A DNA stretch of 64,000 nt from Halosimplex rubrum (GCF_013415885.1 NZ_CP058910.1:4216001-4280000); one strand, 5' to 3'; positions 1 through 64,000 are shown, counted from the stretch's first letter. A program made the numbers and translations. Notes: generated by a model not told the origin, from the sequence alone.

Positions 1-665
1 GGTTCGTCGATCCCGCCGGTCAGCTCCGAGGGTTCGAACGCCGCGCGGTAGGTCTCGAAGGCGCGGGTCGCGAATTGCGGGCGGATGAACGCCGCGAAGC
101 AGTAGGGGAGGCCGAGTTCGGCCGCGACCTCCGCGCTCGACGGGCTCGATCCGAGCACCCACGGCACCGCCGGTCCCTCGGCCGACCCCGGGATCTCGAT
201 ATCGCCGTAGGGGTGCTCGTCGGGGAAGTCGCCGTAGAGGTGCGAAGCGACCGCTTCGACCTTCTCGGCGTGGTCGCCGTCGGGGTCTTCGACGTGACGG
301 TCGGTCCCGAGCGCCCGGTCGACCGCGGGAGAGCCGTTCGCCCGGCCGAGCCCGGCGTCGACCCGCCCCGGCGCGAGCGCGTCCAGCGCGCCGAACTGCT
401 CGGCGACCTTCAGCGGGCTGTAGTGGTTGAGCAGGACCGCACCCGAGCCCAGTCGGATCGCGTCGGTCTCGGCCGCGAGGTGGCCCAGGAGCACCTCGGG
501 CGTCGTCCCCGCGAGCGTCTCGGCGCGGCCGTGGTGTTCGGCCACCCATAACCGGGTGTAGCCGAGTCGCTCGGCCTGCTGTGCGGCTTCGACCGTATTC
601 GCGTACGCCTCGGTCGCGGTGCCCGAGTCGGGGACGGGAGAGAGATCGACGATGGACAGATCCAT
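1..665 (-). CDS. LLM-class flavin-dependent oxidoreductase (partial, C-terminus outside window)
   Basis: The reading frame runs from ATG at 665 off the left edge, giving the first 221 residues. The N-terminus (MDLSIVDLSPVPDSGTATEA) and the following 'QAERLGYTRLWVAEHHG' and 'GSGAVLLNHYSPLKVAEQF' blocks are typical of bacterial luciferase-like monooxygenases of the MsnO8 subgroup, which fold as a TIM barrel and use reduced flavin to oxidise small organic substrates. The 'GLGRANG' turn also fits. The substrate cannot be told from sequence. It is oriented with the next gene (same strand, 137 bp gap). Confidence 0.88.
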   Translation of the reverse strand, partial: MDLSIVDLSPVPDSGTATEAYANTVEAAQQAERLGYTRLWVAEHHGRAETLAGTTPEVLLGHLAAETDAIRLGSGAVLLNHYSPLKVAEQFGALDALAPGRVDAGLGRANGSPAVDRALGTDRHVEDPDGDHAEKVEAVASHLYGDFPDEHPYGDIEIPGSAEGPAVPWVLGSSPSSAEVAAELGLPYCFAAFIRPQFATRAFETYRAAFEPSELTGGIDE

Positions 666-802
666 ACCGACGCTGTGGGATGGCGGGGGAAAACGGTTCG
701 GCTCGCGGCGATCCGCGGACCGGCTCCGGAGGTGGTCGACCCGCGGTGAGGCGTACTACGTCCTGCTCACCCGGTCGGCGTGGGCCTCCCGGACTAGCGT
801 GG

Positions 803-3217
803 TCACCGTCTCGGCCGCATCCGCCTCGACCGACGACGGGACCGTTGCGGTCGGCGAATCGCCGACGCGCCCGGCCGCCGAGACAGACCGAATCCCGACG
901 GGGCGAGCGACCGGGACCCGCTACCCGCGAGGTCGTCGGCCGACACCTCGGTGCCGTTGATCCGGATCGTCACGTTCGTCTCGGCCGAGATCCGTGTGAA
1001 GTTCTCGATCGTCCCCTCGAACCTGTAGGCGTCGCCGTACCCGGCGTTGCCGGTGAACCCGTCGATGATCGTCCGCCCGTCGTCGGTCCGCCTGATCTCG
1101 TCGTTGGCCTCGGCTTTCACTCGCTGGGAGACGTTCGCCTTCTCGGCGGTGCCGTCGAGGACGATCTCGTACTCGTACTCGCCCTGCTCGCTCGCGACGA
1201 TCTCGAGCAACGACTTGCGCGGCGAGCGGACCTCCGAGGGGTCGAGCACGCGAACGTCGTCGTAGATCCAGCGGTCGCCCGCACCGTGGCCGAAGAAGCC
1301 GATGCCGCCGCTCGTCGGTGCCCCCTGTGGCTCGGGTGCGCGGATCGTCCCGAGCGGCGCGCTCGCGTTCGCTATCGGCGCTTCGTAGACTCTGAGGGCG
1401 ATATCGTCGGTCGAGGCGGCCCAGTCGACTTCGACCGTGTAGAACGTGTCCCGTCGGAAGTCGACGGCGGTCGTGCCGAGCGTCCGGTCGGAGCCGTTGG
1501 GCCGGTCGTACTGCAGGCGGACCGTGTCCGTCTGCGGCTCGAGCTCGACCTCGTACCGGTTGTTGAACCCGCTGTCGGGCTGCTGGCCGAACTGGAACGT
1601 CGTTCGGAAGTCCCAGTCCCCGTACGTTCCGACGTCGAACCGGAGCACGTCTCCCCTCTCGGGGTAGGTGTCGAGGCCGCTGAACGACGCGATCTCCGCG
1701 GGGTCGTCGCTCCCCGCGTACTGCAACGCACCGTCTCCCTCGGTGGTCGTCGTCGTGTTCACTCGCCAGGCCTCTTTCGATCCGGCGAGGGGGACGTACT
1801 CCGAGAGGGTTCCGTCCTCGAAGTCGTCGACCGACTCCGGCCGGATCGGGTCGGCGCTCCCGACCGCGACCGCTTCCGTCCCGACGTCGCTGGCCCCGCA
1901 GGTCTTCTCGACGGCGAGTCGCACGCTGTTAGTGCTGGCGTTGTCGTAGCTGTGGGTGACGTTCCGGCCGACCGCGTCGACGACGCCGTCGTTGTCGAAG
2001 TCCCAGCGGTAGGCGACGATCTCGCCGCCGTTCGGGTCGCTCGCGTTCGCGTCGAACTCGACCGGCTGGCCCGCGACGGGGTCGCTCGGCGTGTACTCGA
2101 AGGCGGCCTCGGGCAGCGGCGCGCACGGCGCCTGATAGCTCCCCGTTCCCGACCCGGCGTCGCCGCCGCGCTCCGCGGTCAGTTCGACCGTTCGGTTCGT
2201 CCCGTCGGTCGCCGTGTCGTTCGTCGTGTAGGTGACCCTGTACTCCGCGGTGAGGCTCTCGCTGATGTCGGCGTAGATGTCCGCGAGCTGGGAGCTGTTG
2301 GGGGACCTGTAGTAGCTCCCGCCGGTCTCCGCCGCGAGGCGGCGGAGGTTCCCCTCGTTCACGTCTCGTCCCAGTCCGATCGTGTACACCGGGACGCCGG
2401 TCGCCTGCGCGTCCTCGATAGCGGCGTTCACGTCGTAGGGCGGGTAGTTGTTCCGCCCGTCGGTGAGGACGATCACGGCCGAGCGACCGACCCTCGACCC
2501 CGCCTCTTCGATGCCCTCGCTCGTGGCGCGCCAGAGCGCGGTGTCCCCTCCGGTGGCGATCCCGCCGACGGCGCGGCCGAGGCGGTCTGTATCAGTCGTC
2601 CACCGCTGAGTGAACTCGATCCGGCTCCCGAAGTCGATGGCGAGCCCCTCGTCGCCGGCGCCGAGTTGGTCGACGAACCGGCCGGCCGCGGTCCTGGCGT
2701 CCCGGATCTTCGTCCCTCGCATGCTCCCGCTCCGGTCGATCACCAGCGCCGCACTGACGTTCGAACCCCGCACCCCGGTCGCGGGTTCGACCGACTCGAT
2801 CGGCTGGTCGGTCCCCTCTTCGGCGAGGTCGAAATCCTCGGCGGTGAGGCCCGTGACGGGGTCACCGCTCTCGTTCCGCACGCTGACGTAGGCCGTGACC
2901 GTCGGGAACTCCGGGCGAGCGATCTGCCTGACGGTCACCTCGAGGCTCCCGTTCGACGCCGAACCGTTGTCGGTCTGCTGCCGGGCCGAACGGTGTCCCG
3001 CCGGTTCGGACCGTTCGTCCGCGACCTCGCTCGTTGCGGGGGGCTGCCAGGTCTCTCCCCCCGACGAATCGGCGCCGTTCGACCCGGCAACCGGAACCGC
3101 GACCACCGGCGCGACGACGCTCACGAGCATGACCACGACACCGAACGACGCTCCGATCGCGCGCTTCGACGGCCGCCGCTCGAGTATCCGGCCCCCCGAC
3201 GGACGACTCCGGCTCAC
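803..3217 (-). CDS. Secreted vWA- and PKD-domain protein
   Basis: About 804 residues. The GTG start at 3217 is chosen because a strong Shine-Dalgarno (GGGAGGTG) lies about 9 nt upstream. A positively charged N-terminus and a hydrophobic stretch (residues ~20-45) look like a signal peptide or anchor. A von Willebrand A domain follows with a MIDAS motif (DRSGS, ~160) and 'VIVLTDGRNN'. Next is a PKD domain ('PVEFDANASDPNGGEIVAYR' then WDFDNDG), then a beta-rich region like a laminin-G/DUF1080 fold (~465-650). Likely a cell-surface metal-dependent adhesion or binding protein. The last ~35 residues turn Arg/Ser-rich while another frame stays protein-like to a stop at 756-758, so the natural C-terminus may be shifted (see findings). 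Confidence 0.85.
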   Translation of the reverse strand: MSRSRPSGGRILERRPSKRAIGASFGVVVMLVSVVAPVVAVPVAGSNGADSSGGETWQPPATSEVADERSEPAGHRSARQQTDNGSASNGSLEVTVRQIARPEFPTVTAYVSVRNESGDPVTGLTAEDFDLAEEGTDQPIESVEPATGVRGSNVSAALVIDRSGSMRGTKIRDARTAAGRFVDQLGAGDEGLAIDFGSRIEFTQRWTTDTDRLGRAVGGIATGGDTALWRATSEGIEEAGSRVGRSAVIVLTDGRNNYPPYDVNAAIEDAQATGVPVYTIGLGRDVNEGNLRRLAAETGGSYYRSPNSSQLADIYADISESLTAEYRVTYTTNDTATDGTNRTVELTAERGGDAGSGTGSYQAPCAPLPEAAFEYTPSDPVAGQPVEFDANASDPNGGEIVAYRWDFDNDGVVDAVGRNVTHSYDNASTNSVRLAVEKTCGASDVGTEAVAVGSADPIRPESVDDFEDGTLSEYVPLAGSKEAWRVNTTTTTEGDGALQYAGSDDPAEIASFSGLDTYPERGDVLRFDVGTYGDWDFRTTFQFGQQPDSGFNNRYEVELEPQTDTVRLQYDRPNGSDRTLGTTAVDFRRDTFYTVEVDWAASTDDIALRVYEAPIANASAPLGTIRAPEPQGAPTSGGIGFFGHGAGDRWIYDDVRVLDPSEVRSPRKSLLEIVASEQGEYEYEIVLDGTAEKANVSQRVKAEANDEIRRTDDGRTIIDGFTGNAGYGDAYRFEGTIENFTRISAETNVTIRINGTEVSADDLAGSGSRSLAPSGFGLSRRPGASAIRRPQRSRRRSRRMRPRR

Positions 3218-3617
3218 GGGCGCGACACCTCCCGTCGCAGGGGTCGACCGCCCGACCGGCCGCGATACCCCGGCGAGCGGCGACGCGCGTCCCGCGCCGC
3301 CCGCCGCGGACTGTTTCCCCCGGCCGACCGCACTCCGCCGTCCGACGGTCCGCCCGACACTCGATACCGTACCGACGGTCTCCCGGCGCGGGCGCCGTCC
3401 GCAGCCGGTGCCCGTCCGCGCTCTCTTCGATATCGGGTCCGATGCTCGTTTCGCCGCCCGAAGGGTCCACCCATGTCACAATATACCAAACACTGCCTAA
3501 AACCAATACTTGCCACAACGTGAGGGAGTTCGACCGACGATAGTTGCCAACTGAACGGGATATTAGTGACGGATGAAATTCAGTTTCCTCCGATGAGATT
3601 TCCGGTCCGGGCGGCCG
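3218..3617. other. Intergenic region between divergent genes
   Basis: 400 bp with no supportable gene. The first 250 bp are very GC-rich. From about 3475 to 3620 the sequence turns AT-richer (for example CAATATACCAAAC near 3479), which fits promoters for the flanking divergent genes, but I cannot assign a single TATA box with confidence. Confidence 0.5.
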
Positions 3618-4664
3618 GTGATTAGATTCGACACGGGAATTTTTGATGGCTGCTACGTACCCTCCAGTGTGGTTCGGACGGGTTCGGGCTCCGATGTCGT
3701 CTGCGTGGGCGTTCGGCAAGCGGACCGTCTCGTGGAGCGCCTCGAAACCGAACTGGAGCACGCTTCCGTCCGGGCGGTCCCGTCACCGGCGACGCTCACC
3801 GACCGAACTCCGGGGGCCGACGCGTGTCTCGTCGCTGTCGTCGACGAACGGGCGCTGGAGATCGACGACATCGAGCGACTGACGTGCCACGAGAGGCCCG
3901 TCGTCGCCTTCGTCACCCCGTCGGCCGGCCGGGCCGACGCGGCGCTGGCTTCGGGTGCGACCGATGTCGTCACGGCAGCCGGTCCCGACCGGTTCGCGGT
4001 ACTATCCCACCGTCCCGAAACCCTGGGCGTGGACCACGCCAGCGGCGGTGCCGACCGGGCGCCCACCGCGCAGTTCGAAGCGCTCACGAACAACGATTCG
4101 TTCGCGGTCCTGACGGTCGACACGGAGAGTTGCGTCCAGTACGCCAGTCCCGCAACCGAGGGGATCTTCGGCTACCCGCCGGCCGAACTGGAGGGGGAGT
4201 CGCTGACGACGATCATGCCCGAACGGTTCCACGAGAGCCACCACGAGGGGATCGCTGCGTACCTCGCGAGCGGCGAGCGCTCGCTGGACTGGTCGTGGAT
4301 CGAACTCCCGGGGCGCCACCGGGACGGCACCGAGATCCCGCTGGGAATCTCCTTCGGGGAACACGTCACCGAGGACTCGCACCTGTTCAGCGCGGTCGTC
4401 AGGGACATGCGTGACCGATACGACCGGGAGTCGGACCCGCCATCGTCACCGACGCCAGCTGGCCTGGGCCCCGTGGAGACGGTTCGCCATCGAGACGGAC
4501 GACGCGGTGGACGAATCCGTTTCGAACGGGGAGACGGGGGCTTCGACCGGTCCCTTGAACGGATCTCCACGATGGGACCGTCGCGCATCAGACCGGTCGG
4601 CCGCTCGTACCACAGCCGACGACCTCGAACCTGGTCCCGCCGTGAGCACTTTCGGTCACTCTGA
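3618..4664 (+). CDS. PAS-domain protein with receiver-like N-terminus, C-terminus probably damaged
   Basis: Up to 348 residues from GTG 3618; GTG 3669 is an alternative start just before the conserved-looking 'SGSDVVCVGV'. Residues ~20-130 resemble a degenerate response-regulator receiver (alternating beta/alpha, 'GADACLVAVVDE', 'VAFVTPSAG'), and ~150-265 are a clear PAS domain ('YASPATEGIFGYPPAELEG', then 'DMRDRYDRE'). No kinase domain follows. The last ~70 residues are basic, unlike haloarchaeal proteins, while the +1 frame over 4480-4570 is acidic ('FAIETDDAVDESVSNGETGA'), so a frameshift near 4440-4490 is likely. The end overlaps the convergent kinase gene by 77 bp. Probably a truncated light/redox/ligand sensor remnant. 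Confidence 0.6.
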   Translation: MIRFDTGIFDGCYVPSSVVRTGSGSDVVCVGVRQADRLVERLETELEHASVRAVPSPATLTDRTPGADACLVAVVDERALEIDDIERLTCHERPVVAFVTPSAGRADAALASGATDVVTAAGPDRFAVLSHRPETLGVDHASGGADRAPTAQFEALTNNDSFAVLTVDTESCVQYASPATEGIFGYPPAELEGESLTTIMPERFHESHHEGIAAYLASGERSLDWSWIELPGRHRDGTEIPLGISFGEHVTEDSHLFSAVVRDMRDRYDRESDPPSSPTPAGLGPVETVRHRDGRRGGRIRFERGDGGFDRSLERISTMGPSRIRPVGRSYHSRRPRTWSRREHFRSL

Positions 4665-6162
4665 CCGTCCAGCCGTGGGCTTCCGCGATCTCTTTCACGA
4701 TCGGAAGGCCGAACCCGGTTCCTCCCTCTCTCGTCGTGTAGCCGAAATCGAACACGGCGGTCCGCTCTCCCGCGGGAATCCCCGGGCCATCGTCCGCGAC
4801 GTAGAAGCCGTCGCGTATCTCCCCGACGGTGATCGTCACCGTCGGGGAGCCGTGCTCGACGGCGTTGCGAAAGAGGTTCTCGAACAGCTGTCGCAGGCGG
4901 CTCACGTCCCCTTGTACCGTTCGCGTCGCCTCGATAGTCAGGTCCCCAGCGCCCGTCTCGATCATGTCCCAGCTCTGGGCGGCACAGTTCGCAAGCGAAA
5001 CCGGCTCCGGGTCCTCGATGGACCTTCCCTGGCGAGCCAGCGTCAGAACGTCCTCGATGAGTTCGTGCATCCGCTCGTGAGCCGTCGCCACCCGGTCGAT
5101 GTGTGGGGTCTCGGCGTCGTCCGGAACCATCTGGAGGTGGCCCATGGCCACGTTCAACGGGTTCCGCAGATCGTGGCTGATCACGTGTGCGAACTGTTCG
5201 AGCTGTTCGTTCCGGCGCCGAACTAGTTCCTCGGCCTGCTTGCGTTTGACCAGTCCGCCGAGATTTTTCGCAACGTCGGTCACGTCCCTGACGAGCGCTC
5301 CGTCACTGTCGCGCGCGTCGCGCAAGAAGAACACGAGGACCGCAACAACGGATTCCCCCTCCTCGGCTTTCACAGGGACGCCCAGGGCGGCGTGGAGGTC
5401 GCTTTCCGCGGCCAATTCGGTCCGGTGGAAGACGGACGCTGGCTCCTGTGAGGCGTCAGAGATCCACTCCTGCCGGCCTGACTCGTAGACACGTCCGGGA
5501 AGCCCCGAGCCGGGCACGAACGTCACGTCCGTGCTCCCCTCGAGGAACCGCTCGCAGTCGGCATCGTTCGTGTGGCCAGCGACGAATCTGAGTTCGTCAC
5601 TCGTCTCCGCTGGTTGCCACACTTCGCCGTACGTCCACTCGGTGTAGTCACAGATCGACTGGAGCGCCGTCCGGAAGCCGTCTCGAAGCGTTTGTGCCGT
5701 GCCGATACAGCGACTCGTTTCGGTCAGCAACTGGCGTTTCTGTTTGGCCCGCTCGCGCTCGGTGATGTCCGTATAGAGGGCGATTCCGTCGATCGACTCC
5801 GACTCGGGACACGGGATGCTCCTGTGGAGGAACTCCCGAAGCCCACCGGCTGTCTCGCGTGTGAGCTGGTGTGAACTTATCTCGCCGCCTTCCGTGGTGC
5901 CGTCGATGTCATGCGCCTCCTCCTCGAAACCTGCCGGAACGATCCAGTCGTTGAGTGACTCTCCACAGATGTCCGCTGCTCCGTATCCGAACGTCTCTTC
6001 GAAGGCGTCGTTGACGTTCCGGACGATCGGCTCGTCGTCGACGAATTCGAACTCGACGACCGCATCCTGAATGTTCTCGATGAGATGCTGATACCGAACA
6101 GTCGGGTTCCGGTCCTCCAGGGTGAGAGCTGTCACCGACTCTTCCGCATCAGAGCGATCCAC
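4588..6162 (-). CDS. PAS-GAF sensor histidine kinase
   Basis: 524 residues, GTG start. Domain order: PAS (~20-140, ending 'ALYTDITERERAKQKR'), GAF (~155-315), HisKA with H-box 'FAHVISHDLRNPLNVAMGH' (~345), and a complete HATPase domain with N-box 'LFENLFRNAVEHG', G1 'DDGPGIP' and G2 'GGTGFGLPIVKEI'. All catalytic motifs are present, so it should autophosphorylate. There is no membrane segment, so it is a soluble cytoplasmic sensor. No response regulator lies alongside; haloarchaeal kinases are often orphans. The stimulus is unknown. Confidence 0.93.
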   Translation of the reverse strand: MDRSDAEESVTALTLEDRNPTVRYQHLIENIQDAVVEFEFVDDEPIVRNVNDAFEETFGYGAADICGESLNDWIVPAGFEEEAHDIDGTTEGGEISSHQLTRETAGGLREFLHRSIPCPESESIDGIALYTDITERERAKQKRQLLTETSRCIGTAQTLRDGFRTALQSICDYTEWTYGEVWQPAETSDELRFVAGHTNDADCERFLEGSTDVTFVPGSGLPGRVYESGRQEWISDASQEPASVFHRTELAAESDLHAALGVPVKAEEGESVVAVLVFFLRDARDSDGALVRDVTDVAKNLGGLVKRKQAEELVRRRNEQLEQFAHVISHDLRNPLNVAMGHLQMVPDDAETPHIDRVATAHERMHELIEDVLTLARQGRSIEDPEPVSLANCAAQSWDMIETGAGDLTIEATRTVQGDVSRLRQLFENLFRNAVEHGSPTVTITVGEIRDGFYVADDGPGIPAGERTAVFDFGYTTREGGTGFGLPIVKEIAEAHGWTVRVTESAHGGTRFEVVGCGTSGRPV

Positions 6163-6347
6163 TCTGTGAACAGAAACCAGATAGAACGTATAAAGAAATC
6201 TGGTTGAAGCACTATTTGCGGCGGTGGACTCGATATGGGTGCGAGATCCATCGTTTCCGTCGCTGTTCGTTCGTGTCCACTCGGGTCGGTGTCATTGGCG
6301 CCACCCCGCGCAGAACCCATATACGGGTGAGAGCCAATACGTCGGTA

Positions 6348-7112
6348 ATGGACGATTCGCTCCCCGCACGGACGCAGCCTCGCATCCACACAGCGCCGCG
6401 AACGGACGTGTCGCAGGATCAGGGCAAGTTCCGGATCCACTTCAACTTCCCCGGCCGGGCCGTCCCCGACCACGACGACCACGGCTACGGACCGCTCGCG
6501 ACCGTCGTCGAGTCGTTCATGGACCCGGGAACGTTCATCCGGATGCACCAGCACCGCAACGAGGAGATCGTCTCCTGGGTCCCCGACGGTGTGATGCGCC
6601 ACGACGACCGACAGGACAACGCCCTCGTGACCGACCCCGAGCATCTGATGGTGATGAACGCCGGCAGCGGCTTCTGGCACTCCGAAGAGACGCTGGCAGA
6701 CGACCCACCGCTTCGGATGCTCCAGATCTTCGTCCGGCCTCACAGCCTCGACCTCGAACCGGGCATCCAGCACGAGCCGATTCCCGACCCCGTCCCCAAC
6801 GAGTGGCGCCACCTGTTCGGGCCCGAGGGAACCGACGCCCCGCTGTCGGTCCGCAACGACGTCGACTGCCACGACTGTCGCCTGGAGGCCGACGCTACGA
6901 CCACGCTGCCGTCCCGATCGGGCTGGCACACCTATCTGTACGTCTTCGACGGCGCCGTCGACGTCGGGGAAGAGTCCGTGGGCTACACCGAGAGCGCACT
7001 CGTGACCGACGAGAGCGAGGTCCCCGTCACCGCGACCGAGGACTCGACCGTCGTCGCGTTCACCATCAACCCCGATGCCCCGGTCACGCGCCAGGGTACG
7101 ATCGGCCGCTGA
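6348..7112 (+). CDS. Pirin-like bicupin protein
   Basis: 254 residues from ATG 6348. The longer frame upstream is Arg-rich and not protein-like, so it is excluded. The N-terminal cupin has 'GTFIRMHQHRNEEIVSWVPD', carrying the His/His/Glu ligands expected for pirin/YhaK-type metal sites, then 'MNAGSGFWHSE'. The C-terminal cupin is around 'SGWHTYLYVFDGAVDVG'. Family members act as quercetinase-like dioxygenases or redox/regulatory proteins; the substrate is unknown. It is transcribed divergently from the histidine kinase and stands alone. Confidence 0.88.
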   Translation: MDDSLPARTQPRIHTAPRTDVSQDQGKFRIHFNFPGRAVPDHDDHGYGPLATVVESFMDPGTFIRMHQHRNEEIVSWVPDGVMRHDDRQDNALVTDPEHLMVMNAGSGFWHSEETLADDPPLRMLQIFVRPHSLDLEPGIQHEPIPDPVPNEWRHLFGPEGTDAPLSVRNDVDCHDCRLEADATTTLPSRSGWHTYLYVFDGAVDVGEESVGYTESALVTDESEVPVTATEDSTVVAFTINPDAPVTRQGTIGR

Positions 7113-7401
7113 AATACGGGCGAACGAACCACCGGTCGTGTGTCTCGTCCCCCGAGCGGGCGCGGACTCTCGATAGGGCCGCATTGTCGGGCGATAGTGG
7201 CACTCATCCGACCGGAGTTCCGGACCAGTTGTCTCCTCTGCGTCCCCCCGATTCCCCTGCAGCGTCGAACGAATGCCGCTGGTCGGACAGAGGCGTTGTC
7301 GCTCTCGCGGCGGCCAATCGGGTCTGGGTCGATCCACTCCAGTCGAGGCGAGTGCCGGAAACCGTAGTTCTATACCGGCTGCTCTGTCTTCTTCGGATAT
7401 C

Positions 7402-8388
7402 ATGATGGACGATGTCACCGTCCACGAGGGGATCACGTACGCCGACCGCGAGCCCGGCGAACTGAAACTCGACCTCTACGTCCCACACTGTGACGACCCA
7501 CCGCTCGTCGTCTACGTTCACGGCGGCGGGTGGATCGCGGAGACGCGCTCGAACATCCCCGACCCCGAGCGGTACGCCGCCGAGTGGGACTGTGCGATCG
7601 CCAGCGTCAGCTACCGCCTCCAGGAGGCGCCCGACGGGGCGGCCGTCGAGGAGATGTACGACCCGACGAACCCGACCCCACGGGGGAGCTTCCCCGACCA
7701 CTTCGTCGACGTGAAGGCCGGGATTCGATGGCTGCGCGCCCACGCCGGCGAGTACGGCTACGACGCCGACCGGGTCGCCGCGTGGGGCTCCTCCGCGGGC
7801 GGTCATCTCGCCCTCCTCGCGGGTGTCGTCGACGACGTCACCGACCTCGGAGATGCTTTTGCCGACGAGGTCGAGAAGACCGTCGCGCCCGACGAATCCG
7901 GTGCCGTACAGGCCGTCGTCAGCTGGTACGGCGCCGCCGACTTCACGCTCGTCGAGGACGACGTTGAGGGAATCATCCCACTGCTGATGGGCGGCCCCCA
8001 GTCCGACCACCCCGACCGGTACGCGCAGGCCAGTCCCGTCACGCACGTCACACCCGAGAGCCCGCCGACGCTGTTGATGCACGGCCGCGAGGACGAGGTG
8101 GTCGACGTGGAGCACAGCCACCGGTTTTTCGACGCCTTGGAGGAAGCCGGCGTGAACGCGGTCTTCTACGAACTGCGGGACCTGAACCACGTCTGGGTCG
8201 AGCGTGTCGAGGACATCGAGTCCGAACGCGTGGCGATGGACCTGCTCGCGGCCGACCTCACCCACGCCCAGTCGGTCTACGAGGCGACACACGTCGACGG
8301 GGGCGGGTCCCCCGACCCCCTGCTTGCGGACCTCCCGCCCGCGGGTCCCGAGGCGATCCAGCAGTTCCTCGACCGAACGATCCGATGA
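7402..8388 (+). CDS. Alpha/beta hydrolase (esterase/lipase, BD-FAE-like)
   Basis: 328 residues from ATG 7402 (ATG 7405 follows directly). It has the oxyanion motif 'YVHGGGWIAE' (~35), nucleophile elbow 'WGSSAGGHLALL' (~130), an acid loop 'HGREDEVVDVEHS' (~225) and a late His in 'LNHVW' (~255), which together make a complete Ser-Asp-His triad of the hormone-sensitive-lipase/BD-FAE type. Likely cytoplasmic carboxylesterase. It is the last clearly chromosomal gene before the proposed island boundary at 8568. Confidence 0.9.
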   Translation: MMDDVTVHEGITYADREPGELKLDLYVPHCDDPPLVVYVHGGGWIAETRSNIPDPERYAAEWDCAIASVSYRLQEAPDGAAVEEMYDPTNPTPRGSFPDHFVDVKAGIRWLRAHAGEYGYDADRVAAWGSSAGGHLALLAGVVDDVTDLGDAFADEVEKTVAPDESGAVQAVVSWYGAADFTLVEDDVEGIIPLLMGGPQSDHPDRYAQASPVTHVTPESPPTLLMHGREDEVVDVEHSHRFFDALEEAGVNAVFYELRDLNHVWVERVEDIESERVAMDLLAADLTHAQSVYEATHVDGGGSPDPLLADLPPAGPEAIQQFLDRTIR

Positions 8389-8567
8389 GTCGTTCCTGCG
8401 GTCGGGTAGCGGTTGCTGGGAGGGCCTACGGCGCCATCGATTCTCGGATCGTCGGTGACGGCCCGTTCGATGGATGTGGAGACGGGGTCGATCTGCTCGC
8501 TTGCTCGTCCGAAACCGGACTCGGATCGGGAGAAGGCAGAAGCCTCTGAGGGACTTAATTTCTGAAC

Positions 8568-8586
8568 CCGGGTGCGAGAATTGAAC
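8568..8586 (+). repeat. Putative attL: 19-bp copy of tRNA-His 3' end
   Basis: CCGGGTGCGAGAATTGAAC here matches 26910-26928 (CCGGGTGCGAGAATCGAAC) at 18 of 19 positions, in direct orientation. The right copy is the T-loop/T-stem/acceptor 3' end of the intact minus-strand tRNA-His. Beyond the repeat the left copy no longer resembles a tRNA, as expected for the orphan half created by site-specific integration. Inference: the left end of an integrated element. Confidence 0.65.
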
Positions 8587-8972
8587 TGGAACGGATGGTT
8601 CGCCCACTCCACCCTAGTCGCCAGCGACATATCGCTCGCCACCTACAACGGGATACTCCTCTGTGACACCAGTACATATCCAACCAAGAGGACACACTCC
8701 GACTGAGGGGATGCCATCCGCACCGCCCGCGCGGATAGTTGCCCGTGCAGGCGACTGTAGTGAACGCGAGCCCACCTCGCCCTTTCAGTCCATCAGGGTC
8801 GTAGTTGGGTTCACTGGTTTGGCCATTGGTTGGTCAAGTGTGTGGTGACGGCCCGCCCCGCTCGCCGCTTGCCGCCCTCCGCTTGCTCACGGCTCCCTTC
8901 GGTCGCCGTTCGCATCGAGGCGCTCCCTACGGTCGCGCCTCGCTTCGCTCGCGACCGACTATTCCGGGCATG

Positions 8973-8990
8973 CGGCGAGCAAGCTCGCCG
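8973..8990. repeat. Perfect inverted repeat upstream of RPA-like gene
   Basis: CGGCGAGCAAGCTCGCCG forms an 8-bp stem with a 2-nt centre and is flanked on both sides by TTCCGGGC. It ends 12 bp before the ATG at 9003, so it could be an operator or a hairpin in the leader of that gene. Function is inferred only from position. Confidence 0.5.
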
Positions 8991-9002
8991 TTCCGGGCTA
9001 AA

Positions 9003-9608
9003 ATGCAGGTCCCCTCGCGCCAGCGGTTGGACAGACGCCAGTCCTCGGACAGGGAAGCACGGACGCGCGAGGTGGTCGGGTTACAGACGCGATACGCCCA
9101 GGAGGAGCCCCCTGAAGATCCACGAACCAAGCTGAGTCAGGAGCAATTGGCGGAGGTCAATGAGCGCGCTGCACAGATAGTTGAAGAGTTGGATGGACGC
9201 TCCAGGGCGGGGGCGGCGTATCGACTCGCCAAAAAGGTCGCCGAAGGCGTGGACATGCTGAACGCGGCGTTGCTGGTCAAAGAGGAATTGCACGCATCCC
9301 CAGCGGTTCCAGTCCCGATCGAGACGCTCGAGGAGGTGCCTCGCTCGACGGTGGACATCGAGGGTGAAATCGTGCAGTTATGGGAGCCGAATAACGCGAA
9401 GATTCAGTCGGTCGGACTCATTGAGGACGACTCGGGACGGACGAAGTTCACCATCTGGGAGCGAAGCGGGCAGCCGTGGGTAAGCGAGGGGGAGCGCGTG
9501 CGGTTGCGAAGCGTCGAGAAGAGCTGGTACGAGGGGCGTGTCTCGGTGGCCGTGACAGGCTGGTCGGAAATCGAGTTGCCCGAGCGCGAGCGGTGGTGGA
9601 CCGAGTAG
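9003..9608 (+). CDS. RPA-like OB-fold single-stranded DNA-binding protein (island copy)
   Basis: 201 residues from ATG 9003; upstream in-frame sequence is repeat-derived and excluded. Residues ~35-105 are helical and charged; ~110-195 form an OB fold with 'TVDIEGEIVQLWEPNNAKIQ', 'VGLIEDDSGRTKFTIWERSG' and 'SVEKSWYEGRVSVAVTG', very like the OB domain of the RPA large subunit at 34224 ('VDIKGEVTELWEANSDAVAQ'). It lacks the zinc finger of that protein. Such short RPA relatives are common on haloarchaeal plasmids and proviruses, fitting a replication or DNA-protection role for the island. Confidence 0.8.
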   Translation: MQVPSRQRLDRRQSSDREARTREVVGLQTRYAQEEPPEDPRTKLSQEQLAEVNERAAQIVEELDGRSRAGAAYRLAKKVAEGVDMLNAALLVKEELHASPAVPVPIETLEEVPRSTVDIEGEIVQLWEPNNAKIQSVGLIEDDSGRTKFTIWERSGQPWVSEGERVRLRSVEKSWYEGRVSVAVTGWSEIELPERERWWTE

Positions 9609-9618
9609 GGCGCGAACT

Positions 9619-9631
9619 CTCTTTGTTTTTT
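9619..9631 (+). terminator. T-rich transcription terminator
   Basis: CTCTTTGTTTTTT lies 11-23 bp after the stop codon of the RPA-like gene. A poly-T tract without hairpin is the usual archaeal intrinsic terminator. Confidence 0.55.
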
Positions 9632-9911
9632 GCGTGCCGGACCGGCCCAACCCCAACCTCCCCACCCTCCGCTCCGTGCTCGTACCTGTGCGCGCAGCCA
9701 CGACCGTTGTCGGCTGGTTTCGGTCGCTCGTTTGACTGACTGTGCCGTTCGGCGCGCTTCTCGTGGCCGAGTCAACGGGACACTTTATGGCCTCAGGTGT
9801 AACCGCTCCTCGCGCGTACACAGGACGATTCAACCGGGGGACTGCATGTAACCGAAATTCCAAACCGATATCTCATACGTAATATCAACCCAGTATTGTA
9901 GAAATGAAAAC

Positions 9912-9919
9912 AAATATAT
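9912..9919 (+). promoter_or_regulatory. TATA box for surface-protein gene
   Basis: AAATATAT sits ~29 bp upstream of ATG 9944, the spacing expected for a leaderless haloarchaeal transcript. It supports 9944, not 10003, as the original start of the next gene. The rest of 9632-9911 holds no gene that I can support. Confidence 0.5.
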
Positions 9920-9945
9920 GTAACCAGTAAGCGTGTGGATGTAAT

Positions 9946-9992
9946 GGGGCACTGGGCCGAATCGGGGCACTGGGCCGAATCGGAGCACTGGG
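9946..9992 (+). repeat. 18-bp tandem repeat (2.6 copies)
   Basis: Two identical 18-bp units (GGGGCACTGGGCCGAATC at 9946-9963 and 9964-9981) and a diverged partial third (9982-9992). Read in the frame of the downstream surface protein they encode repeated Gly-Ala-Leu-Gly-Arg-Ile, forming a hydrophobic signal-peptide-like run. Confidence 0.9.
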
Positions 9993-10002
9993 GTGTGTCC
10001 TC

Positions 10003-12783
10003 ATGTTGGTACTGGCAGCGATTCCCCCCGTTGTGGGTGGTACGACCGGATCTGCGACGATCGGGAATGCAGGTAACGAGGCGGCGCTCGCCGGCGCGGG
10101 CAACGTTCCGTCGGGGCCGCCGGCCGCGCTGAAAGTCGAGGCCGCGGCGGCGATCGACGACGCGAGCGTCGAGAAAGAGCGGTTCGCGTCGGCGCGCGAT
10201 CGCGCGTTCGAGCGGATCAACGGAACACTCGACGACTATCGCGATCCCGTGCGGCTAGCGTCGATGGAGTCGTTCACTGACGACGCGGTCGGCGTGCAGG
10301 CGCTGGCGAAACTCGCCCGCTCGGAGGCGAACGGCACCTCGCTACGGGCGAGTCGCTACGTCGCCTTCGCGGACAACCGGACGACCTACCGGACGATCCT
10401 CGACGCGCGACGGGCACTGAATCAGACCGAGGGCGAACTGGACAATCAGGGGCTGCGCCGGAGCGCCGAGGCACACTTCGACAACGCCCAACGGCAGTTC
10501 GACCGCGCACAGCGCCGACTCGACCGGGCGAACAGGTCGGACGGGCGGCAAGCGATCAGTCAGTACGCCCAAGCGATCCGGGCGCTGCGGACGAGCTGGC
10601 AGCAAGCACAGCAATCGCTCCATATGATCGATCGGGAGGTTGACCCCAGCGTGGCGATCGTCAATCGCGCAGACCCGATCCGAACCGGCTCTGTGGGAGT
10701 GAACCGAAGCGTGAGAGTGCGGTTCTCGGACCCGCGACCGTGGACGCTCGGCAATCTCACCGTGTACGTCGACGGCGAACAGCGCCGTTCACAGCCGGTC
10801 GATCAACTTCGAACTGGACCGATGGAGAATCGAACACTTGGCGTGCCCGTGCGGCTCTCCGATCGCGTGGCGAACGTCACTGTCGTTGTCAGATACACAG
10901 ACGTGAAGCTTGGTCGGAACGGAGACGGCCAGACCACGCAGGCGAGCGCGACGCTGTTGCTCGACGGCGACGGGCTCGACGAGTCGACCGAGGGCACACT
11001 CGGGACTGACCCGCTCGATCCGGATAGCGACTCAGCCAAAACCGACCGCGACGAGAGCGACGACGGTGTGATCGACGGCCACGCGGACTTCGACCGCGAC
11101 GGCCTCGGCACGCTCGCGGAGTTCGACCTGAGGACCGACCCGCTCGTTGCGGACACTGACGGGGACGAATTGTCGGACGGCAACGAGACATCGGTGACAC
11201 GAACTGATCCGCTAGCGGCGGATACCGACGACGACGGCACGGGTGACGCGCAAGAAGATCCTGACGGCGATACCCTGTCAAACGCCGAAGAACTGGCTGT
11301 GGGGACTGACCCGCTGTATGCGGACATCGATGGTGACGGGCTCGACGACGCCGCGGAACTCGCGAACGGAACGGACCCGCTGAACCCGGACACCGACGAC
11401 GACTCACTGGCCGACGGTGACGAGCTACAGGCGCCGTTCGAGACGGACCCGCTCGATCCGGACACGGACGACGACGGCGTCTTCGACGGCAACGAGACGT
11501 TCACGACGACGACCGGCAACGAGACGCTCGGTGCGACCGTCGACATCACCGGCGAGGGCAACGTCGCCGGAACGACGACCGTCGAGGAACCGACGCACGT
11601 CCGCTACCAGGACGAGTACACGCCCAACGCGTCGGTCGCACCGTTCGTCGACTTCGAGTCGCAGGCGAACTTCTCGCGAGCGACCCTCACCATCGCCTAC
11701 AACGAATCGCGCGTCGCCAGTAGCGAGGGGAACCTCTCGATCTATCGGTTCAACGAGAGCGCCCAGCGCTACGAACACGTCGAATCGACGGTCGACCCCG
11801 ATTCGAACACGGTCACCGCGACGACCGAGCACTTCTCGACGTACACGGTCTTCGACGACCAGCAGTGGCTGCACTACCTCCAGCACCGCAACGACATCCT
11901 CTCGCTGCGGCCCGACGGCACGAACACGGAACGGATCGCCAACTGGACGTTCGAGTCGATGCCCTCGTCGATCGGCGCGAGCAACTGGACCTGCAACGTC
12001 GAGGACCGCGGCGGCGGGTTCAAGGACCAGCCCGCCGACGGCGGCTGTGAGATCGAACCCGACAAGGACGCCATCCGGGTGTGGGAGAAGACTAATCGCC
12101 AGCGGTTGTTCAACCGCACGACCACCTTGCCCGAGGACGGTCCGCTGTTCGTGAAGGTCAACGTCACCGCCCACATCCAGAGCAGCTGGTCGCACGCGGC
12201 GGCGGTGCTGTCGATCGACGCTGGCGACGGCGAGACCGACATCTACCGGCTGGAGAGCGATTACGATAGTGGCTCGAAAACCAAGACGGTCGTCCGACGC
12301 GTGAATATCTCCGAACACGCCGGCGAGACGGTCACCGTGTCGCTGCGCGCAGATGCTCGCCACACGGGCGGCGACAACTCCTGGCTGCGCGCCCACTACA
12401 TCGACTTCGAGCAAGCTACCGAAGGTGTCGCCACACGCGATTCAGACGGCGACGGCATCCCCGACTTCCGCGAAGTGAGGGGCGTCCCGCTCGCGAACGG
12501 ACCCACTGTCACGCTCGACCCGTTCGACGCGGACACCGACGGCGACGGCCTCGAGGACGGCGAGGAAATCAACCTCGACGCCCGGGTCACCCAGGAACCG
12601 CCCAACAGTCAGGCCGTCGTCAGTGGAGGGATAATCGAGAGGAAACACTCTGGATGGCGGTCTTTACCGACAGCCCAGAACACGACCCGTCGAAGGTGCC
12701 GTCTCGGTTTGGCCTTTCTCAGGCCGAACGAATTCGGGCTGCCACAGCAAAAACAGCGGTGCATGAACTTGGCCATCATCTGA
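10003..12783 (+). CDS. Thrombospondin type 3 repeat surface protein, disrupted at both ends
   Basis: About 926 residues in frame. Residues ~1-230 are a helical region with a weak signal sequence at the first ATG. From ~325 to 500 there are repeated DxDxDG-type calcium loops ('DPLVADTDGDELSDGNE', 'DPLNPDTDDDSLADGDE' and others), i.e. thrombospondin type 3 repeats. Beta-rich domains follow (~515-800), then a final calcium loop ('DPFDADTDGDGLEDGEE'). The 5' end looks shifted by one base relative to ATG 9944, and after ~residue 875 the frame turns basic while another frame encodes a metalloprotease. Probably a once-secreted, calcium-stabilised surface protease/adhesin now a pseudogene, or expressed as fragments. 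Confidence 0.75.
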   Translation: MLVLAAIPPVVGGTTGSATIGNAGNEAALAGAGNVPSGPPAALKVEAAAAIDDASVEKERFASARDRAFERINGTLDDYRDPVRLASMESFTDDAVGVQALAKLARSEANGTSLRASRYVAFADNRTTYRTILDARRALNQTEGELDNQGLRRSAEAHFDNAQRQFDRAQRRLDRANRSDGRQAISQYAQAIRALRTSWQQAQQSLHMIDREVDPSVAIVNRADPIRTGSVGVNRSVRVRFSDPRPWTLGNLTVYVDGEQRRSQPVDQLRTGPMENRTLGVPVRLSDRVANVTVVVRYTDVKLGRNGDGQTTQASATLLLDGDGLDESTEGTLGTDPLDPDSDSAKTDRDESDDGVIDGHADFDRDGLGTLAEFDLRTDPLVADTDGDELSDGNETSVTRTDPLAADTDDDGTGDAQEDPDGDTLSNAEELAVGTDPLYADIDGDGLDDAAELANGTDPLNPDTDDDSLADGDELQAPFETDPLDPDTDDDGVFDGNETFTTTTGNETLGATVDITGEGNVAGTTTVEEPTHVRYQDEYTPNASVAPFVDFESQANFSRATLTIAYNESRVASSEGNLSIYRFNESAQRYEHVESTVDPDSNTVTATTEHFSTYTVFDDQQWLHYLQHRNDILSLRPDGTNTERIANWTFESMPSSIGASNWTCNVEDRGGGFKDQPADGGCEIEPDKDAIRVWEKTNRQRLFNRTTTLPEDGPLFVKVNVTAHIQSSWSHAAAVLSIDAGDGETDIYRLESDYDSGSKTKTVVRRVNISEHAGETVTVSLRADARHTGGDNSWLRAHYIDFEQATEGVATRDSDGDGIPDFREVRGVPLANGPTVTLDPFDADTDGDGLEDGEEINLDARVTQEPPNSQAVVSGGIIERKHSGWRSLPTAQNTTRRRCRLGLAFLRPNEFGLPQQKQRCMNLAII

Positions 12784-13010
12784 GAGTTGAGGAAGCAGAA
12801 CCATACGATGCAGCACACCTGTACGAAATATACAGTGGTGCACAGAATGACTCGACTCCAGAACAGGTCGAAGACCGATTCGGAATTCCCCGCAAACAAT
12901 GGAGTGTGATGAGCTCTGGCGTCAATGACATCAATTTCGTTCCACCAACAGGGGCAAACTATACTGCGTTCAGTATCGAAGAACTGCTCACAATTCGTGA
13001 TCCGGAATGA
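12654..13010 (+). pseudogene. Metzincin-like metalloprotease domain, frameshifted from upstream gene
   Basis: 118 residues from ATG 12654. It carries a zinc-protease helix 'AVHELGHHLRV' (HExxH) and a possible Met-turn ('WSVMSSGVND') ~55 residues later. Protein-like sequence in this frame extends upstream past the ATG ('REETLW', from ~12636), and the preceding calcium-repeat gene loses sense at the same place. The simplest reading is that one gene encoded repeats plus protease and was broken by an indel or deletion around 12625-12640. Its stop overlaps the next ATG (ATGA). Confidence 0.7.
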
Positions 13011-13519
13011 ATCTTCGGAAGCTGCTACTAATGCTGACGGTTTCGCTGGTCTTGATAGCTGGTTGTACGTCTCAATCAAGCCCGACCCCCTCTGTTACCG
13101 AGAGCCTGACTGACAGTGGCGAAGGCCACGACACAAACGCTGGCGACTTGAGTATGTCAACCCAACATCTGGTCACAAAGAATGGGACGTTCGAGTATCA
13201 AGCTCGGATCTCTTTAGATTTCTACATCGAAGATCGAACGTTTTCGAATGTTACTCTGTGTCTCTACAACGAGGAGGGGAGAGTCTTAAATTCGACTGTT
13301 ATTGGAGATTTCAGTTCGCCGGTGGATCACGAAATAGTGCGAATATCTGCGAACACCACCCCGAAATATGTTGTCGCAGATCATATCGGTTTCCACCAGT
13401 ACGAGAAGATGCAGGTTATGTTTCTAGTTCGCAAGCCGGACGGATTCACCTCCAGCTATTCGTACGACGCGATTGAGTTTGACTATCCGAGGCCAAATCG
13501 ACCGGAAAAGTGTCTCTGA
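13007..13519 (+). CDS. Small secreted lipoprotein
   Basis: 170 residues. The N-terminus (MNLRKLLLMLTVSLVLIAGC) is a signal peptide with lipobox LIAGC, so Cys20 should be lipidated and the protein anchored outside the membrane. A Ser/Thr/Pro-rich linker follows, then a beta-sandwich-like domain with several N-glycosylation sequons. It overlaps the protease fragment by ATGA, so it is co-transcribed with it. No specific function is recognised. Confidence 0.85.
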   Translation: MNLRKLLLMLTVSLVLIAGCTSQSSPTPSVTESLTDSGEGHDTNAGDLSMSTQHLVTKNGTFEYQARISLDFYIEDRTFSNVTLCLYNEEGRVLNSTVIGDFSSPVDHEIVRISANTTPKYVVADHIGFHQYEKMQVMFLVRKPDGFTSSYSYDAIEFDYPRPNRPEKCL

Positions 13520-13778
13520 GAAGGTCCGGCGAATGTCTTGGCGTTAAGTTGTCGTTTTTACAAGCCGCACTCGGTCGGTGGATGCTTCTCAAGTAGCCTG
13601 CGGAAGAGGGCGTCATACAACTGTTCACACACACTCGTTTCTTCTCGCCCTCAGTTCGCTCAGTACAGGCTCTCAGAACAGGCCGTTCTTGTCCCCGAAT
13701 CCATCTCGCGAGCCAGATCGAACGCCTTTCGCGAGAGGCTGGCGCTATTTCGGGGCGAAATAAACTCTGACTCACGGG

Positions 13779-13943
13779 TCACGAATCCCCGATCAGATGG
13801 CCACACGGGACCGCCCGACGATCGGCCGGACCGCGTAGTTGGACCCCGAGCAGCTCACGGCCGCACTGCGGACACCGCTGGGGCAACCCCTCAGTCGAGG
13901 ACGAACAGTAGTCCTCCGGCTGACCAACAATTTCGTTCGTCAC
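13779..13943 (-). CDS. Small CPxCG zinc-finger protein
   Basis: 54 residues, GTG start at 13943 with Shine-Dalgarno GGAGGGG about 9 nt upstream. Contains 'RCPQCGREL' and 'RAVPCGHL', giving a Cys2-CysHis zinc site as in the abundant haloarchaeal CPxCG-related µ-proteins. These are often regulatory or protein-interaction modules. It is the only supportable gene in 13520-14157. Confidence 0.72.
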   Translation of the reverse strand: MTNEIVGQPEDYCSSSTEGLPQRCPQCGRELLGVQLRGPADRRAVPCGHLIGDS

Positions 13944-14157
13944 AGACTGGCCCCTCCGTGGGCCGCTGTACCAGCGTGCCTTCCGCCGAGGAGCTCAACC
14001 GCGATTCTCACAGTGTCTGATCGCGAGTCGTATCGCACGTAGCCACCACATGGATTAATGACACGTAGGTATAAAAAACCTCATTAAATAATGTTTCTAA
14101 TCACATGAACTTATTATTGGAACCTGATAAGACCCCGCCCGTCGATGTAGGGGCAAC

Positions 14158-14418
14158 GTGGCCAATCGTCGTACGCCGCCGGGGTGGATGCAGTTGCCGA
14201 TAGACGATCGTATCCTCGAATGTCTCTCGTCGTCGGGGTTGATTCTCTCGCCGTCGGTCATCGCAATCAACATCGACAAGTCTCGGGACGAGGTGAATCG
14301 TCGACTGACGACGCTGACCGACAAAGGATACGTCGAGCGCGTTAAACGGGGGTACTACCGGATCACTGAGTTGGGCGAGCGGTACTTGCAGGGCGACCTG
14401 GACGACGAATCCGACTAG
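14158..14418 (+). CDS. PhiH1 repressor-like winged-helix regulator
   Basis: 86 residues, GTG start. 'DDRILECLSSSGLILSPSVI' and 'DEVNRRLTTLTDKGYVERVK' followed by 'GYYRITELGERYL' are the helix-turn-helix and wing of the PhiH1-repressor family common on haloarchaeal viruses and islands. AT-rich DNA upstream (14060-14120) could hold its promoter and operator. Likely controls island genes. Confidence 0.85.
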   Translation: MANRRTPPGWMQLPIDDRILECLSSSGLILSPSVIAINIDKSRDEVNRRLTTLTDKGYVERVKRGYYRITELGERYLQGDLDDESD

Positions 14419-14470
14419 CGGCTGGAAGTGGCTGCGGAGAAGGTCTCTTATGAGCCGGCGGTGAAATCGG

Positions 14471-16624
14471 TTATCCCGAATACGCTCCGAGGGTCGCGTC
14501 AGTGGTCTCGGCGAGCCACTGGCGAATCTCTTCTCGGTCCCATCCCAACGGTGCAAGGACGCTCTCAACGGCGCGGACGAGTTGGGTCTCGTAGTACGCC
14601 GTGTCGTAGCTGTCGATTCCCTCGTGGGCGAGTGAAACCCGATCGCGCGAAGACTTGTCGTCGTCGACGACGATATACGCGATCTCCTGGCCGGGATGGA
14701 TGTCTAGACCCTGGTCGCGAGCGCGTTCGAGCGCCGCGACGGTGTGGGTGTACTGCGTGTAGGCCTCAACCGGTTTCGAGATACGGATCCGCTCGGCCAG
14801 CCGATCGGGGTCGACCCGGCCGGCCCGCAGCCGTCCGATCGCCGCGTGGAGCCGTTCCAACACTGGTTCGGATGCTCGCGTTTCATCGAGCCGGTCGAGA
14901 CAGTCGCGCTGGACGCGCTCGACGAACGACGGTGTCGACCGTTGGCGTGCCTCGATGCCGCGGATCTTGAACTCTCCAGAGTCGGCCAGTCGGCCGAAGT
15001 ACTTCGTCAGCGCGCCGGCCGGGTCGTCGCGTCGCGGGACGAACGCGACCCAGTCGTGGGCGGCCTCGTATTCGAGACGGATCCCCACACTGTCGGTAAT
15101 CTCAGCGGCAAGGGTATCGAGATCCGTTCGCTCCCCGTCCGGGACATCCGGTGCCGGCCGCACCCAGATCGAATCGACGATGCCGTGGACGACCTCCCAC
15201 CCACCGGCTTCCAGCCGTTCTTTCGCCGTCAGCAGGATCTCCCGGGCGAAGGCGTTGATCGCCTCGTGGCACTCGATCCGCCCGAACTTGGCGTTCGCGA
15301 AGCCCTGATAGCCGAAGCAGGCGACGAGGATCCACTTCAAGGCCTCCGAGCGGCCTTCGAGTGCGGCCAGGCGGGCCTCGTCGGGGTCCTCGGCTGCACG
15401 CTCCTCGCGGATGGCCGCCTTGATCGTATCGCGGTCGTCGATGATCGGTTCGAGGACGTCGACGAGATATCCACGCTCGTCGCAGATCGCGTAGTCGAGC
15501 CCGGGCACGTCGGCGCGGTCGCGATGGCAGTCACAGCGGATCACGTCGGGGGAGACGTTTCGGGTGGAGATGATGTTCGGATAGAGGCTCGAAAAGTCGA
15601 GTTCGTGGACATTCTCGTGGACGCCCGCGTCGGGGGCGAAGATGAACCCGCCGCGGTCGGCGTCGTGCAGCGTGGCCATCGGCTTGAACAGCTCGTGGCG
15701 CCAGGAGTTCCAGGGGACGAGGACGCCACGGGCGGCCGCCTCGCGGACCTGGATCGCCGTGAGGACGGTGCCGATCGACGCCCAGGCGAGTTCCTGGACG
15801 GGCTTGTGCGAGCGCCCGACCAAGTCAAGGACGCCGTCGAGGTTGGTCTCGTCGTACAGGAACGTCGCCGACTCGTCGACGATTGCACGGCCGGGCACGT
15901 TGTACCGCGCCGGTGAGTGACCCACGCGGCCGTAACTCGTGTAGGTCGACTGGCCGGCCAGTTGCTGGTAGTCGACGCCGGGCCACCGACTTAGCGTGAA
16001 CTCGTCGCGGCCGGCTTGGTCAGCCATGCTATAGAGGGTGGGGACGATCTCGGCCGTCGAGCAGACGAGCACATCGGGATTTTGGTCTTCGACGGCGATC
16101 CCGACGGCGTCGAGGATCGTCGCCGGTGAGCCGGTGACGGTGTCGCCGTCGACGGTCAGCGTCTCGTAGGCCCCATCGGTCGTTTCGGGAACCGGGACCG
16201 ACAGCGAGAGGGTGGTCAGATCGGTCTCGGGTGTCGGGTCGACGCCGCGTTCGAGACAGTAGCGAAACCCGCGGGTGAAATCCACGTTGTAGCAGGCCAG
16301 CTCGCCCACGGGGTAGGCGTCGAGCTGGCGAGCCTGCCGGGCCAGCGACGTGACGCGGTCGACGTGGCAGGCGTCGACGGCCAGCAGGCGTTCGGCCTCG
16401 CGGCGAAAGCCCGGCCGTCGCTCGACGACCTCGACACCGACGACGTCCGGGTGGCGCTCGTAAACCCGGCGCAGGCGGGTGAGGTCGATCTCCGCCTCGG
16501 CATCCCGGGGACCGACGAAGAATCTGGGCGTGTAGTCGTCGACGACGGTGGGATCGGCGCCGTCGTCAGTCGCCGTCCATTCGAGCACCCGGCCGTCGTC
16601 GCAAAAGTCGAAAGCGAACGGCAT
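14471..16624 (-). CDS. polB2: PolB2-type family B DNA polymerase with altered catalytic motifs
   Basis: 717 residues. Motif A 'DFSSLYPNI' (343-351) is intact. The motif B region is 'LKWILVACFGYQGFANAKFG' (~429-448), not the usual KxxxNxxYG. Motif C reads HGIVDS (480-485) where active enzymes have YGDTDS, so the first metal-binding Asp is Ile. The exonuclease I motif reads LSLSVP (139-144) where LSFDIE is expected, losing both acidic residues. This fits the archaeal PolB2 group, described as inactivated or very weak and linked to DNA damage responses. It is last in a three-gene operon, 5 bp after the small DUF8156-like gene. Confidence 0.9.
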   Translation of the reverse strand: MPFAFDFCDDGRVLEWTATDDGADPTVVDDYTPRFFVGPRDAEAEIDLTRLRRVYERHPDVVGVEVVERRPGFRREAERLLAVDACHVDRVTSLARQARQLDAYPVGELACYNVDFTRGFRYCLERGVDPTPETDLTTLSLSVPVPETTDGAYETLTVDGDTVTGSPATILDAVGIAVEDQNPDVLVCSTAEIVPTLYSMADQAGRDEFTLSRWPGVDYQQLAGQSTYTSYGRVGHSPARYNVPGRAIVDESATFLYDETNLDGVLDLVGRSHKPVQELAWASIGTVLTAIQVREAAARGVLVPWNSWRHELFKPMATLHDADRGGFIFAPDAGVHENVHELDFSSLYPNIISTRNVSPDVIRCDCHRDRADVPGLDYAICDERGYLVDVLEPIIDDRDTIKAAIREERAAEDPDEARLAALEGRSEALKWILVACFGYQGFANAKFGRIECHEAINAFAREILLTAKERLEAGGWEVVHGIVDSIWVRPAPDVPDGERTDLDTLAAEITDSVGIRLEYEAAHDWVAFVPRRDDPAGALTKYFGRLADSGEFKIRGIEARQRSTPSFVERVQRDCLDRLDETRASEPVLERLHAAIGRLRAGRVDPDRLAERIRISKPVEAYTQYTHTVAALERARDQGLDIHPGQEIAYIVVDDDKSSRDRVSLAHEGIDSYDTAYYETQLVRAVESVLAPLGWDREEIRQWLAETTDATLGAYSG

Positions 16625-16629
16625 TGCGG

Positions 16630-16929
16630 TCAGCAGTCGCTCCTACCGGTGGGATCGTCGGGGACCGACTCGACAGTCGCTTCGAGCGTGTCGACTCGCG
16701 ACTGGAGTCGCTCGATCGCGCGTTGCTGTTCGAGCGCGATACTCACCAGCACCGGATCCATGGGGTTCTGGTGGTTCAGCAGGCCGCTCGCGTCGGCGTG
16801 CTCGCGAGCGTGGGTGAACAGCCGGTCGAAGTGTGGCTGGTCGCGCCGGCGCAGCGCACGCCGATAGTCGTCCCACCGACGTTCGAGCGCCGTGAGCGTG
16901 TCGCGAAAGGTGGGGTTGGTACGGCCCAT
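16630..16929 (-). CDS. Small conserved PolB2-operon protein (DUF8156-like)
   Basis: 99 residues from ATG 16929 (MGRTNPTFRDTLTALERRWD). Predicted all-helical; residues ~5-55 are an Arg-rich helical pair with 'DYRRALRRRDQPHFDRLF', and ~65-90 a leucine-zipper-like coiled coil ('VSIALEQQRAIERLQSRVDT'). It sits 2 bp after the upstream gene and 5 bp before the polymerase, so it is very probably co-expressed and may bridge or load the polymerase. Function not established. Confidence 0.82.
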   Translation of the reverse strand: MGRTNPTFRDTLTALERRWDDYRRALRRRDQPHFDRLFTHAREHADASGLLNHQNPMDPVLVSIALEQQRAIERLQSRVDTLEATVESVPDDPTGRSDC

Positions 16930-16931
16930 CG

Positions 16932-17756
16932 TCAGGGCCCCCGGCCGGGCTGGCCGGCCCACGTTGCCAGGAGCGGGGTATCGGGCTGGCGAGCGGGTGC
17001 AGTCGTGACCTGTCCCTCGGAGTCGTCGGTATCCATCGAGGGACTCGACGGGGTGGCGGGCTGGTGCCCGGTCCCCTCGGCGCGGGCGGCCAGCAGGTCC
17101 GCCCAGTAGGCGAGTGTCGTCTGGTAGGCGTCGCCACCGGCGACGGGGTACCACTGGGGTTCGAACTCCTCGCCGGTAATCCGCGGGCCCATCCGCGTCG
17201 ACTCGCAGGTGTAGTGGTGAGTTGCGGCCGCTTCGATGGGGTCGGTGAGGGCGTCCCCTTCGGTTCGGGTGCAGAGGACGGGCACGTCGTAGGCGTCGGC
17301 GTATTGGCGGAGACGGGCGAGGCTACGTGCCAGGAGTCGGCGCACCTGTGCGTCACCGAGTGTGTCGTCGGCCCGATAGAGCGCGTCGACGGCGGGCGCG
17401 ACGATCAGTGCCGGCGTCGGCTGGGTGTCCGTGTCGTCGGTCGCGTCGCGCTGGCCGAACGCGTCGGTCGTCGTCGCCGCTTTGACGTGGGCGTTGACGG
17501 CTCCGGACAAATCCGCGAGCGCGCTGAAATGCTGGTAGGCGGTGAATCCGCGGGCGACGTGGATACGGTCGAGCAGGCGCTGGCTGGGCGCGATCTGGGT
17601 CAGCGTCGCCGTCGTCGCGTAGCCTTGGGCGTCGATCCAGAAGGCGGGACCACTGGCGTCGAGCAGGTGGTCACAGACTACGGCGTGGACGACCGGCACC
17701 GACCGGTCGGTATCGGTGTCGAGCAGCGTCAGGCCGGGGTCGAGCGACGGGAGCAA
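16932..17756 (-). CDS. RecA/RadA-like protein of the PolB2 operon, no Walker A seen
   Basis: About 274 residues from TTG 17756, the only start available: the frame stays open upstream to a TAA (~17808) with no ATG or GTG. 'PVVHAVVCDHLLDASGPAFW', 'LLDRIHVARGFTAYQHFSAL' and 'PALIVAPAVDALYR' follow the Rad55/RadA core strand order, and the late 'RLRQYADAYDVPVLCTRTEG' matches the strand after Walker B, but no GxxxxGKT is present. Probably a P-loop-less RecA-fold partner of PolB2. First gene of the operon. The open upstream frame raises the chance of 5' truncation. Confidence 0.72.
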   Translation of the reverse strand: MLPSLDPGLTLLDTDTDRSVPVVHAVVCDHLLDASGPAFWIDAQGYATTATLTQIAPSQRLLDRIHVARGFTAYQHFSALADLSGAVNAHVKAATTTDAFGQRDATDDTDTQPTPALIVAPAVDALYRADDTLGDAQVRRLLARSLARLRQYADAYDVPVLCTRTEGDALTDPIEAAATHHYTCESTRMGPRITGEEFEPQWYPVAGGDAYQTTLAYWADLLAARAEGTGHQPATPSSPSMDTDDSEGQVTTAPARQPDTPLLATWAGQPGRGP

Positions 17757-17817
17757 TCCGTCGACGTGTTGGTCCGGGTCGCCGGCGACGTGCGAGCGGT
17801 TGTGGTGTTGTTATTGA

Positions 17818-18561
17818 TTATAACTCCTCCCACATCTGTCGAATTCTTTGCCCAGGATTTTTAATCAAGTTTCTAACTCTTCTTTTTACGAATGTTCTTG
17901 GCTCTCGTCGAAACTTCACAAAAACAGGTACGATATCATATTTCAATGTTTGCAAGGACGTGATAAGGAACCATCCCAATATGCATAAAACGAAGGCGGA
18001 TCCGAGCAGTGCCTCCAGATAATTAAAAATTTCCATGTTAATATCCGCAACATAAGCATCGTAATATGCAAAGAGTGGAAAAGGAAGAAAGAAAGCTACT
18101 GCTAGTTTGCCCAACCTGCTTGCACGTTTGTCCCATTGGTTCTCTTCAAACTGCTCCTCTACTTCGGCTTTTGTCTGGCGGCGAATTTCCGCTGCCGTCT
18201 GAAGATCAATTTGCTCGAGGGTCGGAGCTGTCGTTGTGTCGGTGTAGTCTTCAGTCTGACCACGGATCTCTTTGATCAATTCATCTCGATCAATACCATT
18301 GAGTTCGCAGAGTCGTTCGACGACAATGGTTGTAGACGCGAGTGTCGTCCGGAGTTCGTCATCCGACAGGTCGTCGAACGCCATCTCAAACTGCCGGTCT
18401 GGATAGTCAGCGAGAAGCTGAAAGTCTAGCAGACCAGATCGAAACCGTTCTCGAATTCGTTGTTGATCTCGCCGTTTTTTCTCCTGATCAAGACCATCAA
18501 AATCATCCTTTATTCGGGTTCGCTGTGTTTTCGTGAGGAGTGATGCCGACTGGCCCGCCAT
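17818..18561 (-). CDS. Haloarchaeal membrane protein of unknown function
   Basis: 247 residues from ATG 18561. The N-terminal ~100 residues are charged and helical ('LLTKTQRTRIKDDFDGLDQE', 'LLADYPDRQFEMAFDDLSDD'). Two hydrophobic segments (~150-170 and ~185-210) follow, then a basic tail. The N-terminal pattern recurs in many haloarchaeal accessory regions, often beside transporters, but has no assigned role. It is divergent from the ABC exporter genes, and a degenerate copy of its 5' end lies at 22199-22344. AT-rich. Confidence 0.75.
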   Translation of the reverse strand: MAGQSASLLTKTQRTRIKDDFDGLDQEKKRRDQQRIRERFRSGLLDFQLLADYPDRQFEMAFDDLSDDELRTTLASTTIVVERLCELNGIDRDELIKEIRGQTEDYTDTTTAPTLEQIDLQTAAEIRRQTKAEVEEQFEENQWDKRASRLGKLAVAFFLPFPLFAYYDAYVADINMEIFNYLEALLGSAFVLCILGWFLITSLQTLKYDIVPVFVKFRREPRTFVKRRVRNLIKNPGQRIRQMWEEL

Positions 18562-18795
18562 ATTGCGTGGATATAGGCCGTAGAGGATTATCCTTTACGA
18601 TTGAGTGGTGTATTTGGAAAATCGGTGTATGCCTATATCGTCCGTAGAGCACGCTGCCACCATGGCCTCTGTGGTTTTAGTTCTGCAAACTAATTCTGCA
18701 GAATTTGGGCCTGTATGGTGATATAGCGACGATATCCGATACAACGGTCTGTCTCCTTTATCACCACCTACTAGAAAGGGATATCCGAATGAGCG
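18416..18795. repeat. Promoter cassette copy 1
   Basis: Imperfect direct repeat of 22199-22580. It spans the 5' end of the membrane-protein gene, the divergent intergenic region and the first codons of the ABC ATPase. Identical blocks include AGCTGAAAGTCTAGCAGA, plus conserved islands at the start codons and around the GTAT...ATATC elements. Confidence 0.8.
18562..18788. promoter_or_regulatory. Divergent promoter with perfect 14-bp palindrome
   Basis: Intergenic region between a minus-strand membrane protein and the plus-strand exporter operon. It contains AATTCTGCAGAATT (18692-18705, a perfect palindrome) and repeated GTAT-N3/4-ATAT elements (GTATGCCTATATC at 18627, GTATGGTGATATA at 18713, and reverse-oriented GATATCCGATAC near 18730). 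The related copy at 22.4 kb keeps the GTAT elements but only half the palindrome. Likely operator sites for a common regulator. Confidence 0.5.
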
Positions 18796-19526
18796 TAAAC
18801 GAACGCACGAATCAGGCAGCAGTCGCGGTTCAGGATGTCCGGAAAACATACCAGGTGGGAGAACCCGTCCATGCTCTCGACGGAGTGTCTCTCAAGTTGA
18901 AGCGTGGTTCATATACTGCCGTCATGGGTCCGAGCGGTTCAGGGAAGAGCACGCTGATGAATCTCATCGGGTGTTTGGACACTCCGACGGAGGGGCGAGT
19001 TATCGTCAACGGGAAGGACGTAACTCAACTCTCCAGTAGAGAACGAACACGGCTACGGGGTAGCGAGATTGGGTTTGTCTTTCAGACCTTCAACCTAATG
19101 CCTCGACTGACCGCCCAGGAGAACATCGTGCAGCCAATGGTCGCCCAGAAAGTTTCACGAAGTGAGCGAAATGAACGCGCGAAGCAACTCTTAGAACGTG
19201 TTGGACTCGGAGACCGCGCAGGTCATCGTCCAAACGAACTATCAGGGGGTCAGCGCCAGCGGGTCTCCATCGCTCGCGCCCTGGCCAACGACCCAGCACT
19301 GATTCTCACCGATGAACCGACGGGGAATCTGGACTCGAAAACTGGAGCCAATATCATGGAACTGTTCAGTGAACTCCACGAGGGTGGCAACACGATTCTT
19401 ATGGTGACACATGATCGCGATATCGCCGAGCACGCCGATAAGATCATCCACCTACTGGACGGTGTCATCGAACGCGAAGAGACCGTTGACTCGCCTGTAC
19501 GGCCAACAGTTGGGGGTGGTGAGTAA
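18789..19526 (+). CDS. ABC transporter ATP-binding protein, MacB/LolD type
   Basis: 245 residues from ATG 18789. Walker A 'GPSGSGKST', Q-loop '[18 protein letters not shown]', signature '[15 protein letters not shown]', Walker B '[13 protein letters not shown]' and H-loop 'VTHDRD' are all intact. The '[10 protein letters not shown]' form is typical of the MacB/LolD/FtsE subgroup, which powers extrusion or mechanotransmission through an FtsX-like permease. Its stop overlaps the permease start (TAATG). Substrate unknown: peptides, lipoproteins or lipids are possible. Confidence 0.93.
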
Positions 19527-20806
19527 TGGACCTCTTTGAGAGTCTACGGATGGCATGGCGGACGATTCGCGGGCACCGTCTCCGTTCGACGCTGACCACA
19601 CTCGGCGTCGTCATCGGCATTGGAGCGGTTATCACGTTTGTCACATTAGGTGCGAGCCTTCAAGGCGCGATAATTAGCGACGTGGCTGCAGGTTCTTCGA
19701 ATGACGCGGGGGAAGGTTCTTCGGAGATGACAGTTGTGAGTCAACTGCAAAGCGCCGATGGCGGACCGGGAGAGGGTGGCGGCGGTCCGGCCGTCTTCAC
19801 CGAGCACGACATCCAACAACTCCAGGAGACAAAAGGCGTTGAAACGGTCGTTCCAGAGGGGAGCGTATCACTCTCAGGCGTCACATATAGCGGACAGTCG
19901 GTTGCACAATCAGCAATGACGGCGACGACGCCTGCCTACTTCAGCCAGACAGCGGGAAATTTCTCCGCTGGTGACCCCTTCTCACCCGGTGAACGGGAAG
20001 TCGTCCTGAACGAAGGTGCGGCGACTATCTTTGAGCAGAACGTCTCTGTTGGTGACTCCATCACAGTCATTCGGAGCGGTGGTGAGACGATTAACGCAAC
20101 AGTCGTCGGCATTCTCGAAGGCTCCAGCAGTAGCAGTGAATTCGGTTCTTCGGATGATAGTCCACCAGCCGAGATCTACGGTCCGACGGACCCGTTCCAC
20201 GACACCCGACTTGTAAGTCCAGCAACGGGAGAAAATCAGCGCGTCTACTCGCAACTGACTGTCGTAGCAGGTAATCACGACCAAGTTGACCCGGTCGCTA
20301 ACCGTGTCACAGATTACTTCACTGCTGACTCGGATGCGCAGGGGCTTCTCCCATCGTCGTACGAGGTGAGTGTTCAGACAATCGACGAGTCCGTCAAGCA
20401 GATGCAGAGCCTGGTGAGCACCTTCACCAGCTTCGTCACGGGCATTGCGGTCATCTCGCTCATTGTCGGCGCGATCGGTATCGCTAACATCATGCTCGTG
20501 AGCGTCACCGAACGGACACGCGAGATAGGAATCATGAAAGCCGTTGGGTTCCAGAACCGTGATATCCTTCAGTTGTTCCTCGTTGAGGCAGTTATCCTGG
20601 GGCTGTTCGGATCCATGTTCGGAATCATCCTCGGAGTACTTGGTGGGTACGGTGCGACGACGTTCCTCGCTCTTCCGTTCACCTTCCCGATAGAATGGGC
20701 AGGGATTGCCGTCGCCGTCGGGGTGCTCGTCGGTGTCATCGCTGGCCTGTATCCCGCTTGGAACGGCGCTCGAATCGACCCTATCGAGGCTCTTCGTTAC
20801 GAATAA
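19526..20806 (+). CDS. MacB/FtsX-family ABC transporter permease
   Basis: 426 residues. An N-terminal TM helix after 'AWRTIRGHRLRSTLTTLGVV', a large extracytoplasmic MacB-type periplasmic-core domain (~45-290), then three TM helices in the FtsX domain with the typical 'VGAIGIANIMLVSVTERTRE' and 'IGIMKAVGFQNRDI'. C-terminus 'PAWNGARIDPIEALRYE' is the family hallmark. It partners the ATPase just upstream. No MacA-like adaptor lies next to it. Confidence 0.93.
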   Translation: MDLFESLRMAWRTIRGHRLRSTLTTLGVVIGIGAVITFVTLGASLQGAIISDVAAGSSNDAGEGSSEMTVVSQLQSADGGPGEGGGGPAVFTEHDIQQLQETKGVETVVPEGSVSLSGVTYSGQSVAQSAMTATTPAYFSQTAGNFSAGDPFSPGEREVVLNEGAATIFEQNVSVGDSITVIRSGGETINATVVGILEGSSSSSEFGSSDDSPPAEIYGPTDPFHDTRLVSPATGENQRVYSQLTVVAGNHDQVDPVANRVTDYFTADSDAQGLLPSSYEVSVQTIDESVKQMQSLVSTFTSFVTGIAVISLIVGAIGIANIMLVSVTERTREIGIMKAVGFQNRDILQLFLVEAVILGLFGSMFGIILGVLGGYGATTFLALPFTFPIEWAGIAVAVGVLVGVIAGLYPAWNGARIDPIEALRYE

Positions 20807-20958
20807 TATTCAAAAGCACCGTGTATTCAGAGTTTCTTACACCTGCAAGAACGCCTTACGGCCGTCACGGAAATATGCCGAAGTCTAGCCGAGCTGACGC
20901 GGTATCGAAGCTTTGCAACCACCGCACGGTCAGGTATCGGCATCGGTTAGGTGTATAG

Positions 20959-21972
20959 ATGTTCGGACTCGATCTCAGAAAGGGAATTATCGCTTTTCTC
21001 ATCATCATTGGAGTGTACGGAATATTATTTTCTTTCGCTGGGGTTGACCAGCTTAGTGCAGCGATCAAGAGTGCGGATCTGACACTCTTGTGTTCAGTGA
21101 TCGGTGCCATCTTCGGTTGGTTGATCGCCTGTTCAATGGCGCTGCGAACGATTCTCAACGCACTTGATGTCGATATTTCACGAATGAGAGGATTCTTTGT
21201 GCTCGTTGGAGCGATATTTTTCAACAATATCACGCCATTCGGTCAGGCAGGTGGCGAGCCAGTCACTGCTCGTCTGATCTCTCAGTCAACCGATTCAGAG
21301 TACGAAACCGGCCTTGCAGCCATAACCAGTTTCGACACGTTGAATTTTATCCCATCAACATTTTTCGCGGTGTCTGGTGTCGGTTACCTCTTTTTGACAT
21401 CTACGATACATGGGATACTGAGAATCGCAGCAATAGCGGTGGTTATACTTGCCGTTGCTGTGCCGTCATTCCTCTTCGTAGGGTGGCAAAGACGCGACAG
21501 ATTTACGCAAATAATCGTCTACAGGCTCACTCCCGTGCTCAAGATTGCCTCCCGGAAACTACCATGGGTTTCGCCTATATCTGAATCAGGGATGAAAGGT
21601 CGGATTGAAAGGTTCGTCAAATCAATTGAGCGAGTTGCGACGGATCGCTATAGCTTGGGACTGTCATTGAGTTATTCTACTTTAGGATGGCTGCTTCTGA
21701 TACTTGGGCTGTGGATTACATTTCGCGCCATTGGCCATGCTATCCCGATCTCTGTGGTCTTGTTCGCCGTTCCAATTGCGTCCATTGCTGGTGTGACACC
21801 GCTCCCAGGTGGCGCTGGGGCTATCGAAGGAGTGCTAATAGCATTATTGACAGTCCTATTGCCAACCCTCGGCGTTCAACTCATTACCACAGCCGTGATA
21901 ATATTTCGTGGTCTCAGTTATTGGATTCCCGTCCTTCTGGGCGGTGCGGTGACGAGTCTCTACCTTCGATAG
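20959..21972 (+). CDS. Flippase-like / LPG-synthase TM domain membrane protein
   Basis: 337 residues with about 8 hydrophobic segments. 'NNITPFGQAGGEPVTARLIS' and 'GVTPLPGGAGAIEGVLIALL' are the two conserved Pro/Gly signatures of the UPF0104/lysylphosphatidylglycerol synthase TM family (flippase-like domain, as in AglD relatives). Such proteins handle lipid-linked substrates at the membrane. It follows the exporter pair by 152 bp on the same strand, suggesting an envelope/lipid role. Confidence 0.88.
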   Translation: MFGLDLRKGIIAFLIIIGVYGILFSFAGVDQLSAAIKSADLTLLCSVIGAIFGWLIACSMALRTILNALDVDISRMRGFFVLVGAIFFNNITPFGQAGGEPVTARLISQSTDSEYETGLAAITSFDTLNFIPSTFFAVSGVGYLFLTSTIHGILRIAAIAVVILAVAVPSFLFVGWQRRDRFTQIIVYRLTPVLKIASRKLPWVSPISESGMKGRIERFVKSIERVATDRYSLGLSLSYSTLGWLLLILGLWITFRAIGHAIPISVVLFAVPIASIAGVTPLPGGAGAIEGVLIALLTVLLPTLGVQLITTAVIIFRGLSYWIPVLLGGAVTSLYLR

Positions 21973-22198
21973 CTGGTCAAAATATCTCCTTCCCGCAGAA
22001 GCGTTGCGGAGTTCGGGGCTCGAAATCCACGGAAGCGGCGGCGAAAGCGTCTCGGTGGACGTGATGCATGACGCCTTCAAATAGGTCATGGACTACTCGT
22101 TGACTGGGACCTCGACATCGATGCCGAGGAAGTTTCCCTCGGTGATGTCAAGGAAGCGTGGATGCGGGAGATGAGTCCCTGCTTGGTCTTCGTTAAAG
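21973..22198. other. Unassigned junction region
   Basis: 226 bp between the flippase-like gene and the second promoter cassette. Short open stretches on both strands do not form a gene I recognise. It may hold remnants of sequence lost when the cassette was duplicated. Confidence 0.4.
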
Positions 22199-22344
22199 AG
22201 CTGAAAGTCTAGCAGATCAGAGCGAAACCGTTCTCGGCTTCGTTGTTGATCCCGGCGTTTTTTCACCTCTTCAGGCTCGTCGAATTTACCCCTAATTCTA
22301 TTTCGCTAACTTTTCGTGAGTAGTGAAGATGATTTTCCCGCTAT
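22199..22344 (-). pseudogene. 5' fragment of a paralogue of the 17818-18561 membrane protein
   Basis: The minus strand matches the N-terminal part of the 17818-18561 gene, including its AGCTGAAAGTCTAGCAGA block. The start codon position reads ATA instead of ATG, frames are broken, and similarity ends abruptly at ~22199. A decayed remnant, while the adjoining promoter region remains recognisable. Confidence 0.7.
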
Positions 22345-22580
22345 ACTACGGAGATACCACACGTAGAGGGTTCTCCTTTCGATTGATGACCGTCTCTGAA
22401 ATTTGGTGTATCTCCATATCAGACGTAGAAAGCATGCCTTGCCTAAAATCAGTGGCCTGGGAAGCAAGATCGTATTGTCCAGAATTCGGCGTTGTATAGC
22501 CATATCAAGCCTGTATTCGATACAACTGTCTCTATGGTTTATCTGCACCTGGGAGAAAGCGGCGACAAGATGATTGTGAG
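22199..22580. repeat. Promoter cassette copy 2
   Basis: Imperfect direct copy of 18416-18795. It contains GTATCTCCATATC (~22406) and GTATAGCCATATC (~22494) elements equivalent to those at 18627 and 18713, and reaches the small ORF starting at 22570, in the position held by the ABC ATPase start in copy 1. Confidence 0.78.
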
Positions 22581-22695
22581 CGAAACGGGTGCCTTGACGA
22601 AGCAATATGGGAATAGCGTCACATCCCAAGAAGAGCTATCTCGATTGTATCGAACTCCTGCTGAGAAGAGCATATTGATTTCGGAGAGAAAATGA
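22570..22695 (+). CDS. 41-residue ORF translationally coupled to GDPD gene
   Basis: ATG 22570 to TGA 22695, overlapping the GDPD start by ATGA. It starts where the ABC ATPase starts in the homologous cassette, and its opening residues (MIVSETGALTKQYG) faintly echo that N-terminus. It could be a leader peptide, a remnant of a lost ATPase, or chance. No family recognised. Confidence 0.35.
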   Translation: MIVSETGALTKQYGNSVTSQEELSRLYRTPAEKSILISERK

Positions 22696-23861
22696 AACTA
22701 ATCGGCCACCGCGGATTCGCAGATATCTTTCCTGGGAACTCAGAAATTGCATTCCAAAACATCCCCAAACACGCTAACATGGCTGAACTGGACCTCCGGC
22801 GATGTCAAAGCGGGGAGGTCGTAGTTCTCCATGATGGAATTGTAGATGCAACCGACTCCAGTGGTAGATTAGATGAATTTTCGGCCGATGAGTTGGCGAA
22901 TCTTAACGTCCACGAATCCGGACAGGGAGTTCCGACACTCTCCCGCGTTCTTGAGATCATTCCATCGAATGTCGGTCTCAACCTTGATGTCAAGGAAGTT
23001 GGGTTAGCGGAGGATGTGGCAGAAGCTGTTCAGGATTGGGACGCTCAAGTTGTAATTTCGTCGGCCTACAAGGAGGTACTTCAAGAGGTAAGGAGCGTTG
23101 ACCCGGACATCCCTACTGCGCTCATCTTCGCAATAAATCCAGAGAAAAACCTCAAAGAGGCTGAAAAATTGGGATGTACGCACGTTCAACCCCATTGGGT
23201 CATCAGTCTCTCCACGAACCTCATTGAGAAAGCACACGAGGATGATATGGGCGTCTTCATATGGACGGTGAATACGGATGTTGGTGCGCAAATTTGTCGA
23301 AAGTTGGGCGCAGATGGGATGATCTCTGATAGACCGATTTCTGTTGACCAACTCCCCTCACCATCTACACAAAGAGGGGAGATATTTGAGCAGGCCATAT
23401 TCCGGAAGTTCGGAGTTTTACTCCTTCCAATTGCGCTCAGAAGCGTTATGTATCCGTTTGTCCGGATCGGCGCTTGTATCCCTACCTCCGTGGAAAAATT
23501 TGGAACGATACTAATCAATGACTTCGGTAGTCGGCGTACCGGTTATATTCTGACAAAGGGCATTTCAGCGGCAATTTTCAATCCAACGACTCTTCTGCGG
23601 ACCGGGAAATCATGGACAATAGCGAATAACGGTCGGTGGAGGGAAGCATCGATTTTGAGACCTGTTCGACGGTTCCAATCCTGGATGCGAAAGCGAGGAA
23701 CGCCTCCTGTCCAATATACAGACACTGAACTAGCTACCAAAGGGAACAAGATCTGGAATAGGATTCAGAATACTGTTTTATTAGCATATGAATCAGTGAC
23801 CGATCGGCTCCACAATGATTCCCTGAGCAGGTCAACCACTACTGGTTGGTGGGAGCAATGA
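22692..23861 (+). CDS. Glycerophosphodiester phosphodiesterase-like protein with C-terminal extension
   Basis: 389 residues. The first ~230 form a GDPD TIM barrel: 'LIGHRGFADIFPGNSEIAFQ', 'AELDLRRCQSGEVVVLHD', 'LNLDVKEV' and 'VFIWTVNTDVGAQICRKLGADGMISDRP' without interruption of the fold. The canonical PENT motif reads PGNS, so one metal-ligand Glu is replaced by Gly and activity may be altered. Residues ~235-389 are a basic, partly hydrophobic extension not seen in ordinary GDPDs. GDPDs cleave glycerophosphodiesters from phospholipid headgroups. Coupled by ATGA overlaps to genes on both sides. Confidence 0.85.
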   Translation: MKLIGHRGFADIFPGNSEIAFQNIPKHANMAELDLRRCQSGEVVVLHDGIVDATDSSGRLDEFSADELANLNVHESGQGVPTLSRVLEIIPSNVGLNLDVKEVGLAEDVAEAVQDWDAQVVISSAYKEVLQEVRSVDPDIPTALIFAINPEKNLKEAEKLGCTHVQPHWVISLSTNLIEKAHEDDMGVFIWTVNTDVGAQICRKLGADGMISDRPISVDQLPSPSTQRGEIFEQAIFRKFGVLLLPIALRSVMYPFVRIGACIPTSVEKFGTILINDFGSRRTGYILTKGISAAIFNPTTLLRTGKSWTIANNGRWREASILRPVRRFQSWMRKRGTPPVQYTDTELATKGNKIWNRIQNTVLLAYESVTDRLHNDSLSRSTTTGWWEQ

Positions 23862-24559
23862 AGCTATTTTCTTCCACAGTAAGCCGAACGCAGAAGGTTG
23901 TAATTCTCAGTATAGCCGTTGCCGGTACTATCGCCCTATATCTGCTCTCGCATCAATTTCTCCCTAATTTATTAGATGTAACAACACTCCGTCAATGGAT
24001 CGATAGTTTTGGCATCTTTGCCCCGGCCATTTTCGTTCTGCTCCAAACTACTCAAGTGATATTTGCACCAATCCCTGGCCAGTTGCTAGCTTTGTCTGGT
24101 GGGTACGTCTTCGGGCCGTTTTATGGCACGATTTATAGCTTACTCGGTGTGGCAATTGGGAGCGGTATCGCGTTCCTCCTCACAAAGCGACATGGTCGCC
24201 CCGTCGTCGAACGGGTCTTTCACGAGGATATGATAGCTCGCTTTGACGGGTTTGTTGATCGAGTTGGACTCGTTGGATTTACTGCCTTCATAATGCTCCC
24301 TGGACTACCAGACGATGCTGTTTGTTTCATTGCTGGACTCACCGAGTGGCGTCTCCGAACATTCATGGTAGCGATCATTATCGGTCGTTTCCCCGCATAC
24401 GTTCTCACCGTCTACGCCGGGGGCGAATTTGCAAGTGGCAGATTTGTCGTAGGGGGAGCCCTTATCGGAGTATTGGTAGTGTTTTCAATTGTCGGGTATT
24501 TAAAACAAGATGCCATTCTAGATTGGATATCCCGCATAGAGAGGCGAATCCGACCCTGA
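23858..24559 (+). CDS. VTT/DedA (SNARE-associated) family membrane protein
   Basis: 233 residues from ATG 23858, which overlaps the GDPD stop (ATGA); GTG 23846 is a less likely start. About 5-6 TM helices with 'PGQLLALSGGYVFGPFYGTI', 'GSGIAFLLTKRHGRPVVERV' and 'LPGLPDDAVCFIAGLTEWRL', the conserved VTT core of TVP38/TMEM64/DedA proteins, now known as lipid scramblases or lipid-carrier recyclers. Coupling to GDPD supports a membrane lipid function. Confidence 0.88.
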   Translation: MKLFSSTVSRTQKVVILSIAVAGTIALYLLSHQFLPNLLDVTTLRQWIDSFGIFAPAIFVLLQTTQVIFAPIPGQLLALSGGYVFGPFYGTIYSLLGVAIGSGIAFLLTKRHGRPVVERVFHEDMIARFDGFVDRVGLVGFTAFIMLPGLPDDAVCFIAGLTEWRLRTFMVAIIIGRFPAYVLTVYAGGEFASGRFVVGGALIGVLVVFSIVGYLKQDAILDWISRIERRIRP

Positions 24560-24572
24560 AATGGAAATGAAT

Positions 24573-25505
24573 GGGCCTTGTTTAGACGCGTGATTTCACG
24601 GTCATGAGTGGCTGACGCTGAGTTCGATGTTTCTGACAGCGCATCTCAGGACGAGTTCGCGGAACTGACCGAACCACGTTCGAGCCCGAACGATCTCGCC
24701 GTATTTGCGGCGCAGCGCGAAAATGTGGATTCGGCGTTCGAGCGTTGATGGTAGATCGTATCATCTTGCAACGAGTTGTTAGCGATGCCGTGCCAGCCGA
24801 ATTCGCGGTGCTTGATCACGGGTTTAACGCCCTCTAAACGTAGTCTTTGGCGAAGGAGCCACCAATCGTAGCCTTTGTCAGCGGTGAGAATGTTCAGTTT
24901 GTCGAGATTGCGTTTGACCATCTGCCAGCCGATCTTCCAATTGTGCGATTATTTCATCGATAAATGTATAAAGAGTATCGAACCATTCTTGCAGTTCCTC
25001 AGAAGGGTCGTTTTCACCGCCTCGAACGTATAGTTCGTCCGTTTTGCGTAGTGTTGGCTGGCAGCTATCCGATCTATGCCAGTTGCGTCGATCGCTTGAA
25101 CATCGCCGAATCGTGCAACTCCACCGACAACCGCAGTAGGACGCGCCAGATACGCATTTCGAGATCCTGCTTGCGCGTACACACGGTCGTGAAATCAGGC
25201 AGATCAGTCACCACTAGGTCGAGTTTGGCGACAATGCCGTGCATCTCGTGGAGCACGTCCAGCAACCGCCGATACGTATGATCAAGATACTCGTGGAGGC
25301 CATGAATCGCCACAATCACCCAATCTGCGTAGCCAGTTTCACCCTCTTCGAACGCTGGACCCGGTTCGCCGACGGCGGCTTTTTGAGCAAGCGACACAAC
25401 CCGTTCGGTGAAGCGGCTGAGTTTGGTGGACACAAACTCGTCTTGCCGCTTCACTTCCTAGTAAGTTAGACATTTAGCCGCTCTTACTAGCGTCTAAACA
25501 CGCCC
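24573..25505 (-). mobile_element. Decayed IS5-like insertion sequence
   Basis: 933 bp bounded by inverted ends: GGGCCTTGTTTAGACGC at 24573-24589 and, inverted at 25490-25505, GGGCGTGTTTAGACGC (one-base gap and one substitution). It carries a multiply frameshifted transposase and sits directly against a truncated zinc-finger gene at 25506, which it probably interrupted. No target-site duplication is evident. Confidence 0.8.
24602..25454 (-). pseudogene. IS5-family transposase, multiply frameshifted
   Basis: Pieces in order on the minus strand: N-terminal ~105 residues (MKRQDEFVSTKLSRFTERVV...), then 'DVQAIDATGIDRIAASQHYA' in another frame, then 'LNILTADKGYDWWLLRQRLR' with 'YHQRSNAESTF', and finally 'ALRRKYGEIVRARTWFGQFR' in yet another frame to a stop at 24602. 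The DDE-region motifs are present but split by at least three frame changes and an internal deletion near 24940, so it cannot make active transposase. Confidence 0.85.
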
Positions 25506-25751
25506 GAATTCGAGTATTATCCATCAGAGAATGAAGGGCTGTACTGTTCAGACTGTGTCGAGTCCGGCGAGTGGCGCTCCACACCGTCGCTCAGTCGCGA
25601 AGAGAATCCACAGTGGAAGGGCGGGAAGCGAGTGCTCCCCTGTGACGTCTGCGGTGAGACGGTAGAGCGCTACCCGGGCAACGTGAACGATGTCGTCGTC
25701 CGCGGCGAAGCCTGTCGTCGTGAGTTTCTATCGGAATCAAATAATAAATAG
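25506..25751 (+). pseudogene. Truncated paralogue of the HNH/zinc-finger protein
   Basis: 82 codons from the edge of the IS to a TAG. 'EFEYYPSENEGLYCSDCVES', a Trp-Arg-Ser-Thr-Pro block, 'CDVCGETVERYPGNV' and 'ACRREFLSES' align with the middle of the 25986-26813 protein. The 5' part is missing at the IS boundary and the HNH domain is missing downstream. A broken second copy. Confidence 0.85.
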
Positions 25752-25985
25752 ACCGATCTGAGAACCCGCAATTTCGACTACCGCTTTGGGCGTAACTGTC
25801 CTCTTGGGAAGGCGCTGAGACAGCGAGATTTTTTCTCGCCCCCGGAGGGGTGCGGGCCCGCTTGAACTGTCCAATATCGACAATGAATCTCAATAATTCG
25901 AATGGTAGACGGCACAGAGTAGTATCGCAAACTCAGCGTTGGGCAGCTCGTTGTACCGAACGTCACGCTCGAAATCACTCCACGG

Positions 25986-26813
25986 GTGACAGCGGTGAGT
26001 GAAGCGACCTGCCCGACCTGTGACCGAGACTTCTCCTCAGAGCGAGGGATGTGGGTTCACCACAGTCAGGTCCATGACGAACCGCTCCCGAATCGAGAAT
26101 GTAGTCACTGCGGAACCGAGTTCCACTCGGAGTACGAGAAGGTCTACTGTAGCGCCGACTGCAGAGATGCTGCAGTCTCGTTCGTCGGTGCTGACAATCC
26201 CAACTACGAGGGGAAACTGGAGACCACGACGTGTCGACGGTGCTCAACCGAGTTCGAATACTATCCGTCGGAGAAGGAAGGGACGTACTGTCCCGAATGC
26301 GTTGAGTCGGCCCAGTGGCAATCGACACCTGATGTCACTGCGGAGGCGAATGGACAGTGGGGCGGCGGCAAAGAACGCGTTCACTGTGCCGTCTGTGAGA
26401 CGACGGTCGAACGGTGGCCGAGTGAAATTAGCGAGACGACGCTCTGTAGTGAAGCGTGCCGAAGAGAGTGGCTCTCTGAGGCGTTTCGCGGATCCGGTCA
26501 TCCGAACTGGAAAGGCGGCGGCAACGTCAAGTACGGGCCGGGCTGGCGTTCGGTGCGCGAGGCGGCACTCGAACGCGACGAGTACACGTGCCAGGTCTGT
26601 GGCGCCACTCGCGATGAACTCGGCCGCAATCCTGATGTCCACCATATCACGCCGGTCCGGTGGTTCGAGAATTCCGACGACCACGAACTTACCGACGCTC
26701 ACCAGCTCTCGAACGTGATTGCGCTCTGTAGTAGTTGCCACCGGAAGGCCGAGTTCAGCTCGATCGAGAAGGACGTACTTCGAGCTAAGCTCGCTGGTTC
26801 CGCCACCGAGTAG
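25986..26813 (+). CDS. Multi-zinc-finger HNH endonuclease
   Basis: 275 residues, GTG start (GTG 25995 also possible). N-terminus has a C2H2-like finger ('CPTCDRDFSSERGMWVHHSQ' then VH), then CxxC pairs at ~38, 57, 82, 97, 127 and 142. C-terminal HNH domain ~190-262: 'RDEYTCQVCG', 'DVHHITPVRWFE', 'NVIALCSSCHRKAEF', with the catalytic His-His, Asn and zinc Cys pairs present. A homing-type or defence endonuclease typical of haloarchaeal mobile regions. It sits ~95 bp inside the proposed right att site. Confidence 0.9.
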   Translation: MTAVSEATCPTCDRDFSSERGMWVHHSQVHDEPLPNRECSHCGTEFHSEYEKVYCSADCRDAAVSFVGADNPNYEGKLETTTCRRCSTEFEYYPSEKEGTYCPECVESAQWQSTPDVTAEANGQWGGGKERVHCAVCETTVERWPSEISETTLCSEACRREWLSEAFRGSGHPNWKGGGNVKYGPGWRSVREAALERDEYTCQVCGATRDELGRNPDVHHITPVRWFENSDDHELTDAHQLSNVIALCSSCHRKAEFSSIEKDVLRAKLAGSATE

Positions 26814-26907
26814 ACTATGTCAGAAATATTTTGATCAAGGAGTGGTTTTGGGTTTCAACACCCATGCGGATGATTCTGGGCGTTTTAGAAGTGTGAAATT
26901 TTTAAAA

Positions 26908-26980
26908 GTCCGGGTGCGAGAATCGAACCCGCGTCTCAGCCTCCACAAGGCTGAAGGATAACCACTACCCCAACCCGGAC
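26908..26980 (-). tRNA. tRNA-His (GTG anticodon)
   Basis: The reverse complement folds into a full cloverleaf: 7-bp acceptor TCCGGGT/ACCCGGA extended by an encoded G-1 paired with C73 (the tRNA-His identity element), D-arm GTGGTTA region, anticodon stem CAGCC/GGCTG around TTGTGGA (anticodon GTG), and T-arm with GGGTTCGATTCTC. No CCA is encoded and no intron is seen. Its 3' end faces left towards the island. Confidence 0.97.
26910..26928 (+). repeat. Putative attR within tRNA-His
   Basis: The 19 bp matching 8568-8586 (18/19). It covers the acceptor and T-arm 3' half of the tRNA, the standard target of tyrosine-recombinase integration, which leaves the tRNA functional. Confidence 0.65.
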
Positions 26981-27122
26981 ACGCTTTCGCTGAGGCGTAT
27001 CGGGATAACCGGGTAGAATTGAAATACGTTACGACTCCCGGGTCCGACTGGGAACGGTGGTCACGGTCGCGAGTCAGACCCCGGATTCGCGTGGAGGGGT
27101 GGCTGCCGGGCGTCGGCCGAAC

Positions 27123-27284
27123 CTACCGAGTGGCTTCGACCGCGTGGTCCGACTGGATCCAGGCCTGCTCGTTCTCGGTGTCGTGGACGAGCGTCATCTG
27201 CTCGCCGCCGTCGCCGTACTGGGTCGTGATATAGCGCTGTTCGGTGTCGTCCGCCTGCGTTCGGCTGGCGTCGGTCTCGTACAT
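27123..27284 (-). CDS. Small acidic haloarchaeal protein (DUF7331-like)
   Basis: 53 residues from ATG 27284 to TAG 27123. Sequence pattern 'QRYITTQYGDGGEQMTLVHD' then 'NEQAWIQSDHAVEATR' matches a family of ~50-60-residue haloarchaeal proteins ending in 'AWIQSD'. Role unknown. It is the only supported gene between the tRNA and the next regulator. Confidence 0.72.
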   Translation of the reverse strand: MYETDASRTQADDTEQRYITTQYGDGGEQMTLVHDTENEQAWIQSDHAVEATR

Positions 27285-27520
27285 CTTTCGACTGTAGGGA
27301 CGACCTAGAGCGGCCTAAGGGTCGTCGCTATGTCTGTTGCATCCCCCCGTCGACCGACGCTATGAGTGTAGCCCCCCGGGCGGATCACGAGCGGCGCGGG
27401 TCCGGGCTTACCGAGCACGGATTCCCGCCCGCGAGCCCGGAGGGCGACGGCTCTCGACGTAACTGGGCCTTACCACACAGGCTTACCCGGTCGGGCGCTG
27501 TACTCGGCGATAGAAGTCGA

Positions 27521-28477
27521 ATGTCTCCAGACGACCCCGGTCGGACGGGCGCCGAGAACGACGACCACTCGGGGAGCGACGCGGCCGCTGCCGACGAGCA
27601 GGTCGACGCCCTACGCGCACTGGGCAACGAGCACCGCCTTGCGATCCTGCTGGCGCTGGGCGACCGCGAGTCGGCGACGCGGACGAACGCTCTCGAACTC
27701 GCGTTCTCGGAGCTGTACGACGCCGTCCCCGTCGAGAGCACCTCGCAGTTCTTCTATCACCTCTCGCAGCTGGTCGGGCCGTTCGTCGCCGAGACCGACG
27801 AGGGGTATCACCTCACCTACGCCGGCGACAAGATCGTCCGTGCCGTCCGGTCGGGGCTGTACGAGACGACACCGTCGTTCGACCCGGTCGCGATGGCGGG
27901 CGCTTGCGTCGTCTGCGGCGCGAGCGACCTGGAGGGCGTACTCCGCGACGAGCGGTTCGTCGTCCGCTGTCGGGCCTGCGACCGCACCCTCCTCTCGGAC
28001 TCGTTCCCCCGAAGTCAGGCGGCCGACCGCTCGCCCGCCGAGGTGATCGAAAGCTTCGGCTATCGGATCTGGAGCACGTACGTCCTGATCCGCGGCGACG
28101 TGTGCCCGGAGTGTTACGGTCGGGTCGACCGCCGCGTCGACGCCCACGACGGCCACGAGACCCCTGGCGACGCCGGGCAGTACACCTTCGCCGCGGTCTG
28201 TCGGACCTGCGATTTCACGATCCACCTCCCGGTCGAGGTCCCCGCGGTCTTTCACCCGCGTGCGATCGCCCTGCTGCACGAGCACGGCCTCGCGCCGCTC
28301 GACGCGCCCCTCTGGGAACTGTTCGAACTGTTCGTCTCCGAGGCGTGGACGACCGACGTGCGCTCGACCGACCCGCTCGACGCCCGCTTCGAACTCGACC
28401 TGGACGGCGATTCCCTCACGCTCGCGCTGGACGAATCGTTCGCCGTCACACCGGTCGTGGATCCGGAGCCGCCCTGA
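27521..28477 (+). CDS. ArsR-like winged-helix protein with zinc-ribbon domain
   Basis: 318 residues from ATG 27521; the longer upstream frame is Arg/Gly-rich and unlikely. Residues ~25-115 are a winged helix ('VDALRALGNEHRLAILLALG', 'STSQFFYHLSQLVGPFVAET'). 'CVVCG...CRACD' (~128-153), 'CPECY' (~190) and 'CRTCDF' (~225) form zinc knuckles. A common haloarchaeal architecture (DUF7351-type C-terminus) of presumed transcription factors. Confidence 0.85.
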   Translation: MSPDDPGRTGAENDDHSGSDAAAADEQVDALRALGNEHRLAILLALGDRESATRTNALELAFSELYDAVPVESTSQFFYHLSQLVGPFVAETDEGYHLTYAGDKIVRAVRSGLYETTPSFDPVAMAGACVVCGASDLEGVLRDERFVVRCRACDRTLLSDSFPRSQAADRSPAEVIESFGYRIWSTYVLIRGDVCPECYGRVDRRVDAHDGHETPGDAGQYTFAAVCRTCDFTIHLPVEVPAVFHPRAIALLHEHGLAPLDAPLWELFELFVSEAWTTDVRSTDPLDARFELDLDGDSLTLALDESFAVTPVVDPEPP

Positions 28478-28650
28478 CCGCCTCCACGATAATCCCAGCG
28501 TACGGCGTCGTCACGGGCCGATACCGCTCAAATATCCTTGAGTAAGCGATCCGTTATATGTAAATAATTCAATAATACTTATCGTACCCGGTCGTGCAGT
28601 AGTGGTGTGAACGGGACAACGAACGCGGGCGGCGCGGAGGGCGGTGGCTG

Positions 28651-29589
28651 ATGGCGGCGATCGAACTGGACGGGCTGAGCAAGCGCTACGGCGACGTGCT
28701 GGCGGTCGACGGGCTCGACCTCGAAGTCGAGGAGGGCGAGATATTCGGCTTCCTCGGGCCGAACGGCGCAGGGAAATCGACGACGATCGATATCCTGCTG
28801 GATTTCGTCCGGCCGACCTCGGGGTCGGCGACGGTGCTGGGACTGGACGCCCAGGTCGACAGCCTGAGAGTTCGGGAACGGATCGGCGTCCTCCCGGACG
28901 CCTTCCACGTCTACGACCGCCTGACCGGGCGCCAACACCTCCAGTTCGTCGTCGACTCGAAGGGGCTCGGTACCGAGAGTGACATCGACGAGGTCATGGA
29001 ACGAGTGTCGATCGCCGAGGCGGCCGACCGGAAGGCCGGCGGCTACTCGAAGGGGATGCGCCAGCGGCTCGTCCTCGCGATGGCGCTACTGGGCGACCCC
29101 GACCTGCTGATCCTCGACGAACCGTCGACCGGACTCGACCCCAACGGCGCCCGACAGATGCGGGAGATCATCCGGGCGGAGAACGACCGCGGGACGACGG
29201 TCTTTTTCTCCAGTCACATCATGGAGCAGGTCGAGGCCATCTGCGACCGCGTGGCGATCATCAACCGGGGCAGACTGGTCGCCGTCGACTCCATCGACGG
29301 CCTCCGCGGCCAGACCGAGACGGTCACCACGCTCGCCATCGACGTGGACGGCGCCGACGCCGCGGACGCCGCGGACGCCGAGGCGATCCGCAACCGCATC
29401 TACGTCACGAGCGCGACCCTGGAGGGCGACCGTCTGGAGGTGACGCTGACCCGCGACGGCTCGAAGTTCGCGGTCCTGAAGGCCCTCGACGAGCGCGGCG
29501 TCGAGATCCGCGACTTCTCGATCGACGAGTCCTCGCTGGAGGATCTGTTCGCCGAGTACACGACCGAGAAACAGGAGGTGCCACAGTGA
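28651..29589 (+). CDS. ABC-2 type transporter ATP-binding protein
   Basis: 312 residues. Walker A 'GPNGAGKST', signature 'YSKGMRQRLVLAMALLG', Walker B 'LLILDEPSTGLDP' and H-loop 'SSHIMEQ' are intact; a ~90-residue C-terminal extension follows, as in exporters of the NosF/CcmA/antibiotic type. Paired with the permease at 29642. Promoter probably in the AT-rich stretch at 28550-28585 (TTATATGTAAATAATTC). Confidence 0.92.
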   Translation: MAAIELDGLSKRYGDVLAVDGLDLEVEEGEIFGFLGPNGAGKSTTIDILLDFVRPTSGSATVLGLDAQVDSLRVRERIGVLPDAFHVYDRLTGRQHLQFVVDSKGLGTESDIDEVMERVSIAEAADRKAGGYSKGMRQRLVLAMALLGDPDLLILDEPSTGLDPNGARQMREIIRAENDRGTTVFFSSHIMEQVEAICDRVAIINRGRLVAVDSIDGLRGQTETVTTLAIDVDGADAADAADAEAIRNRIYVTSATLEGDRLEVTLTRDGSKFAVLKALDERGVEIRDFSIDESSLEDLFAEYTTEKQEVPQ

Positions 29590-29641
29590 GCGCCGCCCCG
29601 CGCTCGCGGGCGCTGGCAGTCGAGGGCCGGGCGGTGGGCCG

Positions 29642-30490
29642 ATGAGCACGCTGGCCGTCGCGAAGAAGGACTTTCGCGACGCCGTCCAGTCACGGGCGCT
29701 CTGGGCGCTGCTGGCCGTCTTCGTCGTCCTCTCGACCCTTCTCACGTACTCCTACGTCGAGTTTCCGCAGCTGGTCAGTCCGGGGACCGAGACGTCGATC
29801 GGCGGCCTGGTCTTCTTCACGGCGGGGATCGTCAGCCTGTTCGTCTCGCTGACGGCCATGGTCGTCTGCTACAAGGCCATCGCCGGCGAGCGAGAGATCG
29901 GGTCCATCAAGCTCATGCTCGCGCTCCCTCACCGCCGACGGGACGTGCTCGCCGGCAAACTCCTCGGGCGGATGGCCGTCCTCTCGCTGGCGCTGGCGAT
30001 CGGCCTGGCCGTCGGGTTCGGCTTCGCCTTCGCCATGTTGGGGTCGCTGGACGTGCTGACCGTCCTCCTGTTCCTGATCGCGACGCTGCTCTTTACCGCG
30101 GTGTACGTCTCCGTCGTCGTCGGCATCTCGGCGATGACGGGGTCGACCTCGCGGGCGACGACGCTTGCCATCGGCTTCTTCGTCGTCTTCGAGTTCCTCT
30201 GGGACGTGGTGCCGATCGCCGCCGTCTACGTCGCCAACGGCTTCGCGCTCCCACAGCAGATGCCCGACTGGACGTTCCTCGTCATGCAGGTGCCGCCGTC
30301 GACGGCCTACACCGCCGTCCTCACCTCGCTGCTGCCCCAGGTGGCCGCCTCGCTCCCGACGCAGACGTTCGCCGGTGCGGGCATCGACGCGTTCTACGCG
30401 GTCCCCGAGATCGGCTTCGCCGTCCTCGCGTTCTGGCTGGTCGTCCCGCTCGCGGTCGGCTACGTCCGCTTCAGTAACGCGGACCTGTGA
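29642..30490 (+). CDS. ABC-2 type permease (NosY-like)
   Basis: 282 residues, about six TM helices. Begins 'MSTLAVAKKDFRDAVQSRAL', the cytoplasmic elbow typical of haloarchaeal ABC-2 permeases, and has 'CYKAIAGEREIGSIKLMLAL' before the second helix. It follows the ATPase by 52 bp and forms an exporter with it. Substrate unknown. Confidence 0.9.
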   Translation: MSTLAVAKKDFRDAVQSRALWALLAVFVVLSTLLTYSYVEFPQLVSPGTETSIGGLVFFTAGIVSLFVSLTAMVVCYKAIAGEREIGSIKLMLALPHRRRDVLAGKLLGRMAVLSLALAIGLAVGFGFAFAMLGSLDVLTVLLFLIATLLFTAVYVSVVVGISAMTGSTSRATTLAIGFFVVFEFLWDVVPIAAVYVANGFALPQQMPDWTFLVMQVPPSTAYTAVLTSLLPQVAASLPTQTFAGAGIDAFYAVPEIGFAVLAFWLVVPLAVGYVRFSNADL

Positions 30491-30696
30491 GCCGCGACCG
30501 AACGCGGACACGTCGTCGTCTCGCGAGAGCGTGGCGAGAGTGGTCAACTGAGGCATCCTATCGCGGATCGGTCGTCGACTCCGTGTCAGCGGACCATCGA
30601 CCGACATCTCTCGTCGCCGCGTATAGGTCACTCGACTGTCCGCTCGCGGCAATCGCTACCCAAAGATGATGTCGGTTGGCTGTGGAAACCGATCCT

Positions 30697-31470
30697 ATGG
30701 GCAAGACAACCCCTGGTGACTGGAATCTCCGGCGGTTCAACGCGGTCATGGGGGCCTTACACTTCCTCCAGGGTGCGTTGATGCTGTATCTGAGTTCCTC
30801 GCGGGAGTGGACGATCACCGCGACGTATCTCGAGTTCGCCGCCGATACGCAGCGACTCGAACCCGTCATGGAGGCGATCGGGACGATCGAGTTGGCCTAT
30901 CTGGCGGTCGCGTTCCTGTTTCTCTCCGCGATCGCCCACGCGCTGATCGCGACGATCCTATACGACCGCTACGTCGCCTACCTCGACCAGGGGATGAACC
31001 CCTACCGGTGGTACGAGTACGCGGTCAGCGCCTCGGTGATGATCGTCCTGATCGCGATGCTCGCGGGCGTCTGGGACCTTGGCACGCTGATCGCACTGTT
31101 CGGACTCGTGGCGGTGATGAACCTCTGTGGACTGGTGATGGAGCGGCACAATCGCCTGACCGAGGAAACCGACTGGAGTTCGTTCGTCGTCGGTTCGATC
31201 GCCGGCGCCGTCCCCTGGGTCGTCATCGCCATCTCGATCGTCGGCACGTTCGACGCTGGCGGGAGCCCACCGGACTTCGTGATCGTCATCTACGGCTCGC
31301 TGTTCGTTCTGTTCAACCTCTTCGCGATCAACATGCTGTTGCAGTATCGCGAGGTCTGGAAGTGGGAGGACTACCTGTACGGTGAGCGGGCGTACATCGT
31401 CTTGAGTCTCGTGGCGAAGTCGCTGCTGGCCTGGCAGGTCTACTTCGGCGCGCTGAACTCTCCGGTGTAG
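30697..31470 (+). CDS. Heliorhodopsin
   Basis: 257 residues from ATG 30697 (TTG 30676 and GTG 30682 are possible earlier starts), seven hydrophobic helices. The last helix 'YIVLSLVAKSLLAWQVYFG' carries the retinal-binding lysine. With this start the Schiff-base lysine is Lys241 and the TM3 counterion in 'RWYEYAVSAS' is Glu107, the same numbers known for heliorhodopsin 48C12, which supports both the call and the start. His residues near 22 and 81 fit the conserved proton-accepting cluster. Heliorhodopsins are slow-photocycle, inverted-topology sensors or enzyme regulators, not pumps. No obvious partner is in an operon with it. Confidence 0.93.
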   Translation: MGKTTPGDWNLRRFNAVMGALHFLQGALMLYLSSSREWTITATYLEFAADTQRLEPVMEAIGTIELAYLAVAFLFLSAIAHALIATILYDRYVAYLDQGMNPYRWYEYAVSASVMIVLIAMLAGVWDLGTLIALFGLVAVMNLCGLVMERHNRLTEETDWSSFVVGSIAGAVPWVVIAISIVGTFDAGGSPPDFVIVIYGSLFVLFNLFAINMLLQYREVWKWEDYLYGERAYIVLSLVAKSLLAWQVYFGALNSPV

Positions 31471-31641
31471 CGACCGCTCCTTCTGGAGAGTGAGGCGAGC
31501 GTCACCACCGCGAGCCGGCGCCGGACTCGAGAACTTTCACGGCGGGGTCCCCCGCTGACTGGCGACCACGCGACCGTCTCGCCAGCCGTCGCTCACCGTC
31601 CGAGACGCTTTTGACGCTCGGGGGCCTCTCTCGGAACAACC

Positions 31642-32094
31642 GTGGCCATCACGGACAAGATCTACATCAAGAACCACCAGCAGATCGCCTCCCAGCTAGA
31701 GACTTCCTTCCCGAAGGGGGCGTTCAAGGGGGCGACGCTGGACATCCTCTTCCAGGGGGAGAACCTCGCGAAGCTCGACGACGCGACCCAGGACCGCGTG
31801 CTCGACTTCGCCACCGACTTCATGGACTGCGACTGCGAGGCCAACCCCCACTGTGGCCACCCCGAGGAGAAGTTCGTCCGCTACCTCCTCGAACTCCGGG
31901 CACAGGGCCTGGGCCCCGACGCCGTCGTCGACGTGATGGGCGACGACTACATGCTCTACGCCTACCCCGGCGACGTGCTCTCCTTCCTCGACGGCGCCGT
32001 CCGCACGCTCGAAGCCGTCGAGACGCTCGCCGATGTCGACGGCCGCAGCGACGCCGCCAGCGACGCCCGGCAGAAACGCGAACAGCTCCTGTAG
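31642..32094 (+). CDS. DUF5814-like conserved haloarchaeal protein
   Basis: 150 residues, GTG start. 'MAITDKIYIKNHQQIASQLE', then 'FMDCDCEANPHCGHPEEKFV' with a Cys/His cluster (CDCEANPHCGH), and 'LRAQGLGPDAVVDVMGDDYM'. The pattern matches the small DUF5814 family; related domains occur on haloarchaeal superfamily II helicases. A metal-binding role is suggested by the cysteines. Confidence 0.8.
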   Translation: MAITDKIYIKNHQQIASQLETSFPKGAFKGATLDILFQGENLAKLDDATQDRVLDFATDFMDCDCEANPHCGHPEEKFVRYLLELRAQGLGPDAVVDVMGDDYMLYAYPGDVLSFLDGAVRTLEAVETLADVDGRSDAASDARQKREQLL

Positions 32095-32124
32095 TCGATC
32101 ATCCGACACCACGAATGTCTCACC

Positions 32125-32808
32125 TTAGGCGTCCAGCGCGTCGACGAGGTCGTAGAACGTCTCGATCGTCAGCGCCGGCTCCGGCCCGAACGTCTCCGGC
32201 GGGTCGCCCTTCCGGTCGACCCACACGCCCTGCATCCCGGCGTGGGTCGCGCCCATCACGTCGAACCACAGCGCCGTGACGTGGGCCAGCTCCCCGACCG
32301 GTTCCCCGACTCGCTCGGCGGCGTGGCGGTACAGGTCGGCGTGCGGTTTGAACAGTTCCACCTCGTCGGCGCTGATCGTCGCCTCGATCAGGTCGTCGAC
32401 GTCGGCGTGGTCGACCAGCGAGTCGAGCATCTCGGGGTTCCCGTTCGAGAGGATGTAACAGTCGTATCCCGCACCGGTGAGTCGTTCCAGCCCGTCACGC
32501 ACGTCGTCGAACACGTCGAGTTCGTGGTAGACGGCCAGTATCTCGTCGCGTTCGTCGGCCGAGAGGTCCGCGCCGGTCGCGTCGAGGGCGTACTGGAGCG
32601 CGTCGCGATTCATCTCGTAGAACGGCTGGTAGGCGTCGACGTGGTTGGCGACCATCGTGTACTCCAGCGACCGCGCCCGCCACAGCTCCGAGACGGGCTC
32701 GGGGTCGTCGACCCGTTCGGCGAGCGCCCGCTCGGCCGCCGCTACGTCCACGAGCGTGCTGTACGAGTCGAACAGGAGCGCCGACACGCGCTCGGCGTCG
32801 AACGACAT
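32125..32808 (-). CDS. HAD-family hydrolase (haloacid dehalogenase type II-like)
   Basis: 227 residues from ATG 32808. Motif I 'LLFDSYSTLVD' has the nucleophile Asp but Ser for the usual second Asp two positions on, the pattern of L-2-haloacid dehalogenases. Motif II 'YILSNGNPEML' and motif IV region 'VTALWFDVMGATHAGMQGVW' are present. Likely a dehalogenase or small-molecule hydrolase. Convergent with the upstream DUF5814 gene, 30 bp apart. Confidence 0.88.
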   Translation of the reverse strand: MSFDAERVSALLFDSYSTLVDVAAAERALAERVDDPEPVSELWRARSLEYTMVANHVDAYQPFYEMNRDALQYALDATGADLSADERDEILAVYHELDVFDDVRDGLERLTGAGYDCYILSNGNPEMLDSLVDHADVDDLIEATISADEVELFKPHADLYRHAAERVGEPVGELAHVTALWFDVMGATHAGMQGVWVDRKGDPPETFGPEPALTIETFYDLVDALDA

Positions 32809-32922
32809 ACGATACCACACCACGCTCGCGAGTCATATAACGGCTCGGCCGACGAGTGTAGAACGCGACGGCGACGGGCCGAACGTGAAGAGAACGCGAG
32901 AAGCGGAGAGAGAACGGCGGCG

Positions 32923-33360
32923 CTAGATCGACTCTTCGAAGTTACCCAGGCGGTAGGAGGCTTCCTCGTCGTCCTCGCTGCCGTCCAGATCCTCGAGCTG
33001 GACCACGTCTTCCTTGTCCTGCTCGTCGAGCTGCTGGCGCAGTTTCGTCACGTAGCGCTTGTGCTCTTCGAGCTGTTCACGGAGGTGTTCGGCCTCGAGT
33101 TCGAGCCGCTCGTGCTCGCGGACGAAACTCTTCGGGACTTCGACCTTCGGCGGGAAGCTCTCGGTGTCGCTCGTCGACGCGCTGGACTCGTTGAGCTGGT
33201 GTTCCGGTACCACCTCCACCTGCCCGTCGTGGGCGACGAGCATGTCGACGTAGTCCCGAAACACCGCCGACAGCGAGAGGTCCCGCTCGTCGGCGATTTC
33301 GCGGAGCGTCTCGAACTTGTCCTCGCTCACACGAAAGGAAATCGTCTTGTTCTTACTCAT
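32923..33360 (-). CDS. Ribbon-helix-helix protein with coiled-coil tail
   Basis: 145 residues from ATG 33360. The start MSKNKTISFRVSEDKFETLR is a CopG/Arc-type ribbon-helix-helix, followed by an acidic linker and a long coiled coil (~80-125: 'VREHERLELEAEHLREQLEE', 'VTKLRQQLDEQDKED'). Probably a dimeric DNA-binding regulator or chromosome-structuring protein. The 33361-33599 gap (240 bp) has no gene. Confidence 0.82.
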   Translation of the reverse strand: MSKNKTISFRVSEDKFETLREIADERDLSLSAVFRDYVDMLVAHDGQVEVVPEHQLNESSASTSDTESFPPKVEVPKSFVREHERLELEAEHLREQLEEHKRYVTKLRQQLDEQDKEDVVQLEDLDGSEDDEEASYRLGNFEESI

Positions 33361-33599
33361 TGGCCACCACTCGTTTCCCGGCCCACTTAATCGTTTGTCA
33401 GACGCTGGCACGAGCGGAACGGGGCGTGAAATAAATCGATCCGTACCCTCTCCGCACCGATATCGTCGCACATTCCGGAATCAATTCTGATACTCGGCCT
33501 GTTCGAGCGCGGGTTCTCCGGCACCTCTCGGCGGCTCACGCGGCCACTCGTGTTATCTCGAAAGAAAGACTGCCCGAAATCGCGACTGCGTGGCGCGGG

Positions 33600-34223
33600 T
33601 CAGGCGTCGGGCTCGGCCGCGACCGCTTCCTCGTCTTCGAGGCTCTCCAGCGCCTCGACGACCTGCCGCCGGTAGTCCTCGATCGGCAGGTCGTACTCTT
33701 GTTCGGCCATCGCGACGTACTCGTCGACGGCGGCGTCGCCGTCCCCGTCGGTTCCATCCGTGTAGCGGCCGATCCGGTCGAGCGTGCGTTCGGCGGTCTC
33801 GACGACCCAGCGGTCGCGGGTGGCCGCGTCGACTTCGGTGATCGACTCCGGCCGGACGGAGACGTTCACCTCGCCGTCGTCGGTCTCGTAGGTCCGGGGC
33901 TTGCCGACGACCGAGATGTACGCCGGCGGCTCCAGTTCCCGCAGCATCGAGGCCGCGTCGGGCTGGTACTGGCCCGCGTACATGTAGTAGCGGTCGCCGT
34001 TGGGGTCGATGACCTGCCCCTGCCAGTACTCGCTGTCGTCGCCCACGTCCTCGGTCTCCATGAGCGTCCCGACGAGGAACACGCGGTTGGCCCGCTCGCC
34101 CGTCGGCAACAGCAGGTAGACGGGCGCTCGCTCGTCGTCGCTCTCCTTGAACGTGTACGTCGCGTCGTTGAACTCGCCCGCGAACACGCGGCGGGCGACC
34201 TCGCGGGTGGGTGTCGTGGCCAT
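33600..34223 (-). CDS. rpap3: RPA-associated OB-fold protein
   Basis: 207 residues. OB fold in ~10-120 ('RVFAGEFNDATYTFKESDDE', 'RVFLVGTLMETEDVGDDSEY', 'GQVIDPNGDRYYMYAGQY') of the COG3390 family, encoded beside haloarchaeal RPA genes and needed as RPA partner in Haloferax. Its start codon directly abuts the stop of the RPA gene, so the two are co-transcribed. The partner position and the single-zinc-finger RPA suggest the Rpa3-type pair; the symbol is by analogy. Confidence 0.85.
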   Translation of the reverse strand: MATTPTREVARRVFAGEFNDATYTFKESDDERAPVYLLLPTGERANRVFLVGTLMETEDVGDDSEYWQGQVIDPNGDRYYMYAGQYQPDAASMLRELEPPAYISVVGKPRTYETDDGEVNVSVRPESITEVDAATRDRWVVETAERTLDRIGRYTDGTDGDGDAAVDEYVAMAEQEYDLPIEDYRRQVVEALESLEDEEAVAAEPDA

Positions 34224-35159
34224 CTATATCGACCTCGCTTTGATCAGCACGGCCTCTGCATCCGTCGGCTCGGAGAGTCGCTCGACCTCGTCGACCAGCA
34301 CGTACCGACGGAAGGTCGGCCCGGTGACGCGGTAGTACTTCCCCAGGAGGTCGGCGCGCATCTCGTCGGCGACGACCGACGTATCGAGCGCGTCCATCGC
34401 CATCTCCTGGGCCTCCTCCAGCGTGATGCCGGTCAGGTCCTCGGTGGCCTCCTGGTTGAAGAGGATCTCGTGGACCTCCTCGCCGTCGTCGAGCACGCCC
34501 TTGATCCGGAGGTCGAACTCGCCCTCGACCTCGCCGTGCTCGTTACAGCGGCCGTTCTGGAGGACGCGCGTACAGTCCTCCTCCGGGCAGCGCTTGATCA
34601 GTCCGGACCCGGACTGGATGTCCACCAGTGCGCCCTCGACGCTCACGTCGTCGTCGCCGACCTCGATCTCCTCGTCGAGTTCCTCGATCACCGTGGTGCG
34701 GTTGAGCTTCACCGAGAACCGCCCCTCGTACTCGTCGGTCACGACGTTCCGGAGGTCGTAGACTTTGCCCTCCTCCAGCTCGGGGAGCTCGGACTTCGAC
34801 CACTTGGTGAACTTGATCGTGCCCGTCTCGTCGCCGAACAGGCCGACCTGTGCCACGGCGTCGGAGTTGGCCTCCCACAGTTCCGTGACTTCGCCTTTGA
34901 TGTCGACCCACTCCTCCGGGGCGTCGACATCGGCGACCTGAACGCGGTCGTTGCCGGAGCCGCCGCCGCCGAGTTCGTCGCGCTCCATCCCCGCCTCGTC
35001 GAGGTAGGTGTTGGTGACGCTCCGACGGGCCTCCGAGAGGGGAACCTTGTACTCGTTGACCAGCGTGTCGAGACGCTCTTCGACGTCGTCGACGGAAATC
35101 TCCAGCTGGTCCTCGAACTGTTCGTGTATCTCTGTCGCCTGTGTACGCAAATCCGTCAT
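34224..35159 (-). CDS. rpa3: Replication protein A (RPA3-type), ssDNA-binding
   Basis: 311 residues from ATG 35159. Helical N-terminus ~1-55; OB fold ~65-165 ('PEEWVDIKGEVTELWEANSD', 'GLFGDETGTIKFTKWSKSEL'); second OB with a zinc finger ~175-260 ('RCPEEDCTRVLQNGRCNEHG', Cys3-His); conserved tail 'LLGKYYRVTGPTFRRYVLVD'. Binds single-stranded DNA in replication and repair. Encoded with rpap3 as a two-gene operon. Confidence 0.92.
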   Translation of the reverse strand: MTDLRTQATEIHEQFEDQLEISVDDVEERLDTLVNEYKVPLSEARRSVTNTYLDEAGMERDELGGGGSGNDRVQVADVDAPEEWVDIKGEVTELWEANSDAVAQVGLFGDETGTIKFTKWSKSELPELEEGKVYDLRNVVTDEYEGRFSVKLNRTTVIEELDEEIEVGDDDVSVEGALVDIQSGSGLIKRCPEEDCTRVLQNGRCNEHGEVEGEFDLRIKGVLDDGEEVHEILFNQEATEDLTGITLEEAQEMAMDALDTSVVADEMRADLLGKYYRVTGPTFRRYVLVDEVERLSEPTDAEAVLIKARSI

Positions 35160-35387
35160 CTTGTCGTTCCTGTCTCCGCGTTGTTTTCGATGGGAGACAT
35201 GCGTTGCTTGGTCGCCCCCGTATATAAACTCTCGGCCAGCGGGGTGAAAGTGGAAAGCGCAGGAATGGGCGGGTATATTGCGGATGTTGTCCGTGTGGAC
35301 GGCTCTCGCTCCGTGAGTCTCCGGCGGTCGCTCGAACACCGCGGCCGCCGACGGGGCTAAGGGCTACCCGGACTAAGCCGCGACCAG

Positions 35388-35669
35388 ATGGCAGACGACC
35401 GCATCGAGCGAGTCCTCCGGCAGAAGCTCCGGTCGGCGGGCCGCCAGATCGGCGAGGCCAAGCGCGCCTACAGACACGCCCGCCGCTCGGCCGAGGCGGA
35501 CCTCCCCCACGGCGACGACGGCCGCGCGAGGATCGTCTGTCGGCGCTACGCCGAGCGCCGCGCGGTCGAACTCGACCCCGAACACCGCCCGGGCTGTTTC
35601 GACCCCCAATCCCAGGACTGCCAGGGCTGTATCGAGGACATCCGCTCGGGCGACGTCGAGACCTGGTGA
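35388..35669 (+). CDS. Small conserved Cys-containing protein (DUF7091-like)
   Basis: 93 residues. 'RIERVLRQKLRSAGRQIGEA' basic helix, then 'ARIVCRRYAERRAVELD' and a Cys-rich end 'GCFDPQSQDCQGCIEDI'. The three C-terminal cysteines plus the earlier one could bind zinc or iron. Matches a haloarchaeal conserved hypothetical family. Starts 228 bp divergent from rpa3. Confidence 0.8.
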   Translation: MADDRIERVLRQKLRSAGRQIGEAKRAYRHARRSAEADLPHGDDGRARIVCRRYAERRAVELDPEHRPGCFDPQSQDCQGCIEDIRSGDVETW

Positions 35670-35731
35670 GCGGCGTCTCTCGCCGGCGACGCGTTCGACG
35701 AGCATTTGAGACACCCGCCGGACCTGCGTGT

Positions 35732-36472
35732 ATGGCCCTCCGCGCCGAATACCACCTCGGCTGTGACGCGCTCCCGCTGGTCGACGTGGCCGCGGCGGTG
35801 CCCGACGCCGCCCTCGAACTCTCGATCGGGCTGGGCGAGGGAGAGCGACCGCGCTTCACCGCGGTCGTGACCGCCGACCCGGAGACGACCGCGACCGTCG
35901 AGGACGCGTTCGAGTCGACGGCGTTCGTCGGCGAGTACCGCCTCGTCGTCCGCGACGGCGACACCAGCCGCTACACCATCGCGCCGGGCACGAGCATGGC
36001 CGAACAGCTCGGCGGCTCTCTCGACGACCTCGACGACCTGCGCGCGCTCTACGAGACCCCAGTCCAGATCGAGTTCATCCGCGCGACGCCGACGGGCTGG
36101 CTCCAGGCCGGTCGCTTCGCCGACCGCACCGCGTTCGACGAACTCCGGGAGTTCTGGCAGCGCAACACCACCTTCCGACTGCGCAAACTCACCCGCGTCG
36201 GCGACGGGGCCGACGCCGACGACCGGTTCGCCGCCGACCCGGACGGCGACGGCCTCACCGACGCCCAGCGGGAGGCGATCCGGACCGCCCACCGGATGGG
36301 CTACTTCGAGATCCCACGGACGGCGACACTCTCGGACGTGGCCGCGGAACTCGACATCTCGGCGTCGTCGTGCTCGGAGCGGCTCCGCCGCGCCCAGACC
36401 CACCTGGTCGAGACGCACGTCGACGACACCGGTCGGCAGCAGCGACCCCTACTTGAAGCACCGCACGACTGA
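35732..36472 (+). CDS. Bacterio-opsin activator (Bat)-type HTH regulator
   Basis: 246 residues from ATG 35732. N-terminal ~150 residues are the BAT/GAF-HTH-associated domain; 'LTDAQREAIRTAHRMGYFEI' and 'TLSDVAAELDISASSCSERL' are the HTH_10 Bat DNA-binding domain, ending 'RRAQTHLVETHV'. A one-component transcription factor without its own PAS domain. Target genes unknown. Confidence 0.9.
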   Translation: MALRAEYHLGCDALPLVDVAAAVPDAALELSIGLGEGERPRFTAVVTADPETTATVEDAFESTAFVGEYRLVVRDGDTSRYTIAPGTSMAEQLGGSLDDLDDLRALYETPVQIEFIRATPTGWLQAGRFADRTAFDELREFWQRNTTFRLRKLTRVGDGADADDRFAADPDGDGLTDAQREAIRTAHRMGYFEIPRTATLSDVAAELDISASSCSERLRRAQTHLVETHVDDTGRQQRPLLEAPHD

Positions 36473-36512
36473 GAGTCAGGCGTAGCCCCGCGAGCGCACA
36501 ACCAGGAGTCAC

Positions 36513-37355
36513 ATGCCGACGACACAGTCCACGACGGCAGCGGACGGTATCGACGTCGAGTACGAACGCCACGGCGACGGCCAGCCCGTCGTCCTCCTCC
36601 ACGGCGGGATGGCGCCCCGCGAGTACTGGCAGCCCGTGATCCCCCACTTCGAGGAGTACGCCCCAGTCGTCCCGCAGCGTCCGGGGTTCGGCACCTGCCT
36701 CGACGACCCCGAGGAGACCGGCCCCGAGGAGGTGCTCGACCGGGAAGTCGCGTACGTCCGCGCGCTCGTCGACGACCTCGACACCGACGGCGGGAGTGAC
36801 CGGCGGCCCGTCCTGCTGGGTCACTCCTTCGGCGCGCTCACCGCTATCGAGACGGCGCGAGCGCTCGCCGAGGACGGCGAGGGAGACGCGATCGAGGCCG
36901 TCGTCGCCTACGAACCGGCGATCCTCCCTGAAGCGTTCGCCGAGCACGCCGACCTGGCCGACCGAATGGCGACCCGCCTCGACGACGGCGACCGCGAGGG
37001 CGCGATGAAGCTGTACGTCGAACAGGTCGTCCTCGCCGGCGAAGCCGAGGATCTGGACGCCTGGTTGGCCGAGTGGCCGATCTGGCCCGACTGCGTGGGT
37101 CTGGTCGAGGAAGTGATCCGGATGAACTACGCCGTCGAACGCTACGACCTCCCGGAGCGCCTCGGCGTCGACGCGCCGACGCTCGTCCTGAGCGGGACCG
37201 ACGGTCCCAAGTTCCTCCGCGAAAGCGCCCGCGCCGTCCACGACGCGCTCCCGTCGAGCCGGTTCGTCGAGTTCGACGGCGTCAGCCACTCCGGTCCTTC
37301 GGAGGCGCCCCATCGAACCGTCGCCGAGATGTGCGCGTTCCTCGACGCGCACTGA
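36513..37355 (+). CDS. Alpha/beta hydrolase
   Basis: 280 residues. 'VVLLHGGMAPREYWQPVIPH' (oxyanion), nucleophile elbow 'LLGHSFGALTAIE' with Ser, acid in 'LVLSGTDGPKF' and His in 'FDGVSHSGPSE'. A complete alpha/beta-hydrolase fold of the haloperoxidase/epoxide hydrolase-like type. Substrate unknown. Same strand as the regulator 40 bp upstream. Confidence 0.88.
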   Translation: MPTTQSTTAADGIDVEYERHGDGQPVVLLHGGMAPREYWQPVIPHFEEYAPVVPQRPGFGTCLDDPEETGPEEVLDREVAYVRALVDDLDTDGGSDRRPVLLGHSFGALTAIETARALAEDGEGDAIEAVVAYEPAILPEAFAEHADLADRMATRLDDGDREGAMKLYVEQVVLAGEAEDLDAWLAEWPIWPDCVGLVEEVIRMNYAVERYDLPERLGVDAPTLVLSGTDGPKFLRESARAVHDALPSSRFVEFDGVSHSGPSEAPHRTVAEMCAFLDAH

Positions 37356-37428
37356 TCGACACGACCCGGTCACCGCCGCGCCCGCGCGGACCGGCGGCTA
37401 TTTTTCCCGCCCGCCCGACCACCCGACC

Positions 37429-38502
37429 ATGACCGACACGCTCGTCGCGGTCGTCCTCGCGGGCGGGACCGGAACCCGACTCTACCCCGCCAGTCGGAGC
37501 GACCGCCCGAAGCAGTTCCTCCCGCTCGGCGGCGACCGCTCGCTGCTGGCCGAGACCGTCGACCGCGCCGGCTTCGCCGACGAGGTGTACGTCCTCACGC
37601 GCCCGGATCTGGCCGACCAGGTCCGCGAACACGCCCCGAGCGCGGGCGTCCTCACCGAACCCGAGCCGAAGGACACGGGACCCGCACTCGCCTACGCGGC
37701 CCACCGCGTCCGCGAGCAGGTCGGCGACTGCACCCTCGTGTGCCTCCCCAGCGACCACCACATCGAGGGCGAGGGCGCGACCGACGGGAGCGGCCTCGGT
37801 ACCAGCGAGCGGGCCTCGCCCGCGAGCAGCGACTTCGCCGGGACGATGACCGACGCCGCCGCGGTCGCCGCCGAGACCGACTCGCTCGTGACCGTCGGCG
37901 TCGAACCCACCCGCCCGGAGACCGGCTACGGCTACGTCAAGCCGGGCGACGAGCGGACCACCGACGGCGGCCGCACGTACCACCCCGTCGAGACGTTCAC
38001 TGAGAAACCCGACCAGGGCGCGGCGATGCGGTATCGCCACCACGGTTACTACTGGAACGCCGGGATGTTCGCGTGGACGCCCGACGCCTTCCTCCGGGAG
38101 GCCGCCGACAGCGAACTCGCTCCACTGCTCGACGCGCTCGACGCGGGCGACCCCGACCGCGGGTTCGCGGCCGTCGACCCGGTGAGCGTCGACTACGCCG
38201 TCATGGAGGCGACCGACGACGCCGCCTTGGTCCCGGCGACCTTCGAGTGGGACGACCTGGGCGCGTGGGACGCCGTCGAGCGCGTCCTCGACGCCGACGA
38301 CGACGGCAACGCGGTCCTCGGCGACGCGGTCACGATCGACGCCGAGAACACCGTCGTCGCCACCGACGGCCACGCCAGCGTCGTCGGCGTCGAAGATCTG
38401 GTCGTCGCTTCCTACGGCGACCGCACGCTCGTCGTCCCGAAGAACCAGGCCCAGCGGGTGCGCGAGGTCGTCGCCGAACTGGAGGACGAGGGGCTGTTCT
38501 GA
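37429..38502 (+). CDS. Mannose-1-phosphate guanylyltransferase-type nucleotidyltransferase
   Basis: 357 residues. 'VVLAGGTGTRLYPASRSDRP' followed by KQFLPL is the ManC/type II PMI-GMP signature; 'TLVCLPSDHHI', 'GYGYVKPGDE', 'VETFTEKPD' and 'YYWNAGMFAW' complete it. Forms GDP-mannose or a related NDP-sugar from sugar-1-phosphate, feeding glycan or N-glycosylation pathways. A Gly/Ser-rich insert of ~25 residues after 'SDHHI' is unusual. No isomerase domain is fused. Confidence 0.9.
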   Translation: MTDTLVAVVLAGGTGTRLYPASRSDRPKQFLPLGGDRSLLAETVDRAGFADEVYVLTRPDLADQVREHAPSAGVLTEPEPKDTGPALAYAAHRVREQVGDCTLVCLPSDHHIEGEGATDGSGLGTSERASPASSDFAGTMTDAAAVAAETDSLVTVGVEPTRPETGYGYVKPGDERTTDGGRTYHPVETFTEKPDQGAAMRYRHHGYYWNAGMFAWTPDAFLREAADSELAPLLDALDAGDPDRGFAAVDPVSVDYAVMEATDDAALVPATFEWDDLGAWDAVERVLDADDDGNAVLGDAVTIDAENTVVATDGHASVVGVEDLVVASYGDRTLVVPKNQAQRVREVVAELEDEGLF

Positions 38503-38527
38503 GGGCGGGAGCGTCGGCCCGTCGGGG

Positions 38528-39676
38528 TCAGGCGGGCGCCAGCCCCTCGACCAACCGCCGGAACGCCTCGCCGTCGAGGTGTCGCGAGGCGCCGGCCACG
38601 ACGGCGTAGGTGACGCCGCCCTCGGTCCAGACCGCCTCCCAGGCACCGAACTCCTCGGTCAGCGCCGCGTAGTGGACGCGCTCGTCGCGCAACTCGACCG
38701 TCTCCCGCGTTTCGGCCGGCTGGTCGGCCGGTTCGGGCGGCACGTCCGGCCCGAGGTCGCTGTCGGGCGCCGCCGCGGTGACCCACAGGTGGTCGCTCCC
38801 GTTGCCCGTGTGGCGATAGACCGCCTCGATGGCCCGGCTCTCGGGGAACGTCACCGCGGAGTCGAGCGCGTACGCCGCGCCGACAGCGTCGTCGTCGGGG
38901 GTCAGTAACCGGGGATCCGCGTCGCCGAGCGCCACCGGCGAACACGGCACGCTCTCGTCGTACGGCCGGGCGATCCCGTGGGCCCACAGCCCGTGGGGCA
39001 CCCCCACCGCCTCGCACCGATAGCGGGCCCAGTAGTTCAGGCGATGAAAGGGGACCTGCCGGACGGGCGGCACCGCCGACGACCCGTCGGCTCCCGGATC
39101 GGACCCGGCCGCCGGCGCCAGCCCGTCGAGCAGTCCTTCGAGTTCGCCGTCGTCGAACGCTCCCTCCAGTACGGACACTTCGACCTGCGTGCGCGCCCGC
39201 TGGACGCAGGCGCCCCGGTTGCCCTTGTAGTCGGTCCCCAGGAAGCCGACGGCGTCGCCCGCCTCGACCGGCGTCGGGTCCTCGGTCCCCCACAGCGGCG
39301 CGACGCTGGCGGCCGGCGGCGCCCAGTCGTAGCAGAACTGCTTGATTCGCAGCGCGCGGCTCTCGCCCTCGACGAGGGTCCGGACCGCCGACGGGTTCCC
39401 CCCGCTGTGGGGCGTCTGTCCGATATCGGCGGCGTCCAGTCCCTCGGGCCGCCCCGGCGGCTGTTCGGGCCGGATCGTCGTCTCGGCCACTGCGCAGTCG
39501 TCGGGGAGCCACCCCAACTCGAACACGACGAAGTTCGCGCCCGCCTGTGCGTCCGCGGCCGTCGTCTCCCGCGGCGACTCGGCCGCGTTGGCGTCGGTCA
39601 GTCGAGCGTCGGGGCTCGCGGTACGCCAGTCGGTGCCGGCGGCCGGCCGCTCGCCGGTCGCTCGCTCGTCGGTCAT
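38528..39676 (-). CDS. Conserved haloarchaeal protein of unknown function
   Basis: 382 residues from ATG 39676. No signal peptide or TM helices. It resembles two tandem modules with 'NFVVFELGWLPDDCAVAETT' and late 'EFGAWEAVWTEGGVTYAVVA'. I do not recognise the family. Codon usage is chromosomal. Convergent with the nucleotidyltransferase (25 bp apart). Confidence 0.7.
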   Translation of the reverse strand: MTDERATGERPAAGTDWRTASPDARLTDANAAESPRETTAADAQAGANFVVFELGWLPDDCAVAETTIRPEQPPGRPEGLDAADIGQTPHSGGNPSAVRTLVEGESRALRIKQFCYDWAPPAASVAPLWGTEDPTPVEAGDAVGFLGTDYKGNRGACVQRARTQVEVSVLEGAFDDGELEGLLDGLAPAAGSDPGADGSSAVPPVRQVPFHRLNYWARYRCEAVGVPHGLWAHGIARPYDESVPCSPVALGDADPRLLTPDDDAVGAAYALDSAVTFPESRAIEAVYRHTGNGSDHLWVTAAAPDSDLGPDVPPEPADQPAETRETVELRDERVHYAALTEEFGAWEAVWTEGGVTYAVVAGASRHLDGEAFRRLVEGLAPA

Positions 39677-39806
39677 ACTCGATCCCGGTGGCGCCGTCCC
39701 CAAAACCGTTCGCTAAACCGCGTTTTTGTAAGGAAAGTGGACGATCCCGCCGTTCGTCGCGACCGCCGGAACGCTCATATTCCGCGGGTGGCAACCGGCT
39801 CCCAGT

Positions 39807-40037
39807 ATGGACCCGGCGGTTCGCTTCTGGCTGCTGATCCTCGCGCTCGCGGGGACGGTCTCGGCGGCGATCCTGCTGGTCGTCTCGGCGTTTCTGCCGG
39901 GGTCGATCCTCGGGACCGCCGACTCGGTGGGCTACGTCGTCTCCGTGTTCGTCGCGCTGATCTCGCTGGGACTGCTCGTCTGGTCGCTGACCGCCGATAC
40001 CGAACGCTCGGGCGGCGGGTCGCCGGGGGCACGGTGA
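39807..40037 (+). CDS. Small two-helix membrane protein
   Basis: 76 residues: TM1 ~8-32 ('FWLLILALAGTVSAAILLVV') and TM2 ~42-62 ('GYVVSVFVALISLGLLVWSL'), short polar tail. Acidic/charged tail and codon bias support a real gene. Function unknown. Confidence 0.7.
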   Translation: MDPAVRFWLLILALAGTVSAAILLVVSAFLPGSILGTADSVGYVVSVFVALISLGLLVWSLTADTERSGGGSPGAR

Positions 40038-40065
40038 CGCTCGGTCACCGGTCCGCCTCCCCGCT

Positions 40066-40851
40066 CTAGCTCCGCATCGCGCCGCCGTCGATAGGCAGGG
40101 CGGTCCCCGACACGAAGCTCGCGCGCGGACTGGCGAGGAACGCCACCACGTCGCCGAGTTCCCCCGGGTCGCCGATCCGTCCGAGCGGGACCGACGACCC
40201 CTTGTCGGCCAGCCCCTCTTCGTAGCTGTCGTAGTCGCCGCGTTCGACGCCGTCCTCGATGAGTTCCTCGATGCGGGCGGTCTCGTGAGCGCCCGGCAGG
40301 ACCGCGTTGACGCGCACGTCCGGCGCGAACTCCCGCGCCTGGGTCTTGACCATCCCGATGACCGCCCGCCGGACCGCGTTCGAGAGCACCAGATCGTCGA
40401 TGACCTCCCGCACCGAGCGGGAGGTGATGGCGGTGATCGAGCCCTGCTCCGAATCTTCGAGGTAGGGGTAGGCGAAGCGGGTCGTCCACACCGCCGACAT
40501 GACGAGCGTGTCGTAGGCGCCGTACCAGTCCTCGTCGTCCATCTCCAGGAACGCGCCGCTGGGCGGGCCGCCCGCGCTCATCACGACCTGGTCGATCCCG
40601 CCGAACTCGTCGGCGACCTGCTCGACGTAGGCCTCGACTTCCGCCCGGTCGGTCAGGTCGACCTCCACGGCGAGGACGTCGCCGTCGCCCAGCGATTCGA
40701 GTTCGTCCGCGGCCGATTCGAGGTGCGATTCGGTGCGGCCGCAGATCGCTACGTCCGCGCCCTCGCGGGCGAGGGCCTTCGCGCTCGCGAGACCGAGCCC
40801 GCTCGAACTGGCCGTCGTCAGTGCCGCGCTGCCGTCGAGTTGCAGATCCAT
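40066..40851 (-). CDS. Short-chain dehydrogenase/reductase
   Basis: 261 residues. Rossmann start 'ALTTASSSGLGLASAKALAR', 'VVMSAGGPPSG' (NAG-like), and C-terminal 'GTALPIDGGAMRS'. The usual YxxxK catalytic pair is not visible: the site reads 'VLSNAVRRAVIG'. This matches a FabG-like SDR subgroup with 'LLSNxxRxGVxG', whose reaction is not settled. Likely cytoplasmic NAD(P)-dependent. Confidence 0.88.
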   Translation of the reverse strand: MDLQLDGSAALTTASSSGLGLASAKALAREGADVAICGRTESHLESAADELESLGDGDVLAVEVDLTDRAEVEAYVEQVADEFGGIDQVVMSAGGPPSGAFLEMDDEDWYGAYDTLVMSAVWTTRFAYPYLEDSEQGSITAITSRSVREVIDDLVLSNAVRRAVIGMVKTQAREFAPDVRVNAVLPGAHETARIEELIEDGVERGDYDSYEEGLADKGSSVPLGRIGDPGELGDVVAFLASPRASFVSGTALPIDGGAMRS

Positions 40852-41005
40852 GCGCGTGGGCTCGGACCGAGGCGTGAAAGAACCGGGCGGTTCCGGACCG
40901 CAGTCAGTCGGTCGCGAGGGCGGTACCCGACGGTTCGAACGAGCGAGACGGAACGGAGCTGCGGCGTCACGACTGTCCAGGCTGGAACGCCGGCCGCGGC
41001 GGGGG

Positions 41006-41464
41006 CTACGAGCCCCAGAAGTTGTCGCGGCTACCGAGGCGCTCGCGGTCGTCTTCGTCTTCCGTTTCGTCGGCCTCGTCGTCCGTCTCGTCGGCGTCTG
41101 ACTCGGCTTCCTCGCCCTCCTCGTCGGGGTCGTCGGGGAGGCGTTCGATCTCGTCGGCCCGGGCGTGGTTCGAGCGGACCTTGGTGATCTTCACCTTCGC
41201 GCGGGCCGGCGGCAGGACGCCGTCGACCATGATGATGAAGCCGTCCTCGGTGCGGCCGACGCCGGCGCCGCTCTCGTGGATGTCCTCGACCTCGACCACG
41301 ACCTCCTCGCCGGGCTTGACGGGTTGACTCTTGAGGTCCTCGATCGGCTGGTTGTAGTGATTGCACCACTCGGCGCCGCCGCGGTCGCCGTAGTGCGTAC
41401 AGCCCATCCCCTCGATGCGCTCCTGGAAACTGGGGCACTCGTCCGCGAGTGGACAGTCGGGCAT
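41006..41464 (-). CDS. TRAM-domain protein with Cys-rich N-terminus
   Basis: 152 residues from ATG 41464 (MPDCPLADECPSFQERIEGM). Cys residues at 4, 10, ~22 and ~35 ('CTHYGDRGGAEWCNHYNQPI') form a probable zinc or Fe-S knuckle. TRAM domain ~48-108 ('GEEVVVEVEDIHESGAGVGR', 'MVDGVLPPARAKVKITKVR'), then a very acidic tail. TRAM proteins bind RNA and act as RNA chaperones or tRNA-modification partners in archaea. Confidence 0.88.
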   Translation of the reverse strand: MPDCPLADECPSFQERIEGMGCTHYGDRGGAEWCNHYNQPIEDLKSQPVKPGEEVVVEVEDIHESGAGVGRTEDGFIIMVDGVLPPARAKVKITKVRSNHARADEIERLPDDPDEEGEEAESDADETDDEADETEDEDDRERLGSRDNFWGS

Positions 41465-41618
41465 GACGCTCAGTTGCGCTGGGGCCAAGTAAACGCTTGC
41501 GCTCTCGCCGCCAGCGGCCGAAATCTCCGCGTCGATCCACCAGACGCCCGTTCGCGGCCCCTGGCGCCCGTCCGCCGACCGGGGGTCAACGGCGAGCTCC
41601 CGGCGATCGACCGGAGCC

Positions 41619-41921
41619 TCACCCGTCCGGCCGCACGTCCTCGCCCGCGCCCTCCGCCCCGTCGGGGTCGATCCCCAGCGCGTTCCCCGTTTCGACGTGG
41701 TCGATCCCGTCGACCTCGCAGACCGCGCCGACGCGCTCGTGGGCGACGGTCGTCTTCAGCGTCCGGAACTGCAGCTCTTCCTTGACGGTCGCGCCGGCCG
41801 CCTCGACGGCCGCGGCCACGTCGTCGACCGCCGCGTCGCCGTCGAGTTCCAGCAACAGCGTCACCGATTCGCCCTCGACCGGGTCGTCGCGGATCGTTCG
41901 CACCGCCGGCGAGACGTACAT
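41619..41921 (-). CDS. Small conserved haloarchaeal protein
   Basis: 100 residues. Two ferredoxin-like beta-alpha units ('ESVTLLLELDGDAAVDDVAA', 'LKTTVAHERVGAVCEVDGID') and an acidic tail. It resembles propeptide-inhibitor-like or ACT-like small domains, but no family is certain. Divergent from the MDR oxidoreductase. Confidence 0.65.
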   Translation of the reverse strand: MYVSPAVRTIRDDPVEGESVTLLLELDGDAAVDDVAAAVEAAGATVKEELQFRTLKTTVAHERVGAVCEVDGIDHVETGNALGIDPDGAEGAGEDVRPDG

Positions 41922-42040
41922 GGTCGGCCGTTCGACCGTCGGCGACGAAACGCTGACGGTCGGCGCGGCCCGGCTCCCCCCGCTCGCGTCGACGTGACCG
42001 AGTCCGGGGACTCTTCGGGGCCGAGTCCGAACGGACAGGT

Positions 42041-43060
42041 ATGCCCGACGCCAACAGGCAGTTCCGCCTGGCGAAGCGACCCGAAGGGAAACCGGACCGC
42101 GACACGTTCGACCTCGTGGAGACCGACGTGCCCGAACCCGGGCCGGGCGAGGCGCTCGTCCGCACCCGCTATCTCTCGGTCGATCCGTACATGCGCGGCC
42201 GCATGAGCGCCGCCGAGTCCTACGCCGACCCCTGGGACGTGGGCGACCCGCTCCGGGCGGGCGCCGTCGGCGAAGTCGTCGAGTCCAACGGCGCCGGCTT
42301 CGAGGCGGGCGACATCGTCGTCGGCAACCTGGAGTGGGCCGACTACACGACGGCCCCGGGAACCGAACTCACCGCGGTCGACCCCGACGTGGCCCCCGTC
42401 TCGACGGCGCTCGGCGTGCTCGGCATGCCCGGCCGGACGGCCTACTTCGGCGTCCGCGAAGTGGCCGACGTGAAGCCCGGCGACACGTTCGTCGTCACGG
42501 GCGCGGCGGGCGCCGTCGGCTCCGTCGCCGGCCAGATCGCCAAGCTGGCCGGCGCCCGCGTCGTCGGCTTCGCCGGCTCCGACGAGAAGGTCGCGTTCCT
42601 CGAAGACGACCTGGGCTTCGACGCCGGGATCAACTACGAGGCGACCGACGACTACCGCGCGGCGCTGGACGAGGCGGCGCCCGACGGCGTCGACGCCTAC
42701 TTCGACAACGTCGGCGGTCCGATCACCGACGCGGTCTTCGACCGCCTGAACGTCGACGCGCGGGTCGCCGTCTGCGGCCAGATAGCCCACTACAACGCCA
42801 CCGAGCGCCCGACCGGCCCCCGCAAGCTCCCGGCGCTGATCAGCAAGCGCGCCCGCGTCGAGGGGTTCCTCGTCGGCGACTTCGCGCCCCGCTTCGAGCA
42901 GGCGACGACACAGCTCGGCGAGTGGGTCGCCACTGGGGAGATCAGCTACCGCGAGACCGTCACCGAGGAGCTGGAGTCGGCGCCCGACGCCTTCCTCGGG
43001 CTGTTCGAGGGCGAGAATATCGGGAAACAGCTCGTCGAAGTCGGCGAAGCGGACTCGTAA
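42041..43060 (+). CDS. Zinc-independent NADP-dependent alcohol dehydrogenase-like oxidoreductase (CurA/LTB4DH type)
   Basis: 339 residues. 'FRLAKRPEGKPDRDTFDLVE' and 'YLSVDPYMRGRMSAAESYAD' are the N-terminal hallmarks; 'VVTGAAGAVGSVAGQIAKLA' is the nucleotide-binding loop, 'YFDNVGGPITDAVFDRLNVD' the conserved late motif. Reduces alpha,beta-unsaturated carbonyls (enones, curcumin-like) with NADPH. No zinc ligands. Confidence 0.92.
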   Translation: MPDANRQFRLAKRPEGKPDRDTFDLVETDVPEPGPGEALVRTRYLSVDPYMRGRMSAAESYADPWDVGDPLRAGAVGEVVESNGAGFEAGDIVVGNLEWADYTTAPGTELTAVDPDVAPVSTALGVLGMPGRTAYFGVREVADVKPGDTFVVTGAAGAVGSVAGQIAKLAGARVVGFAGSDEKVAFLEDDLGFDAGINYEATDDYRAALDEAAPDGVDAYFDNVGGPITDAVFDRLNVDARVAVCGQIAHYNATERPTGPRKLPALISKRARVEGFLVGDFAPRFEQATTQLGEWVATGEISYRETVTEELESAPDAFLGLFEGENIGKQLVEVGEADS

Positions 43061-43085
43061 CGCGAGGGATCGACCGCGTCCGGCC

Positions 43086-44456
43086 TCAGTCGTCGTGGGA
43101 GTGGTCGTGGTCGTGGGAGTGGCCGCCGTCCGAGGCGGCGTCGTTGGTCCCGGAGATGTCGCCGCCGGCGACCAAGGCGTCGTGGTCGCCCTCGATCATG
43201 TCCATGTTCTTGAGGTTGTCCCGCTCCTCGAAGCCCGCGACGGCGTCCATCAGGTCCTGCTGAGTGAGCGTGGTGCGCTCCTCGGTCAGGGCGTCGAGGA
43301 CGGCCTCCCGCAGGACGAGCCGGAGGTCGGAACCGGTCAGTCCCTCGGTCTCGCGGGCGACGGCCATCGGGTCGAAGTCGTCGATCTCCATCTCCCGGGT
43401 GACCACCTGCAGGATGTCCGCCCGCATCTGGTCGTCGGGCTTGGGGAAGTTGACGATCTCGTCGAAGCGGCGCCAGGCGGCGGCGTCGAGCTGGTCGGGG
43501 TGGTTGGTCGCGCCGATGAGCAACACCTCGTGCTCGATGAGGCTCACCTCGTCGATGCTCTTGAGCAGGGTGTTGACGGCGCGTTTGATGGCCGCGTGCT
43601 CGTCGCTGGCGCGGGTCTTGGCGACGAAGTCGAACTCGTCCATGAAGAGGATACACGGCGAGAGGCGGGTGGCGACCTCGAACACCTTCTCGACGTTCTT
43701 GGCCGTCTCGCCGAGGTACTGCGAGGTGATCATGGAGAGTTTGACCTCGACGAACGGGAGGTCGAGCTCGCTGGCGAGCGCGCGGGCGACCGACGTTTTC
43801 CCGGTGCCCGGCGGGCCGACGAACAGGAGCTTGCCGATCTCCCGGAGGCCGATCTGGGCGAGGTAGTCGCGGTGTTCGATGGCCTTGACGATCTTGTGGA
43901 TCTCCCCCTCCTGGTCGGCGGTGAGCACCAGGTCGTCCATGCTCATCTCGACCTCCTCGGGAGCGCGGATGTCGACGAGGTCGAGCATCTCCTGTTCGTC
44001 CTCGTCGTCCTCGTCGAAGTACTCCTCGAGGAGCTGGTCGATCCAGACCCGGTCGGCACGGACCGGCCGGTTCTCCGCGCGGGCGTGCTCGTAGTCGGCG
44101 CCCTCGACCTCGTCCTCGTAGACGCTCGCGAGGACTGGATTGTCGTTGAGGTGGTCGGCGTCGACCCGGTCGAGGAACCACTCCTCGGCCATGTCCTCGT
44201 CGGTGAAGGTGATCGTGCCCGAGAAGTCGTCCCGGTCGGTGAACATCAGCCCCGAGATGGCCTCCCAGGGCCGGTCCACGTCGGTCGCCTCTCGGGCCGT
44301 CGTCGTGGTGGCCGAGAGCGGGCGCTCGATCTCCCCGTCGCTCCAGAAGACCGCCCGGTAGGCGGGCGGCAGATCGTCGGCGTCGAGGTCGCGGTTGTCG
44401 CTGTAGGCCTGCGCCGTCAGCACGAACTCCACGACCGCAAGCTCCGGATCGCTCAT
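43086..44456 (-). CDS. AAA ATPase (Cdc48/ftsH-like, single AAA domain) with His-rich tail
   Basis: 456 residues from ATG 44456. The N-terminal ~190 residues are acidic and family-specific. AAA domain ~200-400: Walker A 'LLFVGPPGTGKTSVARALAS', Walker B 'CILFMDEFDFVAKTR', sensor 1 'VLLIGATNHPDQLDAAAWRR' and sensor 2 'GLTGSDLRLVLREAV'. The tail ends in a His/Asp repeat (GGHSHDHDHSHDD) that could bind metals. Protein-remodelling ATPase; target unknown. Confidence 0.92.
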   Translation of the reverse strand: MSDPELAVVEFVLTAQAYSDNRDLDADDLPPAYRAVFWSDGEIERPLSATTTTAREATDVDRPWEAISGLMFTDRDDFSGTITFTDEDMAEEWFLDRVDADHLNDNPVLASVYEDEVEGADYEHARAENRPVRADRVWIDQLLEEYFDEDDEDEQEMLDLVDIRAPEEVEMSMDDLVLTADQEGEIHKIVKAIEHRDYLAQIGLREIGKLLFVGPPGTGKTSVARALASELDLPFVEVKLSMITSQYLGETAKNVEKVFEVATRLSPCILFMDEFDFVAKTRASDEHAAIKRAVNTLLKSIDEVSLIEHEVLLIGATNHPDQLDAAAWRRFDEIVNFPKPDDQMRADILQVVTREMEIDDFDPMAVARETEGLTGSDLRLVLREAVLDALTEERTTLTQQDLMDAVAGFEERDNLKNMDMIEGDHDALVAGGDISGTNDAASDGGHSHDHDHSHDD

Positions 44457-44595
44457 TCCCACCGAGATTCGTCCCCCGACCGGATAAGTCTCGCGAACTG
44501 TCCCCGCCGTCCGAATATTGCCGGTGTCGGTGGTCGACGAGTTGATACGTCTCGACACGTTTATGTCCCCGGAGAAGCGACAGGCCGGACGAACC

Positions 44596-44820
44596 ATGGA
44601 CGAAGTCCTCGAAGTTGCGGAAGTCGCGGCCGACTTCGGACTAGGGGGCGTGTTCCGGGCGATACTCGGCCTCGTCGGGTTCCTGCTGGTCCTGGGCGGC
44701 CTGGGGCTGTGGCTGCTGACCGACATGGGCCTGCTCGTGCTCCCGGCGGTCCTGCTGGTCGTCGGCGCCCTGTTGATGGTCGCCCCGGTCGTACTGTTCG
44801 TCGTCGGCGACCTCTTGTAG
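44596..44820 (+). CDS. Small two-helix membrane protein
   Basis: 74 residues from ATG 44596; TTTATG at ~44559 fits a TATA-like element ~30 bp upstream, so a leaderless start here is preferred over ATG 44563. Two long hydrophobic helices (~18-40 and ~46-70) with a short acidic N-terminus. Function unknown. Confidence 0.65.
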   Translation: MDEVLEVAEVAADFGLGGVFRAILGLVGFLLVLGGLGLWLLTDMGLLVLPAVLLVVGALLMVAPVVLFVVGDLL

Positions 44821-44886
44821 AGAAACTCCGCGCGACGCGTCGCTCGTTTGTGAGGACTTAACACGTCGCGGCCCCTCTCGGGATCC

Positions 44887-46026
44887 ATGAGCGACGCGAC
44901 ACCGGTCATCGTGCAGGCGCGGCGGACACCGCAAGGCAAGGAAGACGGCGCTTTCGCGGACGTGCGCAGCGAGGACCTGTCGGTCCCGCTGGTGAACGAG
45001 ATGCTCGCCGACACGGGACTGGCGAGCGAACAGGTCGACGACCTGCTGTGGGGCTGTGCCCAGCAGCGCGACGAGCAGGGAAACAACATGGCCCGCGTGG
45101 TCGCCTTGCTCTCGGATCTTGGCGAGTCCGTACCGGCCGCGACCATCAACCGCTGGTGTGCCTCCTCGGCGGAGGCGATCATGCGCGGCGCCGACGCCAT
45201 CGCGGCGGGCCAACGGGACTGCGTCATCGCCGGCGGCGTCGAGTCGATGAGTCGGGTCGAACTCGGGCAGAACACCCACAACGTCCACCCGCGGCTGGCC
45301 GAACTCTACAACATCGGCGAGCTCCAGATGGGCATGACCGCCGAGAAGGTCGCCGAGGAGTACGACGTGAGCCGCGAGGCTCAGGACGAGTTCGCGCTTC
45401 GCAGTCACGAGCGGGCGGCCGACGCGACGGATTCGGGTCGGTTCGACGACGAGATCGTCCCTGTCGAGACCGACGAGGGCGCCGTCGACGAAGACGAGGG
45501 GATCCGCCGGGACTCCTCGCTGGAGACGCTGGCGGGCCTGCCCACCGTCTTCAAGAGCGAGGGGACGATCACGCCGGGTAACGCCTCCCAGATCTCCGAC
45601 GGCGCCTCGGGGACGATGATAACCTCCCGCGCCTTCGCCGACGACCACGGTCTGGACGTGCTCGCCGAGGTGGGCGACCACATGGTCGCGGGCGTCGACC
45701 CGACGATCATGGGCGTTGGTCCCGTCCCGGCGGTCCGGAAGCTCTGCGAGCGGACCGGCCGCGACACCGACGACTACGATCTGGTCGAACTCAACGAGGC
45801 GTTCGCGAGCCAGGCGCTGTACTGCCGGCGCGAACTCGGCTTCGACGACGAGATCTACAACGTCAACGGCGGCGCCATCGCCATCGGCCACCCGCTCGGC
45901 GCCTCCGGCGCGCGCCTGCCAGTCACGCTGATCCACGAGATGAACAAGCGCGACGCCGACCTGGGGCTCGCGACCGAGTGCGTCGGCTTCGGACAGGGCG
46001 CGGCCATCGAGTTCTCGCTGCCGTAG
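44887..46026 (+). CDS. Thiolase (acetyl-CoA acyltransferase)
   Basis: 379 residues. Nucleophilic Cys91 in 'NRWCASSAEAI', 'ELNEAFASQALYCRREL', 'NVNGGAIAIGHPLGASGARL' with catalytic His, and final Cys in 'ECVGFGQGAAIEFSLP'. Usual thiolases have CIGGGxG here; CVGFGQG is a haloarchaeal variant. Acts in fatty-acid beta-oxidation or acetoacetyl-CoA formation. Its last codons are the start of a tandem duplication that continues downstream. Confidence 0.93.
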   Translation: MSDATPVIVQARRTPQGKEDGAFADVRSEDLSVPLVNEMLADTGLASEQVDDLLWGCAQQRDEQGNNMARVVALLSDLGESVPAATINRWCASSAEAIMRGADAIAAGQRDCVIAGGVESMSRVELGQNTHNVHPRLAELYNIGELQMGMTAEKVAEEYDVSREAQDEFALRSHERAADATDSGRFDDEIVPVETDEGAVDEDEGIRRDSSLETLAGLPTVFKSEGTITPGNASQISDGASGTMITSRAFADDHGLDVLAEVGDHMVAGVDPTIMGVGPVPAVRKLCERTGRDTDDYDLVELNEAFASQALYCRRELGFDDEIYNVNGGAIAIGHPLGASGARLPVTLIHEMNKRDADLGLATECVGFGQGAAIEFSLP

Positions 46027-46367
46027 CGCGTTGACGCGCCCGCGATTCCCCGGTCGCGAGCGAGCGCAGCGAGCGAGTCGACCGGTTTTTTGCCCCATCT
46101 TTTTCGAGGAGTGGTGCCCGCAGCGAGCGCAGCGAGCGAGGACACCCGACGAGAAAAAGGTGGCAGCGGCGCGGCCATCGAGTTCTCGCTGCCGTAGCGC
46201 GTTGACGCGCCCGCGATTCCCCGGTCGCGAGCGAGCGCAGCGAGCGAGTCGACCGGTTTTTGCCCCATCTTTTTGGAGGAGTGGTGCTCGCAGCGAGCGC
46301 AGCGAGCGAGGACACCCGACGAGAAAAAGGTGGCAGCGGCGCGGCCATCGAGTTCTCGCTGCCGTAG
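46000..46367. repeat. ~171-bp tandem duplication starting in the thiolase 3' end
   Basis: Units 46000-46170 (171 bp), 46171-46340 (170 bp) and a partial third at 46341-46367. Each full unit has the last 9 codons and stop of the thiolase, GCGCGTTGACGCGCC, a poly-T run (6 T in unit 1, 5 in unit 2), GAGCGAGCGCAGCGAGCGAG palindrome-like blocks and GAGAAAAAGGTGGCAGCGGC. Units are nearly identical. The 46027-46502 gap otherwise has no gene. Confidence 0.95.
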
Positions 46368-46502
46368 GGCGCTAGCGCGTCCGCGGCGCGCGGCTTCCCG
46401 GTCGCGAGCGCGTCGGCGGGGGCTCCCGGCCGTCGACTGCCAGTTCGTTCACTAATTCGGGTTCGAAAAAGTTTTTACGTTGTCAGTGAGGCTACTGCTG
46501 GT

Positions 46503-48134
46503 GTGCTTTCGGCGCCGCTGGTCGGTGGGCCGGTACTGGGCGCCGTGGCCGCCGCGTTCGGGTGGTACGCGTGGCGGTTGCGGGGGGCGCGCGGTCGGCC
46601 GGGTGGGACCGGGCTGGTCGCGCTAGTGGCGTTGCTCGCGGTCGTGACGCTGGCGGAGGCCGCGGTGATCGCCGCCGGCTGGCCGTCCCCGCTGTTGCAT
46701 CCGCTGACGCAGGTCGCGGTCTTCGGGGGGACGGTCTGCTGGGCGGCGTTCGTCGTCGCCTACACGGGACGCACGGGTTCCAGTCGGGTGATCCTCGGGC
46801 TGGTCGCGGTCGCCCCTGCGGTCGGCTGCCTCGGGGCGGTCCTCCGGGTGACGCAGGTGTTGCCGCTCGAACCCACGTTCGAGGGGATCGGCGCCGCGTA
46901 TCTCCTCCTGCTCGGGACGCCGACGGTCGTGTCGTTCGGGCTGCTCGTCGGGCTCTCGATCCTGCTCGCGTGGGACGCGACCCGGTACGCGTCCTTCGAG
47001 CGGTCGCGGGGCGCCGCGTTAGCGCTGATCGGCGGGTCGCTCGCGGCGGCGCCGATGCTGACCTCGACGCTGGAGACCGGCGGGACCATCTCGGTGCCGA
47101 CCGGCGCCGTCGTCGTCCAGTCGACGGTGCTGGCCGCGGTCGCGGTCGCCGTCGCGGTCGGGCGGCCCTACCGCTCGCTGCCCATCGCGGAGGCGATCGG
47201 CCGCGACGCGATCGTCTCGAACCTCAACGACGCGGTCGTGGTCGTCGACGGCGACGCGCGGATCGTCGACATGAACCGGTCGGCGGAGGCGCTGTTCGAG
47301 CGGTCGCTCGAGGAGGTGGTCCGCGAGCCGCTGTCGGCGCTGGTCGACGCCGACCTGCTGGGGTCCGAGGGGCTGCCGACCGAGTCGACGATCCCCTTCC
47401 AGGGGTCGGCGGGCAAGCGCTACTTCGACGTGTCGGTCTCGCGGGTGCGCCGCGACGCGAACGCCGAGGCGGGCTACGCGGTGGCGCTGCGGGACGTGAC
47501 CGACGAGCGCATCCGCGGCCAGCGCCTGGAGGTCCTCCAGCGGGTGCTCCGACACAACGTCCGCAACGACATGACGGCGGTGTACGCGATGGCCGACGCG
47601 GTCGCCGAGTCGGGCGACGAACGGGTCGCCGAGCGGCTCCGCGAGACGGCCGACTCGCTGGTCGACGTGAGCGAGCGGGCCCGCGCCGTCGAGGAGAGCA
47701 TGTGTCTCGACCCGGCGAGCGACGACGCGGCCGACGTGAGCGCGCTGGTGACCGAGGTCGCCGCCGTCCTCCGCGAGCAGGGTCACGACGTGTCGGTGAC
47801 GACCGACGGCGACGCCGAGGTCCACCGCTCGGCGGAGCTGGTCGCGTCGATCTGCGAACACCTGCTGTCGTACGCGACCGGCAACGCCGACGCGCCGGTC
47901 GCCGTGACCGTCGAGCGCGACGGCTCCCACGTCGACGTGGCCGTCGAGAGCGACGGTCGATTCCTCCCCGAGCAGGACGCGGCGGCGGTGACCAACGGCG
48001 GGGAGACCCAGCTCGAACACGCCAACGACCTGGAGATCTGGGCGGTCTCGTGGGGCGCCGAGCGGCTCGGCGGCGAACTGGTGCCCGACTGCGAGCACGG
48101 TCGGCACGTCGGCGTCCGGATCCCGGTGGAGTGA
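46503..48134 (+). CDS. 7TM-PAS sensor kinase-like protein with degenerate ATPase domain
   Basis: 543 residues, GTG start. About seven TM helices in ~1-225 (7TMR-HisK N-terminal type), PAS ~240-345 ('LNDAVVVVDGDARIVDMNRS'), H-box 'LQRVLRHNVRNDMTAVYAMA' (~355) of the haloarchaeal type. The HATPase region (~430-543) keeps the fold ('EIWAVSWGAERLGGEL') but has no N-box Asn ('SICEHLLSYATGN') and no DxGxG motif ('ESDGRFLPEQD'). Probably cannot bind ATP normally, so it may be a receptor or scaffold acting with another kinase. Confidence 0.85.
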   Translation: MLSAPLVGGPVLGAVAAAFGWYAWRLRGARGRPGGTGLVALVALLAVVTLAEAAVIAAGWPSPLLHPLTQVAVFGGTVCWAAFVVAYTGRTGSSRVILGLVAVAPAVGCLGAVLRVTQVLPLEPTFEGIGAAYLLLLGTPTVVSFGLLVGLSILLAWDATRYASFERSRGAALALIGGSLAAAPMLTSTLETGGTISVPTGAVVVQSTVLAAVAVAVAVGRPYRSLPIAEAIGRDAIVSNLNDAVVVVDGDARIVDMNRSAEALFERSLEEVVREPLSALVDADLLGSEGLPTESTIPFQGSAGKRYFDVSVSRVRRDANAEAGYAVALRDVTDERIRGQRLEVLQRVLRHNVRNDMTAVYAMADAVAESGDERVAERLRETADSLVDVSERARAVEESMCLDPASDDAADVSALVTEVAAVLREQGHDVSVTTDGDAEVHRSAELVASICEHLLSYATGNADAPVAVTVERDGSHVDVAVESDGRFLPEQDAAAVTNGGETQLEHANDLEIWAVSWGAERLGGELVPDCEHGRHVGVRIPVE

Positions 48135-48176
48135 GCGGACGGCGACGCGAGGAACCCGCGACCCCGACGGGACCGC

Positions 48177-50036
48177 TCAGTCCGGGTTGACGAGCTTCAT
48201 TCCCTCGCGGACCGCCTCGCGCTGGCCCAGCAGCGTGACGTGGTCGCCGAGTTCGACGACGTAGTCCGGGCCGGGGACCTCCGCGGTGGTGTAGTCGCCC
48301 TTGCCGACCAGCGCGATGAGACAGGCGTCGGGGAGCATCGGCCCGACCTCCCGGACGGGCTTGCCGGCGATCTCCTCGCTGGTGACTTCGACCTCCTGGA
48401 CGTCGCCCGACTGGCCGACGTCGGTCATCCAGTGGGCGATGGCGGGGCGTTCGATCTGGTTGTCGATCGCCCAGGCGGTGGCCATCGACGAGGAGATGGT
48501 GCGGACGCCCAGGTCCTCGAAGGCGTCGACGTTGTCGGGGTTGTTGGCCCGCGCGATGACGTTCTCGACGTCGAACTTCGAGCTCGACAGCTGCGCGACG
48601 AGGAGGTTCGCGTCGTCGTCGCCGGTCGCGGCGACGACCGTCTTGGCGTTGTCCGCGCCGGCCTCCCGGAGGAGTTCGGTGTCCGTCCCGTCGCCGATGA
48701 TGGCGGTGAACCCGGCGTTGCGGACCGTCTGTGCGACCGACTCGTCCGTCTCGACGATGACGACGTTCTCGCCCCGGTTCTCCAGCCGTTCGGCGAGCGA
48801 CCGGCCGACCCGGCCGCCGCCGACGATGATGACTCTCATGGGTATGACGTTCAGATAGCGCGCGAGGTGGCGCGCGAGGCCGCCCTCGAAGACGGCCGTC
48901 AGCAAGATCGCGAGAAAGACCGTCCCCAGAAGGATGTTCGCTTCCTCGACGAGTCCGGCCTCCTGGAACTGGACCGCAAAGAGCGTCGCGACCGAGGCCG
49001 GGATGATGCCCCGCGGCCCGACCAGGCTCATGAACGTCCGCTCCTGGCGGGTGAACCGGTCGCCGGCGGTCGACAGGAAGACCAGCGCCGGGCGGATCAC
49101 GAGTGCGATCGCGGCCACGACGACCAGTCCGCCGACGCCGACTTCGACCAGTGCCGCGGGGTCGAGCAGCGCCGCGAGGCCGATGAAGACGAACGCCAGG
49201 ACCAGCAGCGTCAGGTCGCCCTTGAACGCCTCGATCTCCGCCTCGTAGGGCACGTCGGCGTTCCCGAGCAGGAAGCCCGCGGTCGCGGCCGCGGCGACGC
49301 CCGCCTCGGTCGCCTCGAAGTTCGCGGCGGCGAACGCGACCAGAGCGCCCGCGAGCACCAGCAGGCGGGCGTTGCGCGGTGCGTCACCCGGCGAGAGGTC
49401 GACGTACCGAAGCAGGTAGTAGACGGCGCCCGCGACGACGACGCCGAACAGCAGGCCGACCCCGAGCCGGACGACGAACCCGCGGACGATGCCGTTGCCG
49501 GCCGTCTCCGGCAGGACCGTCTGGAAGAAGACGACCGCGAGGATCGCCGCGGTCACGTCGTTGACGATGCCCTCGAACTCCAGGGCGGTCGCCACCCGGT
49601 CGCGCACCGGGACGATGCTGAGGATCGGGGTAACGACCGTCGGGCCGGTCGCGACCAGCAGCGACCCGATCACCAGCGAGAGGTTCCAGCTCACGCCGAA
49701 GACCAGTCGCACGGCCACGGCGGTCCCGGCCAGCGCCAGGACCGCGCCGACGGTGACCAGCCGCAGCGCGGCCTGGGGCGCCGTCCGGATGCGCTCGACT
49801 TTCAGGTGGAAGGCGCCCTCGAAGACGATGATCGCGACGGCGAACCCGACGACCGTCGAGAGGGCGCCGCCGAACGTCTCCCGCGTGATGATCTCCAGCC
49901 CCGGCTGGCCCAGCACCAGCCCGGCGACGATGTAGAAGACGATGGCCGGCACCTGGAGGCGGTCGGCCAGGATCTGAGCCAGCACCCCGACAGCGATGAT
50001 ACCGGCGACCAGCAGGAGCAACGTACTCTCGGCCAT
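48177..50036 (-). CDS. Cation:proton antiporter with TrkA-N and TrkA-C regulatory domains
   Basis: 619 residues. ~12-13 TM helices (1-390) of the CPA/NhaP family with 'GLVLGQPGLEIITRETFGGA', 'EGIVNDVTAAILAVVFF' (the ND site in TM5) and 'LVGPRGIIPASVATLFAV'. TrkA-N ~398-520 with GxGxxG-like 'IVGGGRVGRSLAERL', and TrkA-C ~535-615. Exchanges Na+ or K+ for H+, gated by NAD(H)/nucleotides; important for salt-in cells. Confidence 0.92.
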   Translation of the reverse strand: MAESTLLLLVAGIIAVGVLAQILADRLQVPAIVFYIVAGLVLGQPGLEIITRETFGGALSTVVGFAVAIIVFEGAFHLKVERIRTAPQAALRLVTVGAVLALAGTAVAVRLVFGVSWNLSLVIGSLLVATGPTVVTPILSIVPVRDRVATALEFEGIVNDVTAAILAVVFFQTVLPETAGNGIVRGFVVRLGVGLLFGVVVAGAVYYLLRYVDLSPGDAPRNARLLVLAGALVAFAAANFEATEAGVAAAATAGFLLGNADVPYEAEIEAFKGDLTLLVLAFVFIGLAALLDPAALVEVGVGGLVVVAAIALVIRPALVFLSTAGDRFTRQERTFMSLVGPRGIIPASVATLFAVQFQEAGLVEEANILLGTVFLAILLTAVFEGGLARHLARYLNVIPMRVIIVGGGRVGRSLAERLENRGENVVIVETDESVAQTVRNAGFTAIIGDGTDTELLREAGADNAKTVVAATGDDDANLLVAQLSSSKFDVENVIARANNPDNVDAFEDLGVRTISSSMATAWAIDNQIERPAIAHWMTDVGQSGDVQEVEVTSEEIAGKPVREVGPMLPDACLIALVGKGDYTTAEVPGPDYVVELGDHVTLLGQREAVREGMKLVNPD

Positions 50037-50174
50037 TCGTCTCCGTTATCGATTGCCGCACACAAAAGCACACCCCACTGACGGCGGGATCGCGCCGACC
50101 GGGGCCGCCGCTCGGCGGTCGACGCGCCGCGGAGAGACAAACCTCTTTGGGCCTCCGTACTGGCGATGTGAGTA

Positions 50175-51992
50175 ATGGCCGACACCGACCACGAGTCGCG
50201 GGCACACCGGGAGGACGCCGACGACGTCCCCGAGACCGGGGAGGTCGTGCCCGGTCGGTTCTCCTCGGACGAGGTGTTCCAGCGGATCGTCGCCGACGCC
50301 GACCACGAGATCACGTCCGGCTTCCGCGAGCTGTTCTTCAGCGGCGTGGCCGGCGGGTTCGCGATCACGATCACCTTCCTGCTGTACGCCTCGCTGTCGG
50401 CGTCGACGGAGTCGCCGGTCCTCGCCGTGTTGCTCTACCCCCTGGGGTTCGTCTACATCATCATCGGCGGCTACCAGCTCTACACCGAGAACACGCTCCC
50501 GCCGGTCGCGCTGACGCTGGAGCGACTGGCCAGCCTCCCGGCGCTGGTGCGCCACTGGCTGATCGTCCTCGCGGGGAACTTCGCCGGCGGCGCCGTCGGC
50601 GCGGTCGTGCTCGCCTACGGGGGCGTCTTCGAACCGGCCGCGGCGGAGTACGCGCTCGGGCTGGCACAGAACGGCGTCGAGACGCCGATCACCGCCCTCT
50701 TCTTCAAGGCCGCCTTCGCCGGGCTGATCGTCGCCGGCGTCGTCTGGATGGACTTCGCCGCCCGCGACACCATCTCCCGGATCGCCGTCGTCTACATGGC
50801 GTTCCTGGCGATCCCGCTGGGCAACCTCTTCCACGTCGTCGTCTCGTTCACCGAGGTAGTGTACACGATGCTGGCCGGCGACCTCGCGCTGACCGTCGGC
50901 CTCTTCGAGTTCGTGCTCCCCGTCCTGCTGGGCAACACCCTCGGCGGCATCCTGCTGGTCACCGTCGTCAACTACTACCAGACCAGCGAGCGCCGCCTGG
51001 AGATTGAGCAGTTCGAGAACGTCCGCCGGCTCTCGCTGCGTGAGATGCTGCTGGGCAACCTCGCCGGGCGGTCGTACGTCCCGCTGGTCGACACCTTAGA
51101 GGACTTCGTCCGCGACCCGGAGTCCTACCGCATCCTGGTTCCCATCGCGAACCCGCGGACCGAGACGGCGCTCGTCGAGTTCGCCTGCGCGCTGGCGAGC
51201 ACCCGCGAGAAGGGGACCGTCCACGCCGTCCACATCGTCCAGGCGCCGACGAACCGCCCGCTCGACGACGGTGACCGCGCTCGGATAACCCGCGAGTCCG
51301 AGCGGCTCATGGGCGACCTGAAGCAGCAGGTCGGCCGCGAGGACGTGACCGTCGAAACCTCGACGATCGTCTCCTCGCGCTCGTTCGAAGAGGTGTTCGA
51401 CCGGGCGCGGCGCACCCGACCGGACCTGGCGCTGATGGGCTGGGGGCAGGGCCGACTCTGGAACGCCGCCCGCGCCGAGCGGCCGCTCGACGAACTGACC
51501 AATCGCCTCCCCTGTGACTTCCTCGTCGTCAAGGACCGCGGACTCGACCCCTCGCGGGTCCTGCTACCCACCGCGGGTGGCCCGGACTCCGATCTCAGCG
51601 CCGAGGTCGCCCGCGCGCTCCGGACGGACGCCGGCGCCGAGGTGTCGCTGTTGCACGTCGTCGACGGCGCCGACGAGCGCGAGGCGGGCCAGCGGTTCCT
51701 CGCGGAGTGGAGCGAGGCGCACGACCTGGACGGGGCGGCCGCGATCGTCGACGACTCCGGCGACGTCGAGGCGGCGATCGAGTCGGCGGCCGACGACCAC
51801 ACCATGGTGTTGCTCGGGGCGACCGAGCGGGGGATGATCTCGCGGCTGGTCACCGACTCGCTGCACCTCGACGTGGTCAACGACGTCGACGCCTCCGTGC
51901 TGTTCGCCGAGCGACCCACCGACCGGCCGCTGGCCGAGCGGCTGTTCGGGAGCGGTCGCCGGGAGCAGAGCGGCGAAGGGTCCGACAGGTGA
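50175..51992 (+). CDS. Formate/nitrite transporter-like channel fused to two UspA domains
   Basis: 605 residues. FNT-type membrane domain ~40-275, six TM helices ('GFRELFFSGVAGGFAITITF', 'GGYQLYTENTLPPVALTL', 'FHVVVSFTEVVYTMLAG', 'GNTLGGILLVTVVNYYQ'). Then UspA 1 ~315-455 ('YRILVPIANPRTETALVEFA') and UspA 2 ~460-590 ('SRVLLPTAGGPDSDLSAEVA'). FNT channels move formate, nitrite or HS-; cytoplasmic UspA domains may sense ATP or stress. Divergent from the antiporter. Confidence 0.9.
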   Translation: MADTDHESRAHREDADDVPETGEVVPGRFSSDEVFQRIVADADHEITSGFRELFFSGVAGGFAITITFLLYASLSASTESPVLAVLLYPLGFVYIIIGGYQLYTENTLPPVALTLERLASLPALVRHWLIVLAGNFAGGAVGAVVLAYGGVFEPAAAEYALGLAQNGVETPITALFFKAAFAGLIVAGVVWMDFAARDTISRIAVVYMAFLAIPLGNLFHVVVSFTEVVYTMLAGDLALTVGLFEFVLPVLLGNTLGGILLVTVVNYYQTSERRLEIEQFENVRRLSLREMLLGNLAGRSYVPLVDTLEDFVRDPESYRILVPIANPRTETALVEFACALASTREKGTVHAVHIVQAPTNRPLDDGDRARITRESERLMGDLKQQVGREDVTVETSTIVSSRSFEEVFDRARRTRPDLALMGWGQGRLWNAARAERPLDELTNRLPCDFLVVKDRGLDPSRVLLPTAGGPDSDLSAEVARALRTDAGAEVSLLHVVDGADEREAGQRFLAEWSEAHDLDGAAAIVDDSGDVEAAIESAADDHTMVLLGATERGMISRLVTDSLHLDVVNDVDASVLFAERPTDRPLAERLFGSGRREQSGEGSDR

Positions 51993-52034
51993 CGCGACGG
52001 CCGGGGGCGGGGGAGAGGGCGGTCCCGCGCCCGC

Positions 52035-54209
52035 TCAGAACACGACGCGTTCGAGGAACCGCCGGACGAGCCCGGGCTGGCCCGACTCGTGGGAGTGGAC
52101 GGAGATCTCCGTACACTCGACCGGGCCGTCGTCCTGTCGGTCGAGCACGGCGCCCCGGAGCCGGTGGTCGGCCCCTCGCCGGATCCGGAGGTCCGGCCGG
52201 GCGGTGCCGCTGTCGGTGCCCGGCTCGGAGGGCGTCCGAACCGGGACCGACAGCAGCTCGGCCAGCCGAGCGCGGTACTCATCGATGGTCTGTTCGCGCT
52301 GCTCGGGACCGTCGTCGGTCTCGGGGTAGCCGAGACACACCTCGCTGCCGTTCTGGCTGGCGATCGCTTCGGTGACGGCGACCTGGTCGGGGTTGAACGG
52401 CCCCCCGTCGCCGACGAGTTCGATCAGCTCGGGCCGGTCGTACCCCTGGTTGTCGACGAGCAGCACGTCGGTCGGGGCGTGGCGGACCACCCAGTCGATC
52501 GGGTCGCCGACGAGCCGCGAGCGGAGACGGAGCCGCTCGTGTTCGGTGAGGATCGTGTCGACCCGGCGGTGGTCGGCGAAGTTGACGATCGCGTGTTTCG
52601 TGTCGTGGCTGACGATCTCGCCCACGTCGACCTCGACGTCGAGGTCGACCGCCAGGTCGCCGGTCTGCTCCTCGAAGCGGACCTCGGCGGGCGACTGGGT
52701 CTCCGTGGCGGTCTCCAGGGGCGCCTGGTCGGGCACCTCCTCGAACCAGACGACGACGACCCGGCCGTCGTGGGGTCGCACGAGGTCGGCGGCCATGCGC
52801 AACAGCGCCGCCTCGCGCTCGCGGGTCACCTCGCTGGTGAGCGCGACCAGCACCTCGTAGGTCTCGCCCTCGATGGCGTCCTCCGTCTCGGTGAGGACGT
52901 TCTCGCCGACCTTGCGGCGGACCACGTCGGTCGCGGCGCCCTCGCGCTGGATGCGCGGTCGGGCGTAGACGAAGTACCAGACGATACTCGCGACCGTGAT
53001 GACGGCCGCGCCGGCTATCGCGATCTGGCCCATCTGCGTGATGAGCACGAGCCCGCCGACGACGCCGAACGCCTGCGTCCAGGGGTACAGCGGCGACTCG
53101 AAACTTGGCTCGTACTCCATCTCCCCCTTGCGGAAGGCGACGATGGTGAGGTTGATCAGGATGAAGACGAGGATCTGGAAGGCGCTGGCGAGCTTGGCGA
53201 TGTCGCGGATCGGCACGAACGCGATCAGCGCGAGCAACACGCCGCCGGTCAGCGTGATCGAGGCCGCGGGCGTCCCGAACCGGTCGCTGACGGCGGCCAG
53301 CGACTCCGGGACCAGCCCGTCGCGGGCCATCGCGAAGGGGTAGCGCGACGAGGAGAGGATCCCGGCGTTGGCCGTCGAGATCAGCGCCAGGACGGCGGCG
53401 ACGACGACCGCGCCGACGCCGAGCGTGCCGACGGTGGCCCGTGCGGCGTCCGCGACGGGGACCGACGAGCCCGCGACCACGCCCGCGTCGGTGACGCCGA
53501 CCATGATGGCGACGATCAGCACGTACAACAGGGTCGTGAACCCGAGCGACCCCAGGATACCGAGCGGGATGTTCCGGTCGGGGTTCTCGACCTCCTCGGC
53601 GATGCTCGCGACCTTCGTCACGCCGGCGTAGGAGACGAACACGAGGCCGGTCGCGGCCAGCAGTCCGCCCGGCCCGCCCGTGAGAAACGGCTCGAAGTTC
53701 GTCTGTTGGACGCTCGGCGCGCCCCCGACGACGAACCACGCCAGCGCCGCGAGCATGGCGGTGACGATTATCACCTGCAGGCGCCCGGTCTGTTTCGCCC
53801 CGAAGAGATTGACGAGGATGAGCACCGCCGCGAGCGCCAGCGCGACGGGCTTGACCGGCAGGTCGAAGGCGATGAGGAGATAGGGGACGCCGCCGACCAG
53901 GGCGAGCCCGCCCTTGAACGCCAGGGAGAACCACGTCCCGACGCCGGCGATCGTTCCGAGGAGCGGCCCCATCCCGCGTTCGATGTAGAGATACGTGCCG
54001 CCGGCCTCGGGCATCGCCGTCGCCATCTCCGACTTCGACAGCGCCGCCGGGAGCACGAGCACGCCCGCGAGCAGGTACGCGAGCACGACCGACGGACCGG
54101 CGGTCTCCAGCGCCAGCGCCGGGAGGATGAAGATGCCGCTCCCGATCATCGCGCCGATACTGATGGCGAGGACCGTCGGGAGTCCCAGGTCCCGCTCCAG
54201 GGACTTCAT
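52035..54209 (-). CDS. APC-family amino acid permease fused to UspA domains
   Basis: 724 residues from ATG 54209 (MKSLERDLGLPTVLAISIGA). Twelve TM helices ~10-435 with 'GAMIGSGIFILPALALETAG' (the GxGIF substrate-binding unwound helix of the APC fold). The C-terminal ~280 residues carry two UspA-like modules (~470-610 and ~625-720). Imports or exchanges amino acids or amines, with stress-domain regulation in cis. Convergent with the FNT-Usp gene. Confidence 0.92.
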   Translation of the reverse strand: MKSLERDLGLPTVLAISIGAMIGSGIFILPALALETAGPSVVLAYLLAGVLVLPAALSKSEMATAMPEAGGTYLYIERGMGPLLGTIAGVGTWFSLAFKGGLALVGGVPYLLIAFDLPVKPVALALAAVLILVNLFGAKQTGRLQVIIVTAMLAALAWFVVGGAPSVQQTNFEPFLTGGPGGLLAATGLVFVSYAGVTKVASIAEEVENPDRNIPLGILGSLGFTTLLYVLIVAIMVGVTDAGVVAGSSVPVADAARATVGTLGVGAVVVAAVLALISTANAGILSSSRYPFAMARDGLVPESLAAVSDRFGTPAASITLTGGVLLALIAFVPIRDIAKLASAFQILVFILINLTIVAFRKGEMEYEPSFESPLYPWTQAFGVVGGLVLITQMGQIAIAGAAVITVASIVWYFVYARPRIQREGAATDVVRRKVGENVLTETEDAIEGETYEVLVALTSEVTREREAALLRMAADLVRPHDGRVVVVWFEEVPDQAPLETATETQSPAEVRFEEQTGDLAVDLDVEVDVGEIVSHDTKHAIVNFADHRRVDTILTEHERLRLRSRLVGDPIDWVVRHAPTDVLLVDNQGYDRPELIELVGDGGPFNPDQVAVTEAIASQNGSEVCLGYPETDDGPEQREQTIDEYRARLAELLSVPVRTPSEPGTDSGTARPDLRIRRGADHRLRGAVLDRQDDGPVECTEISVHSHESGQPGLVRRFLERVVF

Positions 54210-54496
54210 CTGACCGAGATCCCGCCCGAACGGTCTCGTCGTCGCAGTTCGCCCGCGGGCGACCGACTCGGCGGTCCGTCGGGTCCGCTCGCGGGGCGCC
54301 GACACCGGGGCCGGGAAGCGTCACAGATGGGACTGGTGGCGACAATCACTGTGTTCTCGCGTGGGTGGTAGGTGTCCGTCCCGATAAACGTACGGGTCGC
54401 CGTCCGCGCGCGAGACGCTCCGGCGAGCCGTCCGCGAGAGCGATGTCCCGGCGGGTCGCGCGTGCGAACTGCTCCCCGGCGGGCACCCCGTTCGCG
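54210..54496. other. Intergenic region
   Basis: 287 bp between two minus-strand genes; GC-rich, no credible gene. Holds the promoter of the APC permease and possibly a terminator of the small zinc-ribbon gene. Confidence 0.4.
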
Positions 54497-54628
54497 TTAC
54501 AGTCCGATCGACCAGACGTGGTCGCACTCCGGACAGGAGAACGTGACTTCGATGCCCGCGTCGGACCCGCGGCCCCTGGCGGTCCGCTCGCCCTCCGCCT
54601 CTCCGCAGTTCGGACAGAGCGCCTTCAT
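54497..54628 (-). CDS. Small zinc-ribbon protein
   Basis: 43 residues from ATG 54628. 'CPNCGEAEGERTARGRG' and 'FSCPECDHVWSIGL' make a Cys4 zinc ribbon like those of TFS/Rpb9 and haloarchaeal µ-proteins. Too short for many gene callers. Role unknown; could bind nucleic acid. Confidence 0.82.
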   Translation of the reverse strand: MKALCPNCGEAEGERTARGRGSDAGIEVTFSCPECDHVWSIGL

Positions 54629-54725
54629 CGACCGGTGACCGACCGGGGGTGGACAATTCCCGCCGTCATCGGGCGGGAACCGACGGATCTCGAGCCGATA
54701 GCGTCGTCGATGACCACGCGAGTAG

Positions 54726-55064
54726 TCAGTCCGACTGCGCCGTCGCGAGGGAGCGGACGGTCTCGACGCGGTTGGCCCCCGGGTCGTAGTCGAGCACGCC
54801 CAGGTCGTCCATCCGCGGCAGGTGGACGTGATGCAGCGAGACGGCGAGCCGTTCGGCCGCCTCCGCGGACGCTTCGTCGCCCTCGCGCGCCGCCACCGCC
54901 GTCACGAGCTCGTCGAGTCCGGTCGGTGTGGCGCCGCCCCGTTCGGTGAGGACGGCCAGCACCGTCCGCCGCCGCTCGGCCGCCAGGAGGTCGTAGCGCT
55001 TGTCCGCGTCGAGGTCGATAACGGTTCGGCCGTCGTCCGTGGTGTGCGTTGTAGTCTGGGACAT
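54726..55064 (-). CDS. DUF7344-like winged-helix protein
   Basis: 112 residues. 'YDLLAAERRRTVLAVLTERG' and 'LAVSLHHVHLPRMDDLGVLD' followed by Tyr-Asp are the winged-helix signature of the haloarchaeal DUF7344 family of small transcription factors. It is divergent from the large PAS regulator at 55292 and may control it. Confidence 0.85.
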   Translation of the reverse strand: MSQTTTHTTDDGRTVIDLDADKRYDLLAAERRRTVLAVLTERGGATPTGLDELVTAVAAREGDEASAEAAERLAVSLHHVHLPRMDDLGVLDYDPGANRVETVRSLATAQSD

Positions 55065-55291
55065 TGGTGGTCTCCGTCGGACGTATCAGTACCGACTACC
55101 CCGACCCGGGTAAGGGATCGCTAGAAGTGATTAGGCCCATCGCTACGCCGGTACTGTAACTGTACCGCCACGTATGCTGTCCGTGTGGGTCCGTTCGATG
55201 GCGCGATACGTACCGGATACTGATCCGTCGCGATCGCTTGGTGACTCCGCCGGCGGAAGGTTGTAGTGGCGGCCGACCCTGGATGGGGGTA

Positions 55292-58200
55292 ATGGAACCG
55301 CACGGGCTGACAGAGAGTCTCCGGGAGACGCTCGCGGTGTTCGACGGGGACGGTGAGCCGCGGACGACGAGCGAGGTGGCCGACCGGCTCGACCTCGGGC
55401 GCCGGAGCACGTACGACCGGCTGGACCGACTGGTCGACGGGGGGCACCTCCGGACGAAGAAGGTGGGAGCGAGCGCCCGCGTGTGGTGGCGCCCCCCGGA
55501 CCCGGAGGTCGCCGACGACGCGGACCCCGATTGGCCGGCCGCGGCGGAGTCGCTCGTCGCGGACGTGCTGGGGACGGTCGACGTGGGCGTGCTCGTCATC
55601 GACGCCGACGACGAGGTGGCCTGGGTCAACGACGCCGTCGAGCGCTACTTCGGCGTCGACCGCGCGGCCGTGCTGGGCCTGGAGGAGTCCGCCCTGCTCG
55701 CCGACCGGCTCGCGCCGGCGGTCGACGACTCGGCGGCGTTCGCCGACCGGGTCCGGTCGACCTACGACGGCGAGGCCGGCGAGGAGCGCTTCGAATGTCG
55801 CGTCACGGCCGGCGACGACCGGGCCGACCGGTGGCTCGAACACCGGAGTCGGCCGATCGAGTCGGGCGCCTACGCGGGCGGTCGGGTGGAGCTGTACGTG
55901 GACGTGATCGAGCGCAAACGGGCGGAGCTGACCCAGCGCGACCAGCGCGACCAGTTCGAGTCACTGGTCGAGGCCGTCGAGGAGTACGCCATCTTCCGGC
56001 TCGACGCCGACGGCTGCGTGCAGACGTGGAACCCCGGAGCGGCGCGCCTGAAGGGGTACGAGGCCGACGACATCGTCGGCGAGCACTTCTCGGCGTTCTA
56101 CACCGAGGCCGACCGCGAGGCGGGCGTCCCCGAGCGGAACCTCGCGGCGGCGGCCGAGGGGGGCTGGATCGAGGACGAGGGCTGGCGCGTCCGCGCCGAC
56201 GGGACGCGCTTCTGGGCGAACGTGACGATCACGGCCATCTACGGCGACGACGGCGACCTCGACGGGTTCGCGAAGGTGACCCGCGACATGACCGAGCGCC
56301 GCGAGTTCGAGCAGCGCCTCCAGCGCGAGCGGGACCTGCTCGAACGCCTCTTCGACGCCATCCCGGTCGGGGTCGCGGTCCTCGACAGCGAGGGCGAGGC
56401 CGTCAGGATGAACGACCGCACCCGGCAATACCTCGGGATCGACGAGTCGGCCGACGGGGAGTCGGCCGACGAGGAGTCGACGAACCTCCCCGCCGGGACC
56501 GTCTTCGACGAGGACGGCGAGGAGGTCCCGCCGGGCGAACGGCCCTACGAGCGGCCGCTCCGGACGGGCGAACCGGTGAGGGACTGGGTCGGCCGGTTCG
56601 ACCTCCCGGGGCTCGGCGAGCGGTGGCTCTCGATCGACGCCGTCCCGCTGACCGACGACGGGGCGGTCGAGCGCGTCGTCGTCTCCGCGGAGGACGTGAC
56701 CCAGCTCAAAGAACAGGCCCAGCGGCTCGAACGGCGACGCGAGGACCTCGAACACGAACTGGACGAGGTGCTCGAACGCATCGACGACGGGTTCTTCGCG
56801 CTCGACGAGGACTGGCGGTTCAGCTACGTCAACGAGCGGGCGGCCGCGCTGCTCGACCGCGACCGCCACGAACTCGTCGGCCGGAGCGTCTGGGACGCCT
56901 TCCCCGCGGCCGGCGGCACGACGTTCCAGGAGCAGTACGAGCGCGCCCGGGAGACCGGCGAGTCAGTCTCCTTCGAGGCGTACTTCCCGCCGCTCTCGAC
57001 CTGGTTCGAGGTGTCGGCCCACCCCTCCGAGAGCGGGATCTCCGTGTACTTCCGGGACGTGACCGATCGGAAGGCCCGCGAACGCGAGCTCGAACGCTAC
57101 GAGCGGATCGTCGAGACCGTCGAGGACGGCATCTACGTGGTCGACGAGGGCGGCTACTTCACGCAGGTCAACGAGACCTACGCCGCGATGGTCGATCGCG
57201 ACCCCGACGAACTGGTCGGCGAACACGTCTCGGCGGTCGTCGACGACGAAGCGGTCGCCGCGGCCCGGCGGCTCGAGGACGCCCTCGCGGTCGACGAGCG
57301 GGCGACGGCGACGCTGGAGGCGACGCTGGCCGGTCCCGACGGCGAGGAGTGGATCGGCGAGGCGACGTTCTCGCTGATGGACGCCGAGGCCGGGGCGGGC
57401 GACGAGGACGACGGCCACGAGCGCATCGCCGTCGTCCGGGACGTGACCGAGCGCAAGGAACGCAAGCGCGAGCTCGAACAGTACGAGCGGATCGTCGAGA
57501 CGGTCGGCGACGGCATCTACGCGCTGGACGACGACAGCCGGTTCGTGCTCGTCAACGAGTCGTTCTGCGAGATGCTCGGCTACGACCGCGAGGAGCTACT
57601 GGGGATGGAACCGACCGACATCTACGACGAGGAGTACGCCCCCGTCGTCGAGGAGCGGGCGGCGGCGGTCGCCGCGGGCGAGCGCGAGGCGGCGACCATC
57701 GAGTTCGAACTCTTCCGGAAGGACGGCACCGCCGTCCCGGTCGAGACCCGCTACGAACCGTTCCCCTACGGCGACGGCACCGGTCGCTGCGGCGTCGTCC
57801 GCGACATCTCCGAGCGCCTCGAACGCGAGCGGGAACTCCAGCGGCGAGTCCGCCAGCAGGCGGTCGTCACCGAGCTCGGCCAGCGCGCCCTCGAAGAGCG
57901 CGACCTCGACGCCCTGATGGCCGAGGCGGCCGAGGAGGTGGCGACGACGCTCGGCAACGACTACTGCAAGGTGCTCGAACTGGACGAGGCCGGCGAACAA
58001 CTGCTGCTCCGTCAGGGCGTCGGGTGGGACGACGACCTCGTCGGCGAGGCGACGATCTCCGCCGTCGCGGACGACTCCCAGGCGGCGTACACCCTCCGGT
58101 CGGGCGACCCGGTCGTCGTCGAGGACCTCCGAAGCGAGCACCGGTTCAGCGGCCCGGATCTGCTGCGCGACCACGCCGTTCGCTCGGGGATCAGCGTCGT

Positions 58201-59563
58201 CGTCGGGTCGCCGGAGAACCCGTGGGGGATCCTCGGGACCCACGACACGGAACCCGGGGAGGCCTCCCAGCAGGACGTGAACTTCGTCCAGTCGGTGGCG
58301 ACGGTGCTGGCGACGGCGATCAACCGCCACCGCTACGAGAACCGGCTCGTCCGCCGGCGCGAGCAACTGGCGGCGCTCAACAGCCTCAACGAGGTCGTCA
58401 ACGGGATCACCGACGCCGTCGTCGACCAGTCGACCTGCGCGGAGATCGAACGGACGGTGTGCGAACACCTCGCCGCCGCCGACTCCTACCGGTTCGCCTG
58501 GATCGGCGAGGTCGACACCGCCGACCAGACCGTCGAGCCCCGCGCGAAGGCCGGCACGGACGGGTATCTGGAGGGGATCACGATCTCCATCGACTCGGAC
58601 GACGAGCGCAGCGGCGGCCCGACCGGGCGCGCGTTCCGCACGGGCGAGGCGCAGGTCACCCGGGACATCCAGGCCAGCGACGCCCACGACCCCTGGCGCG
58701 AGCGCGTCGACAGCTACGGCGTCCGGTCGTCGGCGGCCATCCCCATCGTCCACGAGGGGACGACCTACGGCGTTCTGAACGTCTACGCCGGCCGGCCCGA
58801 CGCCTTCGAGGGCCAGGAGCGGACGGTCCTGGCCCAGCTCGGCGAGGTCGTCGGCCACGCCATCGCCGCCGCCGAGCGCAAGCAGGCGCTGCTCTCGGAC
58901 GAGGTGGTCGAGCTGGAGTTCCAGATCACCGACCTCTTCGAGGCGCTCGACCTCCCGGAACAGCCCGAGGGGCAGTTCTCGTTCGACCACGTCGTCCCCG
59001 TCGGCGACGACGAGTTTCTCGTCTACGGGACGGCCTCGGCGGCGGCCGTCGACACCGTCGAACGGCTGGTCGAGCGGCTCCCCCACTGGGCCGAGGTATC
59101 GTTCGCCGACGAGGAGGGCGAGGGCGAGCGCGGGTTCGAACTCCGGATGGTCGAGCCGCCCGTGCTGTCGACGCTCGCCTCGCTCGGCGGCTCCGTCGAG
59201 GAGGTCGTCGTCGAGGACGGCGACTACCGGATGACGCTGCACGTCTCGCCGACGGCCGACGTGCGACAGGTCATCGAGGCCGTGACCGACGCCTACCCCC
59301 GGGCGACGATGCTGCGCCGCCAGCAAGTGACCAGAGAGGACGCCCGGGCCCGCTCGACCCGGTCGCTGCTGGAGGGGCTGACCGACCGCCAGCGGACCAC
59401 GCTCGAGGCGGCCTACCACGCCGGCTTCTTCGAGTGGCCCCGCGACGCCTCCGGCGAGGACGTGGCCGAGTCGCTGCAGGTCTCCCCGCCCACCTTCCAC
59501 CAGCACCTCCGCAAGGCCGAGGGCAAGGTGTTCGGCGGCCTCTTCGAGGGGAGCGCCGACTGA
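55292..59563 (+). CDS. Giant PAS/GAF one-component regulator with N-terminal wHTH and C-terminal Bat HTH
   Basis: 1423 residues from ATG 55292 (GTG 55238 would add 18). Winged helix ~1-65 ('TTSEVADRLDLGRRSTYDRL'), then about six PAS domains: ~90-205, ~220-335, ~345-460, ~475-590, ~595-720, ~725-845, several ending in 'DVTERK'-type linkers. GAF domains ~860-1020 and ~1035-1200. BAT domain ~1215-1340 and HTH_10 ~1355-1415 ('TDRQRTTLEAAYHAGFFEWP', 'VAESLQVSPPTFHQHLRKAE'). No kinase core. A sensor integrating many small-molecule or redox signals directly onto DNA. Confidence 0.92.
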   Translation: MEPHGLTESLRETLAVFDGDGEPRTTSEVADRLDLGRRSTYDRLDRLVDGGHLRTKKVGASARVWWRPPDPEVADDADPDWPAAAESLVADVLGTVDVGVLVIDADDEVAWVNDAVERYFGVDRAAVLGLEESALLADRLAPAVDDSAAFADRVRSTYDGEAGEERFECRVTAGDDRADRWLEHRSRPIESGAYAGGRVELYVDVIERKRAELTQRDQRDQFESLVEAVEEYAIFRLDADGCVQTWNPGAARLKGYEADDIVGEHFSAFYTEADREAGVPERNLAAAAEGGWIEDEGWRVRADGTRFWANVTITAIYGDDGDLDGFAKVTRDMTERREFEQRLQRERDLLERLFDAIPVGVAVLDSEGEAVRMNDRTRQYLGIDESADGESADEESTNLPAGTVFDEDGEEVPPGERPYERPLRTGEPVRDWVGRFDLPGLGERWLSIDAVPLTDDGAVERVVVSAEDVTQLKEQAQRLERRREDLEHELDEVLERIDDGFFALDEDWRFSYVNERAAALLDRDRHELVGRSVWDAFPAAGGTTFQEQYERARETGESVSFEAYFPPLSTWFEVSAHPSESGISVYFRDVTDRKARERELERYERIVETVEDGIYVVDEGGYFTQVNETYAAMVDRDPDELVGEHVSAVVDDEAVAAARRLEDALAVDERATATLEATLAGPDGEEWIGEATFSLMDAEAGAGDEDDGHERIAVVRDVTERKERKRELEQYERIVETVGDGIYALDDDSRFVLVNESFCEMLGYDREELLGMEPTDIYDEEYAPVVEERAAAVAAGEREAATIEFELFRKDGTAVPVETRYEPFPYGDGTGRCGVVRDISERLERERELQRRVRQQAVVTELGQRALEERDLDALMAEAAEEVATTLGNDYCKVLELDEAGEQLLLRQGVGWDDDLVGEATISAVADDSQAAYTLRSGDPVVVEDLRSEHRFSGPDLLRDHAVRSGISVVVGSPENPWGILGTHDTEPGEASQQDVNFVQSVATVLATAINRHRYENRLVRRREQLAALNSLNEVVNGITDAVVDQSTCAEIERTVCEHLAAADSYRFAWIGEVDTADQTVEPRAKAGTDGYLEGITISIDSDDERSGGPTGRAFRTGEAQVTRDIQASDAHDPWRERVDSYGVRSSAAIPIVHEGTTYGVLNVYAGRPDAFEGQERTVLAQLGEVVGHAIAAAERKQALLSDEVVELEFQITDLFEALDLPEQPEGQFSFDHVVPVGDDEFLVYGTASAAAVDTVERLVERLPHWAEVSFADEEGEGERGFELRMVEPPVLSTLASLGGSVEEVVVEDGDYRMTLHVSPTADVRQVIEAVTDAYPRATMLRRQQVTREDARARSTRSLLEGLTDRQRTTLEAAYHAGFFEWPRDASGEDVAESLQVSPPTFHQHLRKAEGKVFGGLFEGSAD

Positions 59564-59585
59564 CGTTAGCCGATCCCGACCGCGG

Positions 59586-60497
59586 CTACTCCCGCCGGTC
59601 CAGCGCCGCCAATACGCCGCGGACGTTCATCGCCACCTCCGCGTCGGCCTTCTCGGCGCCCCACACCGCCCGCTCGGCGTCCGCCTCGGCGACGAAGCGG
59701 TCGATCACCGCCGCGTCCTCGCCCGACTCGGCCCGCGCCTCGGCGACCGCCTCGACCCATGAATCGAGCACCTCGGCGTACCGGTCCAGTTTGTCACCCG
59801 CCTCGGCCGGCCCGAAGTGGGCGTAACACAGCACCTCGGGGTCGATCTCCCGCAGGGTGTCGATATCGTCCCGACACCCCTCCGGGTCGAAGTTCGGCGG
59901 CGGGCTCGTCGGGAACACCTCGTCGCGACTCGGCGCGTAGATGCCCGCCGCGTCGGCGGTGAAGACCGCGTCGTTCTCGGGGTCGTGGAAGACGACCTGA
60001 TGGGGGGCGTGGCCCGGCGCGTGGGACACCTCCAGCGCGTGGTCGCCCAGGTCGATCGTATCGCCGCCTTCGATCTCGACGATCCGTTCCTCTGGGACGG
60101 GGTCGGGCTGGGTGTAGAACTCGATCTGGTCACCGACCGCCGACTTCGTGCCTTCCCAGAGCCGTCCGGGGTCGGCCACGTGGGGCGCGCCGACCGGGTG
60201 GACGTACACGTCGGCGTTGGGGCACGCCTCGACGAGCAAGCCCGCGCCGCCCGCGTGGTCGAGGTGGACGTGCGTGAGCGCGATCACCTCGACGTCCTCG
60301 GGCGCGAGGTCCGCCTCGCGCACCAGATCCAGGACGCGCTCGTAGTTCGTGCCGATGCCGGTGTCGACCAGCGCCGGCCGGTCGTCGTCGATCAGGTAGA
60401 CCGCCCCGTACGCCTCGGTGTCGTACATCCCCGTGTCGACGTAGGACAGATCCGTGCAGTCGCCGACCGTCACCGCGGACACGTCGCCGATGGCCAT
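59586..60497 (-). CDS. Metallo-beta-lactamase fold hydrolase
   Basis: 303 residues from ATG 60497. 'ALTHVHLDHAGGAGLL' is the HxHxDH metal motif, 'SHAPGHAPHQVVFHDPENDA' supplies the next His, 'FTADAAGIYAP' the bridging Asp and 'CYAHFGPAE' the last His. A dinuclear Zn/Fe hydrolase of the glyoxalase II-like type. Substrate unknown. Confidence 0.92.
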   Translation of the reverse strand: MAIGDVSAVTVGDCTDLSYVDTGMYDTEAYGAVYLIDDDRPALVDTGIGTNYERVLDLVREADLAPEDVEVIALTHVHLDHAGGAGLLVEACPNADVYVHPVGAPHVADPGRLWEGTKSAVGDQIEFYTQPDPVPEERIVEIEGGDTIDLGDHALEVSHAPGHAPHQVVFHDPENDAVFTADAAGIYAPSRDEVFPTSPPPNFDPEGCRDDIDTLREIDPEVLCYAHFGPAEAGDKLDRYAEVLDSWVEAVAEARAESGEDAAVIDRFVAEADAERAVWGAEKADAEVAMNVRGVLAALDRRE

Positions 60498-60630
60498 ACC
60501 CCCGAATCGAACGGCGCCGAGTTAACCGTTCGGCCGGTCGCTTCGAGGCCGCTCCGTTCGTGAGCGTCCCTCCGGCAAAGAGGCGGGTCACACGTGCCGC
60601 CGGTGTGAGCGGCCCGGAGCGGATTCGCGA

Positions 60631-62100
60631 TCAGTCGTCGGTGGCGGGTTCGGCGTCGGTGTCGGGGGCGGGACCGACGCCGGGGGCGTCCGTGAGGGAG
60701 GCGTCGCGCCAGGTGCCCAGGCGGTACCAGGCGAAGGCGATGGCGGCGCCGGCGAGGTTGGAGACGGCGAACGCGAGCCAGATCCCCTCGTAGCCCATCT
60801 CGCCGGACGCGAACCAGGCGACGGGGAGCCGGACGAGGCCGAGCATGGAGATCGAGATGGCGGCGGCGGTCAGGGTCTTGCCGGCGCCGCGGAACCCGCC
60901 CTTGTAGGCGTGGAAGATACCGGTGAAGCCGAAGGTCGGGGCGACGTAGCGGAGGAACAGGCGGCCGATCTCGACCACCTCGGGGTCGTCGGAGAAGATG
61001 GCGACGATGTTGGGGGCGCCGAGCCACGTGAGCACGCCGACCGCGGCGAGGACGCCGAACATGGCCTTGGCGGCGAAGTTGGTGGCGCGGCCGGCTCGCT
61101 CCTGCTCGCCGGCGCCGATGTTCTGACCGGCCATCGTCTCGACGCCGCGGCCGACGGCGATGGCGGGGAGGAAGATGACCGAGAACATGCGGACGCCGAC
61201 GGTGTAGGCGGCGATGACCGTCTCGCCGAACGGGGTGACGATGGTCAGCATGAGCACGACCGCGATGGAGTTGCCGGTGTTCTCGATCGAGGCGGGGACG
61301 CCGACCCGGAGGATCTTCCGCAGATAGCTCAGGTCCGGCCACATCTCCGAGAGGTGGATCTGGACGCCGCGGTTGCCGCGGAACATGATCGCCATGCCGA
61401 TGACCGTGGCGAGCGCCCGCGAGAAGATGGTCGCGTAGGCGGCGCCCTCGATGCCGAGCTCGGGGAAGACCCACCAGCCGAAGATGAGGAACGGGTCCAG
61501 CACCATGTTGACGACGACGGTGACGAACATGACGAGCATCGGCGTGATCGTGTCGCCGTAGCCGCGCATCAGCGACATGAACACGAAGAAGGCGAACATG
61601 AACACCATCCCGAGCGAGATGATCTGCAGGTAGCCGGTCGCGCCGGCGACGACGTTCTCGGGGCCGCCGATGAGGTCGAGCAGCCGCCCGACGTTGAGGT
61701 AGCCGAACGCGCCCAGCAGCAGCGACGCGATGATCGCGAAGGTGACGGTCTGGGAGGCGGCGAACTCCGCCTGCTCCTCGTCGTCGGCGCCGATGTTCTG
61801 GGCGACGAGGATGCTCCCGGCGATCGATATCCCGAGACCCAGCGAGATGAGGAAGAAGACGAGCGGGAACGCCATCCCGATGGCCGCCAGCGCCGTCTCG
61901 CTGTACTGACCGAGCCAGATGGTGTCGACGAGGTTGTACGCCGTCTGCAGCAGGTTGGTGACGACGATCGGCAGCGAGAGATAGAACAGCGGGCGGGGGA
62001 TGTCGCCCGACGTGAGGTCGAACTCCTCGCGGTCCTTGAACACCATGTTCACTCGCCTGCGGACGCCGGCGACGAGGCGGTCGAGCCCGGAGTCGGCCAT
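60631..62100 (-). CDS. MATE-family multidrug efflux transporter
   Basis: 489 residues, 12 TM helices. 'PLFYLSLPIVVTNLLQTAYN' and 'LVDTIWLGQYSETALAAIGM' are the N-lobe hallmarks; 'VGVPASIENTGNSIAVVLML' opens the C-lobe. Exports cationic compounds in exchange for Na+ or H+. Start overlaps the TetR stop by one base (TGATG), so the pair is one operon and probably under TetR control. Confidence 0.93.
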   Translation of the reverse strand: MADSGLDRLVAGVRRRVNMVFKDREEFDLTSGDIPRPLFYLSLPIVVTNLLQTAYNLVDTIWLGQYSETALAAIGMAFPLVFFLISLGLGISIAGSILVAQNIGADDEEQAEFAASQTVTFAIIASLLLGAFGYLNVGRLLDLIGGPENVVAGATGYLQIISLGMVFMFAFFVFMSLMRGYGDTITPMLVMFVTVVVNMVLDPFLIFGWWVFPELGIEGAAYATIFSRALATVIGMAIMFRGNRGVQIHLSEMWPDLSYLRKILRVGVPASIENTGNSIAVVLMLTIVTPFGETVIAAYTVGVRMFSVIFLPAIAVGRGVETMAGQNIGAGEQERAGRATNFAAKAMFGVLAAVGVLTWLGAPNIVAIFSDDPEVVEIGRLFLRYVAPTFGFTGIFHAYKGGFRGAGKTLTAAAISISMLGLVRLPVAWFASGEMGYEGIWLAFAVSNLAGAAIAFAWYRLGTWRDASLTDAPGVGPAPDTDAEPATDD

Positions 62101-62915
62101 CAGTCGTCGCCTCCCGCGGCCGCCCGGCCGTCGGCGGCTCCGGTCGCGTCGCCGTCGGTGTCACGGTCCGCATCGCTCCCCGGGTCGAGGTCGACCGCCA
62201 CGTCGGCGCCGGGGGCGACGAGGTTCTCGCGGACGTACGCGAGGAAGGTGTTGCGGACGCTCCCGTCGGTCTCCCCGAGGGCGACCCGGCGGGTGTTCAC
62301 GCCGTCGACGAGCGTCGCGACGAAGGCGGCGGTGTCGTCGGGGTCCACGTCGGCGCGGATCGTCCCCTCCTCGATCCCGTCGGCGACGATCGACCGGACG
62401 CGACCGCGGACGAACGCGTCGACCCGCTCCAGCTGCTCGCGATAGGCCTCGACGTAGGGCCCCTGGGCCTTGATCTCCAGCAGCGCCGTCTGGAACTCCT
62501 CGAACTCGTCCGTCCCGGCGCCGTCGTTCGGATCGTCGCCACCCGTCCCGTCGTCATCCGTCCCGTCGTCGCTCGGTCCGTCGGGGCTCGACTCCGCTCG
62601 CGGCTCGTCCGTCCGCTCGGCCGGGCAGAGCAACTCGTCGACGAACCGAACCAGCCGCTCGACGGCGTCGTCGCCGTCGGTCGTCCCGACGTCGTCGGTG
62701 AACGCGTCGTAGAGGTGGTCGAGGAAGGCCAGCAGTAGCTCCTCCTTGGTGTCGAAGTGGTAGTGCAACGAGGCCTTGCTCTTGTCCGATTCGTCCGCGA
62801 TGTCCTGCATCGTCAGATCCGCGTAGCCGTGTTCGCACAGCGCCCGGTAGGTGGCCCCCATGATAGCTTCCGGGGTGGAGCCGCCGGCCGCGGCGCTGTC
62901 CGTCGTTCCGGTCAT
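62100..62915 (-). CDS. TetR/AcrR-family transcriptional regulator
   Basis: 271 residues. N-terminal HTH 'IMGATYRALCEHGYADLTMQ' then 'DIADESDKSKASLHYHFDTK' is the canonical TetR DNA-binding domain; the ligand domain has an acidic Gly/Asp-rich insertion (~95-130) and an acidic tail. Expected to repress itself and the MATE pump until a ligand binds. Operator candidates lie just upstream of its ATG. Confidence 0.93.
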   Translation of the reverse strand: MTGTTDSAAAGGSTPEAIMGATYRALCEHGYADLTMQDIADESDKSKASLHYHFDTKEELLLAFLDHLYDAFTDDVGTTDGDDAVERLVRFVDELLCPAERTDEPRAESSPDGPSDDGTDDDGTGGDDPNDGAGTDEFEEFQTALLEIKAQGPYVEAYREQLERVDAFVRGRVRSIVADGIEEGTIRADVDPDDTAAFVATLVDGVNTRRVALGETDGSVRNTFLAYVRENLVAPGADVAVDLDPGSDADRDTDGDATGAADGRAAAGGDD

Positions 62916-62924
62916 TACCGATCT

Positions 62925-62973
62925 TAACTGACCGGTCAGTCAAAAGCGTTCCGAACTGACTGACCGGTTAGTC
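62925..62973. promoter_or_regulatory. Paired TetR operator palindromes
   Basis: ACTGACCGGTCAGT at 62927-62940 is a perfect 14-bp palindrome. GACTGACCGGTTAGTC at 62958-62973 is the same site with one imperfect base pair. Centres are ~32 bp apart (three helical turns), 10-60 bp upstream of the TetR ATG and between it and the divergent Hsp20 gene. Confidence 0.85.
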
Positions 62974-63059
62974 AACGACTGTCACGGGGCTCCCGCCGAC
63001 CGGGAATCGACACGGAGATTGAAACGGCTCGGCGCCGTCGGTTCGAGTGGAGGCAACCC

Positions 63060-63368
63060 GTGACACACCACCCGGACCACGAGGTCGAACTGTTCAAAGA
63101 CGAGGGCGCCTACGAGGTGTACGCCGACCTGCCGGGGTACGGCAGCGCGGACGTCGACCTCCGCTGGCACGACGGCCGGCTCCACGTCACCGCCGAACAC
63201 CGGACCGACGAGGGGGAGACCCGCGTGTTCAACCGCCACGTCTCGGTGCCGCGACGGGTCGACGCCGACGCGATCTCGGCGACCTACAGCGACGACGTGC
63301 TGAAGGTGCGACTCCCGGTTTCCGACGACGACGCCCGACCCGGCACGCGGATCGAGGTCGGCGAGTAG
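63060..63368 (+). CDS. Hsp20/alpha-crystallin family small heat-shock protein
   Basis: 102 residues, GTG start. 'YEVYADLPGYGSADVDLRWH', 'LHVTAEHRTDEGETRVFNRH', 'SVPRRVDADAISATYSDDVL' and 'KVRLPV' form the alpha-crystallin beta-sandwich. Short N- and C-terminal arms for the family. An ATP-independent chaperone. Shares the operator region with the TetR gene. Confidence 0.88.
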   Translation: MTHHPDHEVELFKDEGAYEVYADLPGYGSADVDLRWHDGRLHVTAEHRTDEGETRVFNRHVSVPRRVDADAISATYSDDVLKVRLPVSDDDARPGTRIEVGE

Positions 63369-63424
63369 ACGGCGACCGCCGACCGCCCGGTGACTCCGTC
63401 CCGCCGGCGGCCCCGCCGGGGCGC

Positions 63425-64000
63425 TCACACCCAGTCCAGCTCGGGGTCGATCCGGTCGGGAGGCGTCTCATCGGCCAGCGCCGCCCGGACGTTCGCTGCG
63501 ACGGTCTCGTGGAGGTCCGCGCGGGCCTCTTCGGAGTACCACGCGGCGTGAGGGGTCAGGATCGCGTCGTCGCGATCGAACAGCGGCGACCCCTCGGGCG
63601 GCTCCTCGGCGAACACGTCCAGCCCGGCGGCCGCGACCTCGCCCGCTTCGAGCGCGTCGGCCAGCGCGGCCTCGTCGACGACGCCGCCGCGGCCGGTGTT
63701 GACGACGACCGCGTGGTCGACCAGCCGCTCGAACGCGGCGGCGTCGACCGCGTCACGGGTCTCCTCGGTCAGCGGCGCGTTCACAGAGAGGAGGTCGGTC
63801 CGGTCGAGTAGCTGGTCGAAATCGACCTTCTCCACCTCGTCGGCGGCCATCTCCTCGGCGTCGACGTAGGGATCGTAGGCGACGGCGTCGACGCCGAACC
63901 CCGCGACCAGTTCGCGAACGCGACGAGCGATCGGTCCGTAGGAGACGAACCCGAGCGTGAGCCCCGAGAGGCGGTGGATCTCGCCGCCGGCCCGCCAGTC
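63425..64000 (-). CDS. D-isomer-specific 2-hydroxyacid dehydrogenase (partial, N-terminus outside window)
   Basis: The 3'-terminal 191 codons; the frame stays open to the right edge. It contains the Rossmann region 'LSGLTLGFVSYGPIARRVRE' (a variant of GxGxxG), 'VVVNTGRGGVVDEAALADAL' with the catalytic Arg region, 'GLDVFAEEPP' (Glu), and 'ILTPHAAWYSEEA' (catalytic His). A phosphoglycerate/glyoxylate/hydroxypyruvate reductase-type enzyme; exact substrate unclear. Confidence 0.9.
   Translation of the reverse strand, partial: DWRAGGEIHRLSGLTLGFVSYGPIARRVRELVAGFGVDAVAYDPYVDAEEMAADEVEKVDFDQLLDRTDLLSVNAPLTEETRDAVDAAAFERLVDHAVVVNTGRGGVVDEAALADALEAGEVAAAGLDVFAEEPPEGSPLFDRDDAILTPHAAWYSEEARADLHETVAANVRAALADETPPDRIDPELDWV

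Follow-up and report, generated by a model that had tools for sequence, protein, structure and literature searches.

Tyrosine recombinases are normally held responsible for integration into tRNA genes. Archaeal elements with a tyrosine integrase (SSV-, pNOB8- and SNJ2-type) use the 3' end of a tRNA gene and reconstruct the gene. The island GI3 of Haloquadratum walsbyi comprises 52 kb at tRNA-His, with a phage-type integrase beside the tRNA (PMC3119063). T-even phages carry free-standing homing endonucleases. Among these, SegB is encoded between tRNA genes and has the tRNA region as its target, and MobE is an active HNH-type enzyme (PMC2988022).

The window, i.e. the whole stretch of DNA analysed (64,000 bp), covers positions 4216001–4280000 of a 4.48-Mb haloarchaeal replicon. 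A first-pass annotation had described the interval 8568–26928 as an integrated island of 18.3 kb with accessory content, bounded by a tRNA-His attachment repeat. The features of the locus are:

7273–8388, plus strand: left-flank esterase
8540–8567, minus strand: displaced tRNA-His downstream sequence
8568–8586, minus strand: orphan tRNA-His 3' fragment, an 18/19 match to 26910–26928
9018–17808: block with an RPA-like gene, a TSP3-repeat protein, a small HTH ORF, PolB2 and a RecA-like gene
14158–14418: ORF of 86 aa, the putative "PhiH1-like repressor" of the first-pass annotation
14471–16624, minus strand: PolB2-type DNA polymerase (NF004418), within the block 9018–17808
17810–24570: low-GC block with a membrane protein, an ABC/MacB pair, an LPG-synthase-like flippase, GDPD and a VTT-domain protein
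24573–25480, minus strand: IS5-family transposase remnant, with several copies in the window's genome and in congener G004
25491–25739, plus strand: truncated second HNH copy (~residues 84–166; tblastn and HMM), longer in congener G002
25986–26813, plus strand: HNH-B, intact zinc-finger HNH nuclease gene, convergent with tRNA-His, the ORF end 93 bp away from it
26870–26909: AT-rich block beside the tRNA (composition and comparison), resembling the tRNA-proximal end of other HNH-positive loci
26907–26980, minus strand: intact tRNA-His(GTG), the target gene (ARAGORN), its 3' end facing left into the interval
27362–28477, plus strand: right-flank DUF7347/DUF7351 gene, syntenic with G002

The 19-mer CCGGGTGCGAGAATCGAAC was found exactly at 26910–26928 and with one mismatch at 8568–8586. 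There was no further site at ≤2 mismatches, and 100 dinucleotide shuffles gave 0 matches. The 19-bp direct repeat (18/19) that the first-pass annotation placed at 8568 and 26910 is unique, with 0 occurrences expected by chance, and its right copy is, as stated there, the 3' end of an intact tRNA-His pointing into the interval. Identical copies of this tRNA-His exist in several other genomes.

In four congeners (G003, G004, G005 and G007), the sequence immediately after tRNA-His is TCAGAAATTAAGTCCCTCAGGGGCTT or a close variant of it. In the window, the TCAGAAATTAAGTCCCTCAGGGGCTT-type sequence stands beside the orphan at 8540–8567, and the intact tRNA-His is followed by other DNA. The orphan plus 8540–8567 matched the tRNA-His 3' end and the immediate downstream sequence of one congener over 47 bp (91%, E 4e-12), and an alignment was made with all four of these genomes. 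The 28 bp past the orphan are the downstream sequence of tRNA-His in the congeners, meaning that the tRNA 3' end was genuinely displaced. The left copy was thus correctly taken for an orphan and tRNA-His for the insertion target, and the two interval ends are confirmed, at the level of sequence comparison, as a true tRNA-His insertion scar. A chance repeat is ruled out by the shuffles and by the 47-bp congener alignment.

The orphan could also be debris of a tandem tRNA-His 3' mini-unit that was moved by rearrangement, and it would then be uninformative on the island. Short units that terminate with a tRNA 3'-end copy do follow 16 of 51 tRNA-His genes without the HNH gene (HNH-negative). However, the junction in the window is two-sided: the orphan leads into the congeners' tRNA-His downstream sequence and the tRNA into another sequence. 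This origin of the orphan is very improbable. In G005 and G007, a stretch with an HNH gene has the TCAGAAATTAAGTCCCTCAGGGGCTT-type sequence as its tRNA-proximal end, and 8540–8567 therefore looks like the end of an older element. Between or beyond the two HNH copies, in the window or in G002, no second tRNA-His scar scored above shuffled sequences.

G002 and G003 have the left-flank esterase and tRNA-His in the same order as the window, and the DNA in between is unrelated: 18 kb in the window, ~49 kb in G002 and ~16 kb in G003. The interval is hence variable. Only the part from 25506 onward (HNH copies, tRNA-His and right flank) is common to the window and G002 at this locus; the DNA shared with G002 is the HNH gene 25986–26813 with ~1.4 kb around it. 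An empty tRNA-His locus for the whole interval, which the annotation proposed to look for in relatives, was not found, and in none of the congeners does tRNA-His directly adjoin the esterase flank.

The GC content also separates the interval (63% in 8568–17800 and 52% in 17800–26906) from its flanks (67% on the left and 70% on the right). ORF scans bore out the accessory content, namely the PolB2 gene, the RPA-like protein, the IS5 remnant and the HNH protein. The block 9018–17808 recurs with the same gene order and 80–86% identity in G007 (contig C44), away from tRNA-His. For the block 17810–24570, there was no counterpart at the tRNA-His locus in congeners. The annotation's single 18.3-kb element does not hold up: the interior is mosaic, only the HNH region is common with G002, and the separate histories of the interior blocks rule it out. 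From these comparisons, the interval is best called a composite accreted at a tRNA-His hotspot.

The annotation's report that an integrase is absent was reproduced. The scanned ORFs of the window contained none, and a genome-wide PF00589 search with stops read through gave no match in the window, nor in the islands of G002 and G003. A pseudogenised integrase in the interval was likewise rejected on this search. An integrative plasmid or provirus may have entered tRNA-His via a tyrosine recombinase and later lost its integrase, with the HNH gene as a separate resident. The repeat geometry is typical of an attachment site, with a tRNA 3' direct repeat at both ends, and the interior has a PolB gene and an HTH ORF. 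Moreover, the 52-kb Haloquadratum island at tRNA-His, which seems to have entered in this way, ends in a 43-nt repeat and has an integrase (PMC3119063). We nevertheless consider this history doubtful, given three islands without an integrase, intact or with stops, a mosaic interior of which one block lies elsewhere in G007, and no empty site for the whole interval. A casposon (PolB plus HNH) was also considered and rejected, as Pfam and NCBIfam scans of the main ORFs gave no Cas1.

The gene next to the tRNA, HNH-B, encodes 275 aa and matches Pfam HNH above the cut-off and PHROG 1271. The protein comprises an N-terminal C2H2-type finger, three Cys4 modules (NPNY/HPNWKGG-like motifs) and the HNH domain. 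The residues of the HNH catalytic motif and the zinc ligands (H219, H220, N243, H252, C202, C205, C248 and C251) were invariant in 15 sequences. A search of solved-structure sequences gave matches to an HNH endonuclease and to zinc-finger proteins such as CTCF. AlphaFold gave a weak model (mean pLDDT 69), and the matches of its fold to CTCF arrays, Cap5 HNH and IscB all had E > 0.001. These weak predicted-fold matches are compatible with a finger-plus-HNH protein but go no further.

Searching 393 genomes of the order with a profile yielded ~80 full-length or long copies of this HNH gene (clade 1). All 70 mapped copies were downstream of the tRNA-His 3' end, with the nearest HNH piece 54–249 bp away; 59 were co-directional and 11 convergent with tRNA-His. 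Including six copies placed by coordinates, the tRNA-His 3' side was the site in 76 of 76 copies checked, none of which was upstream of tRNA-His or at another tRNA. In a separate scan of one collection (an overlapping set), 13 of 13 haloarchaeal relatives adjoined tRNA-His. Among 296 sampled genomes of the phylum, only those of the window's order gave strong matches. Phage and plasmid records contained only distant HNH relatives and nothing approaching clade 1, and carriage of the gene by viruses or plasmids was rejected on this basis. Haloarcula vallismortis has a clade-1 copy.

The HNH gene has a single conserved site, and alleles without it exist in relatives. Many tRNA-His loci are HNH-negative, and intact, truncated, stop-bearing and absent copies occur within genera. 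Both orientations are present across families and also inside single genera (g6, g12 and g38). This pattern fits a cycle of invasion, decay and loss. HNH presence was rejected as an explanation of variants in the tRNA T-arm, as HNH-negative congeners of genus g6 have the same tRNA.

In four families, units of 957, 994, 1036 and 1056 bp start at the tRNA end, contain the HNH gene and close with an orphan tRNA-His 3' end. Such ~1-kb units were found at the loci L183, L215, L173 and L110, and also at L063. An orphan repeat within 1.5 kb was present at about 4 of 77 HNH-positive loci and missing at most, and insertion with duplication is documented only for these few. In genus g26, the only one to give a filled/empty pair, the sequence past the HNH gene in L183 (filled) aligned with the sequence behind tRNA-His in L086 (empty). 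The alignment started at the tRNA 3' end and ran for ~530 bp. The orphan of L215 and of L173 leads into CTTC, with which the sequence after tRNA-His usually begins in genomes that lack the HNH gene. In HNH-positive genomes, an AT-rich block comes directly after tRNA-His. The base composition there is clearly unlike that of HNH-negative loci; a strict sequence motif at the element end was dismissed, as no single one emerged. In the window, the AT-rich block 26870–26909 is possibly the element end and might serve as a replacement tRNA terminator.

On a quick HNH tree, AU tests in three genera did not reject one origin per genus (p-AU 0.27–0.37), and the well-supported branches force only one orientation change. 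The convergent HNH lineage spans several families. Repeated horizontal invasion of tRNA-His by HNH genes is suggested. The gene could instead be an old, vertically inherited neighbour of tRNA-His with a host role, e.g. in tRNA trailer processing or site guarding. The adjacency in every copy checked, the intact state of most copies and the single origin per genus that the tree leaves open would fit such a role. It is at odds with the occurrence of both orientations, with the absence or decay of the gene in many genomes, with the direct tRNA 3' repeats around ~1-kb units and with the filled/empty pair, and we rate it as improbable. The HNH gene is locked to tRNA-His across the order and is flanked by tRNA-His 3' repeats elsewhere, which makes it the better candidate agent. 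The annotation's proposal of an immobilised element or an integrase in trans is hence not needed for the tRNA junction.

A sister clade (clade 2) of HNH genes scored about 190–255 bits with the clade-1 profile. All 25 of its 25 loci were 5' of, and co-directional with, an intron-bearing tRNA that reads as tRNA-Gln(UUG). ARAGORN skips these genes when run without introns and calls a few of them Glu, Lys or Stop owing to intron placement. The window's own genome has a clade 2 copy (G000:C1:4012351-4013076). Taken together, each clade of zinc-finger HNH genes may be specialised on a single tRNA gene: the 3' side of tRNA-His for clade 1 and the 5' side of the intron-bearing tRNA-Gln for clade 2. 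At least clade 1 would move recombinase-free as a one-gene element that enters and rebuilds tRNA-His, and the short units of tRNA-His 3' sequence that stand in tandem in genomes without the HNH gene would be non-autonomous relatives or scars. We give this joint reading an even chance.

For the window, we lean towards a single-gene, free-standing homing element at the tRNA-His end, i.e. a natural zinc-finger HNH nuclease, with the rest of the 18.3 kb accreted. We infer its cleavage and mobility, the repair route and the order of events as follows. The C2H2-type finger and the three Cys4 zinc modules would recognise DNA, and the fused HNH nuclease would cut it. In an element-free genome, the cut would fall at the junction of the tRNA-His 3' end and the terminator. 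Repair of the break from an HNH-positive donor (by cell fusion, mating or uptake) would copy the gene exactly behind the tRNA, helped by 20–30 bp of tRNA 3' sequence at the far end of the element. Microhomology-mediated end joining has been reported for Haloferax under enhanced self-targeting (PMC7521656), which makes such a repair route plausible. The tRNA would be rebuilt and the target junction destroyed, meaning that the host would become immune, and an orphan tRNA 3' fragment would stay on the far side. Only empty alleles would be cut, the filled junction being altered and the orphan lacking most of the tRNA.

In the window, the convergent HNH-B would have landed between tRNA-His and the end of an older element. 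This element would belong to a different HNH lineage, and its first 28 bp would survive at 8540–8567 beside the orphan. The rest of the 18.3 kb would be accreted DNA of several origins at the hotspot. The orphan in the window is 18 kb from the tRNA, compared with ~1 kb in the units elsewhere, and HNH-B is for this reason not tied to the making of the window's scar.

Just one gene is tied to the site. It encodes a nuclease with an array of zinc fingers and is located at tRNA-His in all checked copies, across many families. If it homes, a hotspot for islands at a tRNA gene would be explained without an integrase. It would also provide zinc-finger nucleases that evolved in nature and whose targets are predicted, and intronless homing into an essential gene would have an archaeal case open to testing. 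A direct test is feasible in tractable haloarchaea, with Haloarcula vallismortis for its clade-1 copy and Haloferax as a transformable host. None of the open-licence literature searched links an HNH gene of haloarchaea to tRNA-His or tRNA-Gln. The notable find is a tRNA-dedicated family of zinc-finger HNH genes, which probably behaves as a homing element.

Compared with SSV-, pNOB8- and SNJ2-type elements, there is no recombinase here, and the candidate agent is a nuclease. GI3 is the nearest anatomical precedent for the window's island: both are insertions at tRNA-His with the intact tRNA at one end and a 3'-end repeat at the other. The difference is in the gene beside the tRNA, which is an integrase in GI3 and the HNH nuclease gene in the window. 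The HNH proteins of haloviruses (PhiCh1, HFTV1, HVTV-1 and HCTV-16) have the same finger-plus-HNH architecture over most of their length, with only about 27–42% identity to the window's protein. The nearest working analogy would be the intronless homing of T-even phages. As with SegB and MobE, a nuclease gene stands alone between genes or in a tRNA region, and relatives have empty alleles. Those two are phage genes, however, and their cut sites are hundreds to thousands of bp from the gene. The HNH gene described here is chromosomal across haloarchaeal families and always at one tRNA gene, and it combines a duplicated tRNA 3' end with a zinc-finger array.

Sister to the zinc-finger HNH nuclease clade whose window member (25986-26813) lies 3' of tRNA-His, clade 2 of this family was found directly 5' of an intron-bearing tRNA-Gln(UUG) in 25 of 25 loci, and its genes were co-directional with the tRNA-Gln. 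The clade 2 loci were L135-L154, L266, L267 and L269-L271; in the Halosimplex rubrum genome itself, the gene is at G000:C1:4012351-4013076. At two loci (L137 and L139), tandem fragments resembling the 5' part of tRNA-Gln separated the HNH gene from the tRNA gene.

At the tRNA-His loci, the GC content at third codon positions was lower in the tRNA-proximal half of co-directional HNH genes (0.64 vs 0.76), and this held for 56 of 60 such genes. Convergent HNH genes showed no such gradient.

In 16 of the 51 HNH-negative genomes, non-coding units followed the 3' end of tRNA-His (L075, L076, L077, L082, L087, L090, L092, L096, L100, L203, L204, L212, L213, L217, L218 and L220). Each of these genomes had between one and three units, most of them 100-160 bp long. 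The tRNA 3' end was repeated at the close of every unit, and many units also contained a strong hairpin and a T-arm in inverted orientation. Within 350 bp, none of the 77 HNH-positive loci had such a tRNA 3'-end unit.

The gene order of the PolB2/RecA-like/RPA-like/TSP3 block (window 9018-17808) was kept on contig C44 of the congener G007, at a different place than in the window. A sequence of ~81 bp (window 8717-8797) was dispersed in dozens of copies across the Halosimplex rubrum genome and its congeners.

Another congener, G004, carried a divergent second tRNA-His (L257, G004:C1:5107000-5120500) within a cluster of 16 tRNA genes, which resembles the tRNA arrays of phages or plasmids.

Follow-up and report, generated by a model that had tools for sequence, protein, structure and literature searches.

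The three minus-strand genes analysed here very probably form a haloarchaeal PolB2 mutasome operon (iRadA-PPB2-PolB2), in which PolB2 would be a working polymerase that lacks proofreading and serves lesion bypass. The locus adds a member to the PolB2-PPB2-iRadA operon type, described from 2008 to 2025; a striking operon is thereby placed within a described lesion-bypass system, and its doubly broken look proves to be a conserved, selected signature of the family. The present analysis yielded the sequence anatomy, the PolB fold of the model, the conservation and the purifying selection.

Operon anatomy and polymerase motifs

The initial annotation had described a three-gene PolB2 operon, which is borne out by the coordinates, the shared minus strand and the gaps of 2 nt and 5 nt. 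The genes lie head to tail in the order iRadA, PPB2, PolB2, within the 64,000-nt stretch of Halosimplex rubrum DNA that was analysed as a whole (the window):

14471..16624, minus strand: polB2, encoding a 717-aa PolB2-group DNA polymerase (family B) with motif A D343, motif C H480-G-I482-V-D484-S, the D323-R324 loop and an inactive exonuclease domain
15170..15187, minus strand: codons of PolB2 motif C (HGIVDS, residues 480-485), with Ile in place of the first Asp
16630..16929, minus strand: PPB2 (arCOG07300-like), small helical protein of 99 aa with an N-terminal MGRT arm, its role as given in PMC11791011
16932..17756, minus strand: iRadA, 274 aa, TTG start, related to RadA/Rad51 but devoid of Walker A, the catalytic Glu and the Walker B Asp
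16959..16976, minus strand: PLLATW in the iRadA C-terminal tail (residues 261-266), a possible PCNA-binding motif, weak in the window copy
14158..14418, plus strand: convergent winged-helix gene just 3' of the operon, found in H. carlsbadense too and outside the conserved operon
17818..18561, minus strand: upstream gene for an unrelated 247-aa protein without a family match, not found at the other loci and outside the operon

PolB2 matches Pfam DNA_pol_B (E=3e-21) and scores 1250 bits against NCBIfam NF004418 (a 'type B DNA-directed DNA polymerase' subfamily; cut-off 692), and since the operon also recurs across haloarchaea, the family assignment is not due to chance. Its AlphaFold model, built with 25 sequences (pLDDT 83), resembles hyperthermophile family-B polymerases along the full length, the closest solved structure being 9N DNA polymerase (E=3.8e-39, aligned across nearly the whole length). 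The model is least confident at residues 146-149, 224-237, 308-324 and 438-447 and at the C-terminus; 308-324, a low-confidence loop in the monomer model, is the stretch assigned as the binding site for iRadA and PPB2 in PMC11791011. A PADLOC homing-endonuclease match on PolB2 was considered as a link to defence and set aside, as it covers the polymerase region and probably reflects a PolB model that bears an intein, matched through its polymerase part.

The motif readings of the initial annotation hold. Motif A is kept (ELDFSSLYPN, with DFSSLYPN at residues 343-350 and D343 as the motif A Asp), motif C reads HGIVDS at 480-485 for YGDTDS, with I482 replacing the first Asp and D484 retained, and the Exo motif I site reads LSLSVP at 139-144, with no acids and no D-x-E. 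The D-x-E at Exo I, the exonuclease motif that was compared, is missing from the relatives as well, and the replicative PolB3 hallmarks, YGDTDS and an intact Exo I, are absent from the window PolB2. HGI[VI]DS and the motif A Asp are each found in 79/79 full-length haloarchaeal PolB2 sequences, and across 25 haloarchaeal sequences with 49-87% identity to the window PolB2 there is no variation at H480, G481, I482, D484, S485, D343, D323 or R324; a pattern search finds D323-R324 in 81/84. The methanogen PolB2 relatives follow the same pattern, with the first Asp and the Tyr of motif C replaced and the second Asp present. Judged from these sequences, the apparent defects are the rule in the family, a conserved and selected PolB2 signature.

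The PolB2 group was named 'inactivated' in 2008 (PMC2527604), and a reading along those lines would make PolB2 an inactive polymerase kept as a scaffold, with PolB2, iRadA and PPB2 binding stalled forks or primer ends and recruiting or blocking other enzymes. The replacement of the first motif C Asp, the motif C Tyr and Exo motif I in all relatives would suit such a role, as would the lost ATPase site of iRadA. Both metal-binding Asp residues are invariant, however, and Sulfolobus islandicus Dpo2, with Ile at the position of the first Asp (401-IID-403; PMC11791011), incorporates nucleotides robustly, is as active as the replicase, lacks exonuclease activity and extends mismatched ends (PMC8764526). 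Dpo2-type activity is explained without the first motif C Asp because the metal is bound by the second; the first points away from the active centre in several family-B structures (PMC8764526). We consider an inactive scaffold unlikely, and the earlier conclusion that the polymerase is catalytically defective, hence structural, is not upheld; only the RadA ATPase and the exonuclease look lost.

An alternative acidic triad was sought by alignment, and no replacement acid proved universal. E341 (codon 15602-15604), two residues before the motif A Asp, is among the acids invariant in the 25 sequences, but Gln stands there in many methanogen relatives. Haloarchaea have Glu at this position, and all other non-DxD PolB2 sequences whose motif A could be read have either Glu or Gln, a Leptospira phage relative included; in 14/14 aligned DxD family-B polymerases the residue is Ile, Cys, Ala, Ser or Val, never Glu or Gln. 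Being two residues apart, E341 and D343 face the same side of the strand. As Gln is common at 341, the residue is not a general replacement metal ligand, and a hydrogen bond to His480 or the primer end would be its likelier use. The Glu/Gln is one clade signature, not countable as independent covariation, and thus a lead, not proof. We raise only tentatively that, together with the His replacing the motif C Tyr, it may compensate for the missing Asp; an exonuclease acting in trans is a second such lead. No mention of a Glu/Gln two residues before the motif A Asp was found in the PolB2 literature surveyed.

Genome setting, recurrence and selection

H. carlsbadense, of the same genus, carries the same operon at ~85-87% protein identity. 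The DNA common to the window and both same-genus relatives stops ~50 nt upstream of iRadA, so the surroundings of the operon differ among same-genus genomes. The gene at window positions 10003-12783 encodes a protein of 926 aa in which D-x-D-x-D-G repeats of a calcium-binding-like type (thrombospondin type 3-like) are numerous; its segment 10808-12614 is also found, at 87% DNA identity, near the H. carlsbadense polB2 operon. PolB2 is present in three copies in the genome, alongside one canonical PolB3 and only two copies of iRadA. The third PolB2 copy (G000:C1:2884174-2886318, L112) lacks iRadA and PPB2 in the 7.7 kb upstream of it and would have to borrow partners from elsewhere or work alone. 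The open frame of PolB3, a separate gene at about 4.021-4.023 Mb of C1, spans ~1,375 codons, which leaves room for an intein.

As the earlier proposal of a preserved operon implied, the arrangement is conserved in other haloarchaea: PPB2 and PolB2 are separated by at most 14 nt at 36/84 haloarchaeal loci, the window counted. The remaining loci mostly have other genes between PPB2 and PolB2, TnpB-like transposon genes included, or no PPB2 found in the stretch examined. TnpB-like genes stand just 5' of PolB2 or separate it from PPB2 at L037, L041, L061, L042 and L102.

Many copies of the system are plasmid-borne (150 plasmid records have a match) and Orc1/Cdc6 genes occur next door (also PMC1906834 and PMC4104785), which would fit a plasmid-borne replication or maintenance module, with PolB2 and its partners serving to start or restart the replication of haloarchaeal megaplasmids in place of lesion bypass. 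The window copy, however, is in the 4.48-Mb main contig, with no orc gene evident among the flanking frames inspected; in Halobacterium neither polB2, which is readily deleted, nor the adjacent orc4 is essential (PMC1906834); and Sulfolobus Orc1-2 is itself a damage-response regulator (PMC9738581), so that linkage to Orc fits a damage response too. A plasmid replication or maintenance module is, in our judgement, very unlikely.

The dN/dS values, computed pairwise for the window and H. carlsbadense, are 0.135 for PolB2, 0.156 for iRadA and 0.22 for PPB2, and within PolB2 0.142 for residues 1-250, which include the dead exonuclease region, and 0.123 for palm and fingers; all three operon proteins are under purifying selection. 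In a further genome of the genus (G003; L114:6065-7720) polB2 is cut at ~residue 500 and continues into an unrelated cysteine-rich frame, with iRadA and PPB2 intact. Such truncated relatives, and the stops in several others, could point to a decaying remnant of horizontal acquisition, conserved merely through recent spread, but this is hardly credible for a window copy that is intact, with dN/dS of 0.12-0.14 in every PolB2 part, partners under purifying selection and motifs invariant across 49-87% identity. The recurring operon, the invariant motifs and the dN/dS values agree with the initial annotation's view that the locus is conserved and not decaying: the PolB2 system is selected where intact, yet dispensable.

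Partner proteins and the predicted assembly

The small helical protein noted earlier is the 99-aa PPB2, which begins MGRTNPTFRD; [MV]GRT stands at the start of 63/64 PPB2 sequences and is the arm of PPB2 (arCOG07300) in PMC11791011.

The other partner had been read as a RecA-fold protein lacking Walker A, and the losses prove to extend further. Compared with the RadA of the same genome, iRadA has no counterpart of the P-loop GEFGAGKS, its catalytic Glu is replaced (IDSED in RadA, IDAQG in iRadA) and so is the Walker B Asp (LLCVDS and LIVAPAVD, respectively); iRadA is thus left without any of the ATPase residues compared. Similarity of iRadA to the Pfam Rad51 family is weak (16.1 bits, the cut-off being 22), and Pfam Rad51 is matched weakly by 9/21 iRadA members. 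A search of the PDB with the iRadA profile matched solely RadA, Rad51 and RadB chains (best E=0.0013). An hhalign comparison of the iRadA alignment with single RadA and RadB sequences gave no significant match, as expected at an effective alignment depth of 1.9, and AlphaFold with 21 relatives reached a pLDDT of 34. The link between iRadA and RadA is based on the Pfam, NCBIfam and PDB profile matches together with the aligned motifs; PMC4104785 and PMC11791011 place the same inactivated RadA in this operon.

In 60/62 iRadA sequences (58 by regular expression and 2 by eye) the C-terminus consists of a variable linker and then PLLxxW, mostly as ADPLLDAWT; the window tail, DTPLLATWAG, is degenerate and weaker than this usual form. 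The FEN1 of the same genome, a PCNA client, ends in QTGLDRWT and shares the LDxWT look of the usual iRadA tail. This resemblance supports a putative clamp motif in iRadA, the window copy being the weaker candidate. A clamp-binding motif has been proposed for iRadA (PMC11791011).

In the proposed mechanism, polymerase activity, damage induction and complex architecture are carried over from published work on relatives; we infer that the mutasome properties would all hold in this organism. PolB2 would extend distorted or mismatched primer ends past a lesion, with D343 and D484 as the presumed metal-binding acids and Ile tolerated at 482. iRadA, with a RadA fold and a lost ATPase site, would dock on PolB2 as one Rad51 subunit docks on the next, via the loop before D323-R324, and a PPB2 trimer would reach with its MGRT arm into the cleft between PolB2 and iRadA near the DNA, for a predicted PolB2:iRadA:PPB2 stoichiometry of 1:1:3. 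A link from this assembly to PCNA may run through the iRadA C-terminal tail.

The damage-tolerance complex suggested by the initial annotation is the best-supported role, in view of the Sulfolobus work (PMC8764526, PMC7390963) and the models of 40 PolB2-type complexes (PMC11791011). Dpo2 is the damage-inducible polymerase of S. islandicus (PMC7390963), inducibility being known for Sulfolobales. Our literature search found no biochemical or expression data on any haloarchaeal PolB2; the main text of a Halobacterium UV-B study mentions no polymerase, and Halobacterium UV papers yielded no polB2 induction data. Haloarchaea are genetically tractable and can carry several PolB2 copies, and the locus points to D343, D484, E341, H480, D323-R324 and the PPB2 MGRT as residues of interest.

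The exonuclease variant and known systems

At 19/84 loci the gene after PPB2 encodes a DEDDh 3'-5' exonuclease of 207-226 aa in place of PolB2, which lies 0.9-4.8 kb further on (iRadA-PPB2-exonuclease sets upstream of PolB2, e.g. L089:4406-5053, L050:4061-4708 and L077:2246-2902, with 16 further loci). The protein has all three exonuclease motifs (DIE, NG...FD, HNxAD; Pfam RNase_H_2), and its gene overlaps PPB2 by 4 nt in 18/19 loci. It is missing from the window's genome and from all 36 tight PPB2-PolB2 operons; a more distant form (~50% identity) occurs at L142, L143 and L144, where iRadA and PPB2 were not detectable nearby. A DEDDh exonuclease beside PPB2 could supply nuclease action in trans to the exonuclease-dead PolB2. 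No mention of this variant was found in the parts of PMC4104785 and PMC11791011 that were available.

Two further associations concern the same neighbourhoods. A fused metallophosphoesterase and RNase_H_2 protein (481 aa) is encoded upstream of iRadA on the same strand at L045:3027-4469 and seven other loci, is at least 95% identical between loci and never occurs in loci with the DEDDh gene. In 21 haloarchaeal loci (e.g. L108:2016-2729) the strand opposite to PolB2 carries, ~4 kb upstream, a gene for SRAP, an abasic-site shield; SRAP association has been reported for the PolB2 family (PMC11791011). Leptospira LE1-type phages encode a PolB2-like polymerase (L145:3404-5857, KF114879.1) with 31-33% identity to the window protein, HAITDS and, ahead of the motif A Asp, a Gln.

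The haloarchaeal PolB3 of the same genome is, like PolB2, a family-B DNA polymerase, and differs in its YGDTDS and its C-terminal QTGLESFM. S. islandicus Dpo2 resembles the window PolB2 in belonging to the PolB2 group, in its non-DxD motif C with Ile, in its lack of exonuclease motifs and in its operon with two partners; the window protein, at 717 aa, is larger than and distant from Sulfolobus Dpo2, which is described as the smallest PolB2 and is the one for which activity is known. The E. coli Pol V mutasome (UmuC, UmuD'2, RecA) offers an analogy, drawn in PMC11791011, in that a polymerase sits on a Rad51/RecA-family protein with a small oligomeric partner whose arm is near the DNA; Pol V, in contrast, is a Y-family polymerase with an active RecA, and the two systems are not homologous. 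The closest counterpart is the PolB2 mutasome of PolB2, PPB2 (arCOG07300) and iRadA, as set out in PMC11791011 and PMC4104785, which shares with the window the gene order iRadA-PPB2-PolB2 on one strand with gaps close to zero, Ile in place of the first motif C Asp, the D(K/R) loop, the MGRT arm, the inactivated RadA and the dead exonuclease. Nothing essential differs: the window copy is chromosomal, has no Orc1/Cdc6 evident nearby, is one of three PolB2 copies and carries a weak clamp-motif candidate.
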